Origin: Apostichopus japonicus
Lineage: Eukaryota > Echinodermata > Holothuroidea > Aspidochirotida > Stichopodidae
Reading direction: 5' to 3'
DNA length: 64,000 nucleotides
NCBI RefSeq assembly: GCF_037975245.1
Contig: NC_092569.1
Coordinates: forward strand, 33,873,668 to 33,937,667
Shown: positions 1-64,000 of the stretch, piece by piece
Numbering within the stretch: position 1 is the first letter of the stretch
How the letters are laid out: each line of letters opens with the position of its first letter
The notes under the pieces: generated by a model
Seen by the model: only the letters and a program-made list of their open reading frames with translations
What the model was told of the DNA's origin: nothing
Databases searched by the model: none
Made by a program: the position numbers and the translations under genes

Positions 1-723
1 TTCTACTATAGTTTCTAGAGTGGAGTAATCTGGAACATATTCGGCAGCAAACATTTCGTATTCAAATTTAGTGTCAATAAGTGTTACCCATTGTTGAATA
101 CATGATGCAAGTTTCTCCCTCTCTCTCTTGGCCATCGTCACGACGTCTTGTAGCTGAGTGTGAATCTGAGTACCGTCGCGGTTTTGACAAGACATAGTCT
201 TAATATCCTTATCCTTGTCTACTACGTTTTGGGTTTCAAGCATGGACATCGCGCCTAGATCCACGTTAATGTAACTTCCAGTTTCATTTATATCAACCAA
301 ACAGCCACCCTGACCTGCGTTCTTTGCCATAGATGTATATTTTTTCAGGCAGTTGTTGCAGACGAGGTCTCCACAATCGAGGCAGGTTGCGACTATCTCT
401 ACATTTTCCATACACAAACTACATGCTTTCCTTTTGTCATTCCCTTGACCGCCTTGATTTGTTGTCCGTCTCTCTAAAATCACTTCCAAAAGAGTATCGT
501 TCTTCATATCCTGTATCCCACCTTTTGGTACAGTTGAAACCCGATGACAGGTTGGACAATTGATCACTTTGCATCCCATACTATTATTATGGATAGCATC
601 TGCGAGACATTTCTTACAGAAGGAGTGAAGACAAGGCAGTGACTTCGGTTCATGTAACATATCATGGCATATGCCGCAGTTCATAATGTCTGTGTCCAAG
701 TTACTCATAGACTTTGCTGCCAT
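1..723 (-). CDS. TRIM-like RING/B-box protein, N-terminal part (3' end outside window)
   Basis: An uninterrupted frame of 241 codons runs from an ATG at 723 to the window edge. The protein starts MAAKSMSNLDTDIMNCGICH. It has a C3HC4 RING with ligands C16, C19, C31, H33, C36, C39, C56 and C59, then a B-box 1-like zinc finger (C101, C104, C114, C117, C122, C125). After that it becomes a probable helical region. This is the domain order of TRIM E3 ubiquitin ligases; RING binds the E2 enzyme and B-boxes help assembly. It is clearly diverged from the four array members further right, although RING spacing matches the A type exactly. A good splice acceptor (CTAAC branch-like motif then TGTACAG) sits about 20 bp upstream of the ATG, so the start codon may lie in a second exon after a 5' UTR intron. 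The canonical B-box 2 seen in the other copies is not evident in the visible part. Confidence 0.85.
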   Translation of the reverse strand, partial: MAAKSMSNLDTDIMNCGICHDMLHEPKSLPCLHSFCKKCLADAIHNNSMGCKVINCPTCHRVSTVPKGGIQDMKNDTLLEVILERRTTNQGGQGNDKRKACSLCMENVEIVATCLDCGDLVCNNCLKKYTSMAKNAGQGGCLVDINETGSYINVDLGAMSMLETQNVVDKDKDIKTMSCQNRDGTQIHTQLQDVVTMAKREREKLASCIQQWVTLIDTKFEYEMFAAEYVPDYSTLETIVE

Positions 724-2616
724 CACGAAAGCAAAATTTGGATCTGTACAGTTAGTTTAAAGGAACATACATTAATATCCGTAGAATCAAGAGCGAAATA
801 GAAGGAGTATGTGGAGAGGGGATGGGTGTGGGAGGGGAAGGGGATGTGGTTGGGTGGGGCTGTTTTAAATTAAAAATAGGTTTAATGTTTACAATAATAA
901 GGAGATCTTAGAAGTTAACATAATGTAAATTTTAAACTGAATTATGTGGCATACATTCTTTTCAGACCTTAATAAAGGTCGGTGTATTTACTGTATATAA
1001 TAAAAGCAACAAATTGATAGTTTGTTGAGATTTCCCTTTAAGATGAAACTGAAGTTATTCATAGTATCTACAAACCGGTAAGAGTAAAAAAAGGAATGAC
1101 AAGGAAGGAACGGAATGAAGATTAGCCCTGTCCGGAAAGAAATAAGAGTAAAAAACAATCGACAATCATTCTGAACGAAACTAGGTGACAGCTTCACTGT
1201 CTCTATCAATACCACTAAAGACAACCATTTAGCGATATGCTAGTTATTGAAATATCCATAGAGACAAGTATGCGTACTTCCAATGCAGAGTTTTCCTCAA
1301 TTAACGGCAGTTAGTGAACGTAACATATGAACACTGAGATATTTTGTCATGAAATTGCCGTAAGCCTTACAACTTCATTGAGCCGTACCATATGCCTATA
1401 TACCAAGTAGACTAAACACAGCCTATAGGAACATACTCGATAGTATGAACGTGAAGGTGGTTTAGTACCTAAAGTTAAATATGAAAATATTTGAAATAAA
1501 CGAATGATTTTAAGGAACTATACATAATGTTTGGAGTACTATTAAATGTGCATCATCTGCTAATCATAATACGAGTGACTTAAACCGTTGTCCATCACTC
1601 TATCTAGACTCCAAACATGTAGACAGACCTCTAAATATATTACCTTAATTAGTGGCATTCGTAATAAGGCCTATTTCAATCTGTGTGTTGAAAAATACGA
1701 TATCAAACTTGATGAAACGTTACCTGCGATCAACTTTTAGAAACACAATCGTTCCAACTCGTCCAATGTTCACCGACGCTTTGGTGAAGCTGTAGGTGTT
1801 GTGCGGTATATTGCAAATATGTTTCCTATGTCCCAAAAGATGTTATAATAAAAAGGGTGCAGTAAAATCCAACAGTACGCTCACAGTTCATTACCCCAGC
1901 AAACAAGAGGGTTATTTACACTTCAACTGCCAATTGTTAGACTGCCATAATTGGTTACGGTACTACAATGGGACACATCGTGCTAAGCCCTAAATAGAAC
2001 CAATGGTATATAAAATCACGCGATAGCGTTATAAAACTATTTGAGCGTGTGGAAAAATGTCACAAGAGATTTGCTACGTGCATCCCCGTAAGGCTGTTTC
2101 CTACTTCAATGAAATGATAGAATGTGGACATGACGAGAATGTAACACGTATTATCTCCATATGTGAAGATTGTTGACAGTTCGTGTATATAATTGTATAT
2201 TTTTTATAGGAGTGAAAATATACCGCCTTAACTGACGTAATGATGAGCTAAAGTTGAGTAGCTTCATCTATTGGCATATCAAGTTCAGACGATTGCGGTC
2301 GAGGCTCGATAAGCAAACTGTATGGCTTGATACAGCTCTATTGTAAATTGTTTCCAAGCACGTAACCCCCACGATTGTATACAAATGGCTACATGGGAGG
2401 TTAACTATGTGGTTGTATGCTTGCTTATATCCTCCAGTACATAATGTCAGAACGTTGTAAACAGGTGTCGGTTATATGGAATATGATATTATAGACTGTG
2501 TAGGGTAGCTTCACAGTATGACAAGGGATTTGTATGGAAAGGGAACGATGTGTGTTCAATAAGAAATGCTGACATCGTGTAGCCCATTGTATGCCGGAAT
2601 GTATGGAACGTTATAC
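724..2616. other. Intergenic, no gene seen
   Basis: No convincing coding exon, RNA gene or repeat array. The short open frames here have no family resemblance and no splice or codon support. This DNA lies outside the duplicated block. Confidence 0.6.
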
Positions 2617-2619
2617 TTA

Positions 2620-3024
2620 AGGCCCGGTCACACTACAGCGATATTTTATCGGAATACGGTCCGATTTTTCCGATTTTAGGCCGAAGAGTGAGGTTTGTGG
2701 TAGTGAATGTAATGAATGCAGTGGAATATTCGAATGCCTACTTCAAATCTGAGGGGTTCTAGAACTGACTACATTCTGAAGTGACGTCACATCGAAAAAG
2801 GATAAAAATCAGAAGAGAAATCGGATAGCTAACCGATAAAAGGAAACGGAGTCAATATCAAAAGTTAGGAGAGGGCTATTCCACATCGGAATGGCTCAAC
2901 AGATAGCAAATCAGGTCCTTTATCACTGTGGCTAGAAGACCCGAACGGAAAACAGGCTGTTTCGAATCCTCCGGGAAAATCGGATAGTATTCCGATAAAA
3001 ACTCGGTATAGTGTGACCGGGCCT
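2620..3024. mobile_element. Harbinger-like MITE with terminal inverted repeats
   Basis: The element begins AGGCCCGGTCACACTA and ends with the reverse complement TAGTGTGACCGGGCCT. The inverted similarity continues inward for about 45 bp with mismatches (both ends carry TTTTATCGGAATAC followed by a TCCGATTTT motif). It is flanked by TTA at 2617-2619 and TTA at 3025-3027, a 3-bp target-site duplication. It is 405 bp long and has no transposase frame, so it is non-autonomous. A 3-bp TWA duplication is the known hallmark of PIF/Harbinger elements; the family assignment rests on that and is inference. Confidence 0.8.
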
Positions 3025-3167
3025 TTAGAGTGGAAGTTCACAACCAGTTTGAATCAGTTGACCTAAGACCTTTTGTTTGAAGGTGTTCATGATGTGTGAA
3101 TAGTAGTGCGTCATTCACGCAGTGAAAGATGTGAACTATGAAGGATATTTATTAACGGGCTTTGACA

Positions 3168-4501
3168 CAAACACAAACACCGCCACCCGATTCATACAGA
3201 GATAAAATCTTACAGTTTAGTACCACAGTAAAAAATACTGAAACGTGCTGATAAATCGGTAGCATGTGTTATAGGACTACGGTAAGAACTGAGGATATGT
3301 GTAATCCTAGCAAATGCATCATCATGTATGGTACGATTTATCAGCACGATCCTCTTCGTACTGTACGAGGTATAAAACTAACATTAATACTATTAATATT
3401 AGAAGCCTCGAGTTACTGTGTTCTCTGTGTGTATCGGTTGCACACACACGCCATTGTAAAATAGAAGTAATCTGTAATAACTATCCTTAAATTAATCAAT
3501 ACTAAAATTGATACGTACAAGATGCAGGTGTAGTACTTCTATTATTTCCCATTAGTTGTTGTTCCTTGCATAGTTATGTTCCCAGATTCCAATGAATGAC
3601 AATTGTCCATTTCTTTTGGTTTAAGGAGAATTGGTGTATAGGTCTGCTAAAGAGGAGCACACATGTCCCGGTTGTGATCTCTGGCAAGCGTCATAAGTTA
3701 CAACTAGGTTGCAACCATGGGAGACATATGTTACTTAACCTTGGTTTCCCTTACGAATCCAATATTAATGGTTTAGGTTTTTGTTTTATCCTCTCGTTTA
3801 GTGTTAGCCTAACAGTAATCTACGTTATTTCATGTTCTGTGTAATCTTTGGTAGAAGAAGTGAAAAGTTCTAGGAACAAGTTTTGTCCACTCCCTGGAGA
3901 TTGTGTAGCCGAGCTTACGGTAAGATCTGGTGTGGTACTGTACTGGGATGAATAATTTCTCAAACTTTGAGCCAGAAGAATACTGAAATTAATTATATTA
4001 ATTTCTAAACAGGTAAGAATTCATATTTTAATTTTGCCCCAGACCTTTCCATAATCTTGTCATTTTCGAAGTGCATTCCTTGTGTATTTTAGTTGTGAAC
4101 GTGTATACATGGTAATTTTGTGATGGCAATATGCACACAGAATAGCAGTCCACTGTGTAAGTTTCTATTTATGTAAGTGATCTCCTGTGATGGCAGAATG
4201 CAAACAGGTTGTATCTATTACTTAAAGCGTTTTATTTTGTTCTATCTACTTGTGAAGTCTTTATTTTTTGTAATCTACTTAAATATTGCTTCATTTTTAC
4301 TGTTGGTTAATACTATGTTTATAGGGTTGATTACGGCATTTATAATACCCTACCTCAACCAGGACAAGATATGTGTGTAGCGTTATGATGTGACCTACAT
4401 TGAGATTATGTAATAGTATCGTAAGTATAAGTTTAGGTTGTTGTTGATCAAACGAAAACCCACATTTGGGATATTTATTGGTTTTATTAGGCTTATGTAT
4501 T
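3168..4501. other. Duplicated non-coding DNA, no gene seen
   Basis: Present again at 34430-35751 with small indels. Short frames in both copies differ by indels and stops and show no domain; I see no supported gene. Confidence 0.5.
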
Positions 4502-4832
4502 GTTATGATACTGTAGAGCATTACCCCCCTATTACTGTAACGCACTCATGATTGTTATATGGTTGATACTAAGTGGCGCCTATTCGAACTATGTTTAGAT
4601 CCCACGATGCAATGTTACACGTTTTACTAGTTGCCATGGTGACCGGAATTGCCAAACTTTTCGTGAACTGGTATGCTGATAGAGTTGTAGCCACATGTCA
4701 GTAGACATGTCGATTAATCGTGTATTATGTGACCTGAGGAACCAATGAGGTCGTCTCGTTAAAATGTTAGCAAAGGCCTTTGCATGTCTTTAGCTCTATA
4801 AGTCATCCCATTAATTGGTGCAGATTACATCT

Positions 4833-4955
4833 GACCAGATATAGCGGATAGGCTTGGTAATCACATACCAGATATAGTGGATAGGCTTGGTGATAACTAT
4901 TGTCTCTGACTAGATATAGTGGATAGGCTAGGTGATCACATGTAGTCTCTGCTTT
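4833..4955. repeat. 43-bp minisatellite, 3 units (A1)
   Basis: Three diverged copies of a unit containing GATATAGTGGATAGGCTAGG followed by TGATCACAT. The same locus has 5, 2 and 3 units in B1, A2 and B2. Confidence 0.75.
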
Positions 4956-5788
4956 GCAGCTTATTGTTTGAGTTAGCTCGAGTTAGTTAGTTGCCAAGGC
5001 AACCAGTAGTCTAAGTCAGTAATTATGCATTGTTGAAGTAGTCAGTGTGTTAGTTGTGCACTGTTGTGCCCCTGTCAGTAAATGTTTGTTCTGGAATTAT
5101 GGCGACCAGCACCTAGTTATAGTATGCGACATTTCTAGATTAGTACTGCTATTCTGACTTGGTACAGACAGTCCACTTCTCATCGCTCCCAACGGGATAT
5201 TGTAGTTCCTTTGCCAGTTTTGACATATAAAGTTATTTCAGTTGCCATAGCAACAGTTGCCGTGGGTAATATTTTAATTTTCCTGAGTATTCTCTCTCGG
5301 GGGGGGGTTACCCATGGTGACCGAAATTGCATGACTGTGTGTGTGGGGGGGGGGTCAAAACCTGTTTGTGTAAGTGGGCGGTGTGTCAATGTGTGTGTCC
5401 AATTATGTGTCAAAAACTCCTAAACGGCTAGGCCGATCTTCAACCTTGGTGGGTAAGTACTCCAAATAAACCATTGTATCTCGCAGACAGAAGCCAGAGG
5501 CCAAAGGTCAAATTCGAATGGAAATCTTAATTCACTGAAATTTTTCCTTTGTTAGTAATCAATGGTCAGCTGTAAGTTAAGATGTGCACTTATTCTTGTA
5601 ATCGTTGTAATCTTTAACTTTCTTCTCATATAGGACTTACAGAGAAACAACGAGTTTTCTACAAGGAATGAGCGGAATTCTGTTTCAGCTATAAGGGAAC
5701 ATGTTTATGAATTTATAATGCCAGTGATGGTAAGGTTAGTACAGGATTCCATTCTGTCGAGGTTCGGAGAGTGAGGCGCTGTAGAATT
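4956..5788. other. Non-coding, with G-rich tracts
   Basis: Contains G runs at about 5290 and 5345 and the phrase CTCCTAAACGGCTAGGCCGA, which recurs in all four units (about 5417, 18710, 36626 and, in part, 50652). Open frames on both strands lie across the G runs and differ between copies by indels, so they are not supported as genes. Confidence 0.5.
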
Positions 5789-6165
5789 TTTTTTATTTAT
5801 TTATTTTTTATTTATTTATTTGTTTCATCCCATAGTATAACAAGATGAGCAAGACAATATAACTGCAAATAATTAAAAAAAATGAAAGGAAGTAAACCAA
5901 GAAACCCTTTTGGGTTTAATCGAAGAGTAATCCCATCACAGACACTAGATAACCTTAACACCTATCAAAGAATTACCCCCATAAAAAAAATGGATGACTT
6001 TACCAAATAAGACCTATAACACTACCCCCACCACCACCAACTCCCACCCCTTGCAACGGATCCAATAATATAAAAAGGTTTTTATTGCTATTTTTCAGTT
6101 GTCGCCTGAATGAAGCCACGGAAGTATAAGATTTCAAGTTGATCGAAAGATTGTTGAATCATAGG
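5789..6165 (-). mobile_element. 5'-truncated LINE 3' end (A1)
   Basis: The left edge is a (TTTA)n tract, the poly-A-like tail of an element lying on the - strand. Read on that strand the right part gives a peptide containing NLSINLKSYTSVASFRRQLK, the kind of FRRxLK ending seen at the C terminus of CR1/L2-type reverse transcriptases. The insertion is absent from units B1 (around 19092) and B2 (around 51030), where the flanks are directly joined. The family name is inference. Confidence 0.7.
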
Positions 6166-6343
6166 AGAACAGGACTAACTGATTGTTGCGAATGCGGTAG
6201 ACTTTAACAAGCAACTATACTTTTTTTTAAATGAGGTTGTTATTGTTTTATTAAACTAAACCAATACGGACGAAACATGCAGACTGCGCAAGAAAGTCGA
6301 ATGAAACAATTCGACAATTAATTGCTGTCTGCGCTCCTCGCAG

Positions 6344-6849
6344 ATGCCTTGTATTTCTTTTAACAACAACCTGAATATGCGGGATATTGTAAGGATGTCT
6401 TTGAACAATGTGACGAGGAATCGTCTGACGGGGTCTACCACATACAACCCGACAGTCTAGATCTATGGAACCATTTGCTGTTAACCGTAACAACACTATA
6501 GATGAAGGAGGCTGGCTGGCTCGTACGTGAATGATGATTTCCACAATCATCAATGCCTAGTAGAAAGTTGGCGTGATAGTTACAAATCTCTGTTATCAAT
6601 AGTGTTTATTTTCATGACAGGTTACGATGCTTTGTCAATAGAGGAATGGCTTTCTCAACAAGAGGTCTTGACAATGACCGTTGGACTTCTCTCTGCGCTG
6701 ATTATTATAACAACGGCTGGTGGGCGAGACTGTTTTCAAGCTCTTCCGAACTTTTCCGTGTATTGATGGCCCGCCCTCATTTGTATAACTTTCCAGGCGG
6801 TAAATCTTGCAACATCCAACTTATAGAAATAAAGATAAGGCCTTTGTAA
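6344..6849 (+). pseudogene. Fibrinogen-related (FReD) pseudogene fragment, A1
   Basis: After a CAG acceptor the frame reads DALYFF, a stop (TAA at 6361-6363), then CKDVFEQCDEESSDGVYHIQ and PD before a 4-bp insertion breaks it. GVYxIQPDGSMEPF...EGGW is the start of the fibrinogen C-terminal domain. A second part carries YKSLLSI...TGYDAL, then after a frameshift GMAFSTRGLDNDRWTSLCAD and YYNNGWW, the domain's conserved GMxFST-DND-CA-GGWW region. It ends IEIKIRPL and a stop, as fibrinogen domains end. The middle of the domain is missing. Fibrinogen-related lectins serve in invertebrate innate recognition; this copy cannot make one. Confidence 0.8.
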
Positions 6850-6935
6850 TGTCACAATATTTGATTCTGGATAGCTTAGCATAATATGTATATAAGTAAT
6901 TAGAACGAAAGTCTGCAACCAGATGGTACCCAAAT

Positions 6936-7650
6936 TACCATATTTCAAAGGCCATGTGCTATTTAAAGACTGGGAAACCAATGAATTTAAAGAAACTGTA
7001 GCCCCGCCCTCCAGCTGAAAAAGCACTTACTGTGGAATAAACCTCAAGAGAACATAATCATCAAAATAATAAGTCATTTTCAACTGATATTCTCTCTAAC
7101 ATTTTTATTGACATATACAAGATATTATAAAATTTCCAAAAGAAAAGAAAAGCGCAAAAAAAGAAACGTAATACGAGAAATTACCATATGTCCAAAGGCC
7201 ATGTGCTATTTTAAGACTGGGAAACCAATGAATTTAAAGAAACTGTAGCCCCGCCCTCCAGCTGAAAAAGCACTTACTGTGGAATAAACCTCAAGAGAAC
7301 ATAATCATCAAAATAATAAGTCATTTTCAACTGATATTCTCTGTAACATTTTTATTGACATATACAAGATATTATAAAATTTCCAAAAGAAAAGAAAACG
7401 CAAAAAAAGAAACGTAATACGAGAAATTACCATATGTCCAAGGCCATGTGCTATTTTAAGACGGGGAAACCAATGAATTTCAAGAAACTGTAGCTCCGCT
7501 CTCCAGCTGAAAAAGCATTTACTGTGCTTTAGACCTCAAGAGAACATTATCTTTAAAATAATAAGTCATTTTCAACTGATATTCTCTCTTACATTTTTAT
7601 TGACATGTACGCAAAAAAATTCGCAAATAAGAAACGTAATAAGAGAGAGA
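6936..7650. repeat. 245-bp tandem repeat, 3 copies (A1)
   Basis: Copies start at 6936, 7182 and 7428 (TACCATAT...GGCCATGTGCTATTT), a period of 246 bp. The third copy is more diverged than the first two. A2 has two copies; B1 and B2 one each. Confidence 0.85.
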
Positions 7651-9755
7651 TTCTAAAAAGTGTTTCCCAAGGACGATTGCCCTCTAATGTGCACTTCAGT
7701 TCATGTAGTTTCATATTGGATCTCTACGATTTGGTTTGATTAAACTCACTTCCCAATACACCTTCATTGCACTCTACCGTTATTATTACAGGTAGAATAA
7801 AAACCTCACAATTATAATTTTTCTAAAGGTCGTATCTGTGTTTGTCCGAACATATTTATTTCAAGTTTTAGGTATTGGTTAGTGGGATCATATCATGTTT
7901 TGATTCTGTAACAAAACGAAGGAGTGAAAGCCCTCTCTTAAAATACAAAGGATGCATTTTTAATGTCAACATGAAAACTTGTGTACTATACAGTTCTGAG
8001 CGTATAATATATCCATGTTAATGGAGGGGGGAGGGGGGTAGAAAACAAGAAAGGGTTAGGGAGAGGGGGAAATCTAAGGTGACGCATAGTTCGAGGAGTG
8101 GTACAATCAGACTTTGATTTGAGATCCAAACAACAATGAAACCGTTTGCAAAGGTGGAACCCCTGTGTATTACGTGCTACAAATTCCGGTCTCTATATGT
8201 GTTTTCATTAAGTAATTTTGTTGCCCTTAATTTTACAACAAAGTTGCACTTTTTAATAACCCTATTGTTAAGGATTAACAACAGGGTACATTATTTTAGT
8301 CCGCAATTCGTCTTCATGAAATAAAATGAATCTCTTTTGGTTAAAATAAGTTTGGCGTAATATTTATATCTCATGATGACTCGTTTGATTTCAAGGATTA
8401 CTTTAAGGATTACTTTAAGCATCAAATTATTATAATTAAAACACATGCTGCCAGTCCGAGTTGTATTCTTATACAATTTAAATAAAAAACAAACAAAACA
8501 TGCAGCTCATCTGTAGTTAACCCGATGGGCTATACTTAGTCTAACGTACAAACCATTTGTATACGTTACATAAATCTTTAGGAACGAAACGTGTATGGTC
8601 TCAAAAGTCATGTTTGCTATTGTATTAAACATTAATGTCATGCAACATTAAAGTGATAAATAAATGAACCGAGATGATCTAAGTTACCTTACATGGCTTA
8701 TTCCAATGGTGCTTCACATATATAAACTACGTAGTTTGATGAAAAAAAAATGGAGGAGTATCAAAATATATGTGTGAACTCTACTCTCCTCATAAAAACA
8801 ACAAACGGTTTATGATATCGTTTATCATGAAAATTGATAACAATAAAAACGTATACATACGTTTATATACCTCTATTAAAGTTAAACTTTGTCCCTGCAA
8901 CAAATTTGTTTTGAGGCCTCTTCATATCAACATCATAAACATGCTACTTTGTAACATTTAATAGTACTTGAAAGGGAATAACATTGGATTAAACACTCGA
9001 TTCTCATGGCTTTATCAGTTAAAACTGGTAAATTGTGAGTACCTGTTCATCAGATATAACTGATGTGTGTTACAATTTCTTAACATGTGTTACATTTATG
9101 ACCAGTTGCTACTGAAAAGGACCTATACAAACACAAAATACTTAACACACAACTATATCCACATAATACAAACCAGACTACTCTAAATCTAAATATATAT
9201 GTCCTCACAACATTATTGTGTGGCTAAGATATGAATTTATCAAATTTGGTGGTATCTACATCATTTGGGAACGGCAGAGTTAAAGATGTCAGACGGTGTG
9301 TAATGAATTAATGAAATTATAATTACAAAGAACATTGAAAGTGAGGAACACATTCCAACGGTATCAGGTTTCAAGGATAAAGAAAGAAGAATTCAGATTT
9401 TCAGTTTTGAAGACCATGCATTTGTCGTTATTGTATCCAAGACCACTTACTGCTATCTATTCCTAGGGAGAATCGACGGTTTAGTCAATGAAAATAAGTT
9501 ATAGTCAATCAGCCAGTTCTTCAGTTATGGACAAGAAATTGAGATGAAATTACCAATAAACAGTTATTTATAACAGAATATATGTCCATCCATATAGGTG
9601 TTACATTGTCAGCAACCGAAAAAACAAAATAACAAGCAGTTAGTAGTGCATTTTGTATGAAGTGTCTCTTCACTATTTTATAAATGATTTATATAGTTTT
9701 TTAAAAGGTTTTTATAGTCTTTTACATCATTATGCTTACCCCTTCTCCGTGTCAT
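7651..9755. other. Conserved non-coding stretch of the unit (A1)
   Basis: Present in all four units (about 20270-22490, 38626-40820, 52380-54600) with scattered substitutions and indels. Short open frames are not kept in register between copies. No gene or RNA recognised. Confidence 0.5.
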
Positions 9756-9760
9756 TCATG

Positions 9761-10009
9761 ACGAGTTCAACCTGATTAGTCCTTGCTTGGTATACACCCC
9801 CATAAAAGACGATGATTTCCGGGTGTCACGTGATCTACGAAATAACCAACGTTGTTTTCCGAATCTTTGCTAATGAAGCAGCTGCAGCAAAAACATACTT
9901 CACAAATGAGTATAATGAGTAAGATAAGAAAGAAAGATTTGTAAACATCGTTGATCACGTTTTTCTTTCCGGGCATATACCAAGCGAGGGCTAACCAGGT
10001 TGAACTCGT
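9761..10009. repeat. Long inverted repeat in TRIM 3' flank (A1)
   Basis: Left arm 9761-9839 (ACGAGTTCAACCTGATTAGT...) and right arm 9948-10009 are reverse complements over about 60 bp with few mismatches, with a loop of about 110 bp. The right arm ends 29 bp from the TRIM stop codon at 10039, so on the - strand it falls in the expected 3' UTR. RNA from this gene could fold into a long stem. Confidence 0.75.
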
Positions 10010-10038
10010 AAGGTAGGTCATCGGCATTCAATAACGTC

Positions 10039-10164
10039 CTAAACTTTAACAGTCACGTCTTTATCGTCAACCTTTGCTGAGGCTGTTTCTTTTTGAGAAT
10101 CTTCACATTTCAGAGTGTCTTCTTTGTCTTGCACAAATCTACTCAGGTTTATACCACGGGCATT
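10039..10164 (-). CDS. Terminal coding exon of TRIM-like gene A1
   Basis: On the - strand a pyrimidine-rich acceptor (TTTTATTTAACAG) is followed by 41 codons and TAG. The peptide begins NARGINLSRFVQDKED and contains CEDSQKETASAKVDDKD; it is acidic and polar with no known domain. Phase 0 matches the donor of the main exon at 11791. The same exon with matching acceptor, length and frame occurs at 41104-41229 and 54901-55026, always just downstream of a TRIM main exon, and is absent only beside B1. Joining gives a protein of 818 residues (777 + 41) with an intron of 1,627 bp. Too short for ordinary ORF calling. No transcript is available, so splicing is inferred. Confidence 0.75.
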   Translation of the reverse strand, partial: NARGINLSRFVQDKEDTLKCEDSQKETASAKVDDKDVTVKV

Positions 10165-11460
10165 CTGTTAAATAAAAGAAAAAGCAACAAAATGATACTT
10201 AAAAAAACCCACATATCTGCATATTTTTCTACTTAAAGTATCAAAATTTTGTCCTCATGCTTATTGCTATCTATCTCACCTTCGAAATGATGGTAACAGG
10301 AGTCGCTCTCATGTAAAGGCTTATTAGATCAATTAATAGAGTAGAGCAATTCTCTGTGATCCAAACGAATATTACAACAGTTTAAGCAACTCTCTACTAA
10401 ATGTGCGAGATTTAATTGCAAATGTGTAATCGATTAATAAAATATATTATTTAATGAATGCCTGCATTTGGTGATTTTAACATCGCATACGCATACGTGT
10501 GTGAACAACTGCTGGGCTACTGCCTTTGACTTGGAAGATTCTGTAAGTAATTTGCAAGTAGAAAATGCATGTATAGTTGAAAATGATGAACAGGTTTGTA
10601 AATACGCACTTGATATTCGTACCTTTGTTATCATGGAACACGAGAACTATATATTTCTAAACGTATATAATTACTTAACTAATGACGTTTATCCTAGCTA
10701 TTTCTATACTCGGAACTATACTCGTAGATTCGTAGGGTTTATACGTCATGAAGTAGGCTATAGGGTCTAAATTTATCAATGAAGATATATTTACTTCATC
10801 ATTACTCACTCTCCACAACCCCTATAGTGTTCGTCCTCGCTTTAGCGATGTTATTTTCAAATTGCGTCATACTCCTTCGAAATCAACCACATTTATTTAC
10901 CTTAGCACTCAGAAAAGATGGTGTCTGGGTAAAATAACTCAATATCAGTGGGCATTTTGTTTTTCAAAACGACTCATTCTTTAATTATAATCCTACCGAA
11001 ATTTATGAATGTAAGGTAAAATAGCTTCAATTGGTCATGCATAGCTTAGTAATTAAAACAGCTTAATAATTTGAAGATAGAGGGGTGGCATAAGGTAACT
11101 TTATAAAGTCCAAACAGTCGTGCATTCTTATTCTTTCAATACAAAATAGATCATTTGCTTAAAACATATCCCTTGGTATACTTCTTACGTTAAATATTTA
11201 CCTGGCTACATGGAATATTTTTAGTGTTACTAATATATTACTATCTAGCGTGATCCCACTGCATTTTATGTTAACTATTATGACCAACACATTATGTAAA
11301 GAGATGGTTAAGACAGCTTTATGTTCTATCATGAAGTTGCAAAATGTTTTCATTAGTTGCTGAAGATATTGATTTATGAATCAGCAATGATGTATGCGGC
11401 CTTACCAAAAGCTTGGCCTAAATGTTTTAACCTCTAGATAATAAAAATAATACAGCCTTA

Positions 11461-11527
<67 letters not shown>

Positions 11528-11791
11528 AATGATAATTTCACTTTTTCCAATAAATCAATTTATTCAATAAATACGGAAATGGTAATTTCATAATGGTGTC
11601 CTCTTGAAGTTAAAAGTGGCGTTTCATCACACACTGTAGCCAATATGCATCCCAGCCTACGCAGCCTATGCCATCTTGTAATTTAGACAAACGTTAGAGA
11701 AGAGGTTGGGTATGTTTTTACTAAGCGTTGCGCACCATGACTTGATAATTTCTACAAAACACAATCGATGTTAATTTAACTAATATCTTAC
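10165..11791 (-). other. Intron of TRIM-like gene A1
   Basis: Bounded by GTAAGA and TTAACAG on the - strand. It contains a (TA)n tract and a + strand exon-like open stretch near 10830-11020 that is frameshifted in this copy. Confidence 0.65.
11464..11524. repeat. (TA)n microsatellite in TRIM intron A1
   Basis: About 30 TA units. The same intronic position holds (TA)n in A2 and B2 and only a short remnant in B1. Confidence 0.95.
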
Positions 11792-14122
11792 CATATAGAA
11801 TGCTGTTAATTCGCCGCGAGGTGTGGCCACCGCTATGCCACCAAATCCCTCCTTTGGAGTAATAGGTGCCATCATGGTGACCTTTACGTCAACTGTAAAC
11901 TCGCTGATAAAGGTTCCTTTTTGGGTATACTGCATAACTACTTTGGGTACATCTTCATCCTCTTCATCGCTTTCTGATGAACCAATGGAAGGAAAAGACT
12001 TCTGACTTTCGTCACTGCCATCTTCGTCTATGTTGTCCATGTTTGAATCGGGAATATTAAGACTTAGCCTTTCCCATAACACGTACACTAAGCCTTGTTG
12101 ATCTGCGCATATTTTCATTGGTCTATCATCGTCGTGTCGGCTGTGATACTGATATAACTGTTCGCCGAGGTCATTAATCGCCACGGCTTTACGTTTTCCA
12201 TCACAAAGGAGAAGATTTCCATCTTTAGAAGATGAGAGCGAAACAGGATGCGCCATATCATCGACCTTAATTGGGATATTTGATATTTCCTCGGCTTGAA
12301 GGTTACACCGATAAAGTGACGTTGTGCCACAGATGCCAACAATTACTTCAAGTGCATCTAACCCTTGCGTGATACATGTAACCTCTGTTTGATTAGTACT
12401 TAGCTCAAAGGGACTGCGCTCGTCTTCCCCGTCATTATCTATATAATATAGGTCTGACGAGTTATTTATGATTGCCACGAGTGAGTCTTCAATAGTATGG
12501 TTCATCTTTGCAATAAGAACCTTTCCCTCTGTGTCCTCAAATGGAAGCTCAAGTGTGTCATAGTTACCAGTTGTTAAAGTGTCCTCTGTTTCTGTATTAA
12601 AAGTGTATACCTCCGCGTTCCCATCGGCAGCAATCGCCAACGTTAGAATATATTTGTCGGAGAAAGCTCTTAGATCAGTAATTGCTTCATCGATACTAGT
12701 AACATGCAATTGATGCCATTCTTCGTCGATGAATGGAGAACGATATAAACCTAGAAAAGAAGACATAGTTTCTTTCATTTCATCTTCGTCGAATTCGCTA
12801 TCCTTTTCTTCGCCGCTGGGGATACTGCCCTTTTCGGAATCTGTCTCACCTTCAGATTCATCGCTCGTACTGCATTCAACTTCAACATCAGATCCGCTGC
12901 TGGGGATACTGCCCTTTTCGGAATCTGTCTCACCTTCAGATTCGTCGTTCGCACTGCATTCAACTTCAACATCAGATCCGCTTTCGTAATCTGAATAGCA
13001 AAAACACTTTGCAAGGTCCTGCCTCATAGAACGTGAGTCATTACGTACCCCTGAACAAGCTGTGAGAAATTCAGGGGCTGTCGAAAGAACAGACCAATTG
13101 TCAGCAGTCTCGGTTAAAACACGAGATGTTTTACAAATATTTTCCACTTTACTTTGAACATTAGTTAGGTATTTGTTTGATTTTTCAATGAAGTGTTTGG
13201 AGAACATCTTTCTAGTGTGAATCTCAAACATAATAAAGTCCTTGCCAGTTTTGAAGATTTGGAGTTTTCTTTCTGCTTTCTGTTTAATCTTCAGTTTCTT
13301 TTCTTTCAGTCTTCTCAAAGCAGATTTCATTTCTTTCTTAATTTTGTCTTTGTGTGCTTCACTGTACTCGTTGACTGTGCTTTCTAGTTTAATGTAATCT
13401 TCCTCAAGTTCTTCAAAAGCTTTTGTTAACAGTGCATCATTGCTTATCCTTTGCCTTATTTTTTTTGTAGAGGATTGAAATTTTTCTTTCATTCTATCGG
13501 CCGCTGTTGAAATTTCTTCAAACTTGTGACCAGGATGATGTATTGGAGCGCACACGGGGCATATCAACTTATCGCATGTTTGACAGCTGATATGCAAAGG
13601 CATGTCCTTGTGAGTAGGACATTTTGGTGTTTTGGATAGAGAAGTCACGGTTTGAGCATTAAATGTTACTGTGCCTGCTTCAATATCTTTTAACGTTACA
13701 AGATGAGTATGAAGTCGTAACATTTTCATCGACTTATGGCATAACATACAATCATTGCAGAGGAAACCACCACAATCAGGACATATCGCCACGACCTGCT
13801 TGGTCGTCTCACACGAACTGCAAATTTGTTTCTTGTGCTTGTCTTTCAGAGTGATCTCCAATTTCCGGCTTTCCAATATAGCTTCCAAGAGAAAATCACC
13901 TTTAAATCCATCGGCTCCACTTTCTGGTACATCTGTCTGTTGTCGACATGTAGGGCAATTGAAAATGGTATCCCTGGTAGCAATCCTATTGACAACTTGA
14001 GACAAACATTTTTTACAGAAGCGGTGAAGGCATGGTAACATTTTAGGCTCTTCCAAAGTATCAAGGCAAATGGAACAAAGTAAGATTTCCTCATCTAAGT
14101 TCGACGGGTTTGCCGTTGCCAT
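11792..14122 (-). CDS. TRIM56-like RING/B-box protein A1, main exon
   Basis: Probable E3 ubiquitin ligase. RING ligands C16, C19, C31, H33, C36, C39, C56, C59; B-box 1 at about 101-140; B-box 2 at 168-199 with the full C-x2-H-x8-C-x2-C-x4-C-x2-C-x3-H-x3-H spacing. A charged coiled coil follows (about 205-365), then an acidic Ser/Glu linker (about 374-450) and a C-terminal region of about 310 residues whose repeated short strands (for example DGNLLLCDGKRKAVAI) resemble the NHL-like propeller of TRIM56. The linker contains a tandem duplication of 28 residues. The ATG sits in a strong Kozak context (CACCATGG). The frame runs three codons past a splice donor (ATG|GTAAGA at 11792/11791) to a TAG at 11780; I take the donor as the true exon end. 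Confidence 0.9.
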
Positions 14123-17100
14123 GGTGAATTTCGATATATATTCTCCTTGAGGTTGACCTGAGTGGTGAGTGAAAAGTTACATCTGAGAGTTTATTTGCAG
14201 TATTAGGTATGTGGTAAATTAGACGCCTGTACAAAGAGGTTTACTTACAGAAATTATTATTCCTTCAAAACCACAATGGTTGTCACATTTTGATGCTGGA
14301 AACATCATTATATGTTGCGACAACGTTTACTTGTTTAGGTTCTTTCGAGAAATGTGGAAAAGGTTACTTAATCAATAGCGTAATATTACAGGGATTTTTA
14401 TTATTTATCTCGTTTTCATTACTTTTTCACCTAGCTATTTATCCGGTAGTTTTAAAATAAAAGTACGTCTTCGCATTGAGAAAGAATATCGCTTTCTTTG
14501 CTATTTTATTCTTAAGATTACTCTTTGACACAATCAACATCTTGAGATTGAAAGTAACAATAAAAAACAATAAAAATAAAAGTCACGAAAGTCACGAAAC
14601 ATTTGCATCAATTTTACACAGTGGGTCAACATTCCAATCAAATGTTGAGGCGATTATTGATACGTCGAAAACATCAACAACAAAATTAGATTATATGACC
14701 CATTCCTATTTAGAGTTTTCAAGGCAATTACATTTGGCAGCTGAAGCAAAACAACAAGCCATTCACCATCAATTGGTCGATCGCCAGCCTACAGCAACGA
14801 ATCGAAGCGGTGCAACCTTTGCCTCGGAGTAAGAGTCCCCATAGGTTAGACTTATTCTGACATGCCTAGAGAGTAAGTGTTTATGTCGGAGGACTAGTCC
14901 TCATAGGTTAGACAGAGGACTAGCCCCCCCCCCCCCCCCTCCATAGGTTAGACTTATTCTGGCATGCCCATAGAGTGTATGTGTTGTGCTTTGTTGTGAA
15001 TGCTGTCATGGTAGTTACAAGAGAGCAATACAATAGAACCCGGCTGTTCGATTATCAATTATTAGTTTGTGGTGAACTTGCTACACTGCTGTTATCATAG
15101 CCTACATGTCCGTTCAAAGAAAGGTCAAAATAATTGACGAAAAATGTTGTTAGTTAACTATAGTTTTAGTTCAGTTCACTAAAACGAAGCAGTCACGATG
15201 AAACTAAAGGTGGGCGTTGTCAGACATTTGGATTTGAGAGGGAGAGGCGCACAGAACAATATTTGATGGTCGTATGCTGAGGGTAGTTCAAGCTGGAGCC
15301 AGGGGCGACAGTGAGAGAGTGGACGCGGGACGAGGGGCACGAGGCGCAAGGCCATACGGGCGTAGGGTCTCTCTAATGGGGGTCCAATGAGGTAAGTCCC
15401 CGTAGGCTCTAAAGTTTCATCGTTTTTCAGAAAAGTATACACAGAGAACTAAGATGATCATAATTGTATGCTAAATGTTGAAAGCCATCTGGGCATCATG
15501 TATTTGACATTTAGATCAAGAAACATTTGATAAGCATCAATGTGTTAGGTATGTTAGGTAAGCATCACAATTTTGCCCGCGTATGATATTCTATGTTTAC
15601 TATACACTAACAAAACCAGCAGTATGAATACCCCATTGCACACATATATCATTCCCTATGAATTAATCCTTTCTATTGTAAAGAATATAACTTAAAAGGA
15701 TCTGTGTTTTTAAGTTGTTTAATTTACTGTACCTACAGATTTTTCAACTTAACTTCCTGTTCAAGATGACGCTTGCTACAGTTCCTGATATGGATTGTCG
15801 GTTGTACTTCCTTGTCTGGTTGTAATGATACAGTACCTTTTTAGATTCCAATGCAGTCATTAAACTTTAAACTGTCGTTTTCAATCGTGTGATAGACCTA
15901 TCTGTAGCCTTTGAACCCACATTAACATTATCGCACTTCACAAAAACTGAAAGAACTTTCCAGAGTACTCATAGTATAGATAGGCATCAATATGTTAGGT
16001 ATGCGTTGCCTTTGCTATTCTATGTTTACTATACACTAATGACACCAGCAGTAGGACTACCGTATAACACGTAATGTACAAACACACTCAATAGAGTACA
16101 CAAAGTGACAAAATATGAATATATTTACTGATTGAAGTTTAGTTCTCTTCGATGTTTGAAGGGTACAAAATGAACCTTCGATAGTTAATGTGGCAGCTGC
16201 AGAGTCATCGTTCGATATCCAACAAGCCAGTAAGGATTTTTTTTTTTATGCTAATACCTCTCTAAACTGTACTCCAATATCACGCTCTCAAAGCACTGGT
16301 ATTGACTGTACACCTGGTTCCTATCCTTGAGCTGATTTAAACATGATATTTGTACTGCTCGTACTGACAATACGAGTGCTCTGAAGCGGAACATGACACT
16401 ATTCAGCTTAGAAACAATTGTCCCAACTGGGTGTAGTCACAAGTCTGGTTTTCTCATGCAACTATATTTTGCGAATCCTGTGGACTATTTGGCACCTTCC
16501 AATCGAATGGGGCAGCGTTGGTGGGTGGGGGATGTCCAGATGATTTTTAGCTAAGATTCTGTCATCTGTGGGGCTAGTTTTCAGTTCGCAGTGCTCTTCA
16601 GCCGTGACGTTTTGGTTTCGCTGGGTGGGTGGGTTTACAAGATTTACTGATTTAATTGGTGTAAGCTGTGTGCAGGGGATTGGTTAGTTTGCTGTTTTGT
16701 GTTTGTTCTCTGTAGGTATTGTTTTTTTCTAAGGTCAGGGCAGGGCGGACGTCACATGGTACCCAGAATGACGTCATACTACAAAACATTCGTCACTATC
16801 ATCAATATTTGGATTTCCGGAATATGTTAATCAGACTAGGCTATGAACGACGTAGGTATCACCTCGAAGGAGAATTTATATCATGTGGATTTTCTAGAAC
16901 AGAATTCCACAAGGAATAAGAATATCGTGGGTAAAAAGCCCGAATCCTGAACGCAACCCCCGAAAAGGATTGTTCTTTCTTGAGGTGTGCTATTTTTTAA
17001 GGAAAAAATACCACAGGTTACATTTACATACAAAAAGGATAAAATGTGGTTTTAATAGACCATAGTTTCATAACGAATAAGAATATTTTGGGTAAAATGC

Positions 17101-17313
17101 CCAAATTCTGAACGCACCCCCGAAATTTTTTTTTTTTCTCGGGGCAGTCCCTTTGTTAAAAAATATACCATCAGTTACATTTACACACAAAGAAGATAAA
17201 AAAATCTTTATTAACCTCAAACTTTAAACCCAGCTTATATATTGGATGTGGTAACACTGTGGTGGTGGGGAGTACTGGGAAGTCTCTAAAGGCCCCCCCC
17301 CCCCTATTTAACC
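14123..17313. other. Upstream region of TRIM A1, no gene seen
   Basis: The first 50 bp upstream of the ATG are nearly identical in all four genes (AATATATATCGAAATTCACC in A1) and probably belong to the 5' UTR or promoter. Further out is DNA shared with 46.1-49.2 kb, including a C run near 14930 and a seed of the 46-bp repeat near 16540. A 118-codon + strand frame at 14476-14832 recurs in A2 but is altered by indels and truncated in B1 and B2; I do not support it as a gene. Confidence 0.5.
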
Positions 17314-17859
17314 CTAAACGCACTGGCGGAGCATTATGAATTTTTTTGCAAAGGTTTTTAACCGTTTAAGATATAAACTACATTCTTTCATGACTTTACC
17401 CCACGTCTTGTGCACATTATGACACCACTTTTGTCCATATAGGGCCCCCTTTGGGTGAGTTGTGTACCAATTTGTGATGACGTCACAGAAATATTTTCGA
17501 TTTTTACATTGACTTGTGTACAAAAATTTTAGTTTAAATAGGATACAAATACTCTGGGACAAATTTAAAAGTCTGTTTGCTTTGACGTACATAACAATTA
17601 TGCTCACTTCATCTCCTGAATCGCTATCATTACTGTCGCCTAGAAAGTCATCACAATCATTATCTAGAAACAGTTTTTGCACATCGAAGTCTTCCATAAC
17701 CTTCTCGGGCCATCCCAGCTCTAGTGATTCTCTCCATCCATTGTCGACAATGTTTCCAGCTTCATAACTACTTACGATCGCTGAGCGCCATTCTCTAGCA
17801 ATGAAGTTTGATCTAATAAGGATAATATAGATTTGGAATGAGCTAATGTATATGGTCAC
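17314..17859 (-). CDS. Unrecognised ORF with acidic segment
   Basis: 181 codons, start uncertain. The first 83 residues are the better part: hydrophobic start, then REWRSAIVSSYEAGNIVDNG, a Trp-rich stretch and an acidic run DCDDFLGDSNDSDSGDE, followed by a possible donor (GAA|GTGAGC). The same first part occurs at 49643-49894 with few changes. I do not recognise the family; acidic runs like this occur near the N terminus of some transposases, but no catalytic motif is visible. It may be a single exon of a mobile element or a decayed gene. The second half looks like read-through into non-coding DNA. Confidence 0.3.
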   Translation of the reverse strand: MTIYISSFQIYIILIRSNFIAREWRSAIVSSYEAGNIVDNGWRESLELGWPEKVMEDFDVQKLFLDNDCDDFLGDSNDSDSGDEVSIIVMYVKANRLLNLSQSICILFKLKFLYTSQCKNRKYFCDVITNWYTTHPKGALYGQKWCHNVHKTWGKVMKECSLYLKRLKTFAKKFIMLRQCV

Positions 17860-19269
17860 AACTTCGACAGAGATGACCTCTTTCTGTTATGATACTGTAG
17901 AGCATTACCCCCTGTTACTGTAATGCATTCATGTTTGTTATAAAGTTGATACTAAGTGGCGCCTATTCGAACTATGTTTAGATCCCACGATGCAATATTA
18001 CACGTTTTACTAGTTGCCATGATCACCGGAATTGCCAACCTTTTCATGAGCTGGTATGCTTCTAGAGTTGTAGCCATATGCCAGTAGACATGTCGATTTA
18101 TCGTGTATTATCTGACCTGAGGAACCAATGAGGTCGTCTCTTTAGAATGTTAGCAAAGGCTTTAGCATGTCTTTAGCTCTATAAGTCATCCCATTAGTTT
18201 GTGCAGATTACATCTGACCAGATATAGCGGATAGGCTGGGTGATCACATACCATATATAGTGGCTAGGCTGGGTGATCACATATAGTCTCTGACCAGATA
18301 TAGTGGATAGGCTAGGTGATCACTTATATTCTCTGACCAGATATAGTGGATAGGCTAGGTGCTCAATTATAGTCTTTGACCAGATAAAGTGGATAGGCTA
18401 GGTGATCAGATATAGTCTCTGCTTTGCAGCCTATTGTTCGACACAAGGGAGTCAGTTAGTTGACAAGGCAACCTCTAGTCTAAGTCAGTACTTGTGCATT
18501 CTTGAGGTAGTCAGAGTAAATGTTTCTTCTGGAACTAGGGCAACCAGCACCTAGTTATTGTATGAGTATCCTCTCTCGCGGGGTTACCCATGGTGGGGTA
18601 CCCCAGGGTGACCGGAATTCCATGACTGTGGGAGGGGTCAATACTTGTCCGTGTATGAGGGGTAAGGGTGTGTCATTGTGTGTGCATCCAATTATGTGTC
18701 AAAAACTCCTCCTAAACGGCTAGGCCAATTTTCTTCAAACTTGGTGGGTAGGTACTCCAGGGTAAACACTTGTGTCTTGCAGACGAATGTTAGAGGTTAA
18801 AGGTCAAATTTAGTTAAACTCGAATGAAGATCTTAATCCACTGAAATTTGTCCTTTGTTAGTACTCAATGGTCAGCTGTAAGTTAAGATATGTGCACATA
18901 TTCTTGTAATCGTCGTGATCTTTAACTATGCAGTATTCTTCTCATATAGCACTATGGAGAAACAACGAGTTTTCTACGAGGAATAAGCGGAATTCTGATT
19001 CAGCTATAAGGGAACATTTTAATGAATTTTCAATGCCACTGAAGGTTTACGGTTAGTAAAGGATTTCAGATTGTCAGGGTTCGGCGAGAGAGAGGTGCTG
19101 TATAATCAATAGGAGAACAGGACTGACTGGTTGTTGCGAATGCGGTAGACTTTAACAAACAACTATACAATTTTTTTTAAATGAGGTTGTTTTTTTTTAA
19201 AGTCGAATGAAACACTACGAAAGGCGAATGACACACTACGACAATGAATTATGTCTGCGCTCCTCGCAG
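17860..19269. other. Start of unit B1, no gene
   Basis: Paralogous to 4502-6343 in A1 without the LINE insertion. Contains the five-unit minisatellite and no supported gene. Confidence 0.5.
18216..18421. repeat. 43-bp minisatellite, 5 units (B1)
   Basis: Five units of the GACCAGATATAGTGGATAGG-type repeat, the largest array of the four paralogous loci. Confidence 0.8.
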
Positions 19270-20010
19270 GTGCCTCGTGTTCCTTTACCAGCAACCTGAA
19301 TATGCGAGATCGTAAGGATGTCTTTGAACCATATGACGAGGAATGTTCTCACGTGGTCTACCTCATATAACCTGACGGATCTATGGAACCATTTGCTGTT
19401 TACTGAAACAACAATACAGATGAAGGAGGCTGGTTGGCTGGTATACATTACTTTATTATAACATCTGATCTCTGTGTGATCGTCATTAGACTATGTGAAT
19501 TCAAAGTATTTCGGAGACTTTGAGAACCGAATAGATTCATTTGTTATTTGCTAATTACATCAAAACAAATTTGTATAAAAAATGATGGCTAAATTTTGCA
19601 TATAAAACGGTATTTGTATTGTTCCAGAATAGAGAGTTAGATAATAGTCAATCGTGGGCAAATTCAACAAGGATTGTACTGCTACGTGACTCTAAATAAA
19701 GATAGAAACACGAAGAAATTCAAGTGCATGAAAATGTTTTACAAACAAATTAAGTGAATGATGATTTGCAAAAGAAATGCAAGTTATGATTTTCATAATC
19801 CTCAATGCCTAGAAGAAAGTTGGCGTGATAGTTACAAATCTCTGTTTTCAATATTGTGTATTTTCATGACAGGTTGCGATGGTTTGCCAACCAATCGAGG
19901 AATGGCTTTCTCAGCAAAAGGTCATGGCAATGACCGTTCGACATCTCTCTGCGCTAATTATTATAACAACGGCTGGTGGTTCAAGACTTTTCTCACAGCT
20001 TTCTCATAGC
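19270..20010 (+). pseudogene. Fibrinogen-related (FReD) pseudogene fragment, B1
   Basis: The first part is frameshifted near 19283 and has an in-frame TAA where other copies have CAA (VYLI-stop-PDGSMEPFAVY), and a TGA where the family's conserved cysteine is expected. GGWL follows. About 400 bp further right the second part reads GMAFSAKGHGNDRSTSLCAN and YYNNGWWFKTF, ending early in a stop at about 20008. The segment between the two parts, also in B2, is absent from the A copies. The pattern of FReD residues is clear but the gene is dead. Confidence 0.75.
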
Positions 20011-22498
20011 TTAGCATAATATGTATATAAGTAATTAGAACGAAAGTCTGCAACCAGATGGAACCCAAATTACCATATGTCAAAGGCCATGTGCTATTTT
20101 AAGACGGGAAAGCAATGAATTTCAAGAAACTGTAGCTCCGCCATCCAGCTGACAAAAGCACTTACTGTGGTTTAGACCTCAAGAAAACGTTATCTACAAA
20201 ATAATAAGTCATTTTTTACTGATATTCTATCTATCATTTTTAAAAAATTTCCAAAAGAAAAGAAAAGCGAAAAAAAAATAGTAATACGAGAGATTATAAA
20301 TATGGTTTCCCAAGAACTATTTCCCTCTAATGTGCACTTCAGTTCATGTCGTTTCATACTGGATCTCAATGATTTGGTTTGATTAAGCTCACTTCTCAAT
20401 ACACCTTCATTGCACTCTACCGTTAAAATTGCAGGTAGAATAAAACAAATTAAAATCATAATTTTTCTAAAGTTCGTATTTGTGTTTGTCTGAACATATT
20501 TATTTCAAGTTTTAGGTATTGGTTAGTGGGATCATATCATGTTTTGATTCTGTAACAAAACGAAGGAGTGAAAGCCCTCTCTTATAATACAAAGGCTGCA
20601 TTTTTAATGTTAACATGAATGAATAGATCAAATTAAATTTTTCTTATGTACTATACAGTGCTGAGCCTATAATATATCCATGTTTAAGGAGGTTGGTAGA
20701 AAACAGGAACAGGTTCGGGAGGGGGTAAATCTAAGGTGACGCATAGTTCGAGGAGTGGTACAACAGACTTTGATTTGAGATCCAACAATAAAATTAGATG
20801 GAACCGTTTTGCAAAAGTGGAACCACTGTGTGGTACGTGCTATAAATTTCGATCTTTAAAGGTGTTTCCATTAATTTATTTTGTTTCCCTTAATTTTAAA
20901 ACAACGTTGCACTTTTTTAATTACCCTATTGTTAAGGATTAACAACAGGGTACATTTAGTCCGCAATTCGTCTACATATATTAAAATGAATTTCTTTTGG
21001 TTAAAATAAGTTTAGCGTTCTCATTTGATTACTTTAAGGTTTACTTTAAGCAACAAATTATCATAATTAAAACACCATGCTATCAGTCCGAGTTGTATTC
21101 TCATACAACTTTTAATTAAAAACAAACAAAACATGCATCTCATCTGTAGTTAACTTGATGGGATATACTTAGTCTAGTATACAGACCATTTGTATACGAT
21201 ACATAATTCTTTAGGAACGAAACGTGTATGGTCTCAAACGTCATATTTGCAATTGTATTAAACATTAATGTCATGCAACATTATAGTGATAAATAAATGA
21301 ACCTAGATGCTGACATCAAAGTTACCTAACATGGTTTATTCCAATGGTGTTTCAAATATATAAACAACGTAGTTTGATAAAAAATAGAGGAGTATCAAAC
21401 TATATGTGTTAACTTTAATCTCCTCATAAATACAACAAACGTAATGATATCGTTTATCATGAAAATTGATAACAATAAAAACGTATACATACGTTTATAT
21501 ACCTCTATTAAAGTTAAACTTTGTCCTTGCAACAAATATATTTTAGACCTCTTCATATCAACATCATAAACATGCTACTTTGTAACTTGTAATAGTACTT
21601 GAAAGGGAATAACATTGGTTTAAACACCCGATTCTCATGGCTTTATCAGTTAAAATTGGTAAATGGTGAGTACCTGTTCATCAGATGAAACTGGTTTGTG
21701 TTACAATTTCTTAACATGTGTTACATTTATGACCAGTTGCTACTGAAAAGGACCTATACAAACACAAAAAACTTAACACACAACTATATCCACATAATAC
21801 AAAACAGACTACTCTTAATATAAATATATATGTCCTCACAACATTATTGTGTGGCTAAGATATGAATTTATCAAATTTGGTGGTATTTACATCATTTGGG
21901 AACGGCAGAGTTAAAGATGTCAGACGGTGTTTAATGTAGTTATGAAATTCTAATTACAAAGAACCTTGAAAGTGAGGAACACATTCCAACGGTATCAGGT
22001 TTCAAGGATAAAGCAAGAAGAATTGAGATTATAAAAGAAAAATTGAAAATTTTGCAGACCATTTGCCGTTATGATATTCCAGACCACTTACTCTGATCTA
22101 TTTCTTGGGAGAATCGAAGGTTTAGTCAATGAAAAGATATTCTTCAGTTATGGACAAGATATTGAGATGAGATTACCCAATAAACAGTTATATATAACAG
22201 AATATATGTCCTTCCATATAAGTGTTACATTGTCAGCCACTGGAAAAAAAAAACTTTGAACAAGCAGTAAGTAGTACATTTAGTATGAATTTTGTATACA
22301 TATAAGAGCTAGCAAGATATAAGTATTATATTAATCGTTAGAGGGCAACATTGGTCAATATTAAATCATCCTCGATATAGGATGGAGTAGACGAAGGCCG
22401 CACTTTCCTTTACCGCATGACTGAGAATCTGTGAGTTTATATAATGGTTTATATCGTATTTTACATCATTATGCTCACCCCTTCTCCGTGTCATTCAT
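20011..22498. other. Conserved non-coding stretch of unit B1
   Basis: One copy of the 245-bp repeat near 20070 and the conserved non-coding part of the unit. No gene seen. Confidence 0.5.
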
Positions 22499-22700
22499 TA
22501 CGAGTTCAACCTGATTAGCCCTTGCTTGGTATACACTCCCCAAAAAACGATGATTTCCGGGTGTCACGTGATCTACGAAATAACCAACGTTGCTTTCCGT
22601 TTCTTTGCTAATGAAGCAGATGCAGCAGGAATATATACCTCACAAAAGAGTTGGTTGAGTAACAGCAACAGCAACAAAAGGATATTTAAAAAAAAACACA
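22499..22700. other. Deletion scar where the B1 terminal exon should be
   Basis: The left arm of the inverted repeat is present from 22499. Near 22657 the sequence jumps from CAAAAGAGTTGGTTGAG to TAACAGCAACAGCAACAAAA. In A2 these flanks are about 260 bp apart and enclose the right arm and the whole terminal exon. So B1 has lost both. Confidence 0.75.
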
Positions 22701-24259
22701 CATATCTGCATATTTTCTCTCCTTAAAGTAGCGAAATTATGTCCTGGTTATTGACATCTATCTCTACTTACAAATTATTGGTAATGTGGGTCGCTCTCAT
22801 GTAAAGACTTATTAGCTAAATTAATGAGTAGAGCAATTCACTGTGAAATATATTATTTCATATATGCCTTTGTGCATTTGGTGATTTTATACGTGTGTGA
22901 ACAACTGGTGGGCTACTGTCTTTGGCTTGGAAGATCCTGTAAGTTATTTGCAAGTAAATTATGCATGTAGTAGAAAATGATGAACAGGTTGGTAAATACG
23001 CACTTGATATTCGAACTTTGTTATCATAGAACACGAGAACTATATATTTCTAAACGTGTATAATTATTTAACTAACAACGTTTATCCTACTACACTATAC
23101 TCATAGATTCGCTGGATTCTCTGGATTTATGCGTCATGAAGTAGGCAAGAGGGTCTAAATTTATCAATGAATTAATCATATTTACTTCATTATCACTCAC
23201 TCTCCACAACCCCCATATTGCTCGTCGTCGCTATAAGCGATGTTATTCCCAAGTTGCGTCATTCTCGTCCTAAATTAACTACATTTATTTTATATTATTA
23301 CTCAGACATGATGGTGGGTAAAATAACTCCAAATGGGGATTTTGTTCTTCAAGCGACTCTTTTTTCTAATTCTAATTCTACCAAAGTTTCTGAGTGTAAG
23401 TGCATATAGCTTTAATTCGTAATTCACACAAAACATAGCTTAATAATGTAAAGATAGAGGGGTGGCATTGCTTAATATTCACAAATGAGCAGTCAAAACA
23501 GTCACGCATTCTTATTCTTTCAATATAATAACATTATTGTATTAAACATGTCCCTTTATATAATACTAACGTTAAATGTTTACCTGGCTACATGGAATGT
23601 GTTTAGTGTTACAAATATATAACTATATATAACTATGTAGTGTGATCCCACTGCATATAACTATTATAATCAACAGATTATGTGATGAGATGGTTAAGAA
23701 AGCTTTATTTTCTGTCATAAAGTTCCTTGCAAAATGTTTTCATTAGTTGCTGTTGATATTGAATTAAGAATCAGAAATGATGTATGCGGCCTTACCAAAA
23801 TGTTGGCCTAAAATGTTTTAAACCTTTAAATATTAAATAAAGCATTACAATATATATATATATATAGCCTTACAAATTACAAAAAATGAAAAGAAAAATC
23901 AGATTGAAATTTGTATGTTCGATTTGGATTCCCAGAGCGAATTGATAGTATCCTTTTGAAGTTAAAAGTGGAATGTTAAGCTTTTTAACATTGAGATGAT
24001 AATGGCACTTTTTACAATAGATCAATTTAGTCAATGAAAACGAAAACGGTATTTTCATGATGGTATCCTCTTGAAGTTAAAAGTGGCGTTTCATCACACA
24101 CTGCAGCCAACATACATCCCAGTCTACGCAGCCTATGACATCTTGTAATTTAGACAAACGTTAGAGAAGAGGTTGGGTATGTTTTTACCTAAGCATTGCG
24201 CACCATGACTTGATCAATTTTACAAAACACAATCGATGATAAATTAACTAACATCTTAC
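22701..24259. other. Region downstream of TRIM B1 (former intron)
   Basis: Collinear with the introns of the other three genes, with a short (TA) tract at about 23849-23866 and a + strand exon-like frame at 23218-23409. No acceptor plus terminal exon found. Confidence 0.5.
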
Positions 24260-26560
24260 CATATAGAATGATGTTAAATCTCCCCAAGGGGAAGCCACCG
24301 CTATACCATCAAATCCCTCCATTGGAGTAATAGGTGCCATCATGGTTACATTCTCGTCAACTGTAAACTCGCTGATGAAGGTTCCTTTTTGGGTATACTG
24401 CATGACAACGTTGGTTACATCATCTGCTTTAACTTCATCATCATCTTCAACTTCATAATATTCATCCTCTCCATCACTGATACTGTGTTCAAGTGCTTGT
24501 GATATAAACAAGGAAAAAAGTCCAGATTCTTCCGCCTTCTCGTCGCTGCCATCTTTGTCCATGCTGTCCATGTTCAAATCGGGAATATTAATACCTTGCG
24601 TCCTCCACAACACGTACACTAAGCCTTGTTGATCTGCGCATATTTTCATTGGTCTATCATCGTCGTTTCGGCCGTGATACTGATATAACTGTTCGCCGAG
24701 GTCGTTAATCGCCACGGCTTTACGTTTTCCATCACAAAGGAGAAGATTTCCTTCTTTCGTAGATGAGAGAGAAACAGGATGTGCCATATCATCAACGTTA
24801 ATTGGGATATTTGAAATTTCCTCGGCTTGAAGGTTAAACCGATATAGTGTCGTTGTGCCACAGATGCCAACAATTACGTCAAGTGCATCTAACCCTTGCG
24901 TGATACATGTTACCTTTGTTGGATTAGTACTTAGCTCAAAGGAACTCCACTTGGCTTCCCCGTCATTGCCTATGTAATATAGGTCCGACGAGTTTTGTAT
25001 GATTGCCACAAGTGAGTCTTCAATAGTACGGTTCATCTTTGCAATGAGAACCTTTCCCTCTGTGTCCTGAAATGGAAGCTCAAGTGTGTCATAGTTACAA
25101 GTTGTTAAAGTGTCCTCTGTTTCTGTATTAAAAATGTATACCTCCGCGTTCCCATCAGCAGCACTCGCCAACGTTAGAATGTATTTGTCGGAGAAAGCTC
25201 TTAGATCAGTAATTGCTTCATCGATACAAGTAACATGCAATTGATACCATCCTTCGTCGATGAATGGAGAGCGAGATAAACCTGGAAAACAAGACATGGT
25301 TTCTTTCATTTCATCTTCGTCGGACACGCTACCCTTTTCTTCGCTGCTGGGGATACTGCCCTTTTCGAAATCTGTCTCACCTTCAGATTCGTCGTTCGCA
25401 CTGCATTCACGTTCTACATCAGATCCGTTTTCGTTATCTGAATTGTCAAAAAACATTTTAAGGTCCTGCCTCATAGAACTTAAGTCATTAAGTACCCCTG
25501 AACAAGCTGTGAGAAATTCAGGGGCTGTCGAAAGAACAGACCAATTGTCAGCAGTCTCTGTTAAAATACGAGATGTTTTACAAATATTTTCCACTTTACT
25601 TTGAACATTGGTTAAGCATTTGTTTGATTTTTCAATGTAGTGTTTGGAGAACATCTTTCTAGTGTGAATCTCAGAAATAATAAAGTCCTCGCCAGTTTTG
25701 AAGATTCGAAGTTTTCTTTCTGCTTTCTGTTTAATCTTCAGTTCCTTTTCTTTCAGTCTTCTTATCGCCGATTCCATTTCTTTCTTAACTTCGTCTTTTT
25801 GTGTTTCAGTGTACTCATTGACTATGCATTCTAGTTTAATGCAATTCTTCTCAAGTTCGTCAAAAGGTTTTGTAAACACTGCACTATTGCTTATGCTTTG
25901 CCTTAATTCTTCTGTGGAGGTTTGAAATTTTTCTTTCATTCTATCGGCCGCTGTTGAAATTTCTTCGAATTTGTGACCAGGATGGTGTATTGGAGCGCAC
26001 ACGGGGCATATCAACTTATCGCATGTTTGGCAGCTGATATGCAAAGGCATGTCCTTGTGAGTAGGACATTTTGGTGTTTTGGATAGAGAAGTCACTGTTT
26101 GAGCATTAAAAGTGACTGTGCCTGCTTCAATATCTTTTAACGTGACAAGATGAGTATGAAGTCGTAACATTTTCATGGACTTATGGCATAACAGACAGTT
26201 ATTGCAGAGGAAACCACCACAATCGGGACATATAGCCACGACCTGCTTGGTCGACTCACACGAACTGCAAATTTGTTTTTTGTGCTTGTCTTTCAGAGTG
26301 ATCTCCAATTTCCGGCTTTCCAATATAGCTTCCAAGAGAAAATCACCTTTAAATCCATCGGCTCCATTTTCTGGTACATCTGTTTGTTGTCGACATGTAG
26401 GGCAATTGAAAGTGTCATTGATTTTGTTTACAACTTGAGACAAACATTTCTTACAGAAGCGGTGAAGGCATGGTAACATTTTAGGCTCTTCCAAAGTATC
26501 AAGGCAAATGAAACATAGTAAGATTTCCTCATCTAAGTTTGACGGGTTTGCCGTTGCCAT
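24260..26560 (-). CDS. TRIM56-like RING/B-box protein B1, main exon
   Basis: 767 codons to the conserved donor; frame continues to a TAG at 24248 (770 residues ending FYMVRC). Same domain order as A1: RING (with C53 and C56 as last ligands, since the loop is three residues shorter than in A types), B-box 1, canonical B-box 2, coiled coil, acidic linker with one copy of the 28-residue element, NHL-like C-terminal region. All zinc ligands are kept. Before the last segment it carries an extra stretch of about 30 residues (ISQALEHSISDGEDEYYEVE and further acidic residues) not found in the other copies. Its terminal exon is deleted, so the mRNA must either read into the intron and stop after VRC or splice to something else. 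Kozak context is strong. Confidence 0.88.
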
Positions 26561-27169
26561 GGTGAATTTCGATATTTATTCTCCTTGAGGTTGACCTGAG
26601 TGGTCAGTGAGGAAGTTACATTTGAGAGATTAATTCTAGTATTGAGAATGAGGCATATTAGATGCCTGTACAAAACAGTTTACTTACAGAAATTAGTATT
26701 CCTCAAAACCAGATTAACGCACTTTCAGTAGATGATATTTGTCTCTCTAATGATTGTCACATTTGGATGCTGTAAAACTGCATCTATTGCATCTATTTAC
26801 TTATTTAGGTTCTTATGTAAGAATTATGGAAAAGATATAACTTATCAATATTATTACAGGAATGTTCAATATCCATCTCATTTTTATTACTTTTTCAAGT
26901 TATAATATAAAATAACACTCTTCGGATAGAGAACGAATCTCCCTTTTTTTGCTATTTCATCATCAAGATTACTCTTAGACAACATCAACATCTTGAGATT
27001 GAAAGTAAAATAAATCGTTGTATATAAGTCAAGGTACATTTGCATCAATTTTATACAGTGGGTCAACATTCCAATCAAATGTTAAGGCGATTATTGATAC
27101 GTCGAAAATATCAACAACAAAATTAGATTATATGATCCATTTCTATATAGACTTTCAAGGCAATTACAT
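26561..27169. other. Upstream region of TRIM B1
   Basis: Conserved 5' flank shared with the other TRIM genes, then non-coding DNA. No gene seen. Confidence 0.5.
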
Positions 27170-28020
27170 TAGTGGGCCAAATTCTTATGCAAGCTTCATA
27201 CAAATTAGCACACTACACTGCAATAGGCAAAACACTGCAAGTGGATTTATCCGGGCATGTTGTCAATCGCCAAAGTTAGTGAACATAAATAGGGAGGAGG
27301 CGATACCCCTTCTGTCTGATCAGAACAGAAGGAAAACAAAGCAAGGTCTCGCAAAAGAGCAGAAATCAGCATAATGGACCTGCTGAAATTCTCTAATTAG
27401 GAGCCGTAACACTATCTATCTTGCAATGTTAAACTTATTAAGTACATGAATAATGGACAACTGACTGTGCAACTCTAGACAATTGAAAGGAGAACATAAA
27501 TATATGGATAGATTGGGATTCAAGCCGGTGTCAGAAGTTACTAGTTGGATTAACGTTCTTGTCATCAATCTCTTTTCGAATGTTCAAATCTGTAATGGAA
27601 CGGTAACCTGCTGTTTTGCACTTTTCTGCTTTTACACAACAATTATTAGTTATTATAACAATATAACATGGTCTGTGCGCCAACTATGCCTAGTTGTCCT
27701 AATCATTCACTGAGTCATCACATTAACCATAAACGCAAACCTCCTGTTCCTATATACTTATCTTAATACTTGTGTGAAGGTTCTAGCGGTTGTGGTTCCA
27801 CGCGCGGAGATGTGTTATGTACACACACCTGCACTCACGCGCACACACACATATAGATATATATATATAGTTAGATATACGTCAATGTTAACTTCTTCAT
27901 TTTGTTTAATTGCGTTTTAGTGGAAGAAGAATCAAATGACGCATCGTTTAGTAGTATTGAGGGAGTGTCCAAATATATTCGATGATGTCAAAAAGGTTAA
28001 TAAATAAACATCAAACAAAG
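27170..28020. other. B-specific extra segment upstream of TRIM
   Basis: Relative to A units (where matching sequence resumes with the CCATAGGTTAGACTTATTCT phrase near 14845), B1 has about 850 bp more here; B2 shares its left part (about 59576-60163). Includes a CA/TA-rich microsatellite near 27830-27870. No transposon ends recognised. Confidence 0.45.
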
Positions 28021-29480
28021 TAAGATACCTAGACTGTAAGTGTTTATTTCGGAGGACTAATCCCCCATAGGTTAGACTTATCCTGATATGCCTAGACTGT
28101 AAGTGTTAATGTCGGAGGGCTAGTCCCCATAAGTTAGACTTATTCTGGCATGCCCATAGAGTGTAAGTGTTTATGTTGTACTTTGTTGTGAATGCTGTCC
28201 ATGCGAGAGGGGCACGAGGGCACGAAGATACGAGGGCACGAGGGGCACGAAGGCGTTGGGTCTCTCTAATGGGGTCCAATGAGGTAAGTTTGCTGACGCT
28301 CTGCAGTTTTTATCGGTTTATCAGAAAAGTACATACAGAAAATTAAGATGATCATGATTGTGTGCTAAATGATGAAGAACCAAATAACCTCTCTGTGACA
28401 TAAACTCTTGGTCACAGAGTCTTTTACTTATATTTACTAAGGCACATAGAAGAGGGCTATAACTAACCACATTTGTATACACATTTGATGCAACAGGTTT
28501 TCACCTGTGATTAAGCATGAATATTTCATGGAATTAAGACAAAAGGTGCTTCTACGATATAGTGTGGGTGAGGGGTGAATAAACTCGGGAACAGGAAGTA
28601 AGTAGTTACTCTTAGGACAAAGAGGCATGCAAGCACATGTTTAAAGTAATATGATGGGTGTATTACTACATTGCAGTATGCAGCGTAATTTTGCGCGCGT
28701 TTGATACTCTAGGTTTACTATGTACTAACAAATCCAGCAGTAGGAATACCCAAATAGCACAAATATATTATTCATATTTCCTATTAAGCAAATCAATCCT
28801 TTCTACTGTAAAGAATATAATTTAAAAGTATCCGTGATTTTAAGTTGTTTAATTAACTGTACCTACAGATTTTCAACTTACCTTCCTGTACAAGATGGCG
28901 CTTGCTACAGTTCCTGATATGGATTGTCGTTTGTACTTCCTTGTCTTGTGATTATGATACAGTACCTTTGCAGCTTCCAGTTCGATCATTAAAGTTTGAA
29001 ATTTCGTTTACCATTATGTGATAGGCTTATGTGTAGCCTTTGAACCCAGATTAATATTATTGCACTTCACAAAAACCGAAAGAACGTTCAAGAGTACTCA
29101 TAGTAAAGATATGCATCAATATGTTAGGCATGCTTTACAATACTTCCCGCCTATGATATTCTATGTTAACTATGCACCAATGAAACCAGCAGTATGACTA
29201 CCGTATAGCACATAATGTACAAACACACGCAATAGGGTACATATAGTGACAAAATATGAATAGATATATTGATTGAAGTTTAACTCTTTTCGATGTTTAA
29301 ATGGTACAAAGTAGACCTTCGATGGTCAATGTGGCAGCTGCGGAGTCATTGTTCGATATCAAACAGCTATACTAGTTGTTCCAAGCCTAGTTTTCTCATG
29401 CAACTATTTTATGCGAATCCTGTGAACTAGTTGGCATCTTTCTGTCGGCTGGGGCAGCGTTGGTGGGTGGGGGATGTCCA
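28021..29480. other. End of unit B1, no gene
   Basis: Collinear with about 14850-16530 and 46800-48470. No supported coding sequence. Confidence 0.5.
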
Positions 29481-29795
29481 GTTTTTTGAAGCTGAGATTC
29501 TGTCATCTGTTGGGATAGCTTCTAAGATGTTTTCTAGTTGAGATTATGTCATCTGTGGGGATAGGTTCTAAGAGGTTTCGTAACTGTGATTCTGTCATCT
29601 GTGGGGATAGGTTGTAATATATTTTGTTGCTGTGATTCTGTCATCTGTGGGGATAGGTTCTTAGATGTTTTGTAGCTGTGATTTTGTCATCTGTGGGGAA
29701 AGGTTCTAAAATATTTTGTAGCTGTGATTTTTTTATCCGTGGGGACAGGTTCTAATATGTTTTCTAGCTGTGATTCTTTCATCTGTGGGGATAGC
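29481..29795. repeat. 46-bp minisatellite, about 7 units
   Basis: Seven tandem copies of a unit containing GTGATTCTGTCATCTGTGGG and GATAGGTTCTAAGATG. The paralogous spots near 16540 and 48450 hold only about one and two units. Confidence 0.9.
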
Positions 29796-30928
29796 TGGCG
29801 CGTATCCAGGATTTTCTACCCCGGGGGCGCGAATTACTATCTAAGTGGAGCACCACCATCGGTTGGCGGGCAGCGTACAAGACAATTTATGGTTTTGATA
29901 CCCCAGCCCCTGCCCCCCCCCCCAGATCACCGAAAATGGCACTTCTCGGGCTCAAAAATGACCAACCAGATATACACTTTCGCCTGAGATCCAAGTTTTT
30001 CCCAATAGTTTTTTTTTCCATCCATAACCTTTTTGAAGATTGTCACCAGTTACACATCATGTTCGACCTCATCGCATCTCCTGTGGATCGTTGATTTTGT
30101 AGGTGATTCTACGTCGCGGCCCACAATACCCGTCAGCCCCACTTTTCAAAGTTTTAAGCCCATTATTTGTTTAGAATTTTAAGCCCATTATTTGTTCAGA
30201 ATTTTAAAATTCCCATTTCTCGTGAATAAATTCACTTAAAAAAATCCCATAATGTTACAACCAATATAGAAGAACCTCCTTCAACCCCTAACAGACCCGT
30301 CAAATTGCACGAATAGAGGGAATATGATGAAGAATGTTGGTCAGGGAATTTTCGAAAATTCAGACACAGTTAATCTTTTGGTGTACAAATATTAAAACCT
30401 CTTGTAACGGCTACTGTAAAATTTCTTTGATGGAAATGAAAAAATACCAGATATATCCGAAACCGAACACTACACATAGTTTGGAGGCTGTTCATCCTGG
30501 AACGCCATCTTCATGCTCACTGATATGATGCGATATCTGCTGGTTGCTTTACAAATTGGAAAATATTGAAATGAGACTGAAATAAATAATTTTTATCTGT
30601 TTATTGTGCTATGCCCCACATTCTTTTCATTTCGAAAGGCCCACAGTTTCAAGTTTATTACACACTGAAGGCTTCGGTTCTCTATCTGCCTCCAGTTTAG
30701 GGATTCCGAAGATCTTGGGATTTTCATCCCTAGATATCGCCAGATATTGCTAGATATCCATACAGTACATTGTCCTTGGGATTTCTTGGGATTTTTCGGG
30801 GCCTGATCTTGGGAAATTGCAAAATCGGGAGTGGTCACACTCCATTTAGGTCAGTGCACGACCTCTAGACGTCACTAATACACAACCCAAACACTTCGTC
30901 CCGTTCTGGCGTAGTGACGAATGTTCAA
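29796..30928. other. Spacer DNA, no gene seen
   Basis: Unique in the window. A GC-rich start (TCCAGGATTTTCTACCCCGG) and a C run near 29915 suggest an inserted element, but I cannot find its other end. A short direct repeat (TTTTAAGCCCATTATTTGTT) lies near 30153-30200. No gene. Confidence 0.4.
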
Positions 30929-31325
30929 GATAGACAAGGAATTTGCATGGGTTATATGCAGGTATATCAACATACGTGTTTTAGTATATTTTTCTTGAGT
31001 GATATGGATGGGGTCGGATATATAATGAGGGGAGGTAGGATAGAGGGTAAGGAGAACCGGCTGTTGAAAGGGGTGGTATATTGGTCTTATTCATTTTAAA
31101 AAGAACGCCCAAAATTCGATGCAATGTATTAAATAGACAAGGAATTTGTATGGGTTATGGGCGGATATAAGTGTTATAGTATGTTTTTCTTGGGTGACAT
31201 GGATGGTGTCGGATAGAGGGATGTCGAGGTAGGGAGGGCAAGGGGAGCCGGCTGCTGAAAGGGTGGCATATTGGTCCTATTTATTTTAAAAGAACCCCCG
31301 CCATTTTCAACAATGTATAACATAG
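30929..31325. repeat. About 200-bp direct repeat, 2 copies
   Basis: Copies start at about 30929 and 31131 (ATAGACAAGGAATTTG...), with the beginning of a third at 31323. Similarity runs through the copy with small indels. Confidence 0.75.
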
Positions 31326-31788
31326 ACAATGGATATGATGAGATGTGAAGACCTGCGGTTGCAATAATAATAATAATAATAGATGGCGTAATCTGTTAAG
31401 TCGGAACTCTTATGAAGCACACAGACTACAGAAAATTGTGCACAATTCTTCGTTTTCAAGTTAGTGTATTACGTGAATTGTCTCTGACGATAGTTTCTAA
31501 GTACCCGTTAAAAGTTTCGGAAGCTTTTCCACTATACTATCCCCTTAAACGGAATGTGAAATTTTTCTTACGCTAACAGGCACATTCATAATATCCAACC
31601 CAACCTCGTGTGAATCATCAGTTTTAAAGAAGGAAACAACTGTGCCATTGTTCAAGTGTTTCCAAGTTGTACTATAGTATGTTGTTCCTTCTTTTTATTT
31701 CCTTCCAGTATACATTTAAAATTTATAGAGAGGAGTCATATAAAACCTCAACAAGAAGAATAATAATATAAAAAGGATTTTTTTTAAA

Positions 31789-31993
31789 GATGATAGGATA
31801 TCATATCATATCAAAAACATTTACACATACACAAGTTAATACATAAAACCATATAACAAACAGACTTCAACAAACAGTCCAAGAATAACTAATATAAAAG
31901 GGGGAAAATGTTAAGATGAAAGGATATCATATAAAATACATCTACACATACAAAAGTTAATACACAAAACGATATAACAAACAGACTACAAAA
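31789..31993. repeat. 126-bp direct repeat, 2 copies
   Basis: Two copies starting at 31789 and 31915, sharing AGGATATCATAT, CACATACA and CATATAACAAACAGACT-type segments; the second is partial. Confidence 0.7.
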
Positions 31994-33000
31994 AAAGGTT
32001 CTATGTGCTCGGATGGAATGTATAAAGCAGCGCGGTAAATAAATGAGTTTCTGTAAACTTACGTTCGGTATTTTGTGGGGATTTTTTAGATTTCTGCTCG
32101 ATTTGTGCAGGAGACTTGTTAGTACAGTATACAAAGGGTGCTTCTGATCACTGTAAATCTTATTAGCCATTCTTGTAAACTCAGTACTTGCAGCAGCAGC
32201 AGCATTTTCTTAAAGTATGTTGTAATCTAAATTAAATAAAGCTGATGTGTATTTAAGAAACTTTATTCTTCTTTCTTTGCTTTTCTTGCAATATAAAATG
32301 GTCCCAGACAGGCACTGTATAGATCCCACGCGCCAGGGTAGAATACTGGTATTGAAAACATTTCCCTTAGCATTTTGGTTAAAGAGAGACACAATATAAG
32401 CCACACTAGATACTATATAATATACCCTTTTTAATACCTTGATACATTGCAAGAAAAGGTCAAACTGTCGTCGCTGTATACTCCCAGTACTCAGTTTTTG
32501 GAGGTTCTAGCCACCTCAGATCCCTCAATAATAATATACGTTGCAATCTTGATGTAATCAGACGTTCATGTTTTATGGTTTTATTTTCAAAAACAAATTA
32601 CCTTTATTTTGGAGGGTTAGGCAATGAAGTCTTGCCGTCACATGTTGGAACTATGTCATTTACAGAACACTGATAAATTTAATGGTCAGTGTCAACAGAG
32701 GTCTTAGGAATTGTGCATGATACAGCAGTATCATCGGCATATTTTGTAAAATTAATGTGTGAATTTGACCTAATTTAATAAGTATATATAGCAAATAATA
32801 TAGCAGATAATGCCCCCCCCCCCCCCCCTTAAGGCACACCAACCTTTATTTCCGATATTTCGGATAACATTTTATCCAAGTTAACTTGTCTAGACCATCC
32901 TTGAAGAAATTGTGTCAGCCAATGAACACGCCATGTTTCTTTGATAAATCGTAGGATCTCGGTGTGATATAAGTTCCTTTTGAGGGTTTGGGGTTCCTTC
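31890..33000 (-). pseudogene. Decayed non-LTR reverse transcriptase
   Basis: Read on the - strand in several frames, in the right order for a LINE: WLTQFLQGWSRQVNL, SEIKVGVP, then a G run in place of the following QG motif, LSAILFAIYTY, KYADDTAV (catalytic YADD at 32730-32741), and near the end ANKIYSDQKHPLYTVLTSLL, the HPL-type C-terminal region. Stops and frameshifts are frequent. It is not close to the LINE at the right edge. The upstream part is missing. An old CR1/Rex-type element is plausible; the clade is inference. Confidence 0.65.
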
Positions 33001-34280
33001 CCTTAAATCCTTAGGTATGGTTAAGCTAACACTAAGAATGACTTTAATTAATTAACCTTGGTCTAGGTAGTGTAGTCTTCGCGGTCACAATTAAAATGTC
33101 AGTGATGTATTCATCATTTTTATACGAGTTGCACCCATTGTCAACAATGTCCGTCAGTGACTTACACCACCTGTTTCCTCATTTACTCACAGCTCTAATT
33201 AAACACTGTTACATCGATTCAGTAGAGATAAATATCGTTACTCCAGTCTACTGACTATAGCTACTGGTGCAACAGATACAAGCATGTACTGCAATTATAA
33301 CACCTAGCTACTATTCAGGTATATTATTGTGGACCCATTGGCCATTCTGTTTCGCGAGTTATTCTATCGTGTACGAAATGCTGCATTAATCAATTAAATG
33401 ACGAGTTGGAAATAATAAAGATATTACCTTTCCATGATCCTGGGTGTTTTCAAATGGCAGTTAGTTGATTCTCAAATAAGTATGACATGGTTGTTATGTT
33501 CGGCTTGTTCCAAAGGGTAATAATCGTCGTTATGCAAAAACACATGGACCTAAGACAAATTGTGATACTGAGTGGTTATAATGACTAAAGTATTCGTCAG
33601 TATGTGAAAACGAGAGTGGGGCTTGGGTGGACATTCGTCAAAAATCAGTCCGAAAAAACGATAAAAATAGATAGTTTTAGAACTACCGATTCTTCACCCT
33701 CGAAATAGATAAGAACAATATCTAAATCAATTTCGCTAGAAAACGGGGACGACTTGTTATCGATGAAGTGGTGTGTTGCCGGATTTTGTACTATCTTGGT
33801 AATATCTTGGTACTACGGGCGAAGGTCATTAATTAAGTTTCGTAACTCATCGGGAAGCGATTAGAGGTGTAGTGCGTAGGGTTGTCGGGTGCGCATTTTC
33901 ATGCAGGTGGGAACAATCTCGATCAAGTAGTGATGGGACAGTCCGCCCCCCCCCCGCCCCTGATACGCACTTGGATCCACTTCATGGTATTCACAGTAGA
34001 TGTGCTCCATTCTCCAATCGCATGCGGAATTTATTTTTAGATTCATTGTACGAGTTACGGTACTAGGTTTGGGGTAACAATTAGCATTCAGGTCGTTTAT
34101 TTATAAATTTTATCTCTGGATGGCAAAGTTGCATCGAAGGACATAGGTCTAGTGCAGTTCGCATATAGATCCTGATCTAATACCGAAATCCATCATGTTC
34201 CCCGACGACTGGTTTCATAGCACAATTGTACATGTTTAAGGCGTCCATACACACTGACGCGTAATGATAGACCATATATA
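33001..34280. other. Spacer DNA, no gene seen
   Basis: No family resemblance on either strand; short frames only. Ends at a (TA)n tract before the second block. Confidence 0.5.

Positions 34281-34346
<66 letters not shown>
34281..34346. repeat. (TA)n microsatellite at left edge of block 2
   Basis: About 33 TA units, about 85 bp before the second large block begins. Confidence 0.95.
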
Positions 34347-34348
<2 letters not shown>

Positions 34349-34429
34349 AGTTGTCAGTGTAAGGTGTAGGGTGAGGCGCACGCCCCTTCCGATATCCTCG
34401 ATCCGTCACTGGCTAAACAAACAAAAGTA

Positions 34430-35751
34430 AACACAAACACCGCCACCCGATTCACTCAGAGATAAAATCTTACAGTTTAGTACCACAGTAAAAAATACTA
34501 AAACGTGTTGATAAATCGGTAGCATGTTGTATAGGGTTACGTTAAGAACTGGGCATATGTGTAATCCTAGCAAATGCATCATGTATGGTGCGATTTATCA
34601 GCACGATCCTATTCGTACTATACGAGGTATAAAACTAACAGTAATACTATTAATATTAGTAGCCTATAGTTACTGTGTTCTCTGTGTGTATCGGTTGCAC
34701 ACACACGCCATTGTAGAATAGAAGCAATCTGTTATAACTATCCTTAAATTAATCAATACTAAAATTAATACGTACAAAATGCAGGTGTAGTACTTCTATT
34801 ATTTCCCATTATCCCTGTAGTTGTTGTTCCTTGCATAGTTATGTTCCCAGATTCCAATGACAATTTGTCCATTTTCTTTTGGTTTAAGGAGAATTGGTAT
34901 ATAGGTCTGCTAAATAGGAGCGCACATGTTCCGGTTGTGGTCTCTGGCAAGCGTCATAAGTTACGACTAGGTATTTTAAGTATATATATATAGACATATG
35001 TTACTCAACCTTGGTTTCCCTTACGAATCCAATATTAATAGGATAGGTTTTGTTTTATCCTCTCGTTTAGTGTTAACCTAACAGTAATCTACGTTATTTC
35101 ATGTTCTGTGTAATCTTTGGTAGAAGAAGTAAAAAGTTCTAGGAACAAGTTTTGTCCACACCCTAGACAATGTGTAGCCGAGCTTACGGTAATATCTGGT
35201 GTGGTACTGTGGGATGAATAATTTCGTTCAAACTTTAAGCCAGAAGAATGTTGAAATTAATTATATTAATTTTTAAACAGGTAAGAATTAATTTTTTAAT
35301 TTTGCCCCAGACCTTTCCATAATCGTGTCATTTTCGAAGTGCATTCCTTGTGTATTTTAGTTGTGAACGTGTATACATGGTAATTTTGTGATGGCAATAT
35401 GCACACAGAATAGCAGTCCACTGTGTAAGTTTCTATTTATGTAAGTGATCTCCTGAGAAAGCAGAATGCACACAGGTTGTATTTATTACTTAAAGCGTTT
35501 TATTTTGTTCTATCTACATGTGCAGTCTTTATTTATTGTGATCTATATAAATATTGCTTCATTTTAACTGTTGTTTAGTACTATGTTTATAGGGTTGATT
35601 ACTGCCAACCAGGACAAGCTATGTGTGTAACGTTATGATGTGACCTACATTGAGTGAATATAATAGTATCGTAAGTATAAGTTTAGGTTGTTGTTGATCA
35701 AACGAAAACCCACATTTGGGATATTTATTGGTTTTATTAGACCTAAAAATT
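34430..35751. other. Duplicated non-coding DNA before unit A2
   Basis: Second copy of 3168-4501, with small indels. No supported gene. Confidence 0.5.
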
Positions 35752-36078
35752 GTTATGATACTGTAGAGCATTACCCCATATTACTGTAATGCATTCATGT
35801 TTGTTATATGGTTGATACTAAGTGGCGCCTATTCGAACTATGTTTAGATCCCACGATGCAATGTTACACGTTTTACTAGTTGCCATGGTGACCGGAATTG
35901 CAAAACTTTTCGTGAACTGGTATGCTGATAGAGTTGTAGCCATATGTCAGTAGACATGTCGATTTATCGTGTATTATGTGACCTGGGATCTAATGAGGTT
36001 GTCTCGTTAGCATGTTAGCAACGGCCTTTGCATGTCTTTAGCTCTATAAGTCATCCCATTAATTGGTGCAGATTACAT

Positions 36079-36153
36079 CTGACCAGATAAAGCGGATAGG
36101 CTTGGTGATCACATACCAGATATAGTGGATAGGCTTGGTGATCACATGTGGTC
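36079..36153. repeat. 43-bp minisatellite, 2 units (A2)
   Basis: Contracted version of the same locus; only two units remain, compared with three in the sister unit A1. Confidence 0.7.
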
Positions 36154-36998
36154 TCTGCTTTGCAGCTTATTGTTTGAGTTAGTTCAAGTTAGTTAGTTGC
36201 CAAGGCAACCAGTAGTCTAAGTCAGTAATTATGCATTGTTGAAGTAGTCAGTGTGTTAGTTGTGCACTGTTGTGCCCCTGTCAGTAAATGTTTGTTCTGG
36301 AATTAGGGCGACCAGCACCTAGTTATAGTATGCGACATTTCTAGATTAGTACTGCTATTCTGACTTGGTACAGACAGTCCACTTCTCATCACTCCCAACG
36401 GGATATTGTAGTTCCTTTGCCAGTTTTGACATATAAAGTTATTTCAGTTGCCATAGCAACAGTTGCCGTGGGTAATATTTTAATTTTCCTGAGTATTCTC
36501 TCTCGGTGGGGGGGTGGGGGGGTTACCCATGGTGACCGAAATTGCATGACTGTGTGGGGGGGGTCAAAACCTGTTTGTGTAAGTGGGCGGTGTGTCAATG
36601 TGTGTGTCCAATTATGTGTCAAAAACTCCTAAACGGCTAGGCCGATCTTCAACCTTGGTGGGTAAGTACTCCAGATAAACCATTGTATCTCGCAGACAGA
36701 GGCCAGAGGCCAAAGGTCAAATTCGAATGGAAATCTTAATCCACTGAAATGTTTCCTTTGTTAGTAATCAATGGTCAGCTGTAAGTTAAGATATGTGCAC
36801 TTATTCTTGTAATCGTTGTAATCTTTAACTTTCTTCTCATATAGGACTTACAGAGAAACAACGTGTTTTCTACGAGGAATGAGCGGAATTCTGTTTCAGC
36901 TATAAGGGAACATGTTTATGAATTTATAATGCCAGTGATGGTAAGGTTAGTAAAGGATTCCATTCTGTCGAGGTTCGGAGAGTGAGGCGCTGTAGAAT

Positions 36999-37385
36999 TT
37001 TTTTTATTTATTTATTTATTTTTTATTTATTTATTTGTTTCATCCCATAGTATAACAAGATGAGCAAGACAATATAACTGCAAATAATTAAAAAAAAAAA
37101 TGAAAGGAAGTAAACTAAGAAACCCTTTTGGGTTTAATCGAAGAATAATCCCATCACAGACACTAGATAACCTTAACACCTATCAAAGAATTACCCCCAT
37201 AAAAAAATGAATGACTTTACCAAATAAGACCTATAACACTACCCCCACCACCACCAACTCCCACCCCTTGCAACGGATCCAATAATATAAAAAGGTTTTT
37301 ATTGTAATTTTTCAGTTGTCGCCTGAATGAAGCCACGGAAGTATAAGATTTCAAGTTGATCGAAAGATTGTTGAATCATAGGAGA
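36999..37385 (-). mobile_element. 5'-truncated LINE 3' end (A2)
   Basis: Same insertion as at 5789-6165, with the same flanks and internal sequence apart from small indels. It was therefore present before the large block duplicated. Confidence 0.7.
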
Positions 37386-37564
37386 ACAGGACTAACTGAT
37401 TGTTGCGAATGCGGTAGACTTTAACAAACAACTATACCTTTTTTTTTTAAAATGAGGTTGTTATTGTTTTATTAAACTAAACCAATACGGACGAAACATG
37501 CAGACTGCGCAAGAAAGTCGAATGAAACAATTCGACAATTAATTGCTGTCTGCGCTCCTCGCAG

Positions 37565-38070
37565 ATGCCTCGTATTTCTTTTAACAACAACCTGAATATG
37601 CGGGATATTGTAAGGATGTCTTTGAACAATGTGACGAGGAATCGTCTGACGGGGTCTACCACATACAACCCGACAGATCTATGGAACCATTTGTTGTTAA
37701 CCGTAACAACACTATAGATGAAGGAGGCTGGCTGGCTCGTACGTGATTGATGATTTCCACAATCATCAATGCCTAGTAGAAAGTTGGCGTGATAGTTACA
37801 AATCTCTGTTATCAATAGTGTTTATTTTCATGACAGGTTACGATGCTTTGTCAACCAATAGAGGAATGGCTTTCTCAACAAGAGGTCGTGACAATGACCG
37901 TTAGACTTCTCTCTGCGCTGATTATTATAACAACGGCTGGTGGTTCGAGACTGTTTTCAAGCTCTTCCGAAATTTTCCGTGTATTGATGGCCCGCCCTCA
38001 TTTGTATAACTTTCCAGGCGGTAAATCTTGCAACATCCAACTTATAGAAATAAAGATAAGGCCTTTGTAA
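37565..38070 (+). pseudogene. Fibrinogen-related (FReD) pseudogene fragment, A2
   Basis: Carries the same TAA (37582-37584) as A1. After it the first FReD part is the best preserved of the four: DCKDVFEQ-like start, DGVYHIQPDRSMEPF and DEGGWLAR, then a possible donor GTACGT. The second part stays in frame from WRDSYKSLLSI through TGYDALSTNRGMAFSTRGRD but has a TAG in place of the conserved-looking TGG after DNDR, then continues TSLCADYYNNGWWFET. The tail ends IEIKIRPL in another frame. Dead copy. Confidence 0.8.
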
Positions 38071-38156
38071 TGCCACAATATTTGATTCTGGATAGCTTAG
38101 CATAATATGTATATAAGTAATTAGAACGAAAGTCTGCAACCAGATGCTACCCAAAT

Positions 38157-38625
38157 TACCATATGTCAAAGGCCATGTGCTATTTAAAGACAGGGAAACC
38201 AATGAATTTAAAGAAACTGTAGCCCCGCCCTCCAGCTAAAAAAGCACTTACTGTGGTTTAAACCTCAAGAGAACATAATCATCAAAATAGTAAGTCATTT
38301 TCAACTGATATTCTCTGTAACATTTTTATTGACATGTACAAGATATTAACAATTTACCAAAAGAAAAGAAAAGCGCAAAAAAGAAACGTAATACGAGAAA
38401 TTACCATATGTTAAAGGCCATGCATGTGCTATTTTAAGACGGGGAAACCAATGAATTTCAAGAAACTGTAGCTCCGCTCTCCAGCTGAAAAAGCATTTAC
38501 TGTGCTTTAGACCTCAAGAGAACATTATCTTTAAAATAATAAGTCATTTTCAACTGATATTCTCTCTTACATTTTTATTGACATGTACGCAAAAAATGCG
38601 CAAATAAGAAACGTAATAACAGAGA
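38157..38625. repeat. 245-bp tandem repeat, 2 copies (A2)
   Basis: Copies start at 38157 and 38402. Equivalent to the three-copy array in A1, so copy number changed after the block duplication. Confidence 0.85.
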
Positions 38626-40826
38626 GATTCTAAAAAGTGTTTCCCAAGGACGATTTCCCTCTAATGTGCTCTTCAGTTCATGTAGTTTCATATTGGATCT
38701 CTACGATTTGGTTTGATTAAACTCACTTCCCAATACACCTTCATTGCACTCTACCGTTATTATTACAGGTAGAATAAAAACATTACAATTATAATTTTTC
38801 TAAAGGTCGTATCTGTGTTTGTCCGAACATATTTATTTCAAGTTTTAGGTATTGGTTAGTGGGATCATATCATGTTTTGATTCTGTAACAAAACGAAGGA
38901 GTGAAAGCCCTCTCTTAAAATACAAAGGATGCATTTTTAATGTCAACATGAAAACTTGAAAACTTGTGTACTATACAGTGCTGAGCGTATAATATATCCA
39001 TGTTAATGGAGGGGGGGGGGGTAGAAAACAAGAAAGGGTTAGGGAGAGGGGGAAATCTAAGGTGACGCATAGTTCGAGGAGTGGTACAATCAGACTTTGA
39101 TTTGAGATCCAAACAACAATGAAACCGTTTGCAAAGGTGGAACCCCTGTGTGTTACGTGCTACAAATTCCGGTCTCTATATGTGTTTTCATTAAGCAATT
39201 TTGTTGCCCTTAGTTTTACAACAACGTTGCACTTTTTAATTACACTTTTGTTAAGGATCAACAACAGGGAACATTTAGTCGCAATTCGGCTACATGAAAT
39301 AATATGAAATTCTTTTGGTTAAAATAAGTTTGGCGTAATATTTATATCTCATGATGTCTCGTTTGATTTCAAGGAATACTTTAAGCATCAAATTATTATA
39401 ATTAAAACACAATGCTACCAGTCCCAGTTGTATTCCTATATCACTTTTAATTAAAAACAAACAAAACATGCAGCTCATCTGTAGTTAACCCGATGTGCTT
39501 TACTTAGTCTAACGTACAAACCATTTGTATACGATACATAAATCTTTAGGAACGAAACGTGTATGGTCTCAAAAGTCATGTTTGTTATTGTATTAAACAT
39601 TAATGTCATGCAACATTATAGTGATAAATAAATGATGCCGACATAAAAGTTACCTTACATGGCTTATTCCAATGGTGCTTCACATATATAAACTACGTAG
39701 TTTGATGAAAGAAATGGAGGAGTATCAAAATATATGTGTGAACTCTACTATCCTCATAAAAACAACAAACGTAATGATATCGCTTATCATGAAAATTGAT
39801 AACAATAAAAACGTATACATACGTTTATATACCTCTATTAAAGTTAAACTTTGTCCTTGCAACAAATTTGTTTGAGGCCTCTTCATATCAACATCATAAA
39901 CATCCTACTTTGTAACATGTCATAGTACTTCAAATGGAATAACATTGGTTTAAACACCCGATTCTCATGGCTTTATCAGTTAAACTGGTAAATTGTGAGT
40001 CCCTGTTCATCAGATATAACTGATGTGTGTTACAATTTCTTAACATGTGTTACATTTATGACCAGTTGCTACTGAAAAGGACCTGTACAAACACAAAATA
40101 CTTAACACAACTTTATCCACATAATACAAACCAGACTACTCTAAATCTTAATATATATGTCCTCACAACATTATTGTGTGGTTAAGATATGAATTTATCA
40201 AATTGGGTGGTATTTACATCATTTGGGAACGGCAGAGTTAAAGATGTCACACGGTGTTTAATGAATTGATGAAATTCTAACTACAAAGAACCTTGACAGT
40301 GAGGAACACATTCCAACTGTATCAGGTTTCAAAGATAAAGAAAGAAGAATTAAGATTTTAAGTTTGAAAACCATTTGTCGTTATTGTATCCAAGACCACT
40401 TACTGCGATCTATTCCTAGGGAGAATCGACGGTTTAGTCAATGAAAATAAGTTACAGTCAATCAGCCAGTTCTTCAGTTATGGACAAGATATTGAGATGA
40501 GATTACCCAATAAACAGTTATATATAACAGAATATATGTCCTTCCATATAGGTGTTATAGTCAGCCACTGGAAAAAAAACTTTGAAAAAGCAGTTAGTAG
40601 TGCATTTTGTATGAATTTTGTATACATATAAGAACTAGCAAGAAAAAAAGAATTATATTAATCACTATAGGGCAACATTGGTCAATGTTAATTCATCCTC
40701 GATATAGGATGGAGTAAACGAAGGCCACAGTTTCCTTTATCGCATGACTGAGAATCTGTGAGTTTATATAAAGGTTTATATCTTCTTTTACAACATTATG
40801 CTCACCCCTTCTCCGTGTCATTCATT
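38626..40826. other. Conserved non-coding stretch of unit A2
   Basis: Paralogous to 7651-9755; no gene. Confidence 0.5.
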
Positions 40827-41074
40827 ACGAGTTCAACCTGATTAGCCCTCGCTGGGTATACACCCCCATAAAAGACGATGATATCCAGGTGTCACTTGAT
40901 ATATGAAATAACCAACGTTGCTTTCCGTTTCTTTGCTAATGAAGCAGATGCAGCAGGAATATACCTCACAAAAGAGTTTAATGAGTTAGATAAGGAAGAA
41001 AGATTTTTTAACATCGTAGATCACGTTTTTATTCCGGGTATAAACCAAGCGAGCGCTAACCAGGTTGAATTCGT
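40827..41074. repeat. Long inverted repeat in TRIM 3' flank (A2)
   Basis: Same structure as in A1: left arm begins ACGAGTTCAACCTGATTAGC, right arm about 41014-41074 is its reverse complement. It lies 29 bp downstream of the stop codon of the A2 terminal exon. A 67-codon + strand frame (40878-41081) crosses it; see findings. Confidence 0.75.
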
Positions 41075-41103
41075 AAGGTAAATCATCGGCATTCAATAAC
41101 GTC

Positions 41104-41229
41104 CTAAACTTTAACAAGCACATCTTTATCGTCGACCTTTGCTGAGGCTGTTTCGTTTTGAGAATCTTCACATTTCAGGGTGTCTTCATTGTCTTGCACA
41201 AATCTACTCAGCTTTATTCCAAAGTCATC
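41104..41229 (-). CDS. Terminal coding exon of TRIM-like gene A2
   Basis: 126 bp on the - strand after the acceptor TTTTATTAACAG: 41 codons and TAG. The peptide begins DDFGIKLSRFVQDNEDTLKC and ends KDVLVKV. Compared with the A1 exon it has seven changes and no indel, and the frame and acceptor are kept. Phase 0 fits the donor at 43842. Spliced product 788 residues (747 + 41), intron 2,613 bp. Splicing is inferred from conservation, not from transcripts. Confidence 0.75.
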   Translation of the reverse strand, partial: DDFGIKLSRFVQDNEDTLKCEDSQNETASAKVDDKDVLVKV

Positions 41230-41879
41230 CTGTTAATAAAAGAAACAGCAACAAAATGATACTTTAAAAAAACCCACATATCTGCATATTTTCTCTCCTT
41301 AAAGTAGCAAAATTATGTCCTGGTTATTGCCATCTATATATCTCTACTTACAAATTATTGGTAATAGGAGACGCTCTCATGTAAAGGCTTGCTAGTTCAA
41401 TTAATAGAGAAGAACATTTTTATGTGATGCAAAGAATACTACAACATTTTAAACAACTCTCTACTTAAGGTGAGCGATTTAATTGCAAATGTGTAATCGA
41501 TTAAAAAAATATACTATTTCATGTATGCCTTTGTGCATTTGACTCTTTTTCTAATTCTTATTCTACTGAAATTTCTGAGTGTAAGTTAAAATAGCTTTAA
41601 TTGGTCAGGCACACAAAATATAGATAATTAATTTGAAGATAGAGGGGTATCGTTGCTTAATGTTCACAAATATACAATCCAAACAGTCATACATTCTTAT
41701 TCTTTCAATATAAATAACATAATTTTATTAAACATGTCTCTTGGTATAATACTTTCGTTAAATGTTAACCTGGCTACATGCAATGTTTTTAGGGTTAAAA
41801 ATACCCACATATCTGCTTATTTTCTCTCCTTAAAGAAGCGAAATTATGTCCTGGTTATTGCCATTTATACAACACCTAA

Positions 41880-42245
41880 TTGTATTCTGGTCATTTGATT
41901 GGTCAATTGCTCGTTGATTGCATGCAAAATTCGCTCTATTCCACTATATGAAATAGAACCATGGGTTATACTTTTTTGGTAGCAATTTTTTCAATGGTAA
42001 GAGAGCAGAGAAACTTGTCTGTTCAAAACAATCTGTTGCATGAGTGCATTTTACCCATCTTAATACAATATGTTGTGTAAAACAAATAATGGTTTCCATT
42101 CGTGCAATAGTGCAAATATTTCATTCGCTGAAAGATGTTATTTGTTCCATTCAACTCGGCTGCGCCTCGTTGCATGGAACATTCCGTCTTTCAACTCATG
42201 AAATATTTGCACTATTGCACTCATAACCATTCATTATTTGTATAC
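41880..42245. mobile_element. Inverted-repeat (MITE-like) insertion in TRIM A2 intron
   Basis: A pair of arms, about 42082-42133 and 42180-42235, share GTGCAATAGTGCAAATATTTC in opposite orientation over about 50 bp. A TATA(C) motif flanks the insertion on both sides. It is absent from A1, B1 and B2. No coding capacity; class not identified. Confidence 0.6.
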
Positions 42246-43379
42246 TATCTCTACTTACAAATGATTGGTAATAGGTGTCGCCCTCGTGTAAGGGCTGGCT
42301 AGCTCAATTAATAGAGAAGAGCAATTCTCTGTGATCGAAACGAATACTACAACAGTTTAAGCAACTCTCTGCTGAATGTGCGCGATTTTAATTGCAAATG
42401 TGTAATCGATTAATAAAATATATTATTTCATGTATGCCTTTGCGCATTTGGTGATTTTACATCGCACACGCATACGTGTGTGAACAACTGGTGGGCTTCT
42501 GTCTTTGACTTGGAAGATCATGTAATTTGCAAGTAGAATATGCATGTAGTTGTTAACATGGAACACGAGAACTGTATATTTCTAAACGTAAATAATTATG
42601 TAACTAACAACGTTTATCCTACTACACTATACTCGTAGATTAGTAGGATTCTTTGATTTATGCTTCATGAAGTAGGCTAGAGGGTCTAAATTTATCAATA
42701 AAGATATCATATTTACTTCATTATCACTCACTCTCCACAGCCCCTATAGTGTTCGTCCTCGCTATTAGCGATGTTATTCCCAAGTTACGTCATACTCCTT
42801 CTAAATCAACCACATTTATTTATCTTATCACTCAGAAAAGATGGTGTCTGGGTAAAATAACTCCAAATGGGGATTTTGTTTTTTTCAAAAAGACTCATTT
42901 TTTAATTATAATCCTACCGAAATTTATGAATGTAAGTTTAAATTGGTCATGCACACAAAACATAGCTTAATAATTTGAAGATAGAGGGGTGGCATAGCTT
43001 AATAATGTTTACAAATATACAGTCCAAACAGTCATGCATTCTTATTCTTTCAATACAAATAACATAATTTGATTAACATGACTCTTGGTATAAATACTTA
43101 CGTTAAATGTTTACCTGGCTACATGGAATAGTTTTAGTGTTATAAATATATTACTATCTAGTGTGATCCCACTGCATATTATGTTAACTATTATGATCAA
43201 CACATTATGTAATGAGATGGTTAAGAGAGCTTTATGTTCTATCATAAAGTTGCTTGCAAAATGTTTTCATTAGTTGCTGTTGATATTGATTTATGAATCA
43301 GCAATGGTGTATGTGGCCTTACCAAAAGCTTGGCCTAAAATGTTTAAACATCTAAATATTAAAATAATATAGCCTTACA

Positions 43380-43388
<9 letters not shown>

Positions 43389-43435
<47 letters not shown>
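43389..43435. repeat. (TA)n microsatellite in TRIM intron A2
   Basis: About 24 TA units between two TAGCCTTACA phrases, the same site as in A1 and B2. Confidence 0.9.
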
Positions 43436-43437
<2 letters not shown>

Positions 43438-43842
43438 CCTTACAAAAAAATTTCCGCAAAATAAAAAAAATTCTAATTTCACTTTGGATGTTCAATTTGG
43501 ATTTCCAGAGCGTATAATAGTATCCTCTTGAAGTTTAAAGTAGCGTTCTTGGGAATTTTTAAACTTCTAAACATTGAAATCATAATTTCACTTTTTTCAA
43601 TAAATCAATTTATTCAATAAATTCGAAAATGGTAATTTCATAATGGTATCCTCTTTAAGTTAAAAGTGGCGTTTCATCACACAATGTAGCCAACATGCGT
43701 CCCAGCCTACGCAGCCTATGACATCTTATAATTTAGACAAACGTTAGAGAAGAGGTTTGGTTTGTTTTGACCTAAGCGTTGCGCACCATGACTTGATAAT
43801 TTCTACAAAACACAATCGATGTTAAATTTACTAACATCTTAC

Positions 43843-46083
43843 CATATAGAATGCTGTTAATTCGCCCCGAGGGGTGGCCACCGCTATGCCATCAAATCCC
43901 TCCTTTGTAGTAATAGGTGCCATCATGGTGACCTTTCTGTCAACTGTAAACTCGCTGATCAAGGTTCCTTTTTGGGTATACTGCATAACTACTTTGGTTA
44001 CATCCTCTTTATCGCTTTCTGATGAACCAATGGAAGGAAAAGACTTCTGACTTTCGTCACTATCATCTTTGTCTATGCTGTCCATGTTCGAATCGGGAAT
44101 ATTAATACCTTGCGTCCTCCATAACACGTACACTAAGCCTTGTTGATCTGCGCATATTTTCATTGGTCTATCATCGTCGAGTCGGCCGTGATACTGATAT
44201 AACTGCTCGCCGAGGTCATTAATCGCCACGGCCTTACGTTTTCCATCACAAAGAAGAAGATTTCCATCTTTCGTAGATGAGAGAGAAACAGGATGCGCCA
44301 TATCATCGACGTTAATTGGGATATTTGATATTTCCTCGGCTTGAAGGTTACACCGATAAAGTGTCGTTGTGCCACAGATGCCAACAATTACTTCACGTGC
44401 ATCTAACCCTTGCGTAATACATGTAACCTCTGTTTGATTAGTACTTAGCTCAAAGGAACTGCGCTCGTCTTCCCCGTCATTATCTATATAATATAGGTCT
44501 GACCAGTTATTTACGATTGCCACAAGTGAGTCTTCAATAGTATAATTCATCTTTGCAATGAGAACCTTTCCCTCTGTGTCCTGAAATGGAAGCTCAAATG
44601 TGTCATAGTTACAAGTTGTTAAAGTGTCCTCTGTTTCTGTATTAAAAGTGTATACCTCCGCGTACCCATTGGCAGCACTCGCCAACGTTAGAATATATTT
44701 GTCGGGGAAAGCTCTTAGATCAGTAATTGCTTCATCGATACATGTAACATGCAGTTGATACCATTCTTCGTCGATGAATGGAGAACGAGATAAACCTGGA
44801 AAACAAGACATGGTTTCTTTCACTTCATCTTCGTTGTACTCGCTATCCTTTTCTTCGCTGCTGGGGATACTGCCCTTTTCGGAATCTGTATCACCTTCAG
44901 ATTCGTAGTTTTTACTGCTTCCACTTTCTACATTAGATCCGCTTTCGTTATCTGAATTGTTAAGACATATGTTAAGGTCCTGCCTCATAGAACTTAAGTC
45001 ATTAAGTACCCCTGAACAAGCAGTGAGAAATTCAGGGGCTGTCGAAAGAACAGACCAATTGTCAGCAGTCTCGGTTAAAACACGAGATGTTTTGCAAATG
45101 TTTTCCACTTTACTTTGAACATTGGTTAAGCATTTGTTTGTTTTTTCAATGTAGTGTTTGGAGAACATCTTTCTAGTGTGAATCTCAGACATAATCCAGT
45201 CCTTGCCAGTTTTGACGATTCGGAGCTTTCTTTCTGCTTTCTGTTTAATCTTCAGTTCCTTTTCCTTCAGTCTTCTCAAAGCAGAGTCCATTTCTTTCTT
45301 AATTGCATCTTTTTGTGTTTCAGTGTACTCATTGACTGTGCTTTCTAGTTTAATGTAATCCTCCTCAAGTTCTTCAAAAGGTTTTGTAAACACTGCACTA
45401 TTGCCAATGCTTTGCCTTAATTCTTCTGTAGAGGTTTGAAATTTTTCTTTCATTCTATCGGCCGCTGTTGAAATTTCTTCAAACTTGTGACCAGGATGAT
45501 GTATTGGAGCGCACACGGGGCATATCAACTTATCGCATGTTTGACAGCTGATATGCAAAGGCATGTCCTTGTGAGTAGGGCATTTTGGTGTTTTGGATAG
45601 AGAAGTCACGGTTTGAGCATTAAATGTTACTGTGCCTGCTTCAATATCTTTTAACGTTACAAGATGAGTATGAAGTCGTAAAATTTTCATTGACTTATGG
45701 CATAACAGACAGTCATTGCAGAGGAAACCACCACAATCGGGACATATAGCCACGACCTGCTTGGTCGACTCACACGAACTGCAAATTTGTTTCTTGTGCT
45801 TGTCTTTCAGAGTGATCTCCAATTTTCGGCTTTCCAATATAGCTTCCAAGAGAAAATCACCTTTAAATCCATCGGCTCCATTTTCTGGTACATCTGTCTG
45901 TTGTCGACATGTAGGGCAATTGAAAATGGTATCCCTGATAGCAATGTTGTTGACAACTTGAGACAAACACATTTTACAGAAGCGGTGAAGGCATGGTAAC
46001 ATTTTAGGCTCTTCCAAAGTATCAAGACAAATGGAACAAAGTAAGATTTCCTCATCTAATTTCGACGGGTTTGCCGTTGCCAT
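43843..46083 (-). CDS. TRIM56-like RING/B-box protein A2, main exon
   Basis: 747 codons to the donor (ATG|GTAAGA); open frame continues to TAG at 43831. RING ligands C16 to C59 as in A1, with the longer A-type loop (NNIAIRDTIFNC); B-box 1; canonical B-box 2 (C168 to H199); coiled coil; a shorter acidic linker (one copy of the 28-residue element, with a diverged start rich in Ser/Asn); NHL-like C-terminal region ending AVATPRGELTAFYM. Probable cytoplasmic E3 ubiquitin ligase. The intron to its terminal exon is larger than in the sisters because of the insertions at 41.5-42.25 kb. Strong Kozak ATG. Confidence 0.9.
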
Positions 46084-49000
46084 GGTGAATATTGATATAT
46101 ATTCTCCTTGAGGTTGACCTGAGTGGTGAGTGAAAAGTTACATTTGAGAGTTTAATTGCAGTATTAGGATTGTGGTAAATTAGACGCCTGTAAAAAGAGG
46201 TTTACTTACAGAAATTATTATTCCTCTAAAACCACAATGGTTGTCACATTTGGATGCTGGAAACATCATTATATGTTGCGACAAGTTTTGCTTATTTAGG
46301 TTCTTTCGAGAAATTTGCAAAAGGTAAGTTAATCAATAGCGTAATATTACAGGGATATTTAATATTCATCTCGTTTTCATTACTTTTTCGTTAAGCTATT
46401 TATCCGGTACTTATAAAATAAAAGAACGTCTTCGCATTGAGAAAGAATATCGCTTTTTTTGCTATTTTATTCTTAAGATTACTCTTAGACATTATCAACA
46501 TCTTAAGATTGAAAGTAACAAAATCGTTGTATAAAAGTCACGAAACATTTGCATCAATTTTATACAGTGGGTCAACATTCCAATCAAATGTTAAGGCGAT
46601 TATTGATACGTCGAAAATATCAACAACAAAATTAGATTATATGACCCATTCCTATTTAGAGTTTTCAAGGCAATTACATTTGGCAGCTGAAGCAAAACAA
46701 CAAGCCATTCACCATCAATTGGTCGATCGCCAGCCTACAGCAACGAATCGAAGCGGTGCAACCTTTGCCTCGGAGTAAGAAACCCAATAGGTTAGGCTTA
46801 ATGTGACATGCCTAGACTGAAGTGTTTATGTCGGAGGACTAGTCCCCATAGGTTACACCGAGGATCAGCCCCCCCCCCCTCCATAAGTTAGACTTATTCT
46901 GGCATGCCCATAGAGTGTATGTGTTTATGTTGTGCTTTGTTGTGAACGCTGTCATGGTAGTTATAAAAGAGTACCCGGCTGCTCGACTATCAATCAATTA
47001 TTAGTTTTTGGTGACCTTGCTACACTGCTGTTATCATAGCCTACATGTCCGTTCAAAGAAAGGTCAAAGTAATTGACGAAAAATGTTGTTAGTTAACTAT
47101 AGTTTTAGTTCAGTTCACTAAAACGAAGCAGTCACGATGAAACCAGAGGTGGGCGTTGTCAAACATTTGGATTTGAGAGGGAGAGGCGCACAGAACAATA
47201 TTTGATGGTCGTATGCTGGGGGTAGTTCAAGCTGGAGCCAGGGGCGACAGTGAGAGAGTGGGCGCGGGACGAGGGGCACGAGGCGCAAGGCCATACGGGC
47301 GTAGGGTCTCTCTAATGGGGTTCCAATGAGGTAAGTCCCCTGACGCTCTGAAGTTTTCATCGTTTTTCAGAAAAGTATACACAGAGAATTAAGATGATCA
47401 TAATTGTATACAAAATGTTGAAAGCCATCTGGGCATCATGTATTTGACATTTAGATCAAGAAACATTTGATAGGCATCAATATGTTAGGTAAGCATCACA
47501 ATTTGCCCGCGTATGATGTTCTATGTTAACTATACACTAACAAAACCAGCAGTATGAATAACCCATAGCACATATTTATCATTCCCTATGAATTAATCCT
47601 TTCTACTGTAAAGAACATAATTTAAAAGGATCTGCGTTTTTAAGTTGTTTAATTTACTGCACCTACAGATTTTCAACTTACCTTCCTGTACAAGATGGCG
47701 CTTGCTACAGTTCCTGATATGGATTGTCGGTTGTACTTCCTTGTCTGGTTTTAATGATACAGTACCTTTGCAGCTTACAGTTTTAGTCATTAAGCTTTAA
47801 AATTTCGTTTTCAATCGTGTAATAGACCTATCTGTAGCCTTTGAACCTAGATTAATATTATCGCACTTCACTAAAACTGAGAGAACGTTCCAGAGTACTC
47901 ATAGTAAAGATAGGCATCAATATGTTAGGTATGCGTTGACTATGCTATTTTATGTTTACTATACACTAATGACACCAGCAGCATGACTACCGTATAGCAC
48001 ATAATGTACAAACACACTCAATAGAGTACACAAAGTGACAAAATATGAATATATTTACTGTTTGAAGTTTAGCTCTCTTCGATGTTTGAAGAGTACAAAA
48101 TGAACCTCCGATAGTCAATGTGGCAGCTGCAGAGTTATTGTTCGATATCCAACAGTTATTGTTGTCAAAAGCCAGTTAGGAATATTTCTTATGTTAATAT
48201 CTCTCTAAACTGTACTCCAATATCATGCTCTCAAAGCACTGGTATTGACTGTACACATGGTTCCTATCCTTGAGCTGCTCGTACAGACAATACGAGTGCT
48301 CTGAAGCGGAACATGACACCATACAGTATAGAAACAATTGTCTCAACTGGGTGTAGTCACAAGTCTGGTTTTCTCATGCAACTATATTATGCGAATCCTG
48401 TGGACTATTTGGCATCTTCCAATCGACTGGGGCAGCGTTGGTGGGTGGGGGATGTCCAGATGATTTGTAGCTGAGATTCTGCCATCTGTGGGGATAGGTT
48501 CTAAGATGTTTTGTAGCTGAGATTATGCCATCCGTGGGGATAGTCTTAAGTTCGCAGTGCTCATCAGCCGTGACGTTTTGGTTTCGCTGGGCGAGTCATG
48601 TAAAAGGCATTTTGCTTTTAATCGCTGTAGAAGGCTTCTTATGGTGGGTTTACAAGATTTGATGATTTAATTGGTGTAAGCTGCGTGCAGGGGATTGGTT
48701 AGTTTGCTGCTTTATGTTTGTTCTCTGTAGGTATTGTTACCATGGGCGCAGATAGCTTTTCTAAGGTCAGGGCAGGGCGAACGTCACATGGAATCCAGAA
48801 TGACGTCATACTACAAAACACTCGTCACTATTATCAATATATGGATTTCAGGAATATGTTAATTAGACCATGAATGAGCTAGGTATCACCTGGAAGGAGA
48901 GTTTATACCATGTGGTTTTTCTAGACCATAATTTCATAAGGAATAAGAATATCTTGGGTAAAATGCCCAAATCTTGAACGCACCCCCGAAAAGGGTTGTT

Positions 49001-49642
49001 CTTTCTGGGGGTCCACTTTTAAGGAAAAAATACGAGAGGTTACATTTACACACAAATAGAATAAAATGTGATTTTTCTAGACCATAATTTCATAAGGAGA
49101 AATAATATCTTGGGTAAAAAGCCCAAATCCTGTACGCACCACCGAAAAGGCTTTTTTTCTCGGGGGTGTGCATTTGTTTAAAAAAATACCATCAGTTACA
49201 TTTACACACAAAGAAGATAAAAAAACTATTATTAACCTCAAACTTTAAACCCAGTTAGTTAATTAAGCCTTATATATTGGATGTGGTAACACTGTGGTGG
49301 TGGGGAGTACTGGGGGTCTCTAAAGGACCCCTATTTAACCTTAACTGCACTGGGGGAGCATTATGACATTTTTTTGCAAAGGACGTGAACCGTTTTAGAT
49401 ATAAACTAGATTCTTTCATGACTTTACCCCACGTCTTGTGAACATTATGACACCACTTTTGTCCATATAGGGCCCCTGCAGGGTGAGTTATGTACCAATT
49501 TGTGATGACGTCACAGAAATATTTTCGATTTTTACCTTGACTTGTGTACAAAAACTTTAGTTTAAATAGGATAAAAATACTCTAACTTGGGAAGTTAATT
49601 TAGAAGTCTGTTAGCTTTGAAGTACATAACAATTATGCTTAC
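46084..49642. other. Upstream region of TRIM A2, no gene seen
   Basis: Paralogous to 14123-17313: conserved 5' flank, C run near 46870, about two units of the 46-bp repeat near 48450-48540. A 113-codon + strand frame at 46437-46778 matches the A1 one but differs by indel; not supported as a gene. Confidence 0.5.
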
Positions 49643-49894
49643 TTAATCTTCTGAATCGCTATCATTACTGTCGCCTAGAAAGTCATCACAATCATTATCT
49701 AGAAACAGTTTTTGCACATCGAAGTCTTCCATAACCTTCTCGGGCCATCTCAGCTCTAGTGATTCTCTCCATCCATTGTCAACAATGTTTCCAGCTTCAT
49801 AACTACTTACGATCGCTGAGCGCCATTCTCTAGCAATGAAGTTTGATCTAATAAGGATAATATAGATTTGGAATGGGCTAATGTATATGGTCAC
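49643..49894 (-). CDS. Unrecognised ORF with acidic segment, second copy
   Basis: 83 codons matching the first part of the ORF at 17314-17859 (same REWRSAIVSSYEAGNIVDNG segment and acidic DSNDSDS run). It ends at a TAA that coincides with the possible splice donor (TAA|GTAAGC). Near-identity may only reflect the recent block duplication, so it is weak evidence for selection. Confidence 0.3.
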   Translation of the reverse strand: MTIYISPFQIYIILIRSNFIAREWRSAIVSSYEAGNIVDNGWRESLELRWPEKVMEDFDVQKLFLDNDCDDFLGDSNDSDSED

Positions 49895-50239
49895 AACTTC
49901 GACCTCTTTTCTGTTATGATACTGTAGAGCATTACCCCTTGTTACTGTAAAGCATTCATGTTTGTTATATGGTTGATATTAAGTGGCGCCATTACGAACT
50001 ATGTTTAGATCCCACGATGCAATATTACACGTTTTACTAGTTGCCATGGTCACCGGAATTGCCAACCTTTTCATGAGCTGGTATGCTTCTAGAGTTGTAG
50101 CCATATGTCAGTAGACATGTCGATTTATCGTGTATTATGTGACCTGAGGAACCAATGAGGTCGTCTCGTTAAAATGTTAGCAAAGACTTTAGCATGTCTT
50201 TAGCTCTATAAGTCATCCCATTAATTTGTGCAGATTACA

Positions 50240-50362
50240 TCTGACCAGATATAGCGGATAGGCTAGGTGATCACATACCAGATATAGTGGATAGGCTAGG
50301 TGATCACATATAGTCTCAGGCCAGATATAGTGGATAGGCTAGGTGATCAGATATAGTCTCTG
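50240..50362. repeat. 43-bp minisatellite, 3 units (B2)
   Basis: Three units at the position paralogous to the five-unit array in B1. Confidence 0.75.
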
Positions 50363-51223
50363 CTTTGCAGCCTATTGCTCGACATAAGGGTGTCAGTTAG
50401 TTGACAAGGCAACCTGTAGTCTAAGTCAGTACTTATGCATTGTTGAAGTAGTCATGCAGAGTAAAAGTTTGTTCTGGAACTAGTGCAACCAGCACCTAGT
50501 TATTGTATGAGTAACCTCTCTCGGGTGGTTACCCATGGTGGGGTACCCCAGGGTGACCGGAATTCCATGACTGTGGGAGGGGTCAAGACTTTTCTGTGTA
50601 TGTGGGGTTAGGGTGTGTCATAGTGTGCATCTAATTATGTGTCAACAATTCCTCCTAAACGGCTAATTTTCTTCAAACTTGGTGGGTAGGAACTCCAGGG
50701 TAAACACATGTGTCTTGAAGAGATGTTAGAGGTTAAAGGTCAAATTTAGTTAATCTCGAATGAAGATCTTAATCCATTAAAATTTGTCCTTTGTGAGTAC
50801 TCAGTGGTCAGCTGTAAGTTAAGATATGTGCACATATTCTTGTAATCGTCGTGATTTTTAACTATACAGTATTCTTCTCATATAGCACTTATGGAGAAAC
50901 AATGAGTTTTCTACGAGGAAAAAGCGGAATTCTGATTCAGCTATAAGGGAACATTTTAATGAATTTTCAATGCCAATGAAGGTTTACGGTTAGTAAAGGA
51001 TTTCATACTGTCGAGGTTTTTGAGAGAGAGGTGCTGTAGAATCAATAGGAGCACAGCACTAACTGATTGTTGCGAATGCGGTAGACTTTAATAAACAACT
51101 ATACATATTTTTTAAATGAGGTTGTTATTGTTTTATTAAACCAATACGGACGAAACATGCTGACCGCGCAAGAAAGTCGAATGAAACATTACGACAATTA
51201 ATTGCTGTCTGCGCTCCTCGCAG

Positions 51224-52056
51224 ATGCCTCGTATTTCTTTTACCAACAACCTGGATATGCGAGAGATTGTAAGGATGTCTTTGAACAATGTGACGAGGAG
51301 TCGTCTGAGAGGGGTCTACCTCATACAGCCTGACGGATATATGGAACCATTTGCTGTTAACAGTAACAACCCTATAAATGAAGGAGGCTTGCTGGATGGT
51401 ATACATTACTTTATTATAACATCTGATCTCTGCATGATCACCATTAGACTATGTGAATTCAAAGTATTTCGGAGACATACTTTTGAGAACCGAATAGATT
51501 CATTTGTTACTTGCTAATTACATCAAAACAAATTTTTATAAAAATAGGATGACTAAATTTTGCATATAAAACGGTATTTGTATTGTTCCAGAATAGTTAG
51601 AGAGTTAGATAATAGTCAACCGTGAGCAAATTAAACAAGGATTGTACTGCCACGTGACTCTAAATATGGATAGAAACACTAAGAAATTCAAGTGCATGGA
51701 AATGATTTACAAAAAAAAAATTAAGTAAATGTTGATTTGCACAAGATATTCAAGTGAATGATGATTTTCACAATCCTCAATGCCTAGCAGAAAGTTGGCG
51801 TGATAGTTACAAATCTCTGTTATCAATATTGTTTATTTTCATGACAGGTTACGATGCTTGCCAACCAATAGAGGAATGGCTTTCTCAACAAGAGATCGTG
51901 ACAATGAACGTTGGACTTCTCTCAGCGCTGATTAGTATAAAAACGGCTGGTGAATCAAGACTGTTCTCACGCTCTTCCGAACTTTTCCGTGGATTGATGG
52001 CCCGCCCTCATTTGTATAACTTTCCTGGTGGTAATCACAACATCCAACTTATATAA
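51224..52056 (+). pseudogene. Fibrinogen-related (FReD) pseudogene fragment, B2
   Basis: Begins after a CAG acceptor with ASYFFYQQPGYARDCKDVF, so it lacks the TAA of the A copies; this is the least decayed N-terminal part. One extra base near 51308 shifts the frame before GVYLIQPDGYMEPFAVN. In the second part a small indel at about 51859 and stops (TAG, TGA) break STRDRDNERWTS...YKNGW. Another stop falls in the terminal IQLI-IKIRP segment. A 97-residue open frame at 51224-51517 joins the wrong frame before the lesion to the right frame after it, so it is not a real protein. Confidence 0.75.
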
Positions 52057-54608
52057 ATAAAGATACGGCCTTTGTTATGCCACAATATTCGATTCTGGAT
52101 AGCTTAGCATAATATGTATATAAGTAATTAAAACGAATGTCTGCAACCAGATGGAACCCAAATTACCAAATGTTAAAGGCCATGTGCTATTTGAAGACCG
52201 GGAAACCAATGAATTTCAAGAAACTGTAGCTCCGCCCTCCAGCTGAAAAAGCACGTATTGTGGTTGAGACCTGAAGAATACATTATCTCCAAATAATAAA
52301 TAATTTTCAACTGAAATTCTCTTTAGCATTTTTATTGACATGTACTAGATATTAAAAATTTTCCAAGAAAAAAGAAAAGCGAAAAAAAGAAAAGTAATAC
52401 AAGAGCTTCTCAATATGGTTTCCCAAGAACTATTTCCCTCTAATGTGCACTACAGTTCATGAAGTTTCGTATTGGATCTCTATGATTTGGTTTGATTAAG
52501 CTCAATACACCATCATTGCACTCTACCGTTATTATTACAGGTAGAAAAGGTAGAAAATATTAATATAATAATATTTCTAAAGGTCGTATTTGTGTTTGTC
52601 CGAACAAGTTTAGGTATTGGTTAGTGGGAAAATATCATTTTTTTGATTCTGTAACAAAAAGGAGTGAAAGCCCTCCCTTAAAATATAAAGGCTGCATTTT
52701 TAATGTCAACATGAAAACTTGAAGACTTGTGTACTATACAGTGCTGGGCCTATAATATATCCATGTTAATGGGGGGGGGGGGTTAGAAAACAGGAAGGGG
52801 TTCGGGAGAGTGGTAAATCTAAGGGGACGCATAGTTCGAGGAGTGGTGCAAACAGACTTTGATTTGAGATCCAAACAACAGAATCATATGAAACCGTTTT
52901 CAAAAGGGAAACCTCTGTGTGTTACGTGCTACAAATTCCGGTCTTTAAATGTGTTGCCCTTAATTTTACAACAACGTTGCACTTTTTAATTACCCTATTG
53001 TTATTGGATTAACAACAGGATACATTTAGTCCGCAATTAGTCTACATGAAATAAAAAGAATTTCTCTTGTTTAAAATAAGTTTAGCGTAATATTTATATC
53101 TCATGATGTCTCATTTGATTTCAAGGATTACTTTAAAGATAACTTTAAGCATCAAATTATTATAATTAAAACATATGCTGCTAGTCCGAGTTGTATTCTT
53201 ATACAATTTAAATAAAAAACAAACAAAACATGCAGCTCATCTGTAGATAACTTCATGGGCTATACTAAGTCTAACACACAGACCATTTGTATACGATAAA
53301 TAATTCTTTAGGAACGAAACGTGTATGGTCTCAAAAGTCATGTTTGCAATTGTATTAAACATTAATGTCATGCAATATTTTAATGATATTTACATGAATC
53401 GAGATGCCGACATCAAAGTTACCTAATATGGCTTATTCCAATGGTGTTTCAAATATATAAACTACGTACTTTGATGAAGTAGTATCAAACTAGATGTGTA
53501 AACACTACTATCCTCATAAAAACAACAGAGTACGTAATGAAATCGTTCATCATGAACATTGATAACAATAAAATCGGATACATACGTATAGACACGTCTA
53601 TTAAAGTTAAACTTTGTCCTTGCAACAAAATATAATTGTTTTAGGGCCTCTTCATATCAACACCTTACACATGCTACTTTGTAACATGTAATTGTACTTG
53701 AAAGGGAATAACATTGGTTTAAACACCCGATTCTCATGGTTTTATCAGTTAAAACTGGTAAGAGGTGAGTACCCGTTAATCAGATGAAACTGATGTGTGT
53801 TACAATTTCTTAACATGTGTTACATTTATGACCAGTTGCTACTGAAAAGAACCTATACATACACAAAATACTTAACACACAATTATATCCACATAATACA
53901 AACCAGACTACTCTAAATCTCAATGTTTATGTCCTCACAATATTATTGTGTGGCTAAGATATGAATTTATCAAATTTGGTGGTATTTACATCATTTGGCA
54001 GACGGCAGAGTAAAGATGGTAGACGGTGTTTAATGAATTCATGAAATTCTAATTACAAAGAACCTTGACAGTGAGGTTTCAAGGATACAGCAAGAAGAAT
54101 TGAGATCATAGAAGAAAAATGGAAAGTTTTGAAGACCATTTGTCGTTATGGTATCCCGCACCACTTCTATTCTATGATCTATTTTTAAGGAAAATCGACG
54201 GTTTAATCAATGAAAAGAAGTTACAGCCAATCGGCCAGTTCTTCAGTTACGGACAAGATATTGAGATGAGATTACCAATAAACAGTTACATATAAAATAC
54301 AATATGTCCTTCCATATATGTGATACATTGTCAGCCACTGGAAAAAAAAAAACATTGAACAAGCAGTAAGTAGTGCATTTTGTATGAAGTGTCTTTTCAC
54401 TATTTTATAAATGAAAGAGCAAGCAAGAAATAAGAATTATTCATTACTAGAGGGCAACATTGGTCAATATTAAATCATCCTCGATATAGGATGGAGTATA
54501 TTATGGTCACAGTTTCCTTTATCGATTGACTGAGAAGCTGTGAGTTTATATAATGGTTAATATGGTCTTTTACATCATTATGATCACCCCTTCTCCGTGT
54601 CATTCATT
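52057..54608. other. Conserved non-coding stretch of unit B2
   Basis: One copy of the 245-bp repeat and the shared non-coding DNA of the unit; G run near 52770. No gene. Confidence 0.5.
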
Positions 54609-54871
54609 ACGAGTTCAACCTCATTAGCCCTCACTGGGTATAACACCCCCCCCCCCCCCCAAATAGATGATGATATCCGGGTATCTCGTGATCTACGAAG
54701 AAACCAACGTTGCTTTCCGTTTCTTTGCTAATGAAGCAGCTGCAGCAGTAATATACCTTACAAAAGAGTTTAATGAGTAAGATAAGGAAGAGAGATTTTT
54801 TTTTTAAGATCGTAGATCACGTTTTTCTTTCCGGGTATAAACCAAGTGAGCGCTCACCAGGTTGAACTCGT
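54609..54871. repeat. Long inverted repeat in TRIM 3' flank (B2)
   Basis: Left arm from 54609 (ACGAGTTCAACCTCATTAGC), right arm about 54809-54871, again just beyond the TRIM stop codon (54901-54903). A C run of about 14 interrupts the left arm near 54650. Confidence 0.7.
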
Positions 54872-54900
54872 AAGATAAGTCATCGTCATTAAATAACGTC

Positions 54901-55026
54901 CTAAAGTTTTACAATCAGGTCTTTATCGTCCACCTTTGCTGAGGCTGTTTCGTTTTGAGAATCTTCACATTTCAGAGTTTCTTCCTTGTCTTGCACAAAT
55001 CTACTCAGCTTTATGCCATAGTCATT
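54901..55026 (-). CDS. Terminal coding exon of TRIM-like gene B2
   Basis: 126 bp after the acceptor TTTTATTTAACAG: 41 codons and TAG. The peptide begins NDYGIKLSRFVQDKEETLKC and ends KDLIVKL. It keeps length, frame and acceptor relative to the A1 and A2 exons although A and B types split before the block duplication, which is the best evidence that this exon is under constraint. Spliced product 770 residues (729 + 41), intron 1,765 bp. Confidence 0.78.
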   Translation of the reverse strand, partial: NDYGIKLSRFVQDKEETLKCEDSQNETASAKVDDKDLIVKL

Positions 55027-56307
55027 CTGTTAAATAAAAGAAAAAGCAACAAAATGATATAAACCACATAGCTGCTTAGTTTCTCTCCTTAAAGTATCGA
55101 AATTATGTCCTGGTTATTGCTATCTATCTCTACTTACAAATGATTGGTAATAGGTGTCACTCTCATTTAAAGGCTGGCTAGCTCAATTATTAGAGTAGAG
55201 CATTTCTCTGTGATACAAAAGAATACTACAACAATTTAAACAACTCTCTACTGAAGGTGCGCGATTTAATTGCAAATGTGTAATCGATTAAAACAATATA
55301 CTATTTCATGTATGCCTTTGTGTATTCGGTGATTTTATATCGCACACGCATACGTGTGTGAACAACTGGTGGGCTACTGTCTTAGACTTGGAAGTTCCTG
55401 TAAGTAATTTGCAAGTAGAATATGCATGTAATTGAAAATGATGGACAGGTTGGTAAATACGCACTTGATATTCGCATCTTTGTTATCATGGAACACGAGA
55501 ACTATATATTTCTAAACGTTTATAATTATTTAACTAACAACGTTAATCCTACTACACTATACTCGTAGATTCGCTGGATTCTCTGGATTTATGCTTCATG
55601 AAGTAGGCTAGAGGGTCTAAATTTATCAATGAAGATATCATATTTACTTCATTATCACTCACTCTCCACAACCCCTATAGTGTTCGTCCTCGCTATTAGC
55701 GATGTTATTCCCAAGTTACGTCATACTCCTTCTAAATCAACCACATTTATTTATCTTATCACTCAGAAAAGATGGTGTCTGGGTAAAATAACTCCAAATG
55801 GGGATTTTGTTCTTCAAAACGACTCATTCTTTAATTACAATCCAACCGAAATTTATGAATGTAAGGTAAAAAAGCTTTAATTGGTCATGACATAGCTTGA
55901 TAATTTGAAGATAGAGGGGTGGCATAGCTTAGTAAAATTTACAACTATACCGTCCAAACAGTCATGCATTCTTATTCTTTCAATACAAATAACATAATTT
56001 GATTAACATGACTCTTGGTATAAATACTTACGTTAAATGTTTACCTGGCTACATGGAATATTTTTAGTGTTATAAATATATTACTATCTAGTGTGATCCC
56101 ACTGCATTTTATGTTAACTATTATGATCAACACATTATGAAATGAGATGGTTAAGAAAGCTTTATGTTCTATCGTGAAATTGCTGGCAACATGTTTTCAT
56201 TAGTTGCTGTTGATATTGATTTATGAATCAGCAATGATGTATGTGGCCCTACCAAAAGCTTGGTCTAAAAAATTTTAAACCTCTAAATATTAAAATAATA
56301 TAGCCTT

Positions 56308-56386
<79 letters not shown>

Positions 56387-56791
56387 CCTTACAAAAAATT
56401 TGTCCACAAAATAAAAAAATATCCAATTTCACTTTGGATGTTCAATTTGGATTTCCAGAGCGAATTGATAGTACCCTCTTGAAGTTAAAAATGTCGTTTT
56501 AGGGAATGTTAAGCTTCTAAACATTGAGATGATAATTTCATTTTTTCAATAAATCAATTTAGTCAATAAAAACGAAAACGGTATTTTCATAATGGTATCC
56601 TCTTGAAGTTAAAAGTGGCGTTTCATCACACACTGTAGCCAACATGCATCCCAGTCTACGCAGCCTATGACATCTTGTAATTTAAACAAACGTTAGAGAA
56701 GAGGTTGGGTATGTTTTTACCTAAGCATTGCGCACCATGACTTGATAAATTCTACAAAACACAATCGATGTTAAATTAACTAACCTCTTAC
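55027..56791 (-). other. Intron of TRIM-like gene B2
   Basis: Bounded by GTAAGA and TTAACAG on the - strand. Holds a + strand exon-like frame (55629-55880) and a long (TA)n tract. Confidence 0.65.
56311..56385. repeat. (TA)n microsatellite in TRIM intron B2
   Basis: About 37 TA units, the longest of the intronic tracts; same site as in A1 and A2. Confidence 0.95.
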
Positions 56792-58978
56792 CATATAGAA
56801 TGCTGTTAAATTGCCGTAAGGGGTGGCCACCGCTATGCCACCAAATCCCTCCTTTGGAGTAATAGGTGCTATCATGGTTATATCCTTGTAAACTGTAAAC
56901 TCGCTGATAAAGATTCCTTTTTGGGTATACTGCATAACTACTTTGGTTACATCCTCTTCATCCTCTTCATCGCTTTCTGATGAACCAAGGGAAGGAAAAG
57001 ACTTCTGACTTTCGTCACTGCCATCTTCGTCTACGCTGTCCATGTTCGAATCGGGAATATTAATACCTTGCGACTCCCATAGCACATACACTAAGCCTTG
57101 TTGATCTGCGCATATTTTCATTGGTCTATCATCGTCGTGTCGGCCGTGATACTGATATAACTGTTCACCGAGTTCATTAATCGCCACAGCCTTACGTTGT
57201 CCATCACAAAGGAGAAAGTTTCCTTCTTTCGTAGATGAGAGAGAAACAGGAGGTGCCATATCATCGACGTTAATTGGGATATTTGATATTTCCTCGGCTT
57301 GAAGGTTACACCGATAAAGTGTCGTTGTGCCACAGATGCCAACAATTACTTCAAGTGCATCTAACCCTTGCGTAATACATGTAACCTCGGTTGGATTACT
57401 ATTTAGCTCAAAGGAACTGCACTTGGCTTCCCCGTCATTATCTATATAATATAGGTCTGACGAGTTATTTATGATTGCCACAAGTGAGTCTTCAATAGTA
57501 TGGTTCATCTTTGCAATGAGAACCTTTCCCTCTGTGTCATAAAATGGAAGCTCAAGTGTGTCATAGTTACAAGTTGTTAAAGTGCCCTCTGTTTCTGTAT
57601 TAAAAGTGTATACCATTACGGTCCCATCGGCAGCACTCGCCAACGTTAGAATATATTTGTCGGAGAAAGCTCTTAGATCAGTAATTGCTTCATCGATACA
57701 AGTAACATGCAATTGATACCATTCTTCGTCGATGAATGGAGAACGAGATAAACCTGGAAAACTAAACACATTTTCTATCACTTCATCTTCGTCGGACTCG
57801 CCATCCTCTTCTTTGCGGCTGGGGATACTGCCCTTTTCGGAATATGTCTCACCTTCAGAACTGTCAAAACACATTGTAAGGTCCTGCCTCATAGAACTTA
57901 TGTCATTAAGTACCCCTGAACAAGCTGTGAGAAATTCAGGGGCTGTCGAAAGAACAGACCAATTGTCAGCAGTCTCGGTTAAAATACGAGATGTTTTGCA
58001 AATATTTTCCACTTTACTTTGAACATTAGTGAAGCATTTGTTTGATTTTTCAATGTAGTGTTTGGAGAACATCTTTCTAGTGTGAATCTCAGACATAGTA
58101 AAGTCCTCGCCAGTTTTGAGGACTTGGAGTTCTCTTTCTGCTTTCTGTCTAATCTTCATTTCCCTTTCTTTCAGTCTTCCCAAAGCAGATTCCATTTCTT
58201 TCTTAATTTCGTCTTTTTGTGTTTCAGTGTACTCATTGACTGTGCTTTCGAGTTTAATGTAATCCTCCTCAAGTTCTTCAAAAGGTTTTGTAAACACTGC
58301 ACCATTGCTTATGCTTTGCCTTAATTCTTCTGTAGAGGTTTGAAATTTTTCTTTCATTCTATCGGCCGCTGTTGAAATTTCTTCAAACTTGTGACCAGGA
58401 TGATGTATTGGAGCGCACACCGGGCATATTAACTTATCGCATGTTTGACAGCTGATATGCAAAGGCATGTCCTTGTGAGTAGGACATTTTGGTGTTTTGG
58501 ATAGAGAAGTCACGGTTTTAGCATTAAATGTTACTGTGCCTGCTTCAATATCTTTTAACGTTACAAGATGAGTATGAAGTCGTAACATTTTCATTGACTT
58601 ATGGCATAACAGACAATCATTGCAGAGGAAACCACCACAATCAGGACATATCGCCACGACCTGCTTGGTCGTCTCACACGAACTGCAAATTTGTTTCTTG
58701 TGCTTGTCTTTCAGAGTGATCTCCAATTTCCGGCTTTCCAATATAGCTTCCAAGAGAAAATCACCTTTAAATCCATCGGCTCCATTTTCTGGTACATCTG
58801 TCTGTTGTCGACATGTAGGGCAATTGAAAGTGGCATCAATTTTGTTTACAACTTGAGACAAACATTTTTTACAGAAGCGGTGAAGGCATGGTAACATTTT
58901 AGGCTCTTCCAAAGTATCAAGGCAAATGGAACATAGTAAGATTTCCTCATCTAAGTTTGACGGGTTTGCCGTGGCCAT
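56792..58978 (-). CDS. TRIM56-like RING/B-box protein B2, main exon
   Basis: 729 codons to the donor (frame to TAG at 56780). Domains as in the sisters: RING with the short B-type loop (last ligands C53, C56), B-box 1, canonical B-box 2, coiled coil (slightly diverged), NHL-like C-terminal region. The acidic linker is the shortest of the four: only the end of the 28-residue element is left (SSEGETYSEKGSIPS). All zinc ligands are present. The second acidic segment (DESQKSFPSLGSSESDEEDE) resembles A1 rather than B1. ATG in CCATGG context. Probable E3 ubiquitin ligase; substrate unknown. Confidence 0.9.
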
Positions 58979-60163
58979 GGTGATTTTCGTGATGTATTCT
59001 CCTTGAGGTTGACCTGAGTGTTGAGTGAGAAGTTACATTTGAGAGTTTAATTCTAGTATTGAGAATGATGTATCTTAGACGCCTGTTCAAAGCGGTTTAC
59101 TTACAGAAATTATTAATCCTCAAAACCAGATTAACACTTTCAGTAGATGATATTTGTCTCATTAATGATTGTCACATTTGGATGTTGTTAAACATTATTA
59201 TATCGCTTTACTTATTTAGGTTCTTATTTTGGAATTATGGAAAAGATAACTTATCAATATTATTACAGGAATTTTCAACATCCATCTCATTTTTATTACT
59301 TTTTCGAGTTATAAAATAAAAGAACACTCTCCGGATTGAGAATTAATCTCCTTTTTTGCTATTTCATCCTCAATATTACTCTTAGACAACATCACCATCT
59401 TGAGATTGAAAGTAAAATAAATCGTTGTAAATAAGTCAAGGTACATTTGCATCAATTTTATACAGTGGGTCAATATTCCAATCAAATGTTAAGGCGATTA
59501 TTGATACGTCGAAAATATCAACAACAAAGTTAGATTATATGACCCACTCCTATTTAGACTTTCAATGCATTTACATTAGTGGCCAAATTCTTATGCAAGC
59601 TTCATACAAATTAGCACACTATACTACAATAGGTAATACACTGCAAGTGGATTTATCCAGGCATGTTGTCAATCGCCAAAGTTAGTGTACATACAGAGGG
59701 AGGAGGCGATACCCCTTCCGACCAATCAGAACGTAAGGAAAACAAAGCGAGGTCTCTTAAAAGAGCAGAAATCAGCATAATGGACCTGCTGAAATTCTCT
59801 AATTAGGAGCCGTAACACTGTTAAACTTACATAAGTAAATTAGTCTTGGAAAACTGACTGTACAACTCTAGACAATTGAAAGGAGAACATAAATATATGG
59901 ATAGATTGGGATTCAAGCCGGTGTCAGAAGTTACTGGTTGGATTCCCGTTCTTGTCATCAATCTCTTTTCGAATGTTCAACTCTGTAATGGAACGGTAAC
60001 CTGCTATTTTGCACTATTCTGCTTTTTCACAACAATATAACATTGTCTGTGCCAAAACTAAGCCTAGTTGTCCTAATCATTCACTGAGTCATCACATTAA
60101 CCATAAATGCAAACCTTTTGTTCTTATATACTTATCCTCATACTTGTGTAGAGGTTCTAGCGG
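58979..60163. other. Upstream region of TRIM B2, no gene
   Basis: Paralogous to 26561-27795, including the B-specific segment. No supported gene. Confidence 0.5.
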
Positions 60164-60167
60164 TTGT

Positions 60168-60218
<51 letters not shown>
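60168..60218. repeat. (TA)n microsatellite at LINE junction
   Basis: About 25 TA units exactly where collinearity with B1 ends and the LINE begins. Confidence 0.95.
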
Positions 60219-60226
<8 letters not shown>

Positions 60227-60471
60227 TGTGAACATCGCTATTTGATCTACTCCGAAACGGCTGTGTTATTTCATTTAAATTACGTATTGGAGTTTATATT
60301 TCACGGATGTTGGACTTTATTATATTCATATGCCACTTGTGAGTATTCTTTGAACCAATTTGACATTGTTTTCGCCCACTTTACGGCGACTTGAAACCCT
60401 TTTGCCTCTGGGCTGTCAAGCCTAAGTTGTCTTGGATACTTACATCAGTTCTGCGAAACTTATTTCTGTGT

Positions 60472-61656
60472 ATGGTGCACACGTTAACTATGTCTACCTC
60501 CATTGCCGAGTGCACAGTGTGCAACTGCATGCAGGCAAACCTATTGTGTTGTTTTCTTTGCCAATCATCAGTGCATGCATTTGATTGTGGAGACAAGAAG
60601 AAGCTATGCACATCATCATTGTATAATATGCTGGACAATGCATCTAAACTCTACCCAAATTTGTTCTACATCTGTAACTCTTGTAAATCAAACAAAGAGG
60701 TTAGTGTCAACTCCCCTGATCAATCGCGAATGTGCGATATAGAAAAGAAAGTCGATCGCCTGGAGCTCAACCTGAATGAAATTAAGAATCTCATCGAATC
60801 TAAAGGCCAATCTCAGCAATCAGCTGAACAAGCCAAAGGATCTATTCATGCTAGCGTTCCGACTGCCCCTGTCATTGGCGAGTGTTGGTCAAATGAGGAG
60901 AAAATGGTCGAAATAAGGAAGGCTCGTGTAAGCAAATCCGCACTGGTTATTCCAAAATCTCCTATTTACACCACCACACTTGAGAAAACTATTGTTGACA
61001 GCAATGTCCAAATTAGCAAATCTTTCAAAAACAAATCAGGCGAAACCATTATTGTGTGTGACTCAGCTTCATCACGTGACAAACTATCTACTGCCATCAC
61101 TAACAACCTGCCCAAAATTGGAACAATTAAAAAAGCTGGTACCATGCTGCCAACGATTGCAGTTGTCGGGTTTTCTGCGTCCTTTGCTGATGACCCTTTG
61201 CCTGTTCTACTTCAACAAAATCGTTGGTTGGAAGAATATTTTGAAATCAATACTCTTGGAGATCATATTACTCATCTTGTTTCAAAGCCGTTGAGAAATG
61301 ATGAAACCGTCTTTCAAGCCATATTCAATGTGTCCCCATCACTTCGTGACTTCATGAAAAAACATGGTGATCGTATCATCTTGGGTATGAACTCCTGCAA
61401 AATTTATGATAGATTCCATGTCAAGCGATGTAGCATATGTCAACTGTTTGGGCACTATCATAAAGAATGCTCTAACAAAACCACCCCTTCTTGTGCCATC
61501 TGTGCAAATGACCACGAAACCAGGCTATGCAAAATCTCCTTTGACGAGACAGATAAACATTCTTGCATTAATTGCAAACGTGGCAACTCTGGAACTCGCG
61601 CAAATGGCATCATCTATAACCTGTCCTCAGTACGTCGATGCGCAGAACAAAGTTAA
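60472..61656 (+). CDS. LINE ORF1 protein (zinc fingers, coiled coil), C terminus frameshifted
   Basis: The frame is open from about 60391; I choose the ATG at 60472 (another at 60490). Near the N terminus a PHD-like Cys-rich finger (ECTVCNCMQANLLCCFLCQS ... FYICNSCK), then a short coiled coil (IEKKVDRLELNLNEIKNLIE), a central RNA-binding-like region, and zinc knuckles: CSICQLFGHYHKEC fits CX2CX4HX4C exactly and CAICANDHETRLC is a near variant. A third (CINCKRGN...) loses its last ligands because one base is missing near 61611; in the other frame the tail reads CPQYVDAQNKVKRLIARLN and stops at 61681. Known role of such proteins is binding LINE RNA. Confidence 0.8.
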   Translation: MVHTLTMSTSIAECTVCNCMQANLLCCFLCQSSVHAFDCGDKKKLCTSSLYNMLDNASKLYPNLFYICNSCKSNKEVSVNSPDQSRMCDIEKKVDRLELNLNEIKNLIESKGQSQQSAEQAKGSIHASVPTAPVIGECWSNEEKMVEIRKARVSKSALVIPKSPIYTTTLEKTIVDSNVQISKSFKNKSGETIIVCDSASSRDKLSTAITNNLPKIGTIKKAGTMLPTIAVVGFSASFADDPLPVLLQQNRWLEEYFEINTLGDHITHLVSKPLRNDETVFQAIFNVSPSLRDFMKKHGDRIILGMNSCKIYDRFHVKRCSICQLFGHYHKECSNKTTPSCAICANDHETRLCKISFDETDKHSCINCKRGNSGTRANGIIYNLSSVRRCAEQS

Positions 61657-64000
61657 ACGACTGATTGCTCGTTTAAACTAGACATTAGTTTCCAGGACGG
61701 CAATACTAAGACTTGTCGGCAATCACAAAGGAAATTTATATTGGAGACTGCTAATGTTCGCTCAGCTCGAAATAAAACTTCTTTAATCGTTGATCATATA
61801 ATTCATTCTGGCACTGACTTATGCTGTTTAACTGAAACTTGGCTTAAGTCAAGTGATACTGTTTCCGAAGCTGCCTTAGCGCCTGAGGGTTATTATTACC
61901 TTGGAGTTCCTCGACCCCAGGATAGAATTGGTGGTGGGACTGGTTTAATTGTTCGAGCCTCAATTAAGACCAACCTCTTGCATTCTGATGAAAAGTCGTC
62001 TTTTGAATATTCTGAATGGCTGGTTGCTATTGACAATCTCAGAGTTCGTTTAATAATAATCTACCGTCCTCCATATTCAGAAGCCCATCCGGTCACCATT
62101 TCAACTTTTTTCCGAGAATTCAGTGACCTCCTTGAAAACTGTGTGCTTTGTCCTGAAAAACTTTGACTTTAATATTCATGTGGATAATCACACTAGTACT
62201 GATGCGACTAAATTTACTGATATTATGAATACGTTTAGTCTCCAGCAACATGTCTCCATTCCAACTCACGACTCCGGACACACGCTTGATTTAATCATCA
62301 CACGATCCACTAACGATATCGTGTTATCATCTCCACAAGCTGCTTTAAAAGTGTCTGATCATTGGTCAATTAGATGTTATCTTGACCTTCCTATTACCAA
62401 ACATTCAACCAAAGAAATTAAATACCGGAAATATCGAAGTATTCATATTAATCAATTTTGTACAGATATTTTGCAATCCTCATTATGCACAACTGAATGG
62501 CTTGATTTAGAGAGTTTAATTGAATGCTATGATCGTACTTTAACATCTGTCCTTGATATCCACGCACCAGTTCTGACCAGAGTAATTACCGTTAGGCCAA
62601 CAGTACCTTGGTTCTCCGATCATTTGAAAATTTTACGTTCCGCTTGTCGAAAGGCTGAGAGAGTTTTCCGCAAATCTGGTCTTGAAACTCACAGACGGGT
62701 CCATCGCTCTTTGCGGAATGAGTATTCATTCCATCTGGACTATGCTAAAAAGTCCTTTTATACATCAACCATCCGGGACTGTGAAGGCGACACCAGGAAA
62801 CTGTTCACTGTTGTAAAGTCATTGTGTAATAAAAAGCAAGTTGTTACTTATCCGCCACACCAGAATACTGTGGAACTTGTTAATGACTTCGGACAATTTT
62901 TTATATCTAAAATTGATAAAATTAATGCAAACATTGATTCCATTGCTACTGGTCCTTTTGAACCTTATGTTCAACAGCATTTCCAATCGAAGTTGACTGG
63001 GTTCAAGCCACTTTCTAACGCTGAAGTTCGCACAATTATCAAATCCTCTAATACGGCTACCTGCAATCTTGACCCAATACCCACTTGGTTACTTAGAAAG
63101 TGTCTTGACCCCCTTTTGCCTGTATTGACTACCATGATAAATCTTTCACTTAAAAATGGTAATGTTCCTGACAAATGGAAGATTGCTACCGTTACTCCAT
63201 TGTTAAAGAAAGCAGGTTTGGACCCTATCTATTCTAATTATAGACCAATAAGTAATTTGAGTTATGTTTCTAAGTTAGTTGAACGTGCTGTAGTTAATGA
63301 GATTGTCTCACATTGTTCATCACATGCTCCTTTTCCTGATTGCCAATCTGCGTACAGGCAAAATCACTCTACAGAAACTGCACTTATGAAAATTCATAGT
63401 GATATATTGATGAATATGGACCAACAACAATGCACTCTTTTAATCCTGTTGGATTTGAGTGCAGCGTTCGATACTGTTAACCATGATATTCTTATAAACA
63501 TATTGCGTACCCAATTTGGTATTGTTAATAATGCACAAAAATGGATTGGTAATTATCTGTCTTTCAGAAAACAGCATGTATCTATAGAAAATATCTCATC
63601 GAAAGATTTCTCTTTGAATTGTGGTGTACCACAGGGCAGCTGTCTCGGTCCTGTTCTTTTTCTTTGTTATGTTTCTCAGTTGTTTACCATTGTGTCTAAA
63701 CACCTTCCTAACGCACATAGCTATGCTGATGATACACAATTATATTTATCTTTCAATGCTGGTTCTCTGTTATCTGAGGAACGGGCTGTTCTGGCAATGC
63801 AATCACTTATATGCGAAATAAGACATTGGATGATCAGCAATAGGCTAATGATCAATGATTCTAAGACTGAGTTTCTTTTAATTGGGACTCGCCAACAAGT
63901 TGCTAAGACTCGGGTTCAGTTGATAAAAGTAGGTAACGTAGATATTAAGCCATGTGATAGTGCAAAAAATCTTGGGGTTTATCTTGACAGCAACATGTCA
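61657..64000 (+). pseudogene. LINE ORF2: endonuclease and reverse transcriptase, one frameshift, 3' cut
   Basis: First part (to about 62164): APE endonuclease with NVRSARNK, TETWL, GGGTGLIV and IIYRPPY. A small deletion at about 62160 removes the G of the GDFN motif and shifts the frame. From 62165 the new frame is open without a stop to the window end (over 610 codons): DFNIHVDN, HTLDLIIT, SDHWS (endonuclease), then reverse transcriptase with NYRPISNLSYVSKLVE, SAYRQNHSTETAL, LDLSAAFDTVNHDIL, GVPQGSCLGPVLF and YADDTQLYLSF (YADD at 63722-63733). Motif order is that of CR1/L2 elements. The start lies upstream of TTG 61741, directly after the ORF1 stop in the same frame. Confidence 0.85.

Follow-up and report, generated by a model that had tools for sequence, protein, structure and literature searches.

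Where does the coding sequence end in a gene whose long open frame stops three codons beyond a splice-donor motif? The question is raised by the window analysed here, 64,000 nucleotides of the holothurian Apostichopus japonicus (NC_092569.1, forward-strand positions 33,873,668 to 33,937,667), in which four TRIM-like genes lie in tandem on the minus strand. The original prediction held that three of them share a 41-codon terminal exon, hidden from any model built on the long frame. Comparison of the gene copies and of their relatives indicates that the three 126-nt stretches are very probably genuine last coding exons, spliced in phase 0, and that the exon is probably confined to one clade of the family. 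The main point is one of gene-model accuracy: models that follow the long frame alone would give the wrong C terminus.

Anatomy of the window genes

The main coding exon of gene 1 (11792..14122) encodes a RING, a B-box and a propeller-like half, and reaches its donor at ..LTAFYM. Beyond it we infer an intron of 1627 nt (10165..11791, phase 0, GTAAGA...TTTAACAG) and a terminal exon of 41 codons plus TAG (10039..10164; NARGINLSRFVQDKEDTLKCEDSQKETASAKVDDKDVTVKV). Gene 3 repeats the arrangement, with a main exon at 43843..46083, a putative phase-0 intron of 2613 nt (41230..43842) and a terminal exon at 41104..41229 (41 codons plus TAG; DDFGIKLSRFVQDNEDTLKCEDSQNETASAKVDDKDVLVKV), as does gene 4, with a main exon at 56792..58978, a putative phase-0 intron of 1765 nt (55027..56791) and a terminal exon at 54901..55026 (41 codons plus TAG; NDYGIKLSRFVQDKEETLKCEDSQNETASAKVDDKDLIVKL). 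The donors, at 11792, 43843 and 56792, read ATG|GTAAGA in all three genes, and translation through them meets a stop three codons on, after VRY, VRC and VRG in genes 1, 3 and 4, just as had been predicted. The terminal exons were said to agree in length, acceptor, phase and stop; each is indeed 126 nt long, in phase 0, closed by TAG and free of internal stops, but the acceptors are near-identical rather than identical, reading TTTATTTAACAG|A in genes 1 and 4 and TTTTATTAACAG|G in gene 3. Past the exon stop, a poly(A)-like hexamer (AATAAA or ATTAAA) comes after 71 and 127 nt in genes 3 and 4 but only after 1077 nt in gene 1, a point against the exon there.

Donor and acceptor thus join open frame to open frame in phase in each of the three genes. 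When every AG from the donor to 1.5 kb beyond the exon was scored with general consensus weights (used for the relatives as well) rather than weights derived from this genome, the exon acceptor ranked first of 170, 224 and 171 in genes 1, 3 and 4, and the three acceptors fall within the top 0.06-0.11% of the 7001 AGs scored within the window. Splicing would join the large exon to the small one in phase 0 and replace VRY, VRC or VRG by a 41-residue C terminus; we infer that these junctions are used in transcripts.

Gene 2 accounts for the fourth member of the cluster and for the prediction of an exon in only three, whose coordinates proved right. Its main coding exon (24260..26560) keeps the ATG|GTAAGA donor, and its main frame is intact (open frame 24248-26560, ending ..FYMVRC*, the asterisk marking the stop). 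About 251-257 bp that are present in genes 1, 3 and 4 are missing at 22659..22660, where TTA or TAA occurs at both breakpoints; the segment comprises 7-8 bp of the acceptor, the exon and 118-123 bp beyond it. Judged against the other copies, gene 2 has lost the exon through a deletion, and it provides a natural comparison from which the exon has been removed.

Homologous exons outside the window and the age of the exon

The strongest evidence for the exon comes from homologous exons outside the window, and exons behind same-position donors in relatives weigh more, we consider, than the codon analysis described below. A fifth family gene, g0, has its first third at the left edge of the window (1..726, minus strand) and its remainder to the left on contig C9. 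It is 32% identical to the window genes in its N-terminal part and 41% in its C-terminal part, and its frame of 730 codons ends in FHM|GTAAGT and six read-through codons, with the donor at the same protein position as those of the window genes. The best-scoring acceptor among the 295 downstream AGs is also the one followed by the best peptide match to the window exon (NGYGEMLTKFVLERETAEECVETKI; score 33, against 15 for the runner-up), a score reached by 1 of 100000 shuffles. This homologous exon of 25 codons, placed from offsets at approximately C9:33868131-33868208, lies about 4.0 kb beyond the end of the frame.

A second cluster, on contig C3, shares about 37% identity with the window genes over the N-terminal half; its donors fall at the matching protein position, and it likewise carries a homologous exon downstream (25-28 codons in g0 and the C3 genes). 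In three C3 genes this exon is the best peptide match among 212, 255 and 202 AGs, with scores of 15, 15 and 17 against 13, 14 and 11 for the next best AG, so that the margin is small in two of the three (15 against 13 and 14); its acceptor ranks first, second and second, and for the L010 exon 110 of 100000 shuffles scored as high. Across the first 22 codons the three C3 exons differ at 3 of 66 columns, always in third position, amid surroundings that are more diverged (24 of 51 ungapped columns before the exon, 15 of 58 after it). The end is looser: L012 has one in-frame insertion of 3 bases, and of the 18 aligned columns after it, stop included, 3 have changed, none in third position. Six copies of the C3 exon occur in the genome, two with an internal stop, so that ten copies were seen in all: three in the window, one adjoining and six on C3. 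Alignment of the tails of the window genes, g0 and the C3 genes found no match past the first ten residues or so.

The family is large, with at least 68 matched stretches in the genome (61 of 491 first-look candidates were scored), and its C-terminal half evolves fast. The exon is probably a clade-specific C-terminal extension, because a LIN-41/TRIM71-like gene from this genome terminates (..NNRVQAF*) just past its last C strand, at the point that matches the start of the exon, as do 8 of 17 readable relatives, and none of these shows a donor consensus there. The clade would consist of the window cluster (with the deletion in gene 2), g0 and the C3 cluster, and the exon would then mark one clade within a large TRIM-like family. 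In the tree, the exon-bearing genes and gene 2 stand together on one side of a branch with 100/100 support, although the tree program flags long-branch joins as risky.

It is also conceivable, but unlikely, that the family as a whole started out with the exon and lost it repeatedly, in place of a single gain. Loss does occur, as gene 2 shows, and one of the two canonical NHL genes looked at (on C14) may have an intron near a comparable position. Genes on C1 and C10 retain a donor-like site, CTG|GTGAGT, at the position of the window donors (5 of 5 seen, L022 and L027 included), but a search of approximately 4.0, 9.5 and 7.1 kb downstream of L019, L020 and L021 turned up no homologous exon, a state resembling that of gene 2. 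We read these three genes as exonless because the DNA just past their donor-like site is conserved within the group in the manner of a 3' UTR. Against repeated loss stand the end of the LIN-41/TRIM71-like gene at the very point where the exon starts and the position of all exon-bearing genes on one side of a single branch.

A regulated C-terminal switch, in which intron retention yields a protein of canonical length and splicing an extended one, seems to us distinctly improbable. The read-through end ..FYMVRC* does look like the natural C termini of relatives that lack the exon (..YRYGLA*, ..YTYGLLLK*), and the introns of genes 1, 3 and 4 all contain AATAAA or ATTAAA. Such hexamers are, however, common in AT-rich DNA, and the read-through stop is not conserved, lying 3 codons past the donor in the window genes, as against 6 for g0, 15 for L010 and roughly 30 for both L012 and L013.

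Coding constraint in the exon

A dN/dS comparison of the 41 codons had been proposed as a check on the exon, and its outcome supports a real one: omega is 0.29 among genes 1, 3 and 4 (likelihood ratio p = 0.023). For codons 4-36, a stretch picked after the data were seen, p = 0.05. Changes at codon positions 1, 2 and 3 number 5, 4 and 12 (12 of 21 in third position; P = 0.021), and the longest unbroken run of third-position changes takes in 8 of 17 variable columns (P = 0.0005). As controls we used aligned non-coding windows of 123 nt from the same three gene copies, of which 93 of 2613 in the intron and 175 of 2638 in the 3' flank were free of indels. With both strands counted, 6 of the intron and 7 of the 3' flank windows had no stop in any of the three copies. 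These 13 windows overlap one another and amount to about three distinct stretches; in none of them do third-position changes predominate as they do in the exon, the nearest showing 6 of 13. Overall, the exon accumulates substitutions no more slowly than its flanks (0.171 against 0.166 and 0.147 changes per column), and the raw similarity of the copies is therefore no evidence for an exon; the codon pattern is. The window exons and the C3 exons both evolve as coding sequence.

That the long frame simply stops at its own VRY, VRC or VRG, as canonical NHL proteins stop, and that the downstream similarity is 3' UTR left by recent duplication, is scarcely credible. In its favour, the exon diverges as its flanks do, gene 2 has an intact frame without it, and the LIN-41/TRIM71-like gene and the eight relatives end at that point; but the third-position pattern with omega below 1, the homologous exons behind best or second-best acceptors in relatives so distant that non-coding sequence would no longer be shared, and the conservation of the C3 exon amid diverged flanks all oppose it. 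Codon constraint and homologous exons in relatives of about 32-41% identity both argue for the original prediction, a real spliced exon that the long-frame model misses.

Relation to TRIM-NHL proteins

All four window genes match RING (PF00097, E 1.1e-9 to 2.3e-10) and B-box (PF00643, E about 4e-7) profiles above cut-off, and PF22586 B-box-like matches fall below it. A PDB profile match to TIF1-beta covers profile positions 14-307, and a coiled coil is probably present. Over the RING, the window genes find their best PDB matches in TRIM3 and TRIM2, and a relative finds its own in TRIM56 and TRIM2; TRIM2, 3, 32, 45, 56 and 71 are grouped together as subfamily C in PMC3503706. For the C-terminal half the one PDB match, an unrelated chain at E = 2.5, was taken as chance. 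AlphaFold2, run on four sequences that did not include the exon, predicted strands at low confidence (mean pLDDT 38.4) but no fold that could be relied on. No relatives were confirmed in prokaryote and viral collections, and in the literature titles and abstract openings listed, with few subscription journals among them, there is no account of the exon or of this TRIM-like family in echinoderms; the exon has apparently not been described in detail.

What might the exon do? Its conserved start, G-x-x-L-x-x-[F/L], falls just past the C-strand-like segment of the last propeller blade, where it could add an outer strand, the rest forming a flexible charged tail. We offer this role tentatively; the strand reading is not significant against shuffled exons, of which 405, 1052 and 137 of 5000 scored as well for genes 1, 3 and 4. 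The protein could do without the exon, since in NHL propellers, that of Mei-P26 for example, closure is provided by an N-terminal strand. In this one clade, a captured 3' exon may even have shifted closure from an N-terminal 'velcro' to a C-terminal strand and supplied a variable charged tail, a change that the gene 2 deletion would revert. We regard this as a long shot; if it is true, whether one small exon is spliced on or lost would reshape the outer edge of a putative substrate-recognition domain.

Compared with TRIM-NHL proteins (TRIM2, TRIM3, TRIM56 and TRIM71/LIN-41), the window proteins share the RING, the B-box and, by eye, a C-terminal half of repeated strand pairs. They differ in that no match to NHL repeats (PF01436) is listed at E ≤ 1, with filters that drop most matches above 0.1, and in a terminal exon that extends past the end of the LIN-41/TRIM71-like gene of the same genome; TRIM56 is described in PMC2533329 as resembling an NHL domain that lacks clear repeats. 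By eye, the strand-like segments of the window proteins can be sorted into six sets, as in the six-bladed Mei-P26 propeller, where according to PMC9070667 the first strand at the N terminus completes the sixth sheet; the window exon instead presents, at the C terminus, a candidate outer strand for the last blade. The exon looks real, but the gene structure is ordinary in kind: a phase-0 GT..AG intron followed by 25-41 codons with the stop inside does not differ in kind from the short last coding exons that are commonplace in ordinary genes.

Splice sites and coding pattern of the terminal exon

Four TRIM-like genes lie in tandem on the minus strand of the window (contig C9, 33873668-33937667, of Apostichopus japonicus genome G000; 671.6 Mb, 35 contigs), with frames of 780, 770, 750 and 732 codons; the first third of a fifth gene, g0, occupies positions 1-726. 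The genome's COX1, on contig C35, shows its expected conserved residues when read with code 9 (AAA as Asn, ATA as Ile), a code used by echinoderms and also by flatworms, in line with an echinoderm genome. In genes 1, 3 and 4 the long frame passes an in-frame ATG|GTAAGA and stops three codons on. The original prediction was that transcripts are instead spliced there, from donors at 11792, 43843 and 56792 to last exons at 10039-10164, 41104-41229 and 54901-55026 (minus strand), and all of these coordinates proved correct; each exon is 126 nt long, in phase 0 and ends in TAG. By a simple weight from consensus values, not trained on this genome, the donors rank within the top 1.05% among 7536 GTs and the acceptors within the top 0.06-0.11% among 7001 window AGs. 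From donor to 1.5 kb beyond the exon, the acceptor ranks first among 170, 224 and 171 AGs in genes 1, 3 and 4.

We read self-comparison of the window as repeated units of about 12-18 kb with an overall block offset of about 31-32 kb. Introns and flanks were thus duplicated as well, and likeness between copies alone is therefore no evidence of function. It is codon pattern, not overall rate, that sets the exon apart from its flanks: its 0.171 changes per column are no lower than in aligned intron (0.166) or 3′ flank (0.147), while the changes, at least 21 in 123 columns, fall 5/4/12 at codon positions 1/2/3 (one-sided P = 0.021). Eight variable columns in succession are all third positions (P = 0.0005 under random placement). 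The predicted constraint was borne out by a codon model of the three copies (omega 0.29, LRT p = 0.023), with omega 0.05 over codons 4-36, a stretch chosen post hoc; in the same comparison the long frame, over its final 320 codon columns, gave 0.85, not different from 1. Among non-coding control windows of equal length, 93 of 2613 and 175 of 2638 were free of indels across the three copies, and 6 and 7 (strand-specific, overlapping, from about three stretches) were stop-free in all three; none of these 13 had a third-position excess like that of the exon.

Homologous exons in relatives

Genome searches with the window exon returned the window's three copies only. At the protein level, at least 68 stretches of the genome matched the family (61 of 491 candidates scored). 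C-terminal ends were readable in 17 genes from 24 further loci (L010-L033), counting L016 and L033 as one gene, reading L028 from its second piece and leaving out L011, L014, L015, L025, L029 and L030 for broken or short frames. By eye, a donor-like GT[A/G]AG or GTAAAG stands at the homologous place in nine; the eight others include L018 and L032, which have a bare GT and lack the donor consensus. The frame of g0 ends FHM|GTAAGT, and the top acceptor among 295 downstream AGs is the one with the best peptide match to the window exon; the homologous peptide, NGYGEMLTKFVLERETAEECVETKI followed by a stop, lies 4.0 kb beyond the donor.

The most telling result is an independent replicate on contig C3, because non-coding DNA is not expected to hold frame and sequence amid diverging surroundings. 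Three genes there (L010, L012, L013) end CY[V/Q]R|GTAAGG or GTAAAG, and 0.85-1.0 kb past each donor lies TEYGRHLTSL[M/I]RTAEERTTESM.., the best peptide match among 212, 255 and 202 AGs, by a narrow margin in the first two, with acceptors ranking 1, 2 and 2. The first 66 exon columns carry three changes, all at third positions, against 24 in 51 ungapped columns of the 66 preceding the exon and 15 in 58 of the 66 following the stop; the single indel, of 3 bases, is in frame. The extreme end of the exon is looser: in the remaining 18 aligned columns, stop included, there are three changes, all at first or second codon positions. Searched against the genome, the C3 peptide yields six C3 copies, two with an internal stop.

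The exon's own dN/dS and its homologues in relatives thus support a real, spliced last exon that the long-frame model overlooks, and we regard its existence as highly probable. As a structure it is nothing unusual, a short last exon of the ordinary kind within a large TRIM family, and it is described in none of the paper listings that could be searched.

Position in the protein and history

By eye, the C-terminal half of the window proteins consists of strand pairs in repeats, and the exon junction comes directly after the segment that resembles a third strand in the last unit (for gene 4, GGIAVATPYGNLTAFYM|NDYGIKLSRFV). In local alignment the junction is matched best by internal units: GKRKAVAINDLGEQLYQY or a similar sequence for genes 3 and 4, KGTFISEFTVD for gene 1. 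Against shuffles these matches are not convincing (405, 1052 and 137 of 5000 trials as good for genes 1, 3 and 4). A structure model of the long frame was poor (mean pLDDT 38.4), and no NHL match was among the Pfam matches listed at E ≤ 1 for the four genes. Elsewhere in this genome, a gene called LIN-41/TRIM71-like from its repeats ends ..NNRVQAF* directly after its last third-strand-like segment, and exonless relatives end at the same point. The end of a second NHL gene, on C14, is less clean, and an intron may lie at the homologous position. In Mei-P26, as described in PMC9070667, the sixth sheet is complemented by the first N-terminal strand. A tree of 20 rows, to be read with caution because of its long branches, places gene 2 together with the exon-bearing genes on one side of a 100/100 branch. 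Because of these ends at the junction, the N-terminal strand of Mei-P26 and this branch, the likeliest history is that a single clade acquired the exon as a C-terminal extension. An added edge strand with a charged tail is the likeliest role, which we propose tentatively.

The main loose end, which speaks against a simple single gain, is a set of donor-like sites in relatives on C1 and C10. A strong CTG|GTGAGT stands at the homologous place in L019, L020, L021, L022 and L027, and sequence directly after it is conserved in the first three, behind which no homologous exon was found within the 4.0, 9.5 and 7.1 kb searched downstream. In these relatives the exon may have been lost, lie further off or never have been present.

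On C14, the long frame of NHL-repeat gene L049/L050 (5706221-5708162) stops nine codons past ..RIQVF. A separate frame of 50 aa, about 1.2 kb further along, gives one more NHL repeat match, which possibly marks a further intron located at strand C of an NHL repeat.

Gene 2 and the surrounding cluster

Gene 2 has the same donor as genes 1, 3 and 4 and lacks the last acceptor bases, the entire exon and about 120 bp beyond it; the deletion junction is at 22660/22659 (minus strand), with about 251-257 bp missing relative to the other copies. The best remaining acceptor between its donor and gene 1 (score 6.0, at 20549) is followed by a stop after five codons. The long frame of gene 2 is intact, with pairwise dN/dS of 0.38-0.45 against the other window genes, so there is no obvious sign that the gene is dead.

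Every ATG has a plausible acceptor, CACCACTCAG|GTCAACC or nearly so, about 35 nt upstream (14157, minus strand, and the equivalent place in genes 2-4), which suggests that the 5′ UTR of each gene contains an intron. In two C3 relatives, too, the ATG is closely preceded by a strong acceptor. Elsewhere in the window are a tandem array (6932-7610; 247-bp unit, 2.8 copies, 94% matches) and a plus-strand non-LTR-type retroelement (60391-64000, running past the right edge) with a reverse transcriptase domain (PF00078, E 2.4e-31); its endonuclease match is weak and below cut-off, and Pfam gave no match at E ≤ 0.01 for the frame preceding the domain (60391-61653).

Much of the extra length of gene 1 is due to an 84-bp unit, a multiple of three, that occurs twice in its acidic linker (12811-12982). 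Pfam finds RING and B-box in all four genes, and this region is constrained (codon columns 1-200, segment omega 0.21 and 0.08), whereas columns 201-600 are nearly neutral among the tandem copies (0.79-0.90), the same pattern as in families with a diversifying recognition domain.

What the first reader, a model, noticed from the sequence alone, without database searches (positions are those of the whole stretch)
10039..55026. Hidden 41-codon terminal exon shared by three of the four TRIM-like genes
Open frames end three codons past a conserved donor (ATG|GTAAGA). Exons at 10039-10164, 41104-41229 and 54901-55026 have the same length, acceptor, phase and stop, and a conserved core (SRFVQD ... 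ETASAKVDDKD). A gene model based on the long frame alone would miss the real C terminus.
Basis: partly seen in the sequence, partly recalled or inferred. Interest (0 to 1): 0.75.

Follow-up and report, generated by a model that had tools for sequence, protein, structure and literature searches.

The report
Ancient C-terminal exon of sea-cucumber TRIM genes
Five related sea-cucumber TRIM genes on two large contigs each have a likely short last exon 1 to 4 kb beyond the long reading frame; public gene models already use it in several of them, it is predicted to add a small helix after the protein's propeller domain, and a sister gene lacks it because of a deletion.

Summary
The window is Apostichopus japonicus (contig C9). 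Joining long frame and proposed exon gives, letter for letter, NCBI proteins P0002 (gene 1, 818 aa) and P0001 (gene 3, 788 aa), so public models already have the exon. Gene 4's NCBI "isoform X2" (P0004) equals a second donor 7 bases downstream joined to the same acceptor, which shifts frame and drops the tail. Gene 2 keeps the donor but lacks acceptor and exon (about 253-bp deletion). Similarity among the three copies proves little, because their introns are as similar. The decisive test lies outside the window: a fifth, ~30%-identical neighbour has the same phase-0 donor and a matching tail exon beyond an unalignable 4,043-base intron, and a paralogue on contig C3 has the same split. Among 12,264 AG-started open frames in 284 kb these four C9 exons score best with tails from outside the array, the weakest of them tied with a chance frame. 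AlphaFold2 puts the junction at the end of an NHL-like propeller and makes the proximal tail a helix. No transcripts were seen; the tail's function is inferred. Solid, ordinary gene anatomy, with a natural set of tail-less relatives.

The parts
11792..14122 (-). Gene 1 main coding exon (RING, B-box, predicted long helices and propeller), ends ATG|GTAAGA
11786..11791 (-). Gene 1 donor GTAAGA (phase 0)
10039..10164 (-). Gene 1 terminal exon, 41 codons + TAG; joined product identical to NCBI P0002
24248..26560 (-). Gene 2 frame, ends MVRC*; identical to P0003 (source not shown); donor GTAAGA kept at 24254-24259
22659..22662 (-). Gene 2 deletion scar (TTA on both sides of the missing stretch): acceptor, terminal exon and part of the 3' flank missing, about 253 bp relative to gene 1
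43843..46083 (-). Gene 3 main coding exon, ends ATG|GTAAGA
41104..41229 (-). Gene 3 terminal exon; joined product identical to NCBI P0001 (788 aa)
56792..58978 (-). Gene 4 main coding exon, ends ATG|GTAAGA
56785..56791 (-). Gene 4 seven-base extension when the second donor (GAG|GTTAGT, GT at 56783-56784) is used; product ends MVRE* and equals NCBI P0004 isoform X2
54901..55026 (-). Gene 4 terminal exon, one acceptor for both donors; in-frame product 770 aa
1..723 (-). 5' part of a fifth, divergent TRIM gene; continues into L004, where donor (last exon base C9 33872252), 4,043-b intron and terminal exon (C9 33868131-33868208) follow the same plan

Best explanation
The three 126-base stretches match public gene models as the last coding exon of a sea-cucumber TRIM family, likely joined by a conserved phase-0 splice just after the last strand of a predicted NHL-like propeller and predicted to add a short helix plus a loose acidic tail. 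The split and the tail motif (G at tail position 4, bulky residues at 7, 10 and 11) are shown in DNA for genes 1, 3, 4, the neighbouring fifth gene and one gene of a second array on contig C3, so the split most likely predates these subfamilies. Gene 2 lacks the exon. Gene 4 would make tail-bearing and tail-less forms from two donors 7 bases apart. I infer that the helix rests on or next to the propeller and tunes substrate binding or stability, and that tail-less forms end about where TRIM2 and TRIM3 end. The confidence given is for the exon being a genuine, ancestral coding exon; the functional part is less sure.
For: Joined genes 1 and 3 equal NCBI P0002 and P0001; gene 4 with the +7 donor equals P0004 'isoform X2'; the contig length listed for P0001-P0004, 37,464,776, is that of C9. 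P0005 (BSL78_07653, another A. japonicus record) has the same tail. P0006 (no organism named; 71% identical to Holothuria leucospilota P0009) and P0008 (H. leucospilota) have matching tails right after the same strand; P0006 versus gene 3: 8 of 17 identical, 0 of 100,000 shuffles as good. Fifth gene: about 30% identical overall, no blastn match between its intron and those of genes 1, 3, 4, yet donor ATG|GTAAGT in phase 0 and tail NGYGEMLTKFVLERE; versus gene 4's tail 7 of 17 identical, 0 of 50,000 shuffles. Scan of 12,264 AG-started open 15-codon frames in 284 kb, both strands: with all reference tails the three exons and gene 5's exon score 30.0, 29.1, 24.4, 22.6, next 11.0; with only the tails from outside the array (P0006, P0008, P0011) they score 18.0, 18.0, 13.0 and 19.7, gene 1's 13.0 being tied with a chance frame. 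P0011's gene on C3 is split at the same point: AGG|GTAAGG ... TTTCAG|ACT, phase 0. AlphaFold2: last strand ends at residue 747 (P0001) and 697 (P0006), tail helix 749-760 (block pLDDT 80) and 699-713 (83, 76); in the VIA-align lists NHL domains come first and their alignments stop between 2 residues before and 10 after the junction.
Against: No transcript, read or peptide evidence was available; NCBI models are predictions and I could not see their support. No protein equal to gene 4's in-frame 770-aa product was among those fetched. Among genes 1, 3 and 4 the exon is no more conserved than the intron; third-position excess is 9 of 17 variable columns, P 0.061. Lack of indels (0 in 126 columns against 30 in 1,522 intron columns outside the AT repeat) is only mildly unexpected. 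Gene 1 has no AATAAA or ATTAAA in 9500-10164, whereas introns of genes 1, 3 and 4 do have such motifs. A protein search with the C-terminal part of P0001 found 6 proteins, 5 of them A. japonicus or window proteins. Some tail pairs are weakly alike: P0008 and gene 3 share 2 of 17 residues, 527 of 100,000 shuffles as good; P0008 and P0010 1,379 of 100,000; gene 5 and P0011 123 of 50,000. Hydrophobic moment exceeds shuffles clearly only in P0010/P0011 (8 and 10 of 20,000) and marginally in P0006 (856), not in the window's copies (3,445 to 8,451), P0005 (3,457) or P0008 (6,538), so an amphipathic helix is not shown. The P0001 model is poor overall (mean pLDDT 53.8), the two models share most of their alignment rows, and residues 767-788 are below 50. 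Gene 1 has R at tail position 3 where the others are bulky.
Confidence: 0.9

Rival explanations
1. The long frame is the real end (MVR[YCG]*), and the downstream open stretch is a duplicated remnant that is not spliced in.
For: Similarity of exon and intron is equal among genes 1, 3, 4; gene 2 has no exon, and P0003 (source not shown) equals its unspliced frame.
Against: Identity of joined products with P0001 and P0002; same split in the fifth gene and in P0011's gene; P0006 carries the tail in a protein listed from contigs of at most 4,377 bases.
Confidence: 0.04
2. Both ends are used: the donor is alternatively spliced, retained or shifted, and the tail is a regulated switch between tail-bearing and tail-less proteins. 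This can be true together with the best explanation.
For: P0004 isoform X2 equals the +7 donor product of gene 4; that donor scores 87.0 against 85.1 for the main one in gene 4, 74.0 in genes 2 and 3, no GT in gene 1 (frequency table recalled); P0007 and P0009 end like read-through (MVCNS..., MV*); AATAAA motifs lie inside the introns of genes 1, 3 and 4.
Against: Only one gene has a public second isoform among the proteins fetched; the read-through-like records may be annotation or genomic-contig artefacts; regulation was not tested.
Confidence: 0.3
3. The tail is the fourth (d) strand of the last propeller blade, so proteins without it have an incomplete propeller.
For: The motif G..LS.F..D resembles the preceding blade's G.[FL]ISEF.VD (seen by eye).
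Against: Two AlphaFold2 models make it a helix after the last strand; solved NHL domains, among them TRIM2 described as full C-terminal (7qrv), end there.
Confidence: 0.1

Closest known systems
TRIM2/TRIM3 (TRIM-NHL E3 ligases)
   Same: RING and B-box by sequence, long helices and a propeller by predicted fold; top sequence matches in the PDB are TRIM3 and TRIM2 (8amr, 8ams), and their NHL domains are among the best VIA-align matches (7qrv, 7qrw)
   Different: No Pfam NHL hit; the chain continues past the point that aligns with residue 744, where 7qrv and 7qrw end, through a separate exon; acidic low-confidence insert inside the propeller region
Brat and Mei-P26 NHL domains
   Same: Highest VIA-align Z (1q7f 24.4, 7nyq 24.3)
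   Different: 11-13% identity only; RNA binding not tested
Holothuria leucospilota proteins named TRIM33 (P0008) and TRIM56 (P0009)
   Same: Same family, 36% and 45% identity over the match; P0008 ends with a related tail
   Different: P0008's tail stops after 17 residues and P0009 ends CMV; the 24-residue extension is seen only in the A. japonicus C9-type copies
Apostichopus C3 array (P0010, P0011)
   Same: P0011's gene has the same phase-0 intron before a tail with EYGRHLTSLM
   Different: 25-26% identical overall; separate array in which some matches hold in-frame stops

Membership tests
TRIM (RBCC) family | N-terminal RING finger | tested here: met
   PF00097 above its cut-off in 4 of 4 full-length genes; matched in 12 of 13 family members scanned
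TRIM (RBCC) family | B-box zinc finger | tested here: met
   PF00643 above its cut-off in 4 of 4 genes; 13 of 13 members
TRIM (RBCC) family | Coiled coil after the B-box | tested here: inconclusive
   Helices 201-271 and 276-337 in the AlphaFold2 model of P0001 at low pLDDT, 203-272 and 276-340 in that of P0006; dimerisation not tested
TRIM-NHL subfamily | NHL repeats recognisable by sequence | tested here: not met
   No NHL family listed at E up to 10 for 7 proteins (HMMER's filters drop most matches above about 0.1)
TRIM-NHL subfamily | NHL-type propeller fold | tested here: met
TRIM-NHL subfamily | Filamin/Ig domain between coiled coil and NHL (some members; recalled) | not tested
   not searched separately
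E3 ubiquitin ligase | Ubiquitin transfer with an E2 | not testable with these tools
   needs an assay
Spliced terminal exon | Donor, acceptor and phase consistent in the tail-bearing copies examined | tested here: met
   5 of 5: genes 1, 3, 4, gene 5, P0011's gene
Spliced terminal exon | Junction seen in transcripts | not testable with these tools
   no reads held; NCBI models only

The most novel reading that the evidence does not exclude
The tail is a holothurian regulatory cap on an NHL-type E3 ligase. An ancient terminal exon adds a helix at the end of the propeller, and members of the array switch it off by different routes: exon deletion in gene 2, a 7-base shifted donor in gene 4. The array therefore holds tail-bearing and tail-less ligases that differ in partners or stability.
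Probability: 0.25. Interest if true: 0.5.

Novelty: new member of a known kind. Interest (0 to 1): 0.3.

Why it matters
Anyone modelling these proteins from the long frame gets a wrong C terminus, and read-through-like database entries (P0007, P0009) may carry that error. The locus also offers a natural comparison: closely similar ligases with and without the tail, which makes its role directly testable.

Tried and rejected
Conservation of the exon among genes 1, 3 and 4 as proof: rejected, because introns are equally similar. Length of the open frame as proof: rejected. dN/dS: below 1 but on 17 variable columns, so weak. Tail as a propeller strand: disfavoured by two models. Amphipathic helix by hydrophobic moment: not supported for the window's copies. 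A substitute exon for gene 2: three acceptor-like sites with at least 14 of 20 pyrimidines in 20200-24259; none resembles the tail, longest frame 30 codons; left open. Further family members nearby: tblastn at 1e-8 with 5 proteins over 284 kb showed only the four genes, their exons and gene 5. A PDZ-like ending (V-K-V, V-K-L, V-Q-V) was noticed in the A. japonicus C9-type tails (printed); P0006, P0008 and P0011 end otherwise, and it was not tested. A realignment of the gene 2 scar placed gene 2 wrongly; I used and the letters. Whether the joined C3 product equals P0011 letter for letter was not checked; its main part matches C3 at 99% and the tail letters are in the DNA.

Literature: 14 of 15 papers listed; 15 of 6,015; none; 7 of 8; 10 of 442; none. 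I saw listings and starts of abstracts only and opened no paper; none listed is about these sea-cucumber genes or this exon, which says little about the unlisted ones or papers outside the library.

Selections: alignments used 9 (A1) and 13 (A2) of the 51 hits. One search gave 52 hits, four of them new (P0052-P0055), not read for a tail. Tail tests left out P0007 and P0009, which run into or stop in the intron.

Full report
What is there. The window is from the sea cucumber Apostichopus japonicus: the best-scoring named proteins are A. japonicus proteins, and the own-genome search places it at contig C9 33,873,668-33,937,667 of a 671.6-Mb assembly in 35 contigs. It holds four full-length TRIM-type genes on the minus strand in a tandem array, 732 to 780 codons as open frames, with RING and B-box domains, plus the start of a fifth, more distant gene at 1-723.

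The observation. Each of the four frames reads ATG|GTAAGA and stops three codons past the donor. Genes 1, 3 and 4 have a 126-base stretch downstream (introns of 1,627, 2,613 and 1,765 bases) with a good acceptor, phase 0 and 41 open codons. The coordinates given are exact.

Why similarity alone is not enough. The array is made of similar repeated units. Between genes 1, 3 and 4 the exon differs at 12 or 13 of 126 sites per pair, the intron at 6.4 to 11.5%. Pairwise dN/dS of the exon is 0.57, 0.57 and 0.32, against 0.38 to 0.82 over the six pairs of main frames. Nine of 17 variable columns are third positions (P 0.061). There is no indel in the exon, against 30 in 1,522 fully aligned intron columns outside the AT repeat and 3 in 297 columns of the 3' flank. 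These point the right way without proving the case.

Public models already have it. Joining 14122..11792 to 10164..10039 gives 818 residues identical to NCBI protein P0002; 46083..43843 to 41229..41104 gives 788 residues identical to P0001. Gene 4 joined in frame gives 770 residues, with no identical protein among those fetched; but P0004, which NCBI calls isoform X2, is identical to the product of a second donor 7 bases downstream (GAG|GTTAGT) joined to the same acceptor. The frame shifts and the protein ends MVRE. A simple donor score (frequency table recalled, not from a call) gives 85.1 for the main donor in all four genes and, for the +7 site, 87.0 in gene 4, 74.0 in genes 2 and 3, and no GT in gene 1. 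That may be why a second form is listed for gene 4; this is inference. I could not see what evidence NCBI used.

Gene 2. The alignment shows one gap that removes the end of the pyrimidine tract, the acceptor, the exon and part of the 3' flank. The letters at the scar share TTA on both sides, and relative to gene 1 about 253 bases are missing (counted from the letters). The donor remains. Its frame equals P0003, ending MVRC; whether P0003 is a public model or only the window's own frame is not shown. Because gene 5 and the C3 gene have the exon, loss in gene 2 is more likely than gain in the others.

Independent test outside the window. In the next 10 kb the fifth gene ends its long frame with CAC ATG|GTAAGT in phase 0. 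After a 4,043-base intron comes TTTCTTTCGTGAACAG and an exon reading NGYGEMLTKFVLERETAEECVETKI and a stop. This gene is about 30% identical to the others, and blastn finds no match between its intron and theirs. I then scored every AG-started open 15-codon frame in the 284 kb around the array on both strands, 12,264 in all. With all reference tails, among them the window's own, the three proposed exons and the fifth gene's exon come first (30.0, 29.1, 24.4, 22.6; next 11.0). With only the tails from outside the array (P0006, P0008, P0011) the fifth gene's exon leads at 19.7, genes 4 and 3 follow at 18.0, and gene 1 scores 13.0, tied with a chance frame.

A second array. A search with P0011 finds its gene on contig C3 around 16.87 Mb at 99% identity, the match ending at residue 678 of 699. 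The DNA shows CCAAAGG|GTAAGG and, after 1,008 bases of intron, TTTCAG|ACT GAG TAT GGA in phase 0, encoding the P0011 tail. So 5 of 5 tail-bearing genes examined, from three divergent groups on two contigs, have the same split; genes 1, 3 and 4 are close copies and not independent.

How it most likely works. Shown: splice signals, phase, tail motif, absence in gene 2, public protein models. Predicted: helix after the propeller. Inferred: splicing in the animal, the helix resting against the propeller and affecting binding or stability, and tail-less forms differing in this. I give about 0.9 that the exon is a genuine, ancestral coding exon and about 0.25 that switching the tail on and off is biologically used.

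Novelty. Six searches of an open-licence paper library (listings only, two of them cut far below the number of papers found) showed no paper on this exon; the exon itself is in public protein models. It is a new member of a known kind.

Noticed in passing
window 60391-64000 (+), continuing into L005 1-585: LINE-type retrotransposon: frames with endonuclease (PF03372) and reverse transcriptase (PF00078) matches, next to gene 4 of the array.
   Followed up: partly
window 1-723 (-), L004: Fifth TRIM gene, about 30% identical to the other four, with the same terminal-exon plan.
   Followed up: yes
G000 C3 16.81-16.90 Mb: Second array of the family: three matches covering nearly all of P0011 without stops, beside matches with several in-frame stops, as if some copies are pseudogenes.
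   Followed up: partly
G000 C1, C2, C10, C17: Many further TRIM-like open frames of about 480-820 codons in clusters, matching mainly the RING/B-box part (65 matches listed, 64 of 455 candidates scored).
   Followed up: no
window about 12815-12985 (-): Gene 1 has a duplicated acidic segment (GSDVEVECS...EKGSIPS twice) in the linker before the propeller; the linker differs in length between the genes.
   Followed up: no
window 17317-17886 and 49646-49978 (-): Similar frames (...DCDDFLGDSNDSDS...) in two intergenic units, no Pfam match.
   Followed up: partly
window 41335-42220 (-): Gene 3's intron is about 0.9 kb longer than those of genes 1 and 4; the extra part holds repeated intron sequence and an inverted repeat at 42102-42220.
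   Followed up: no
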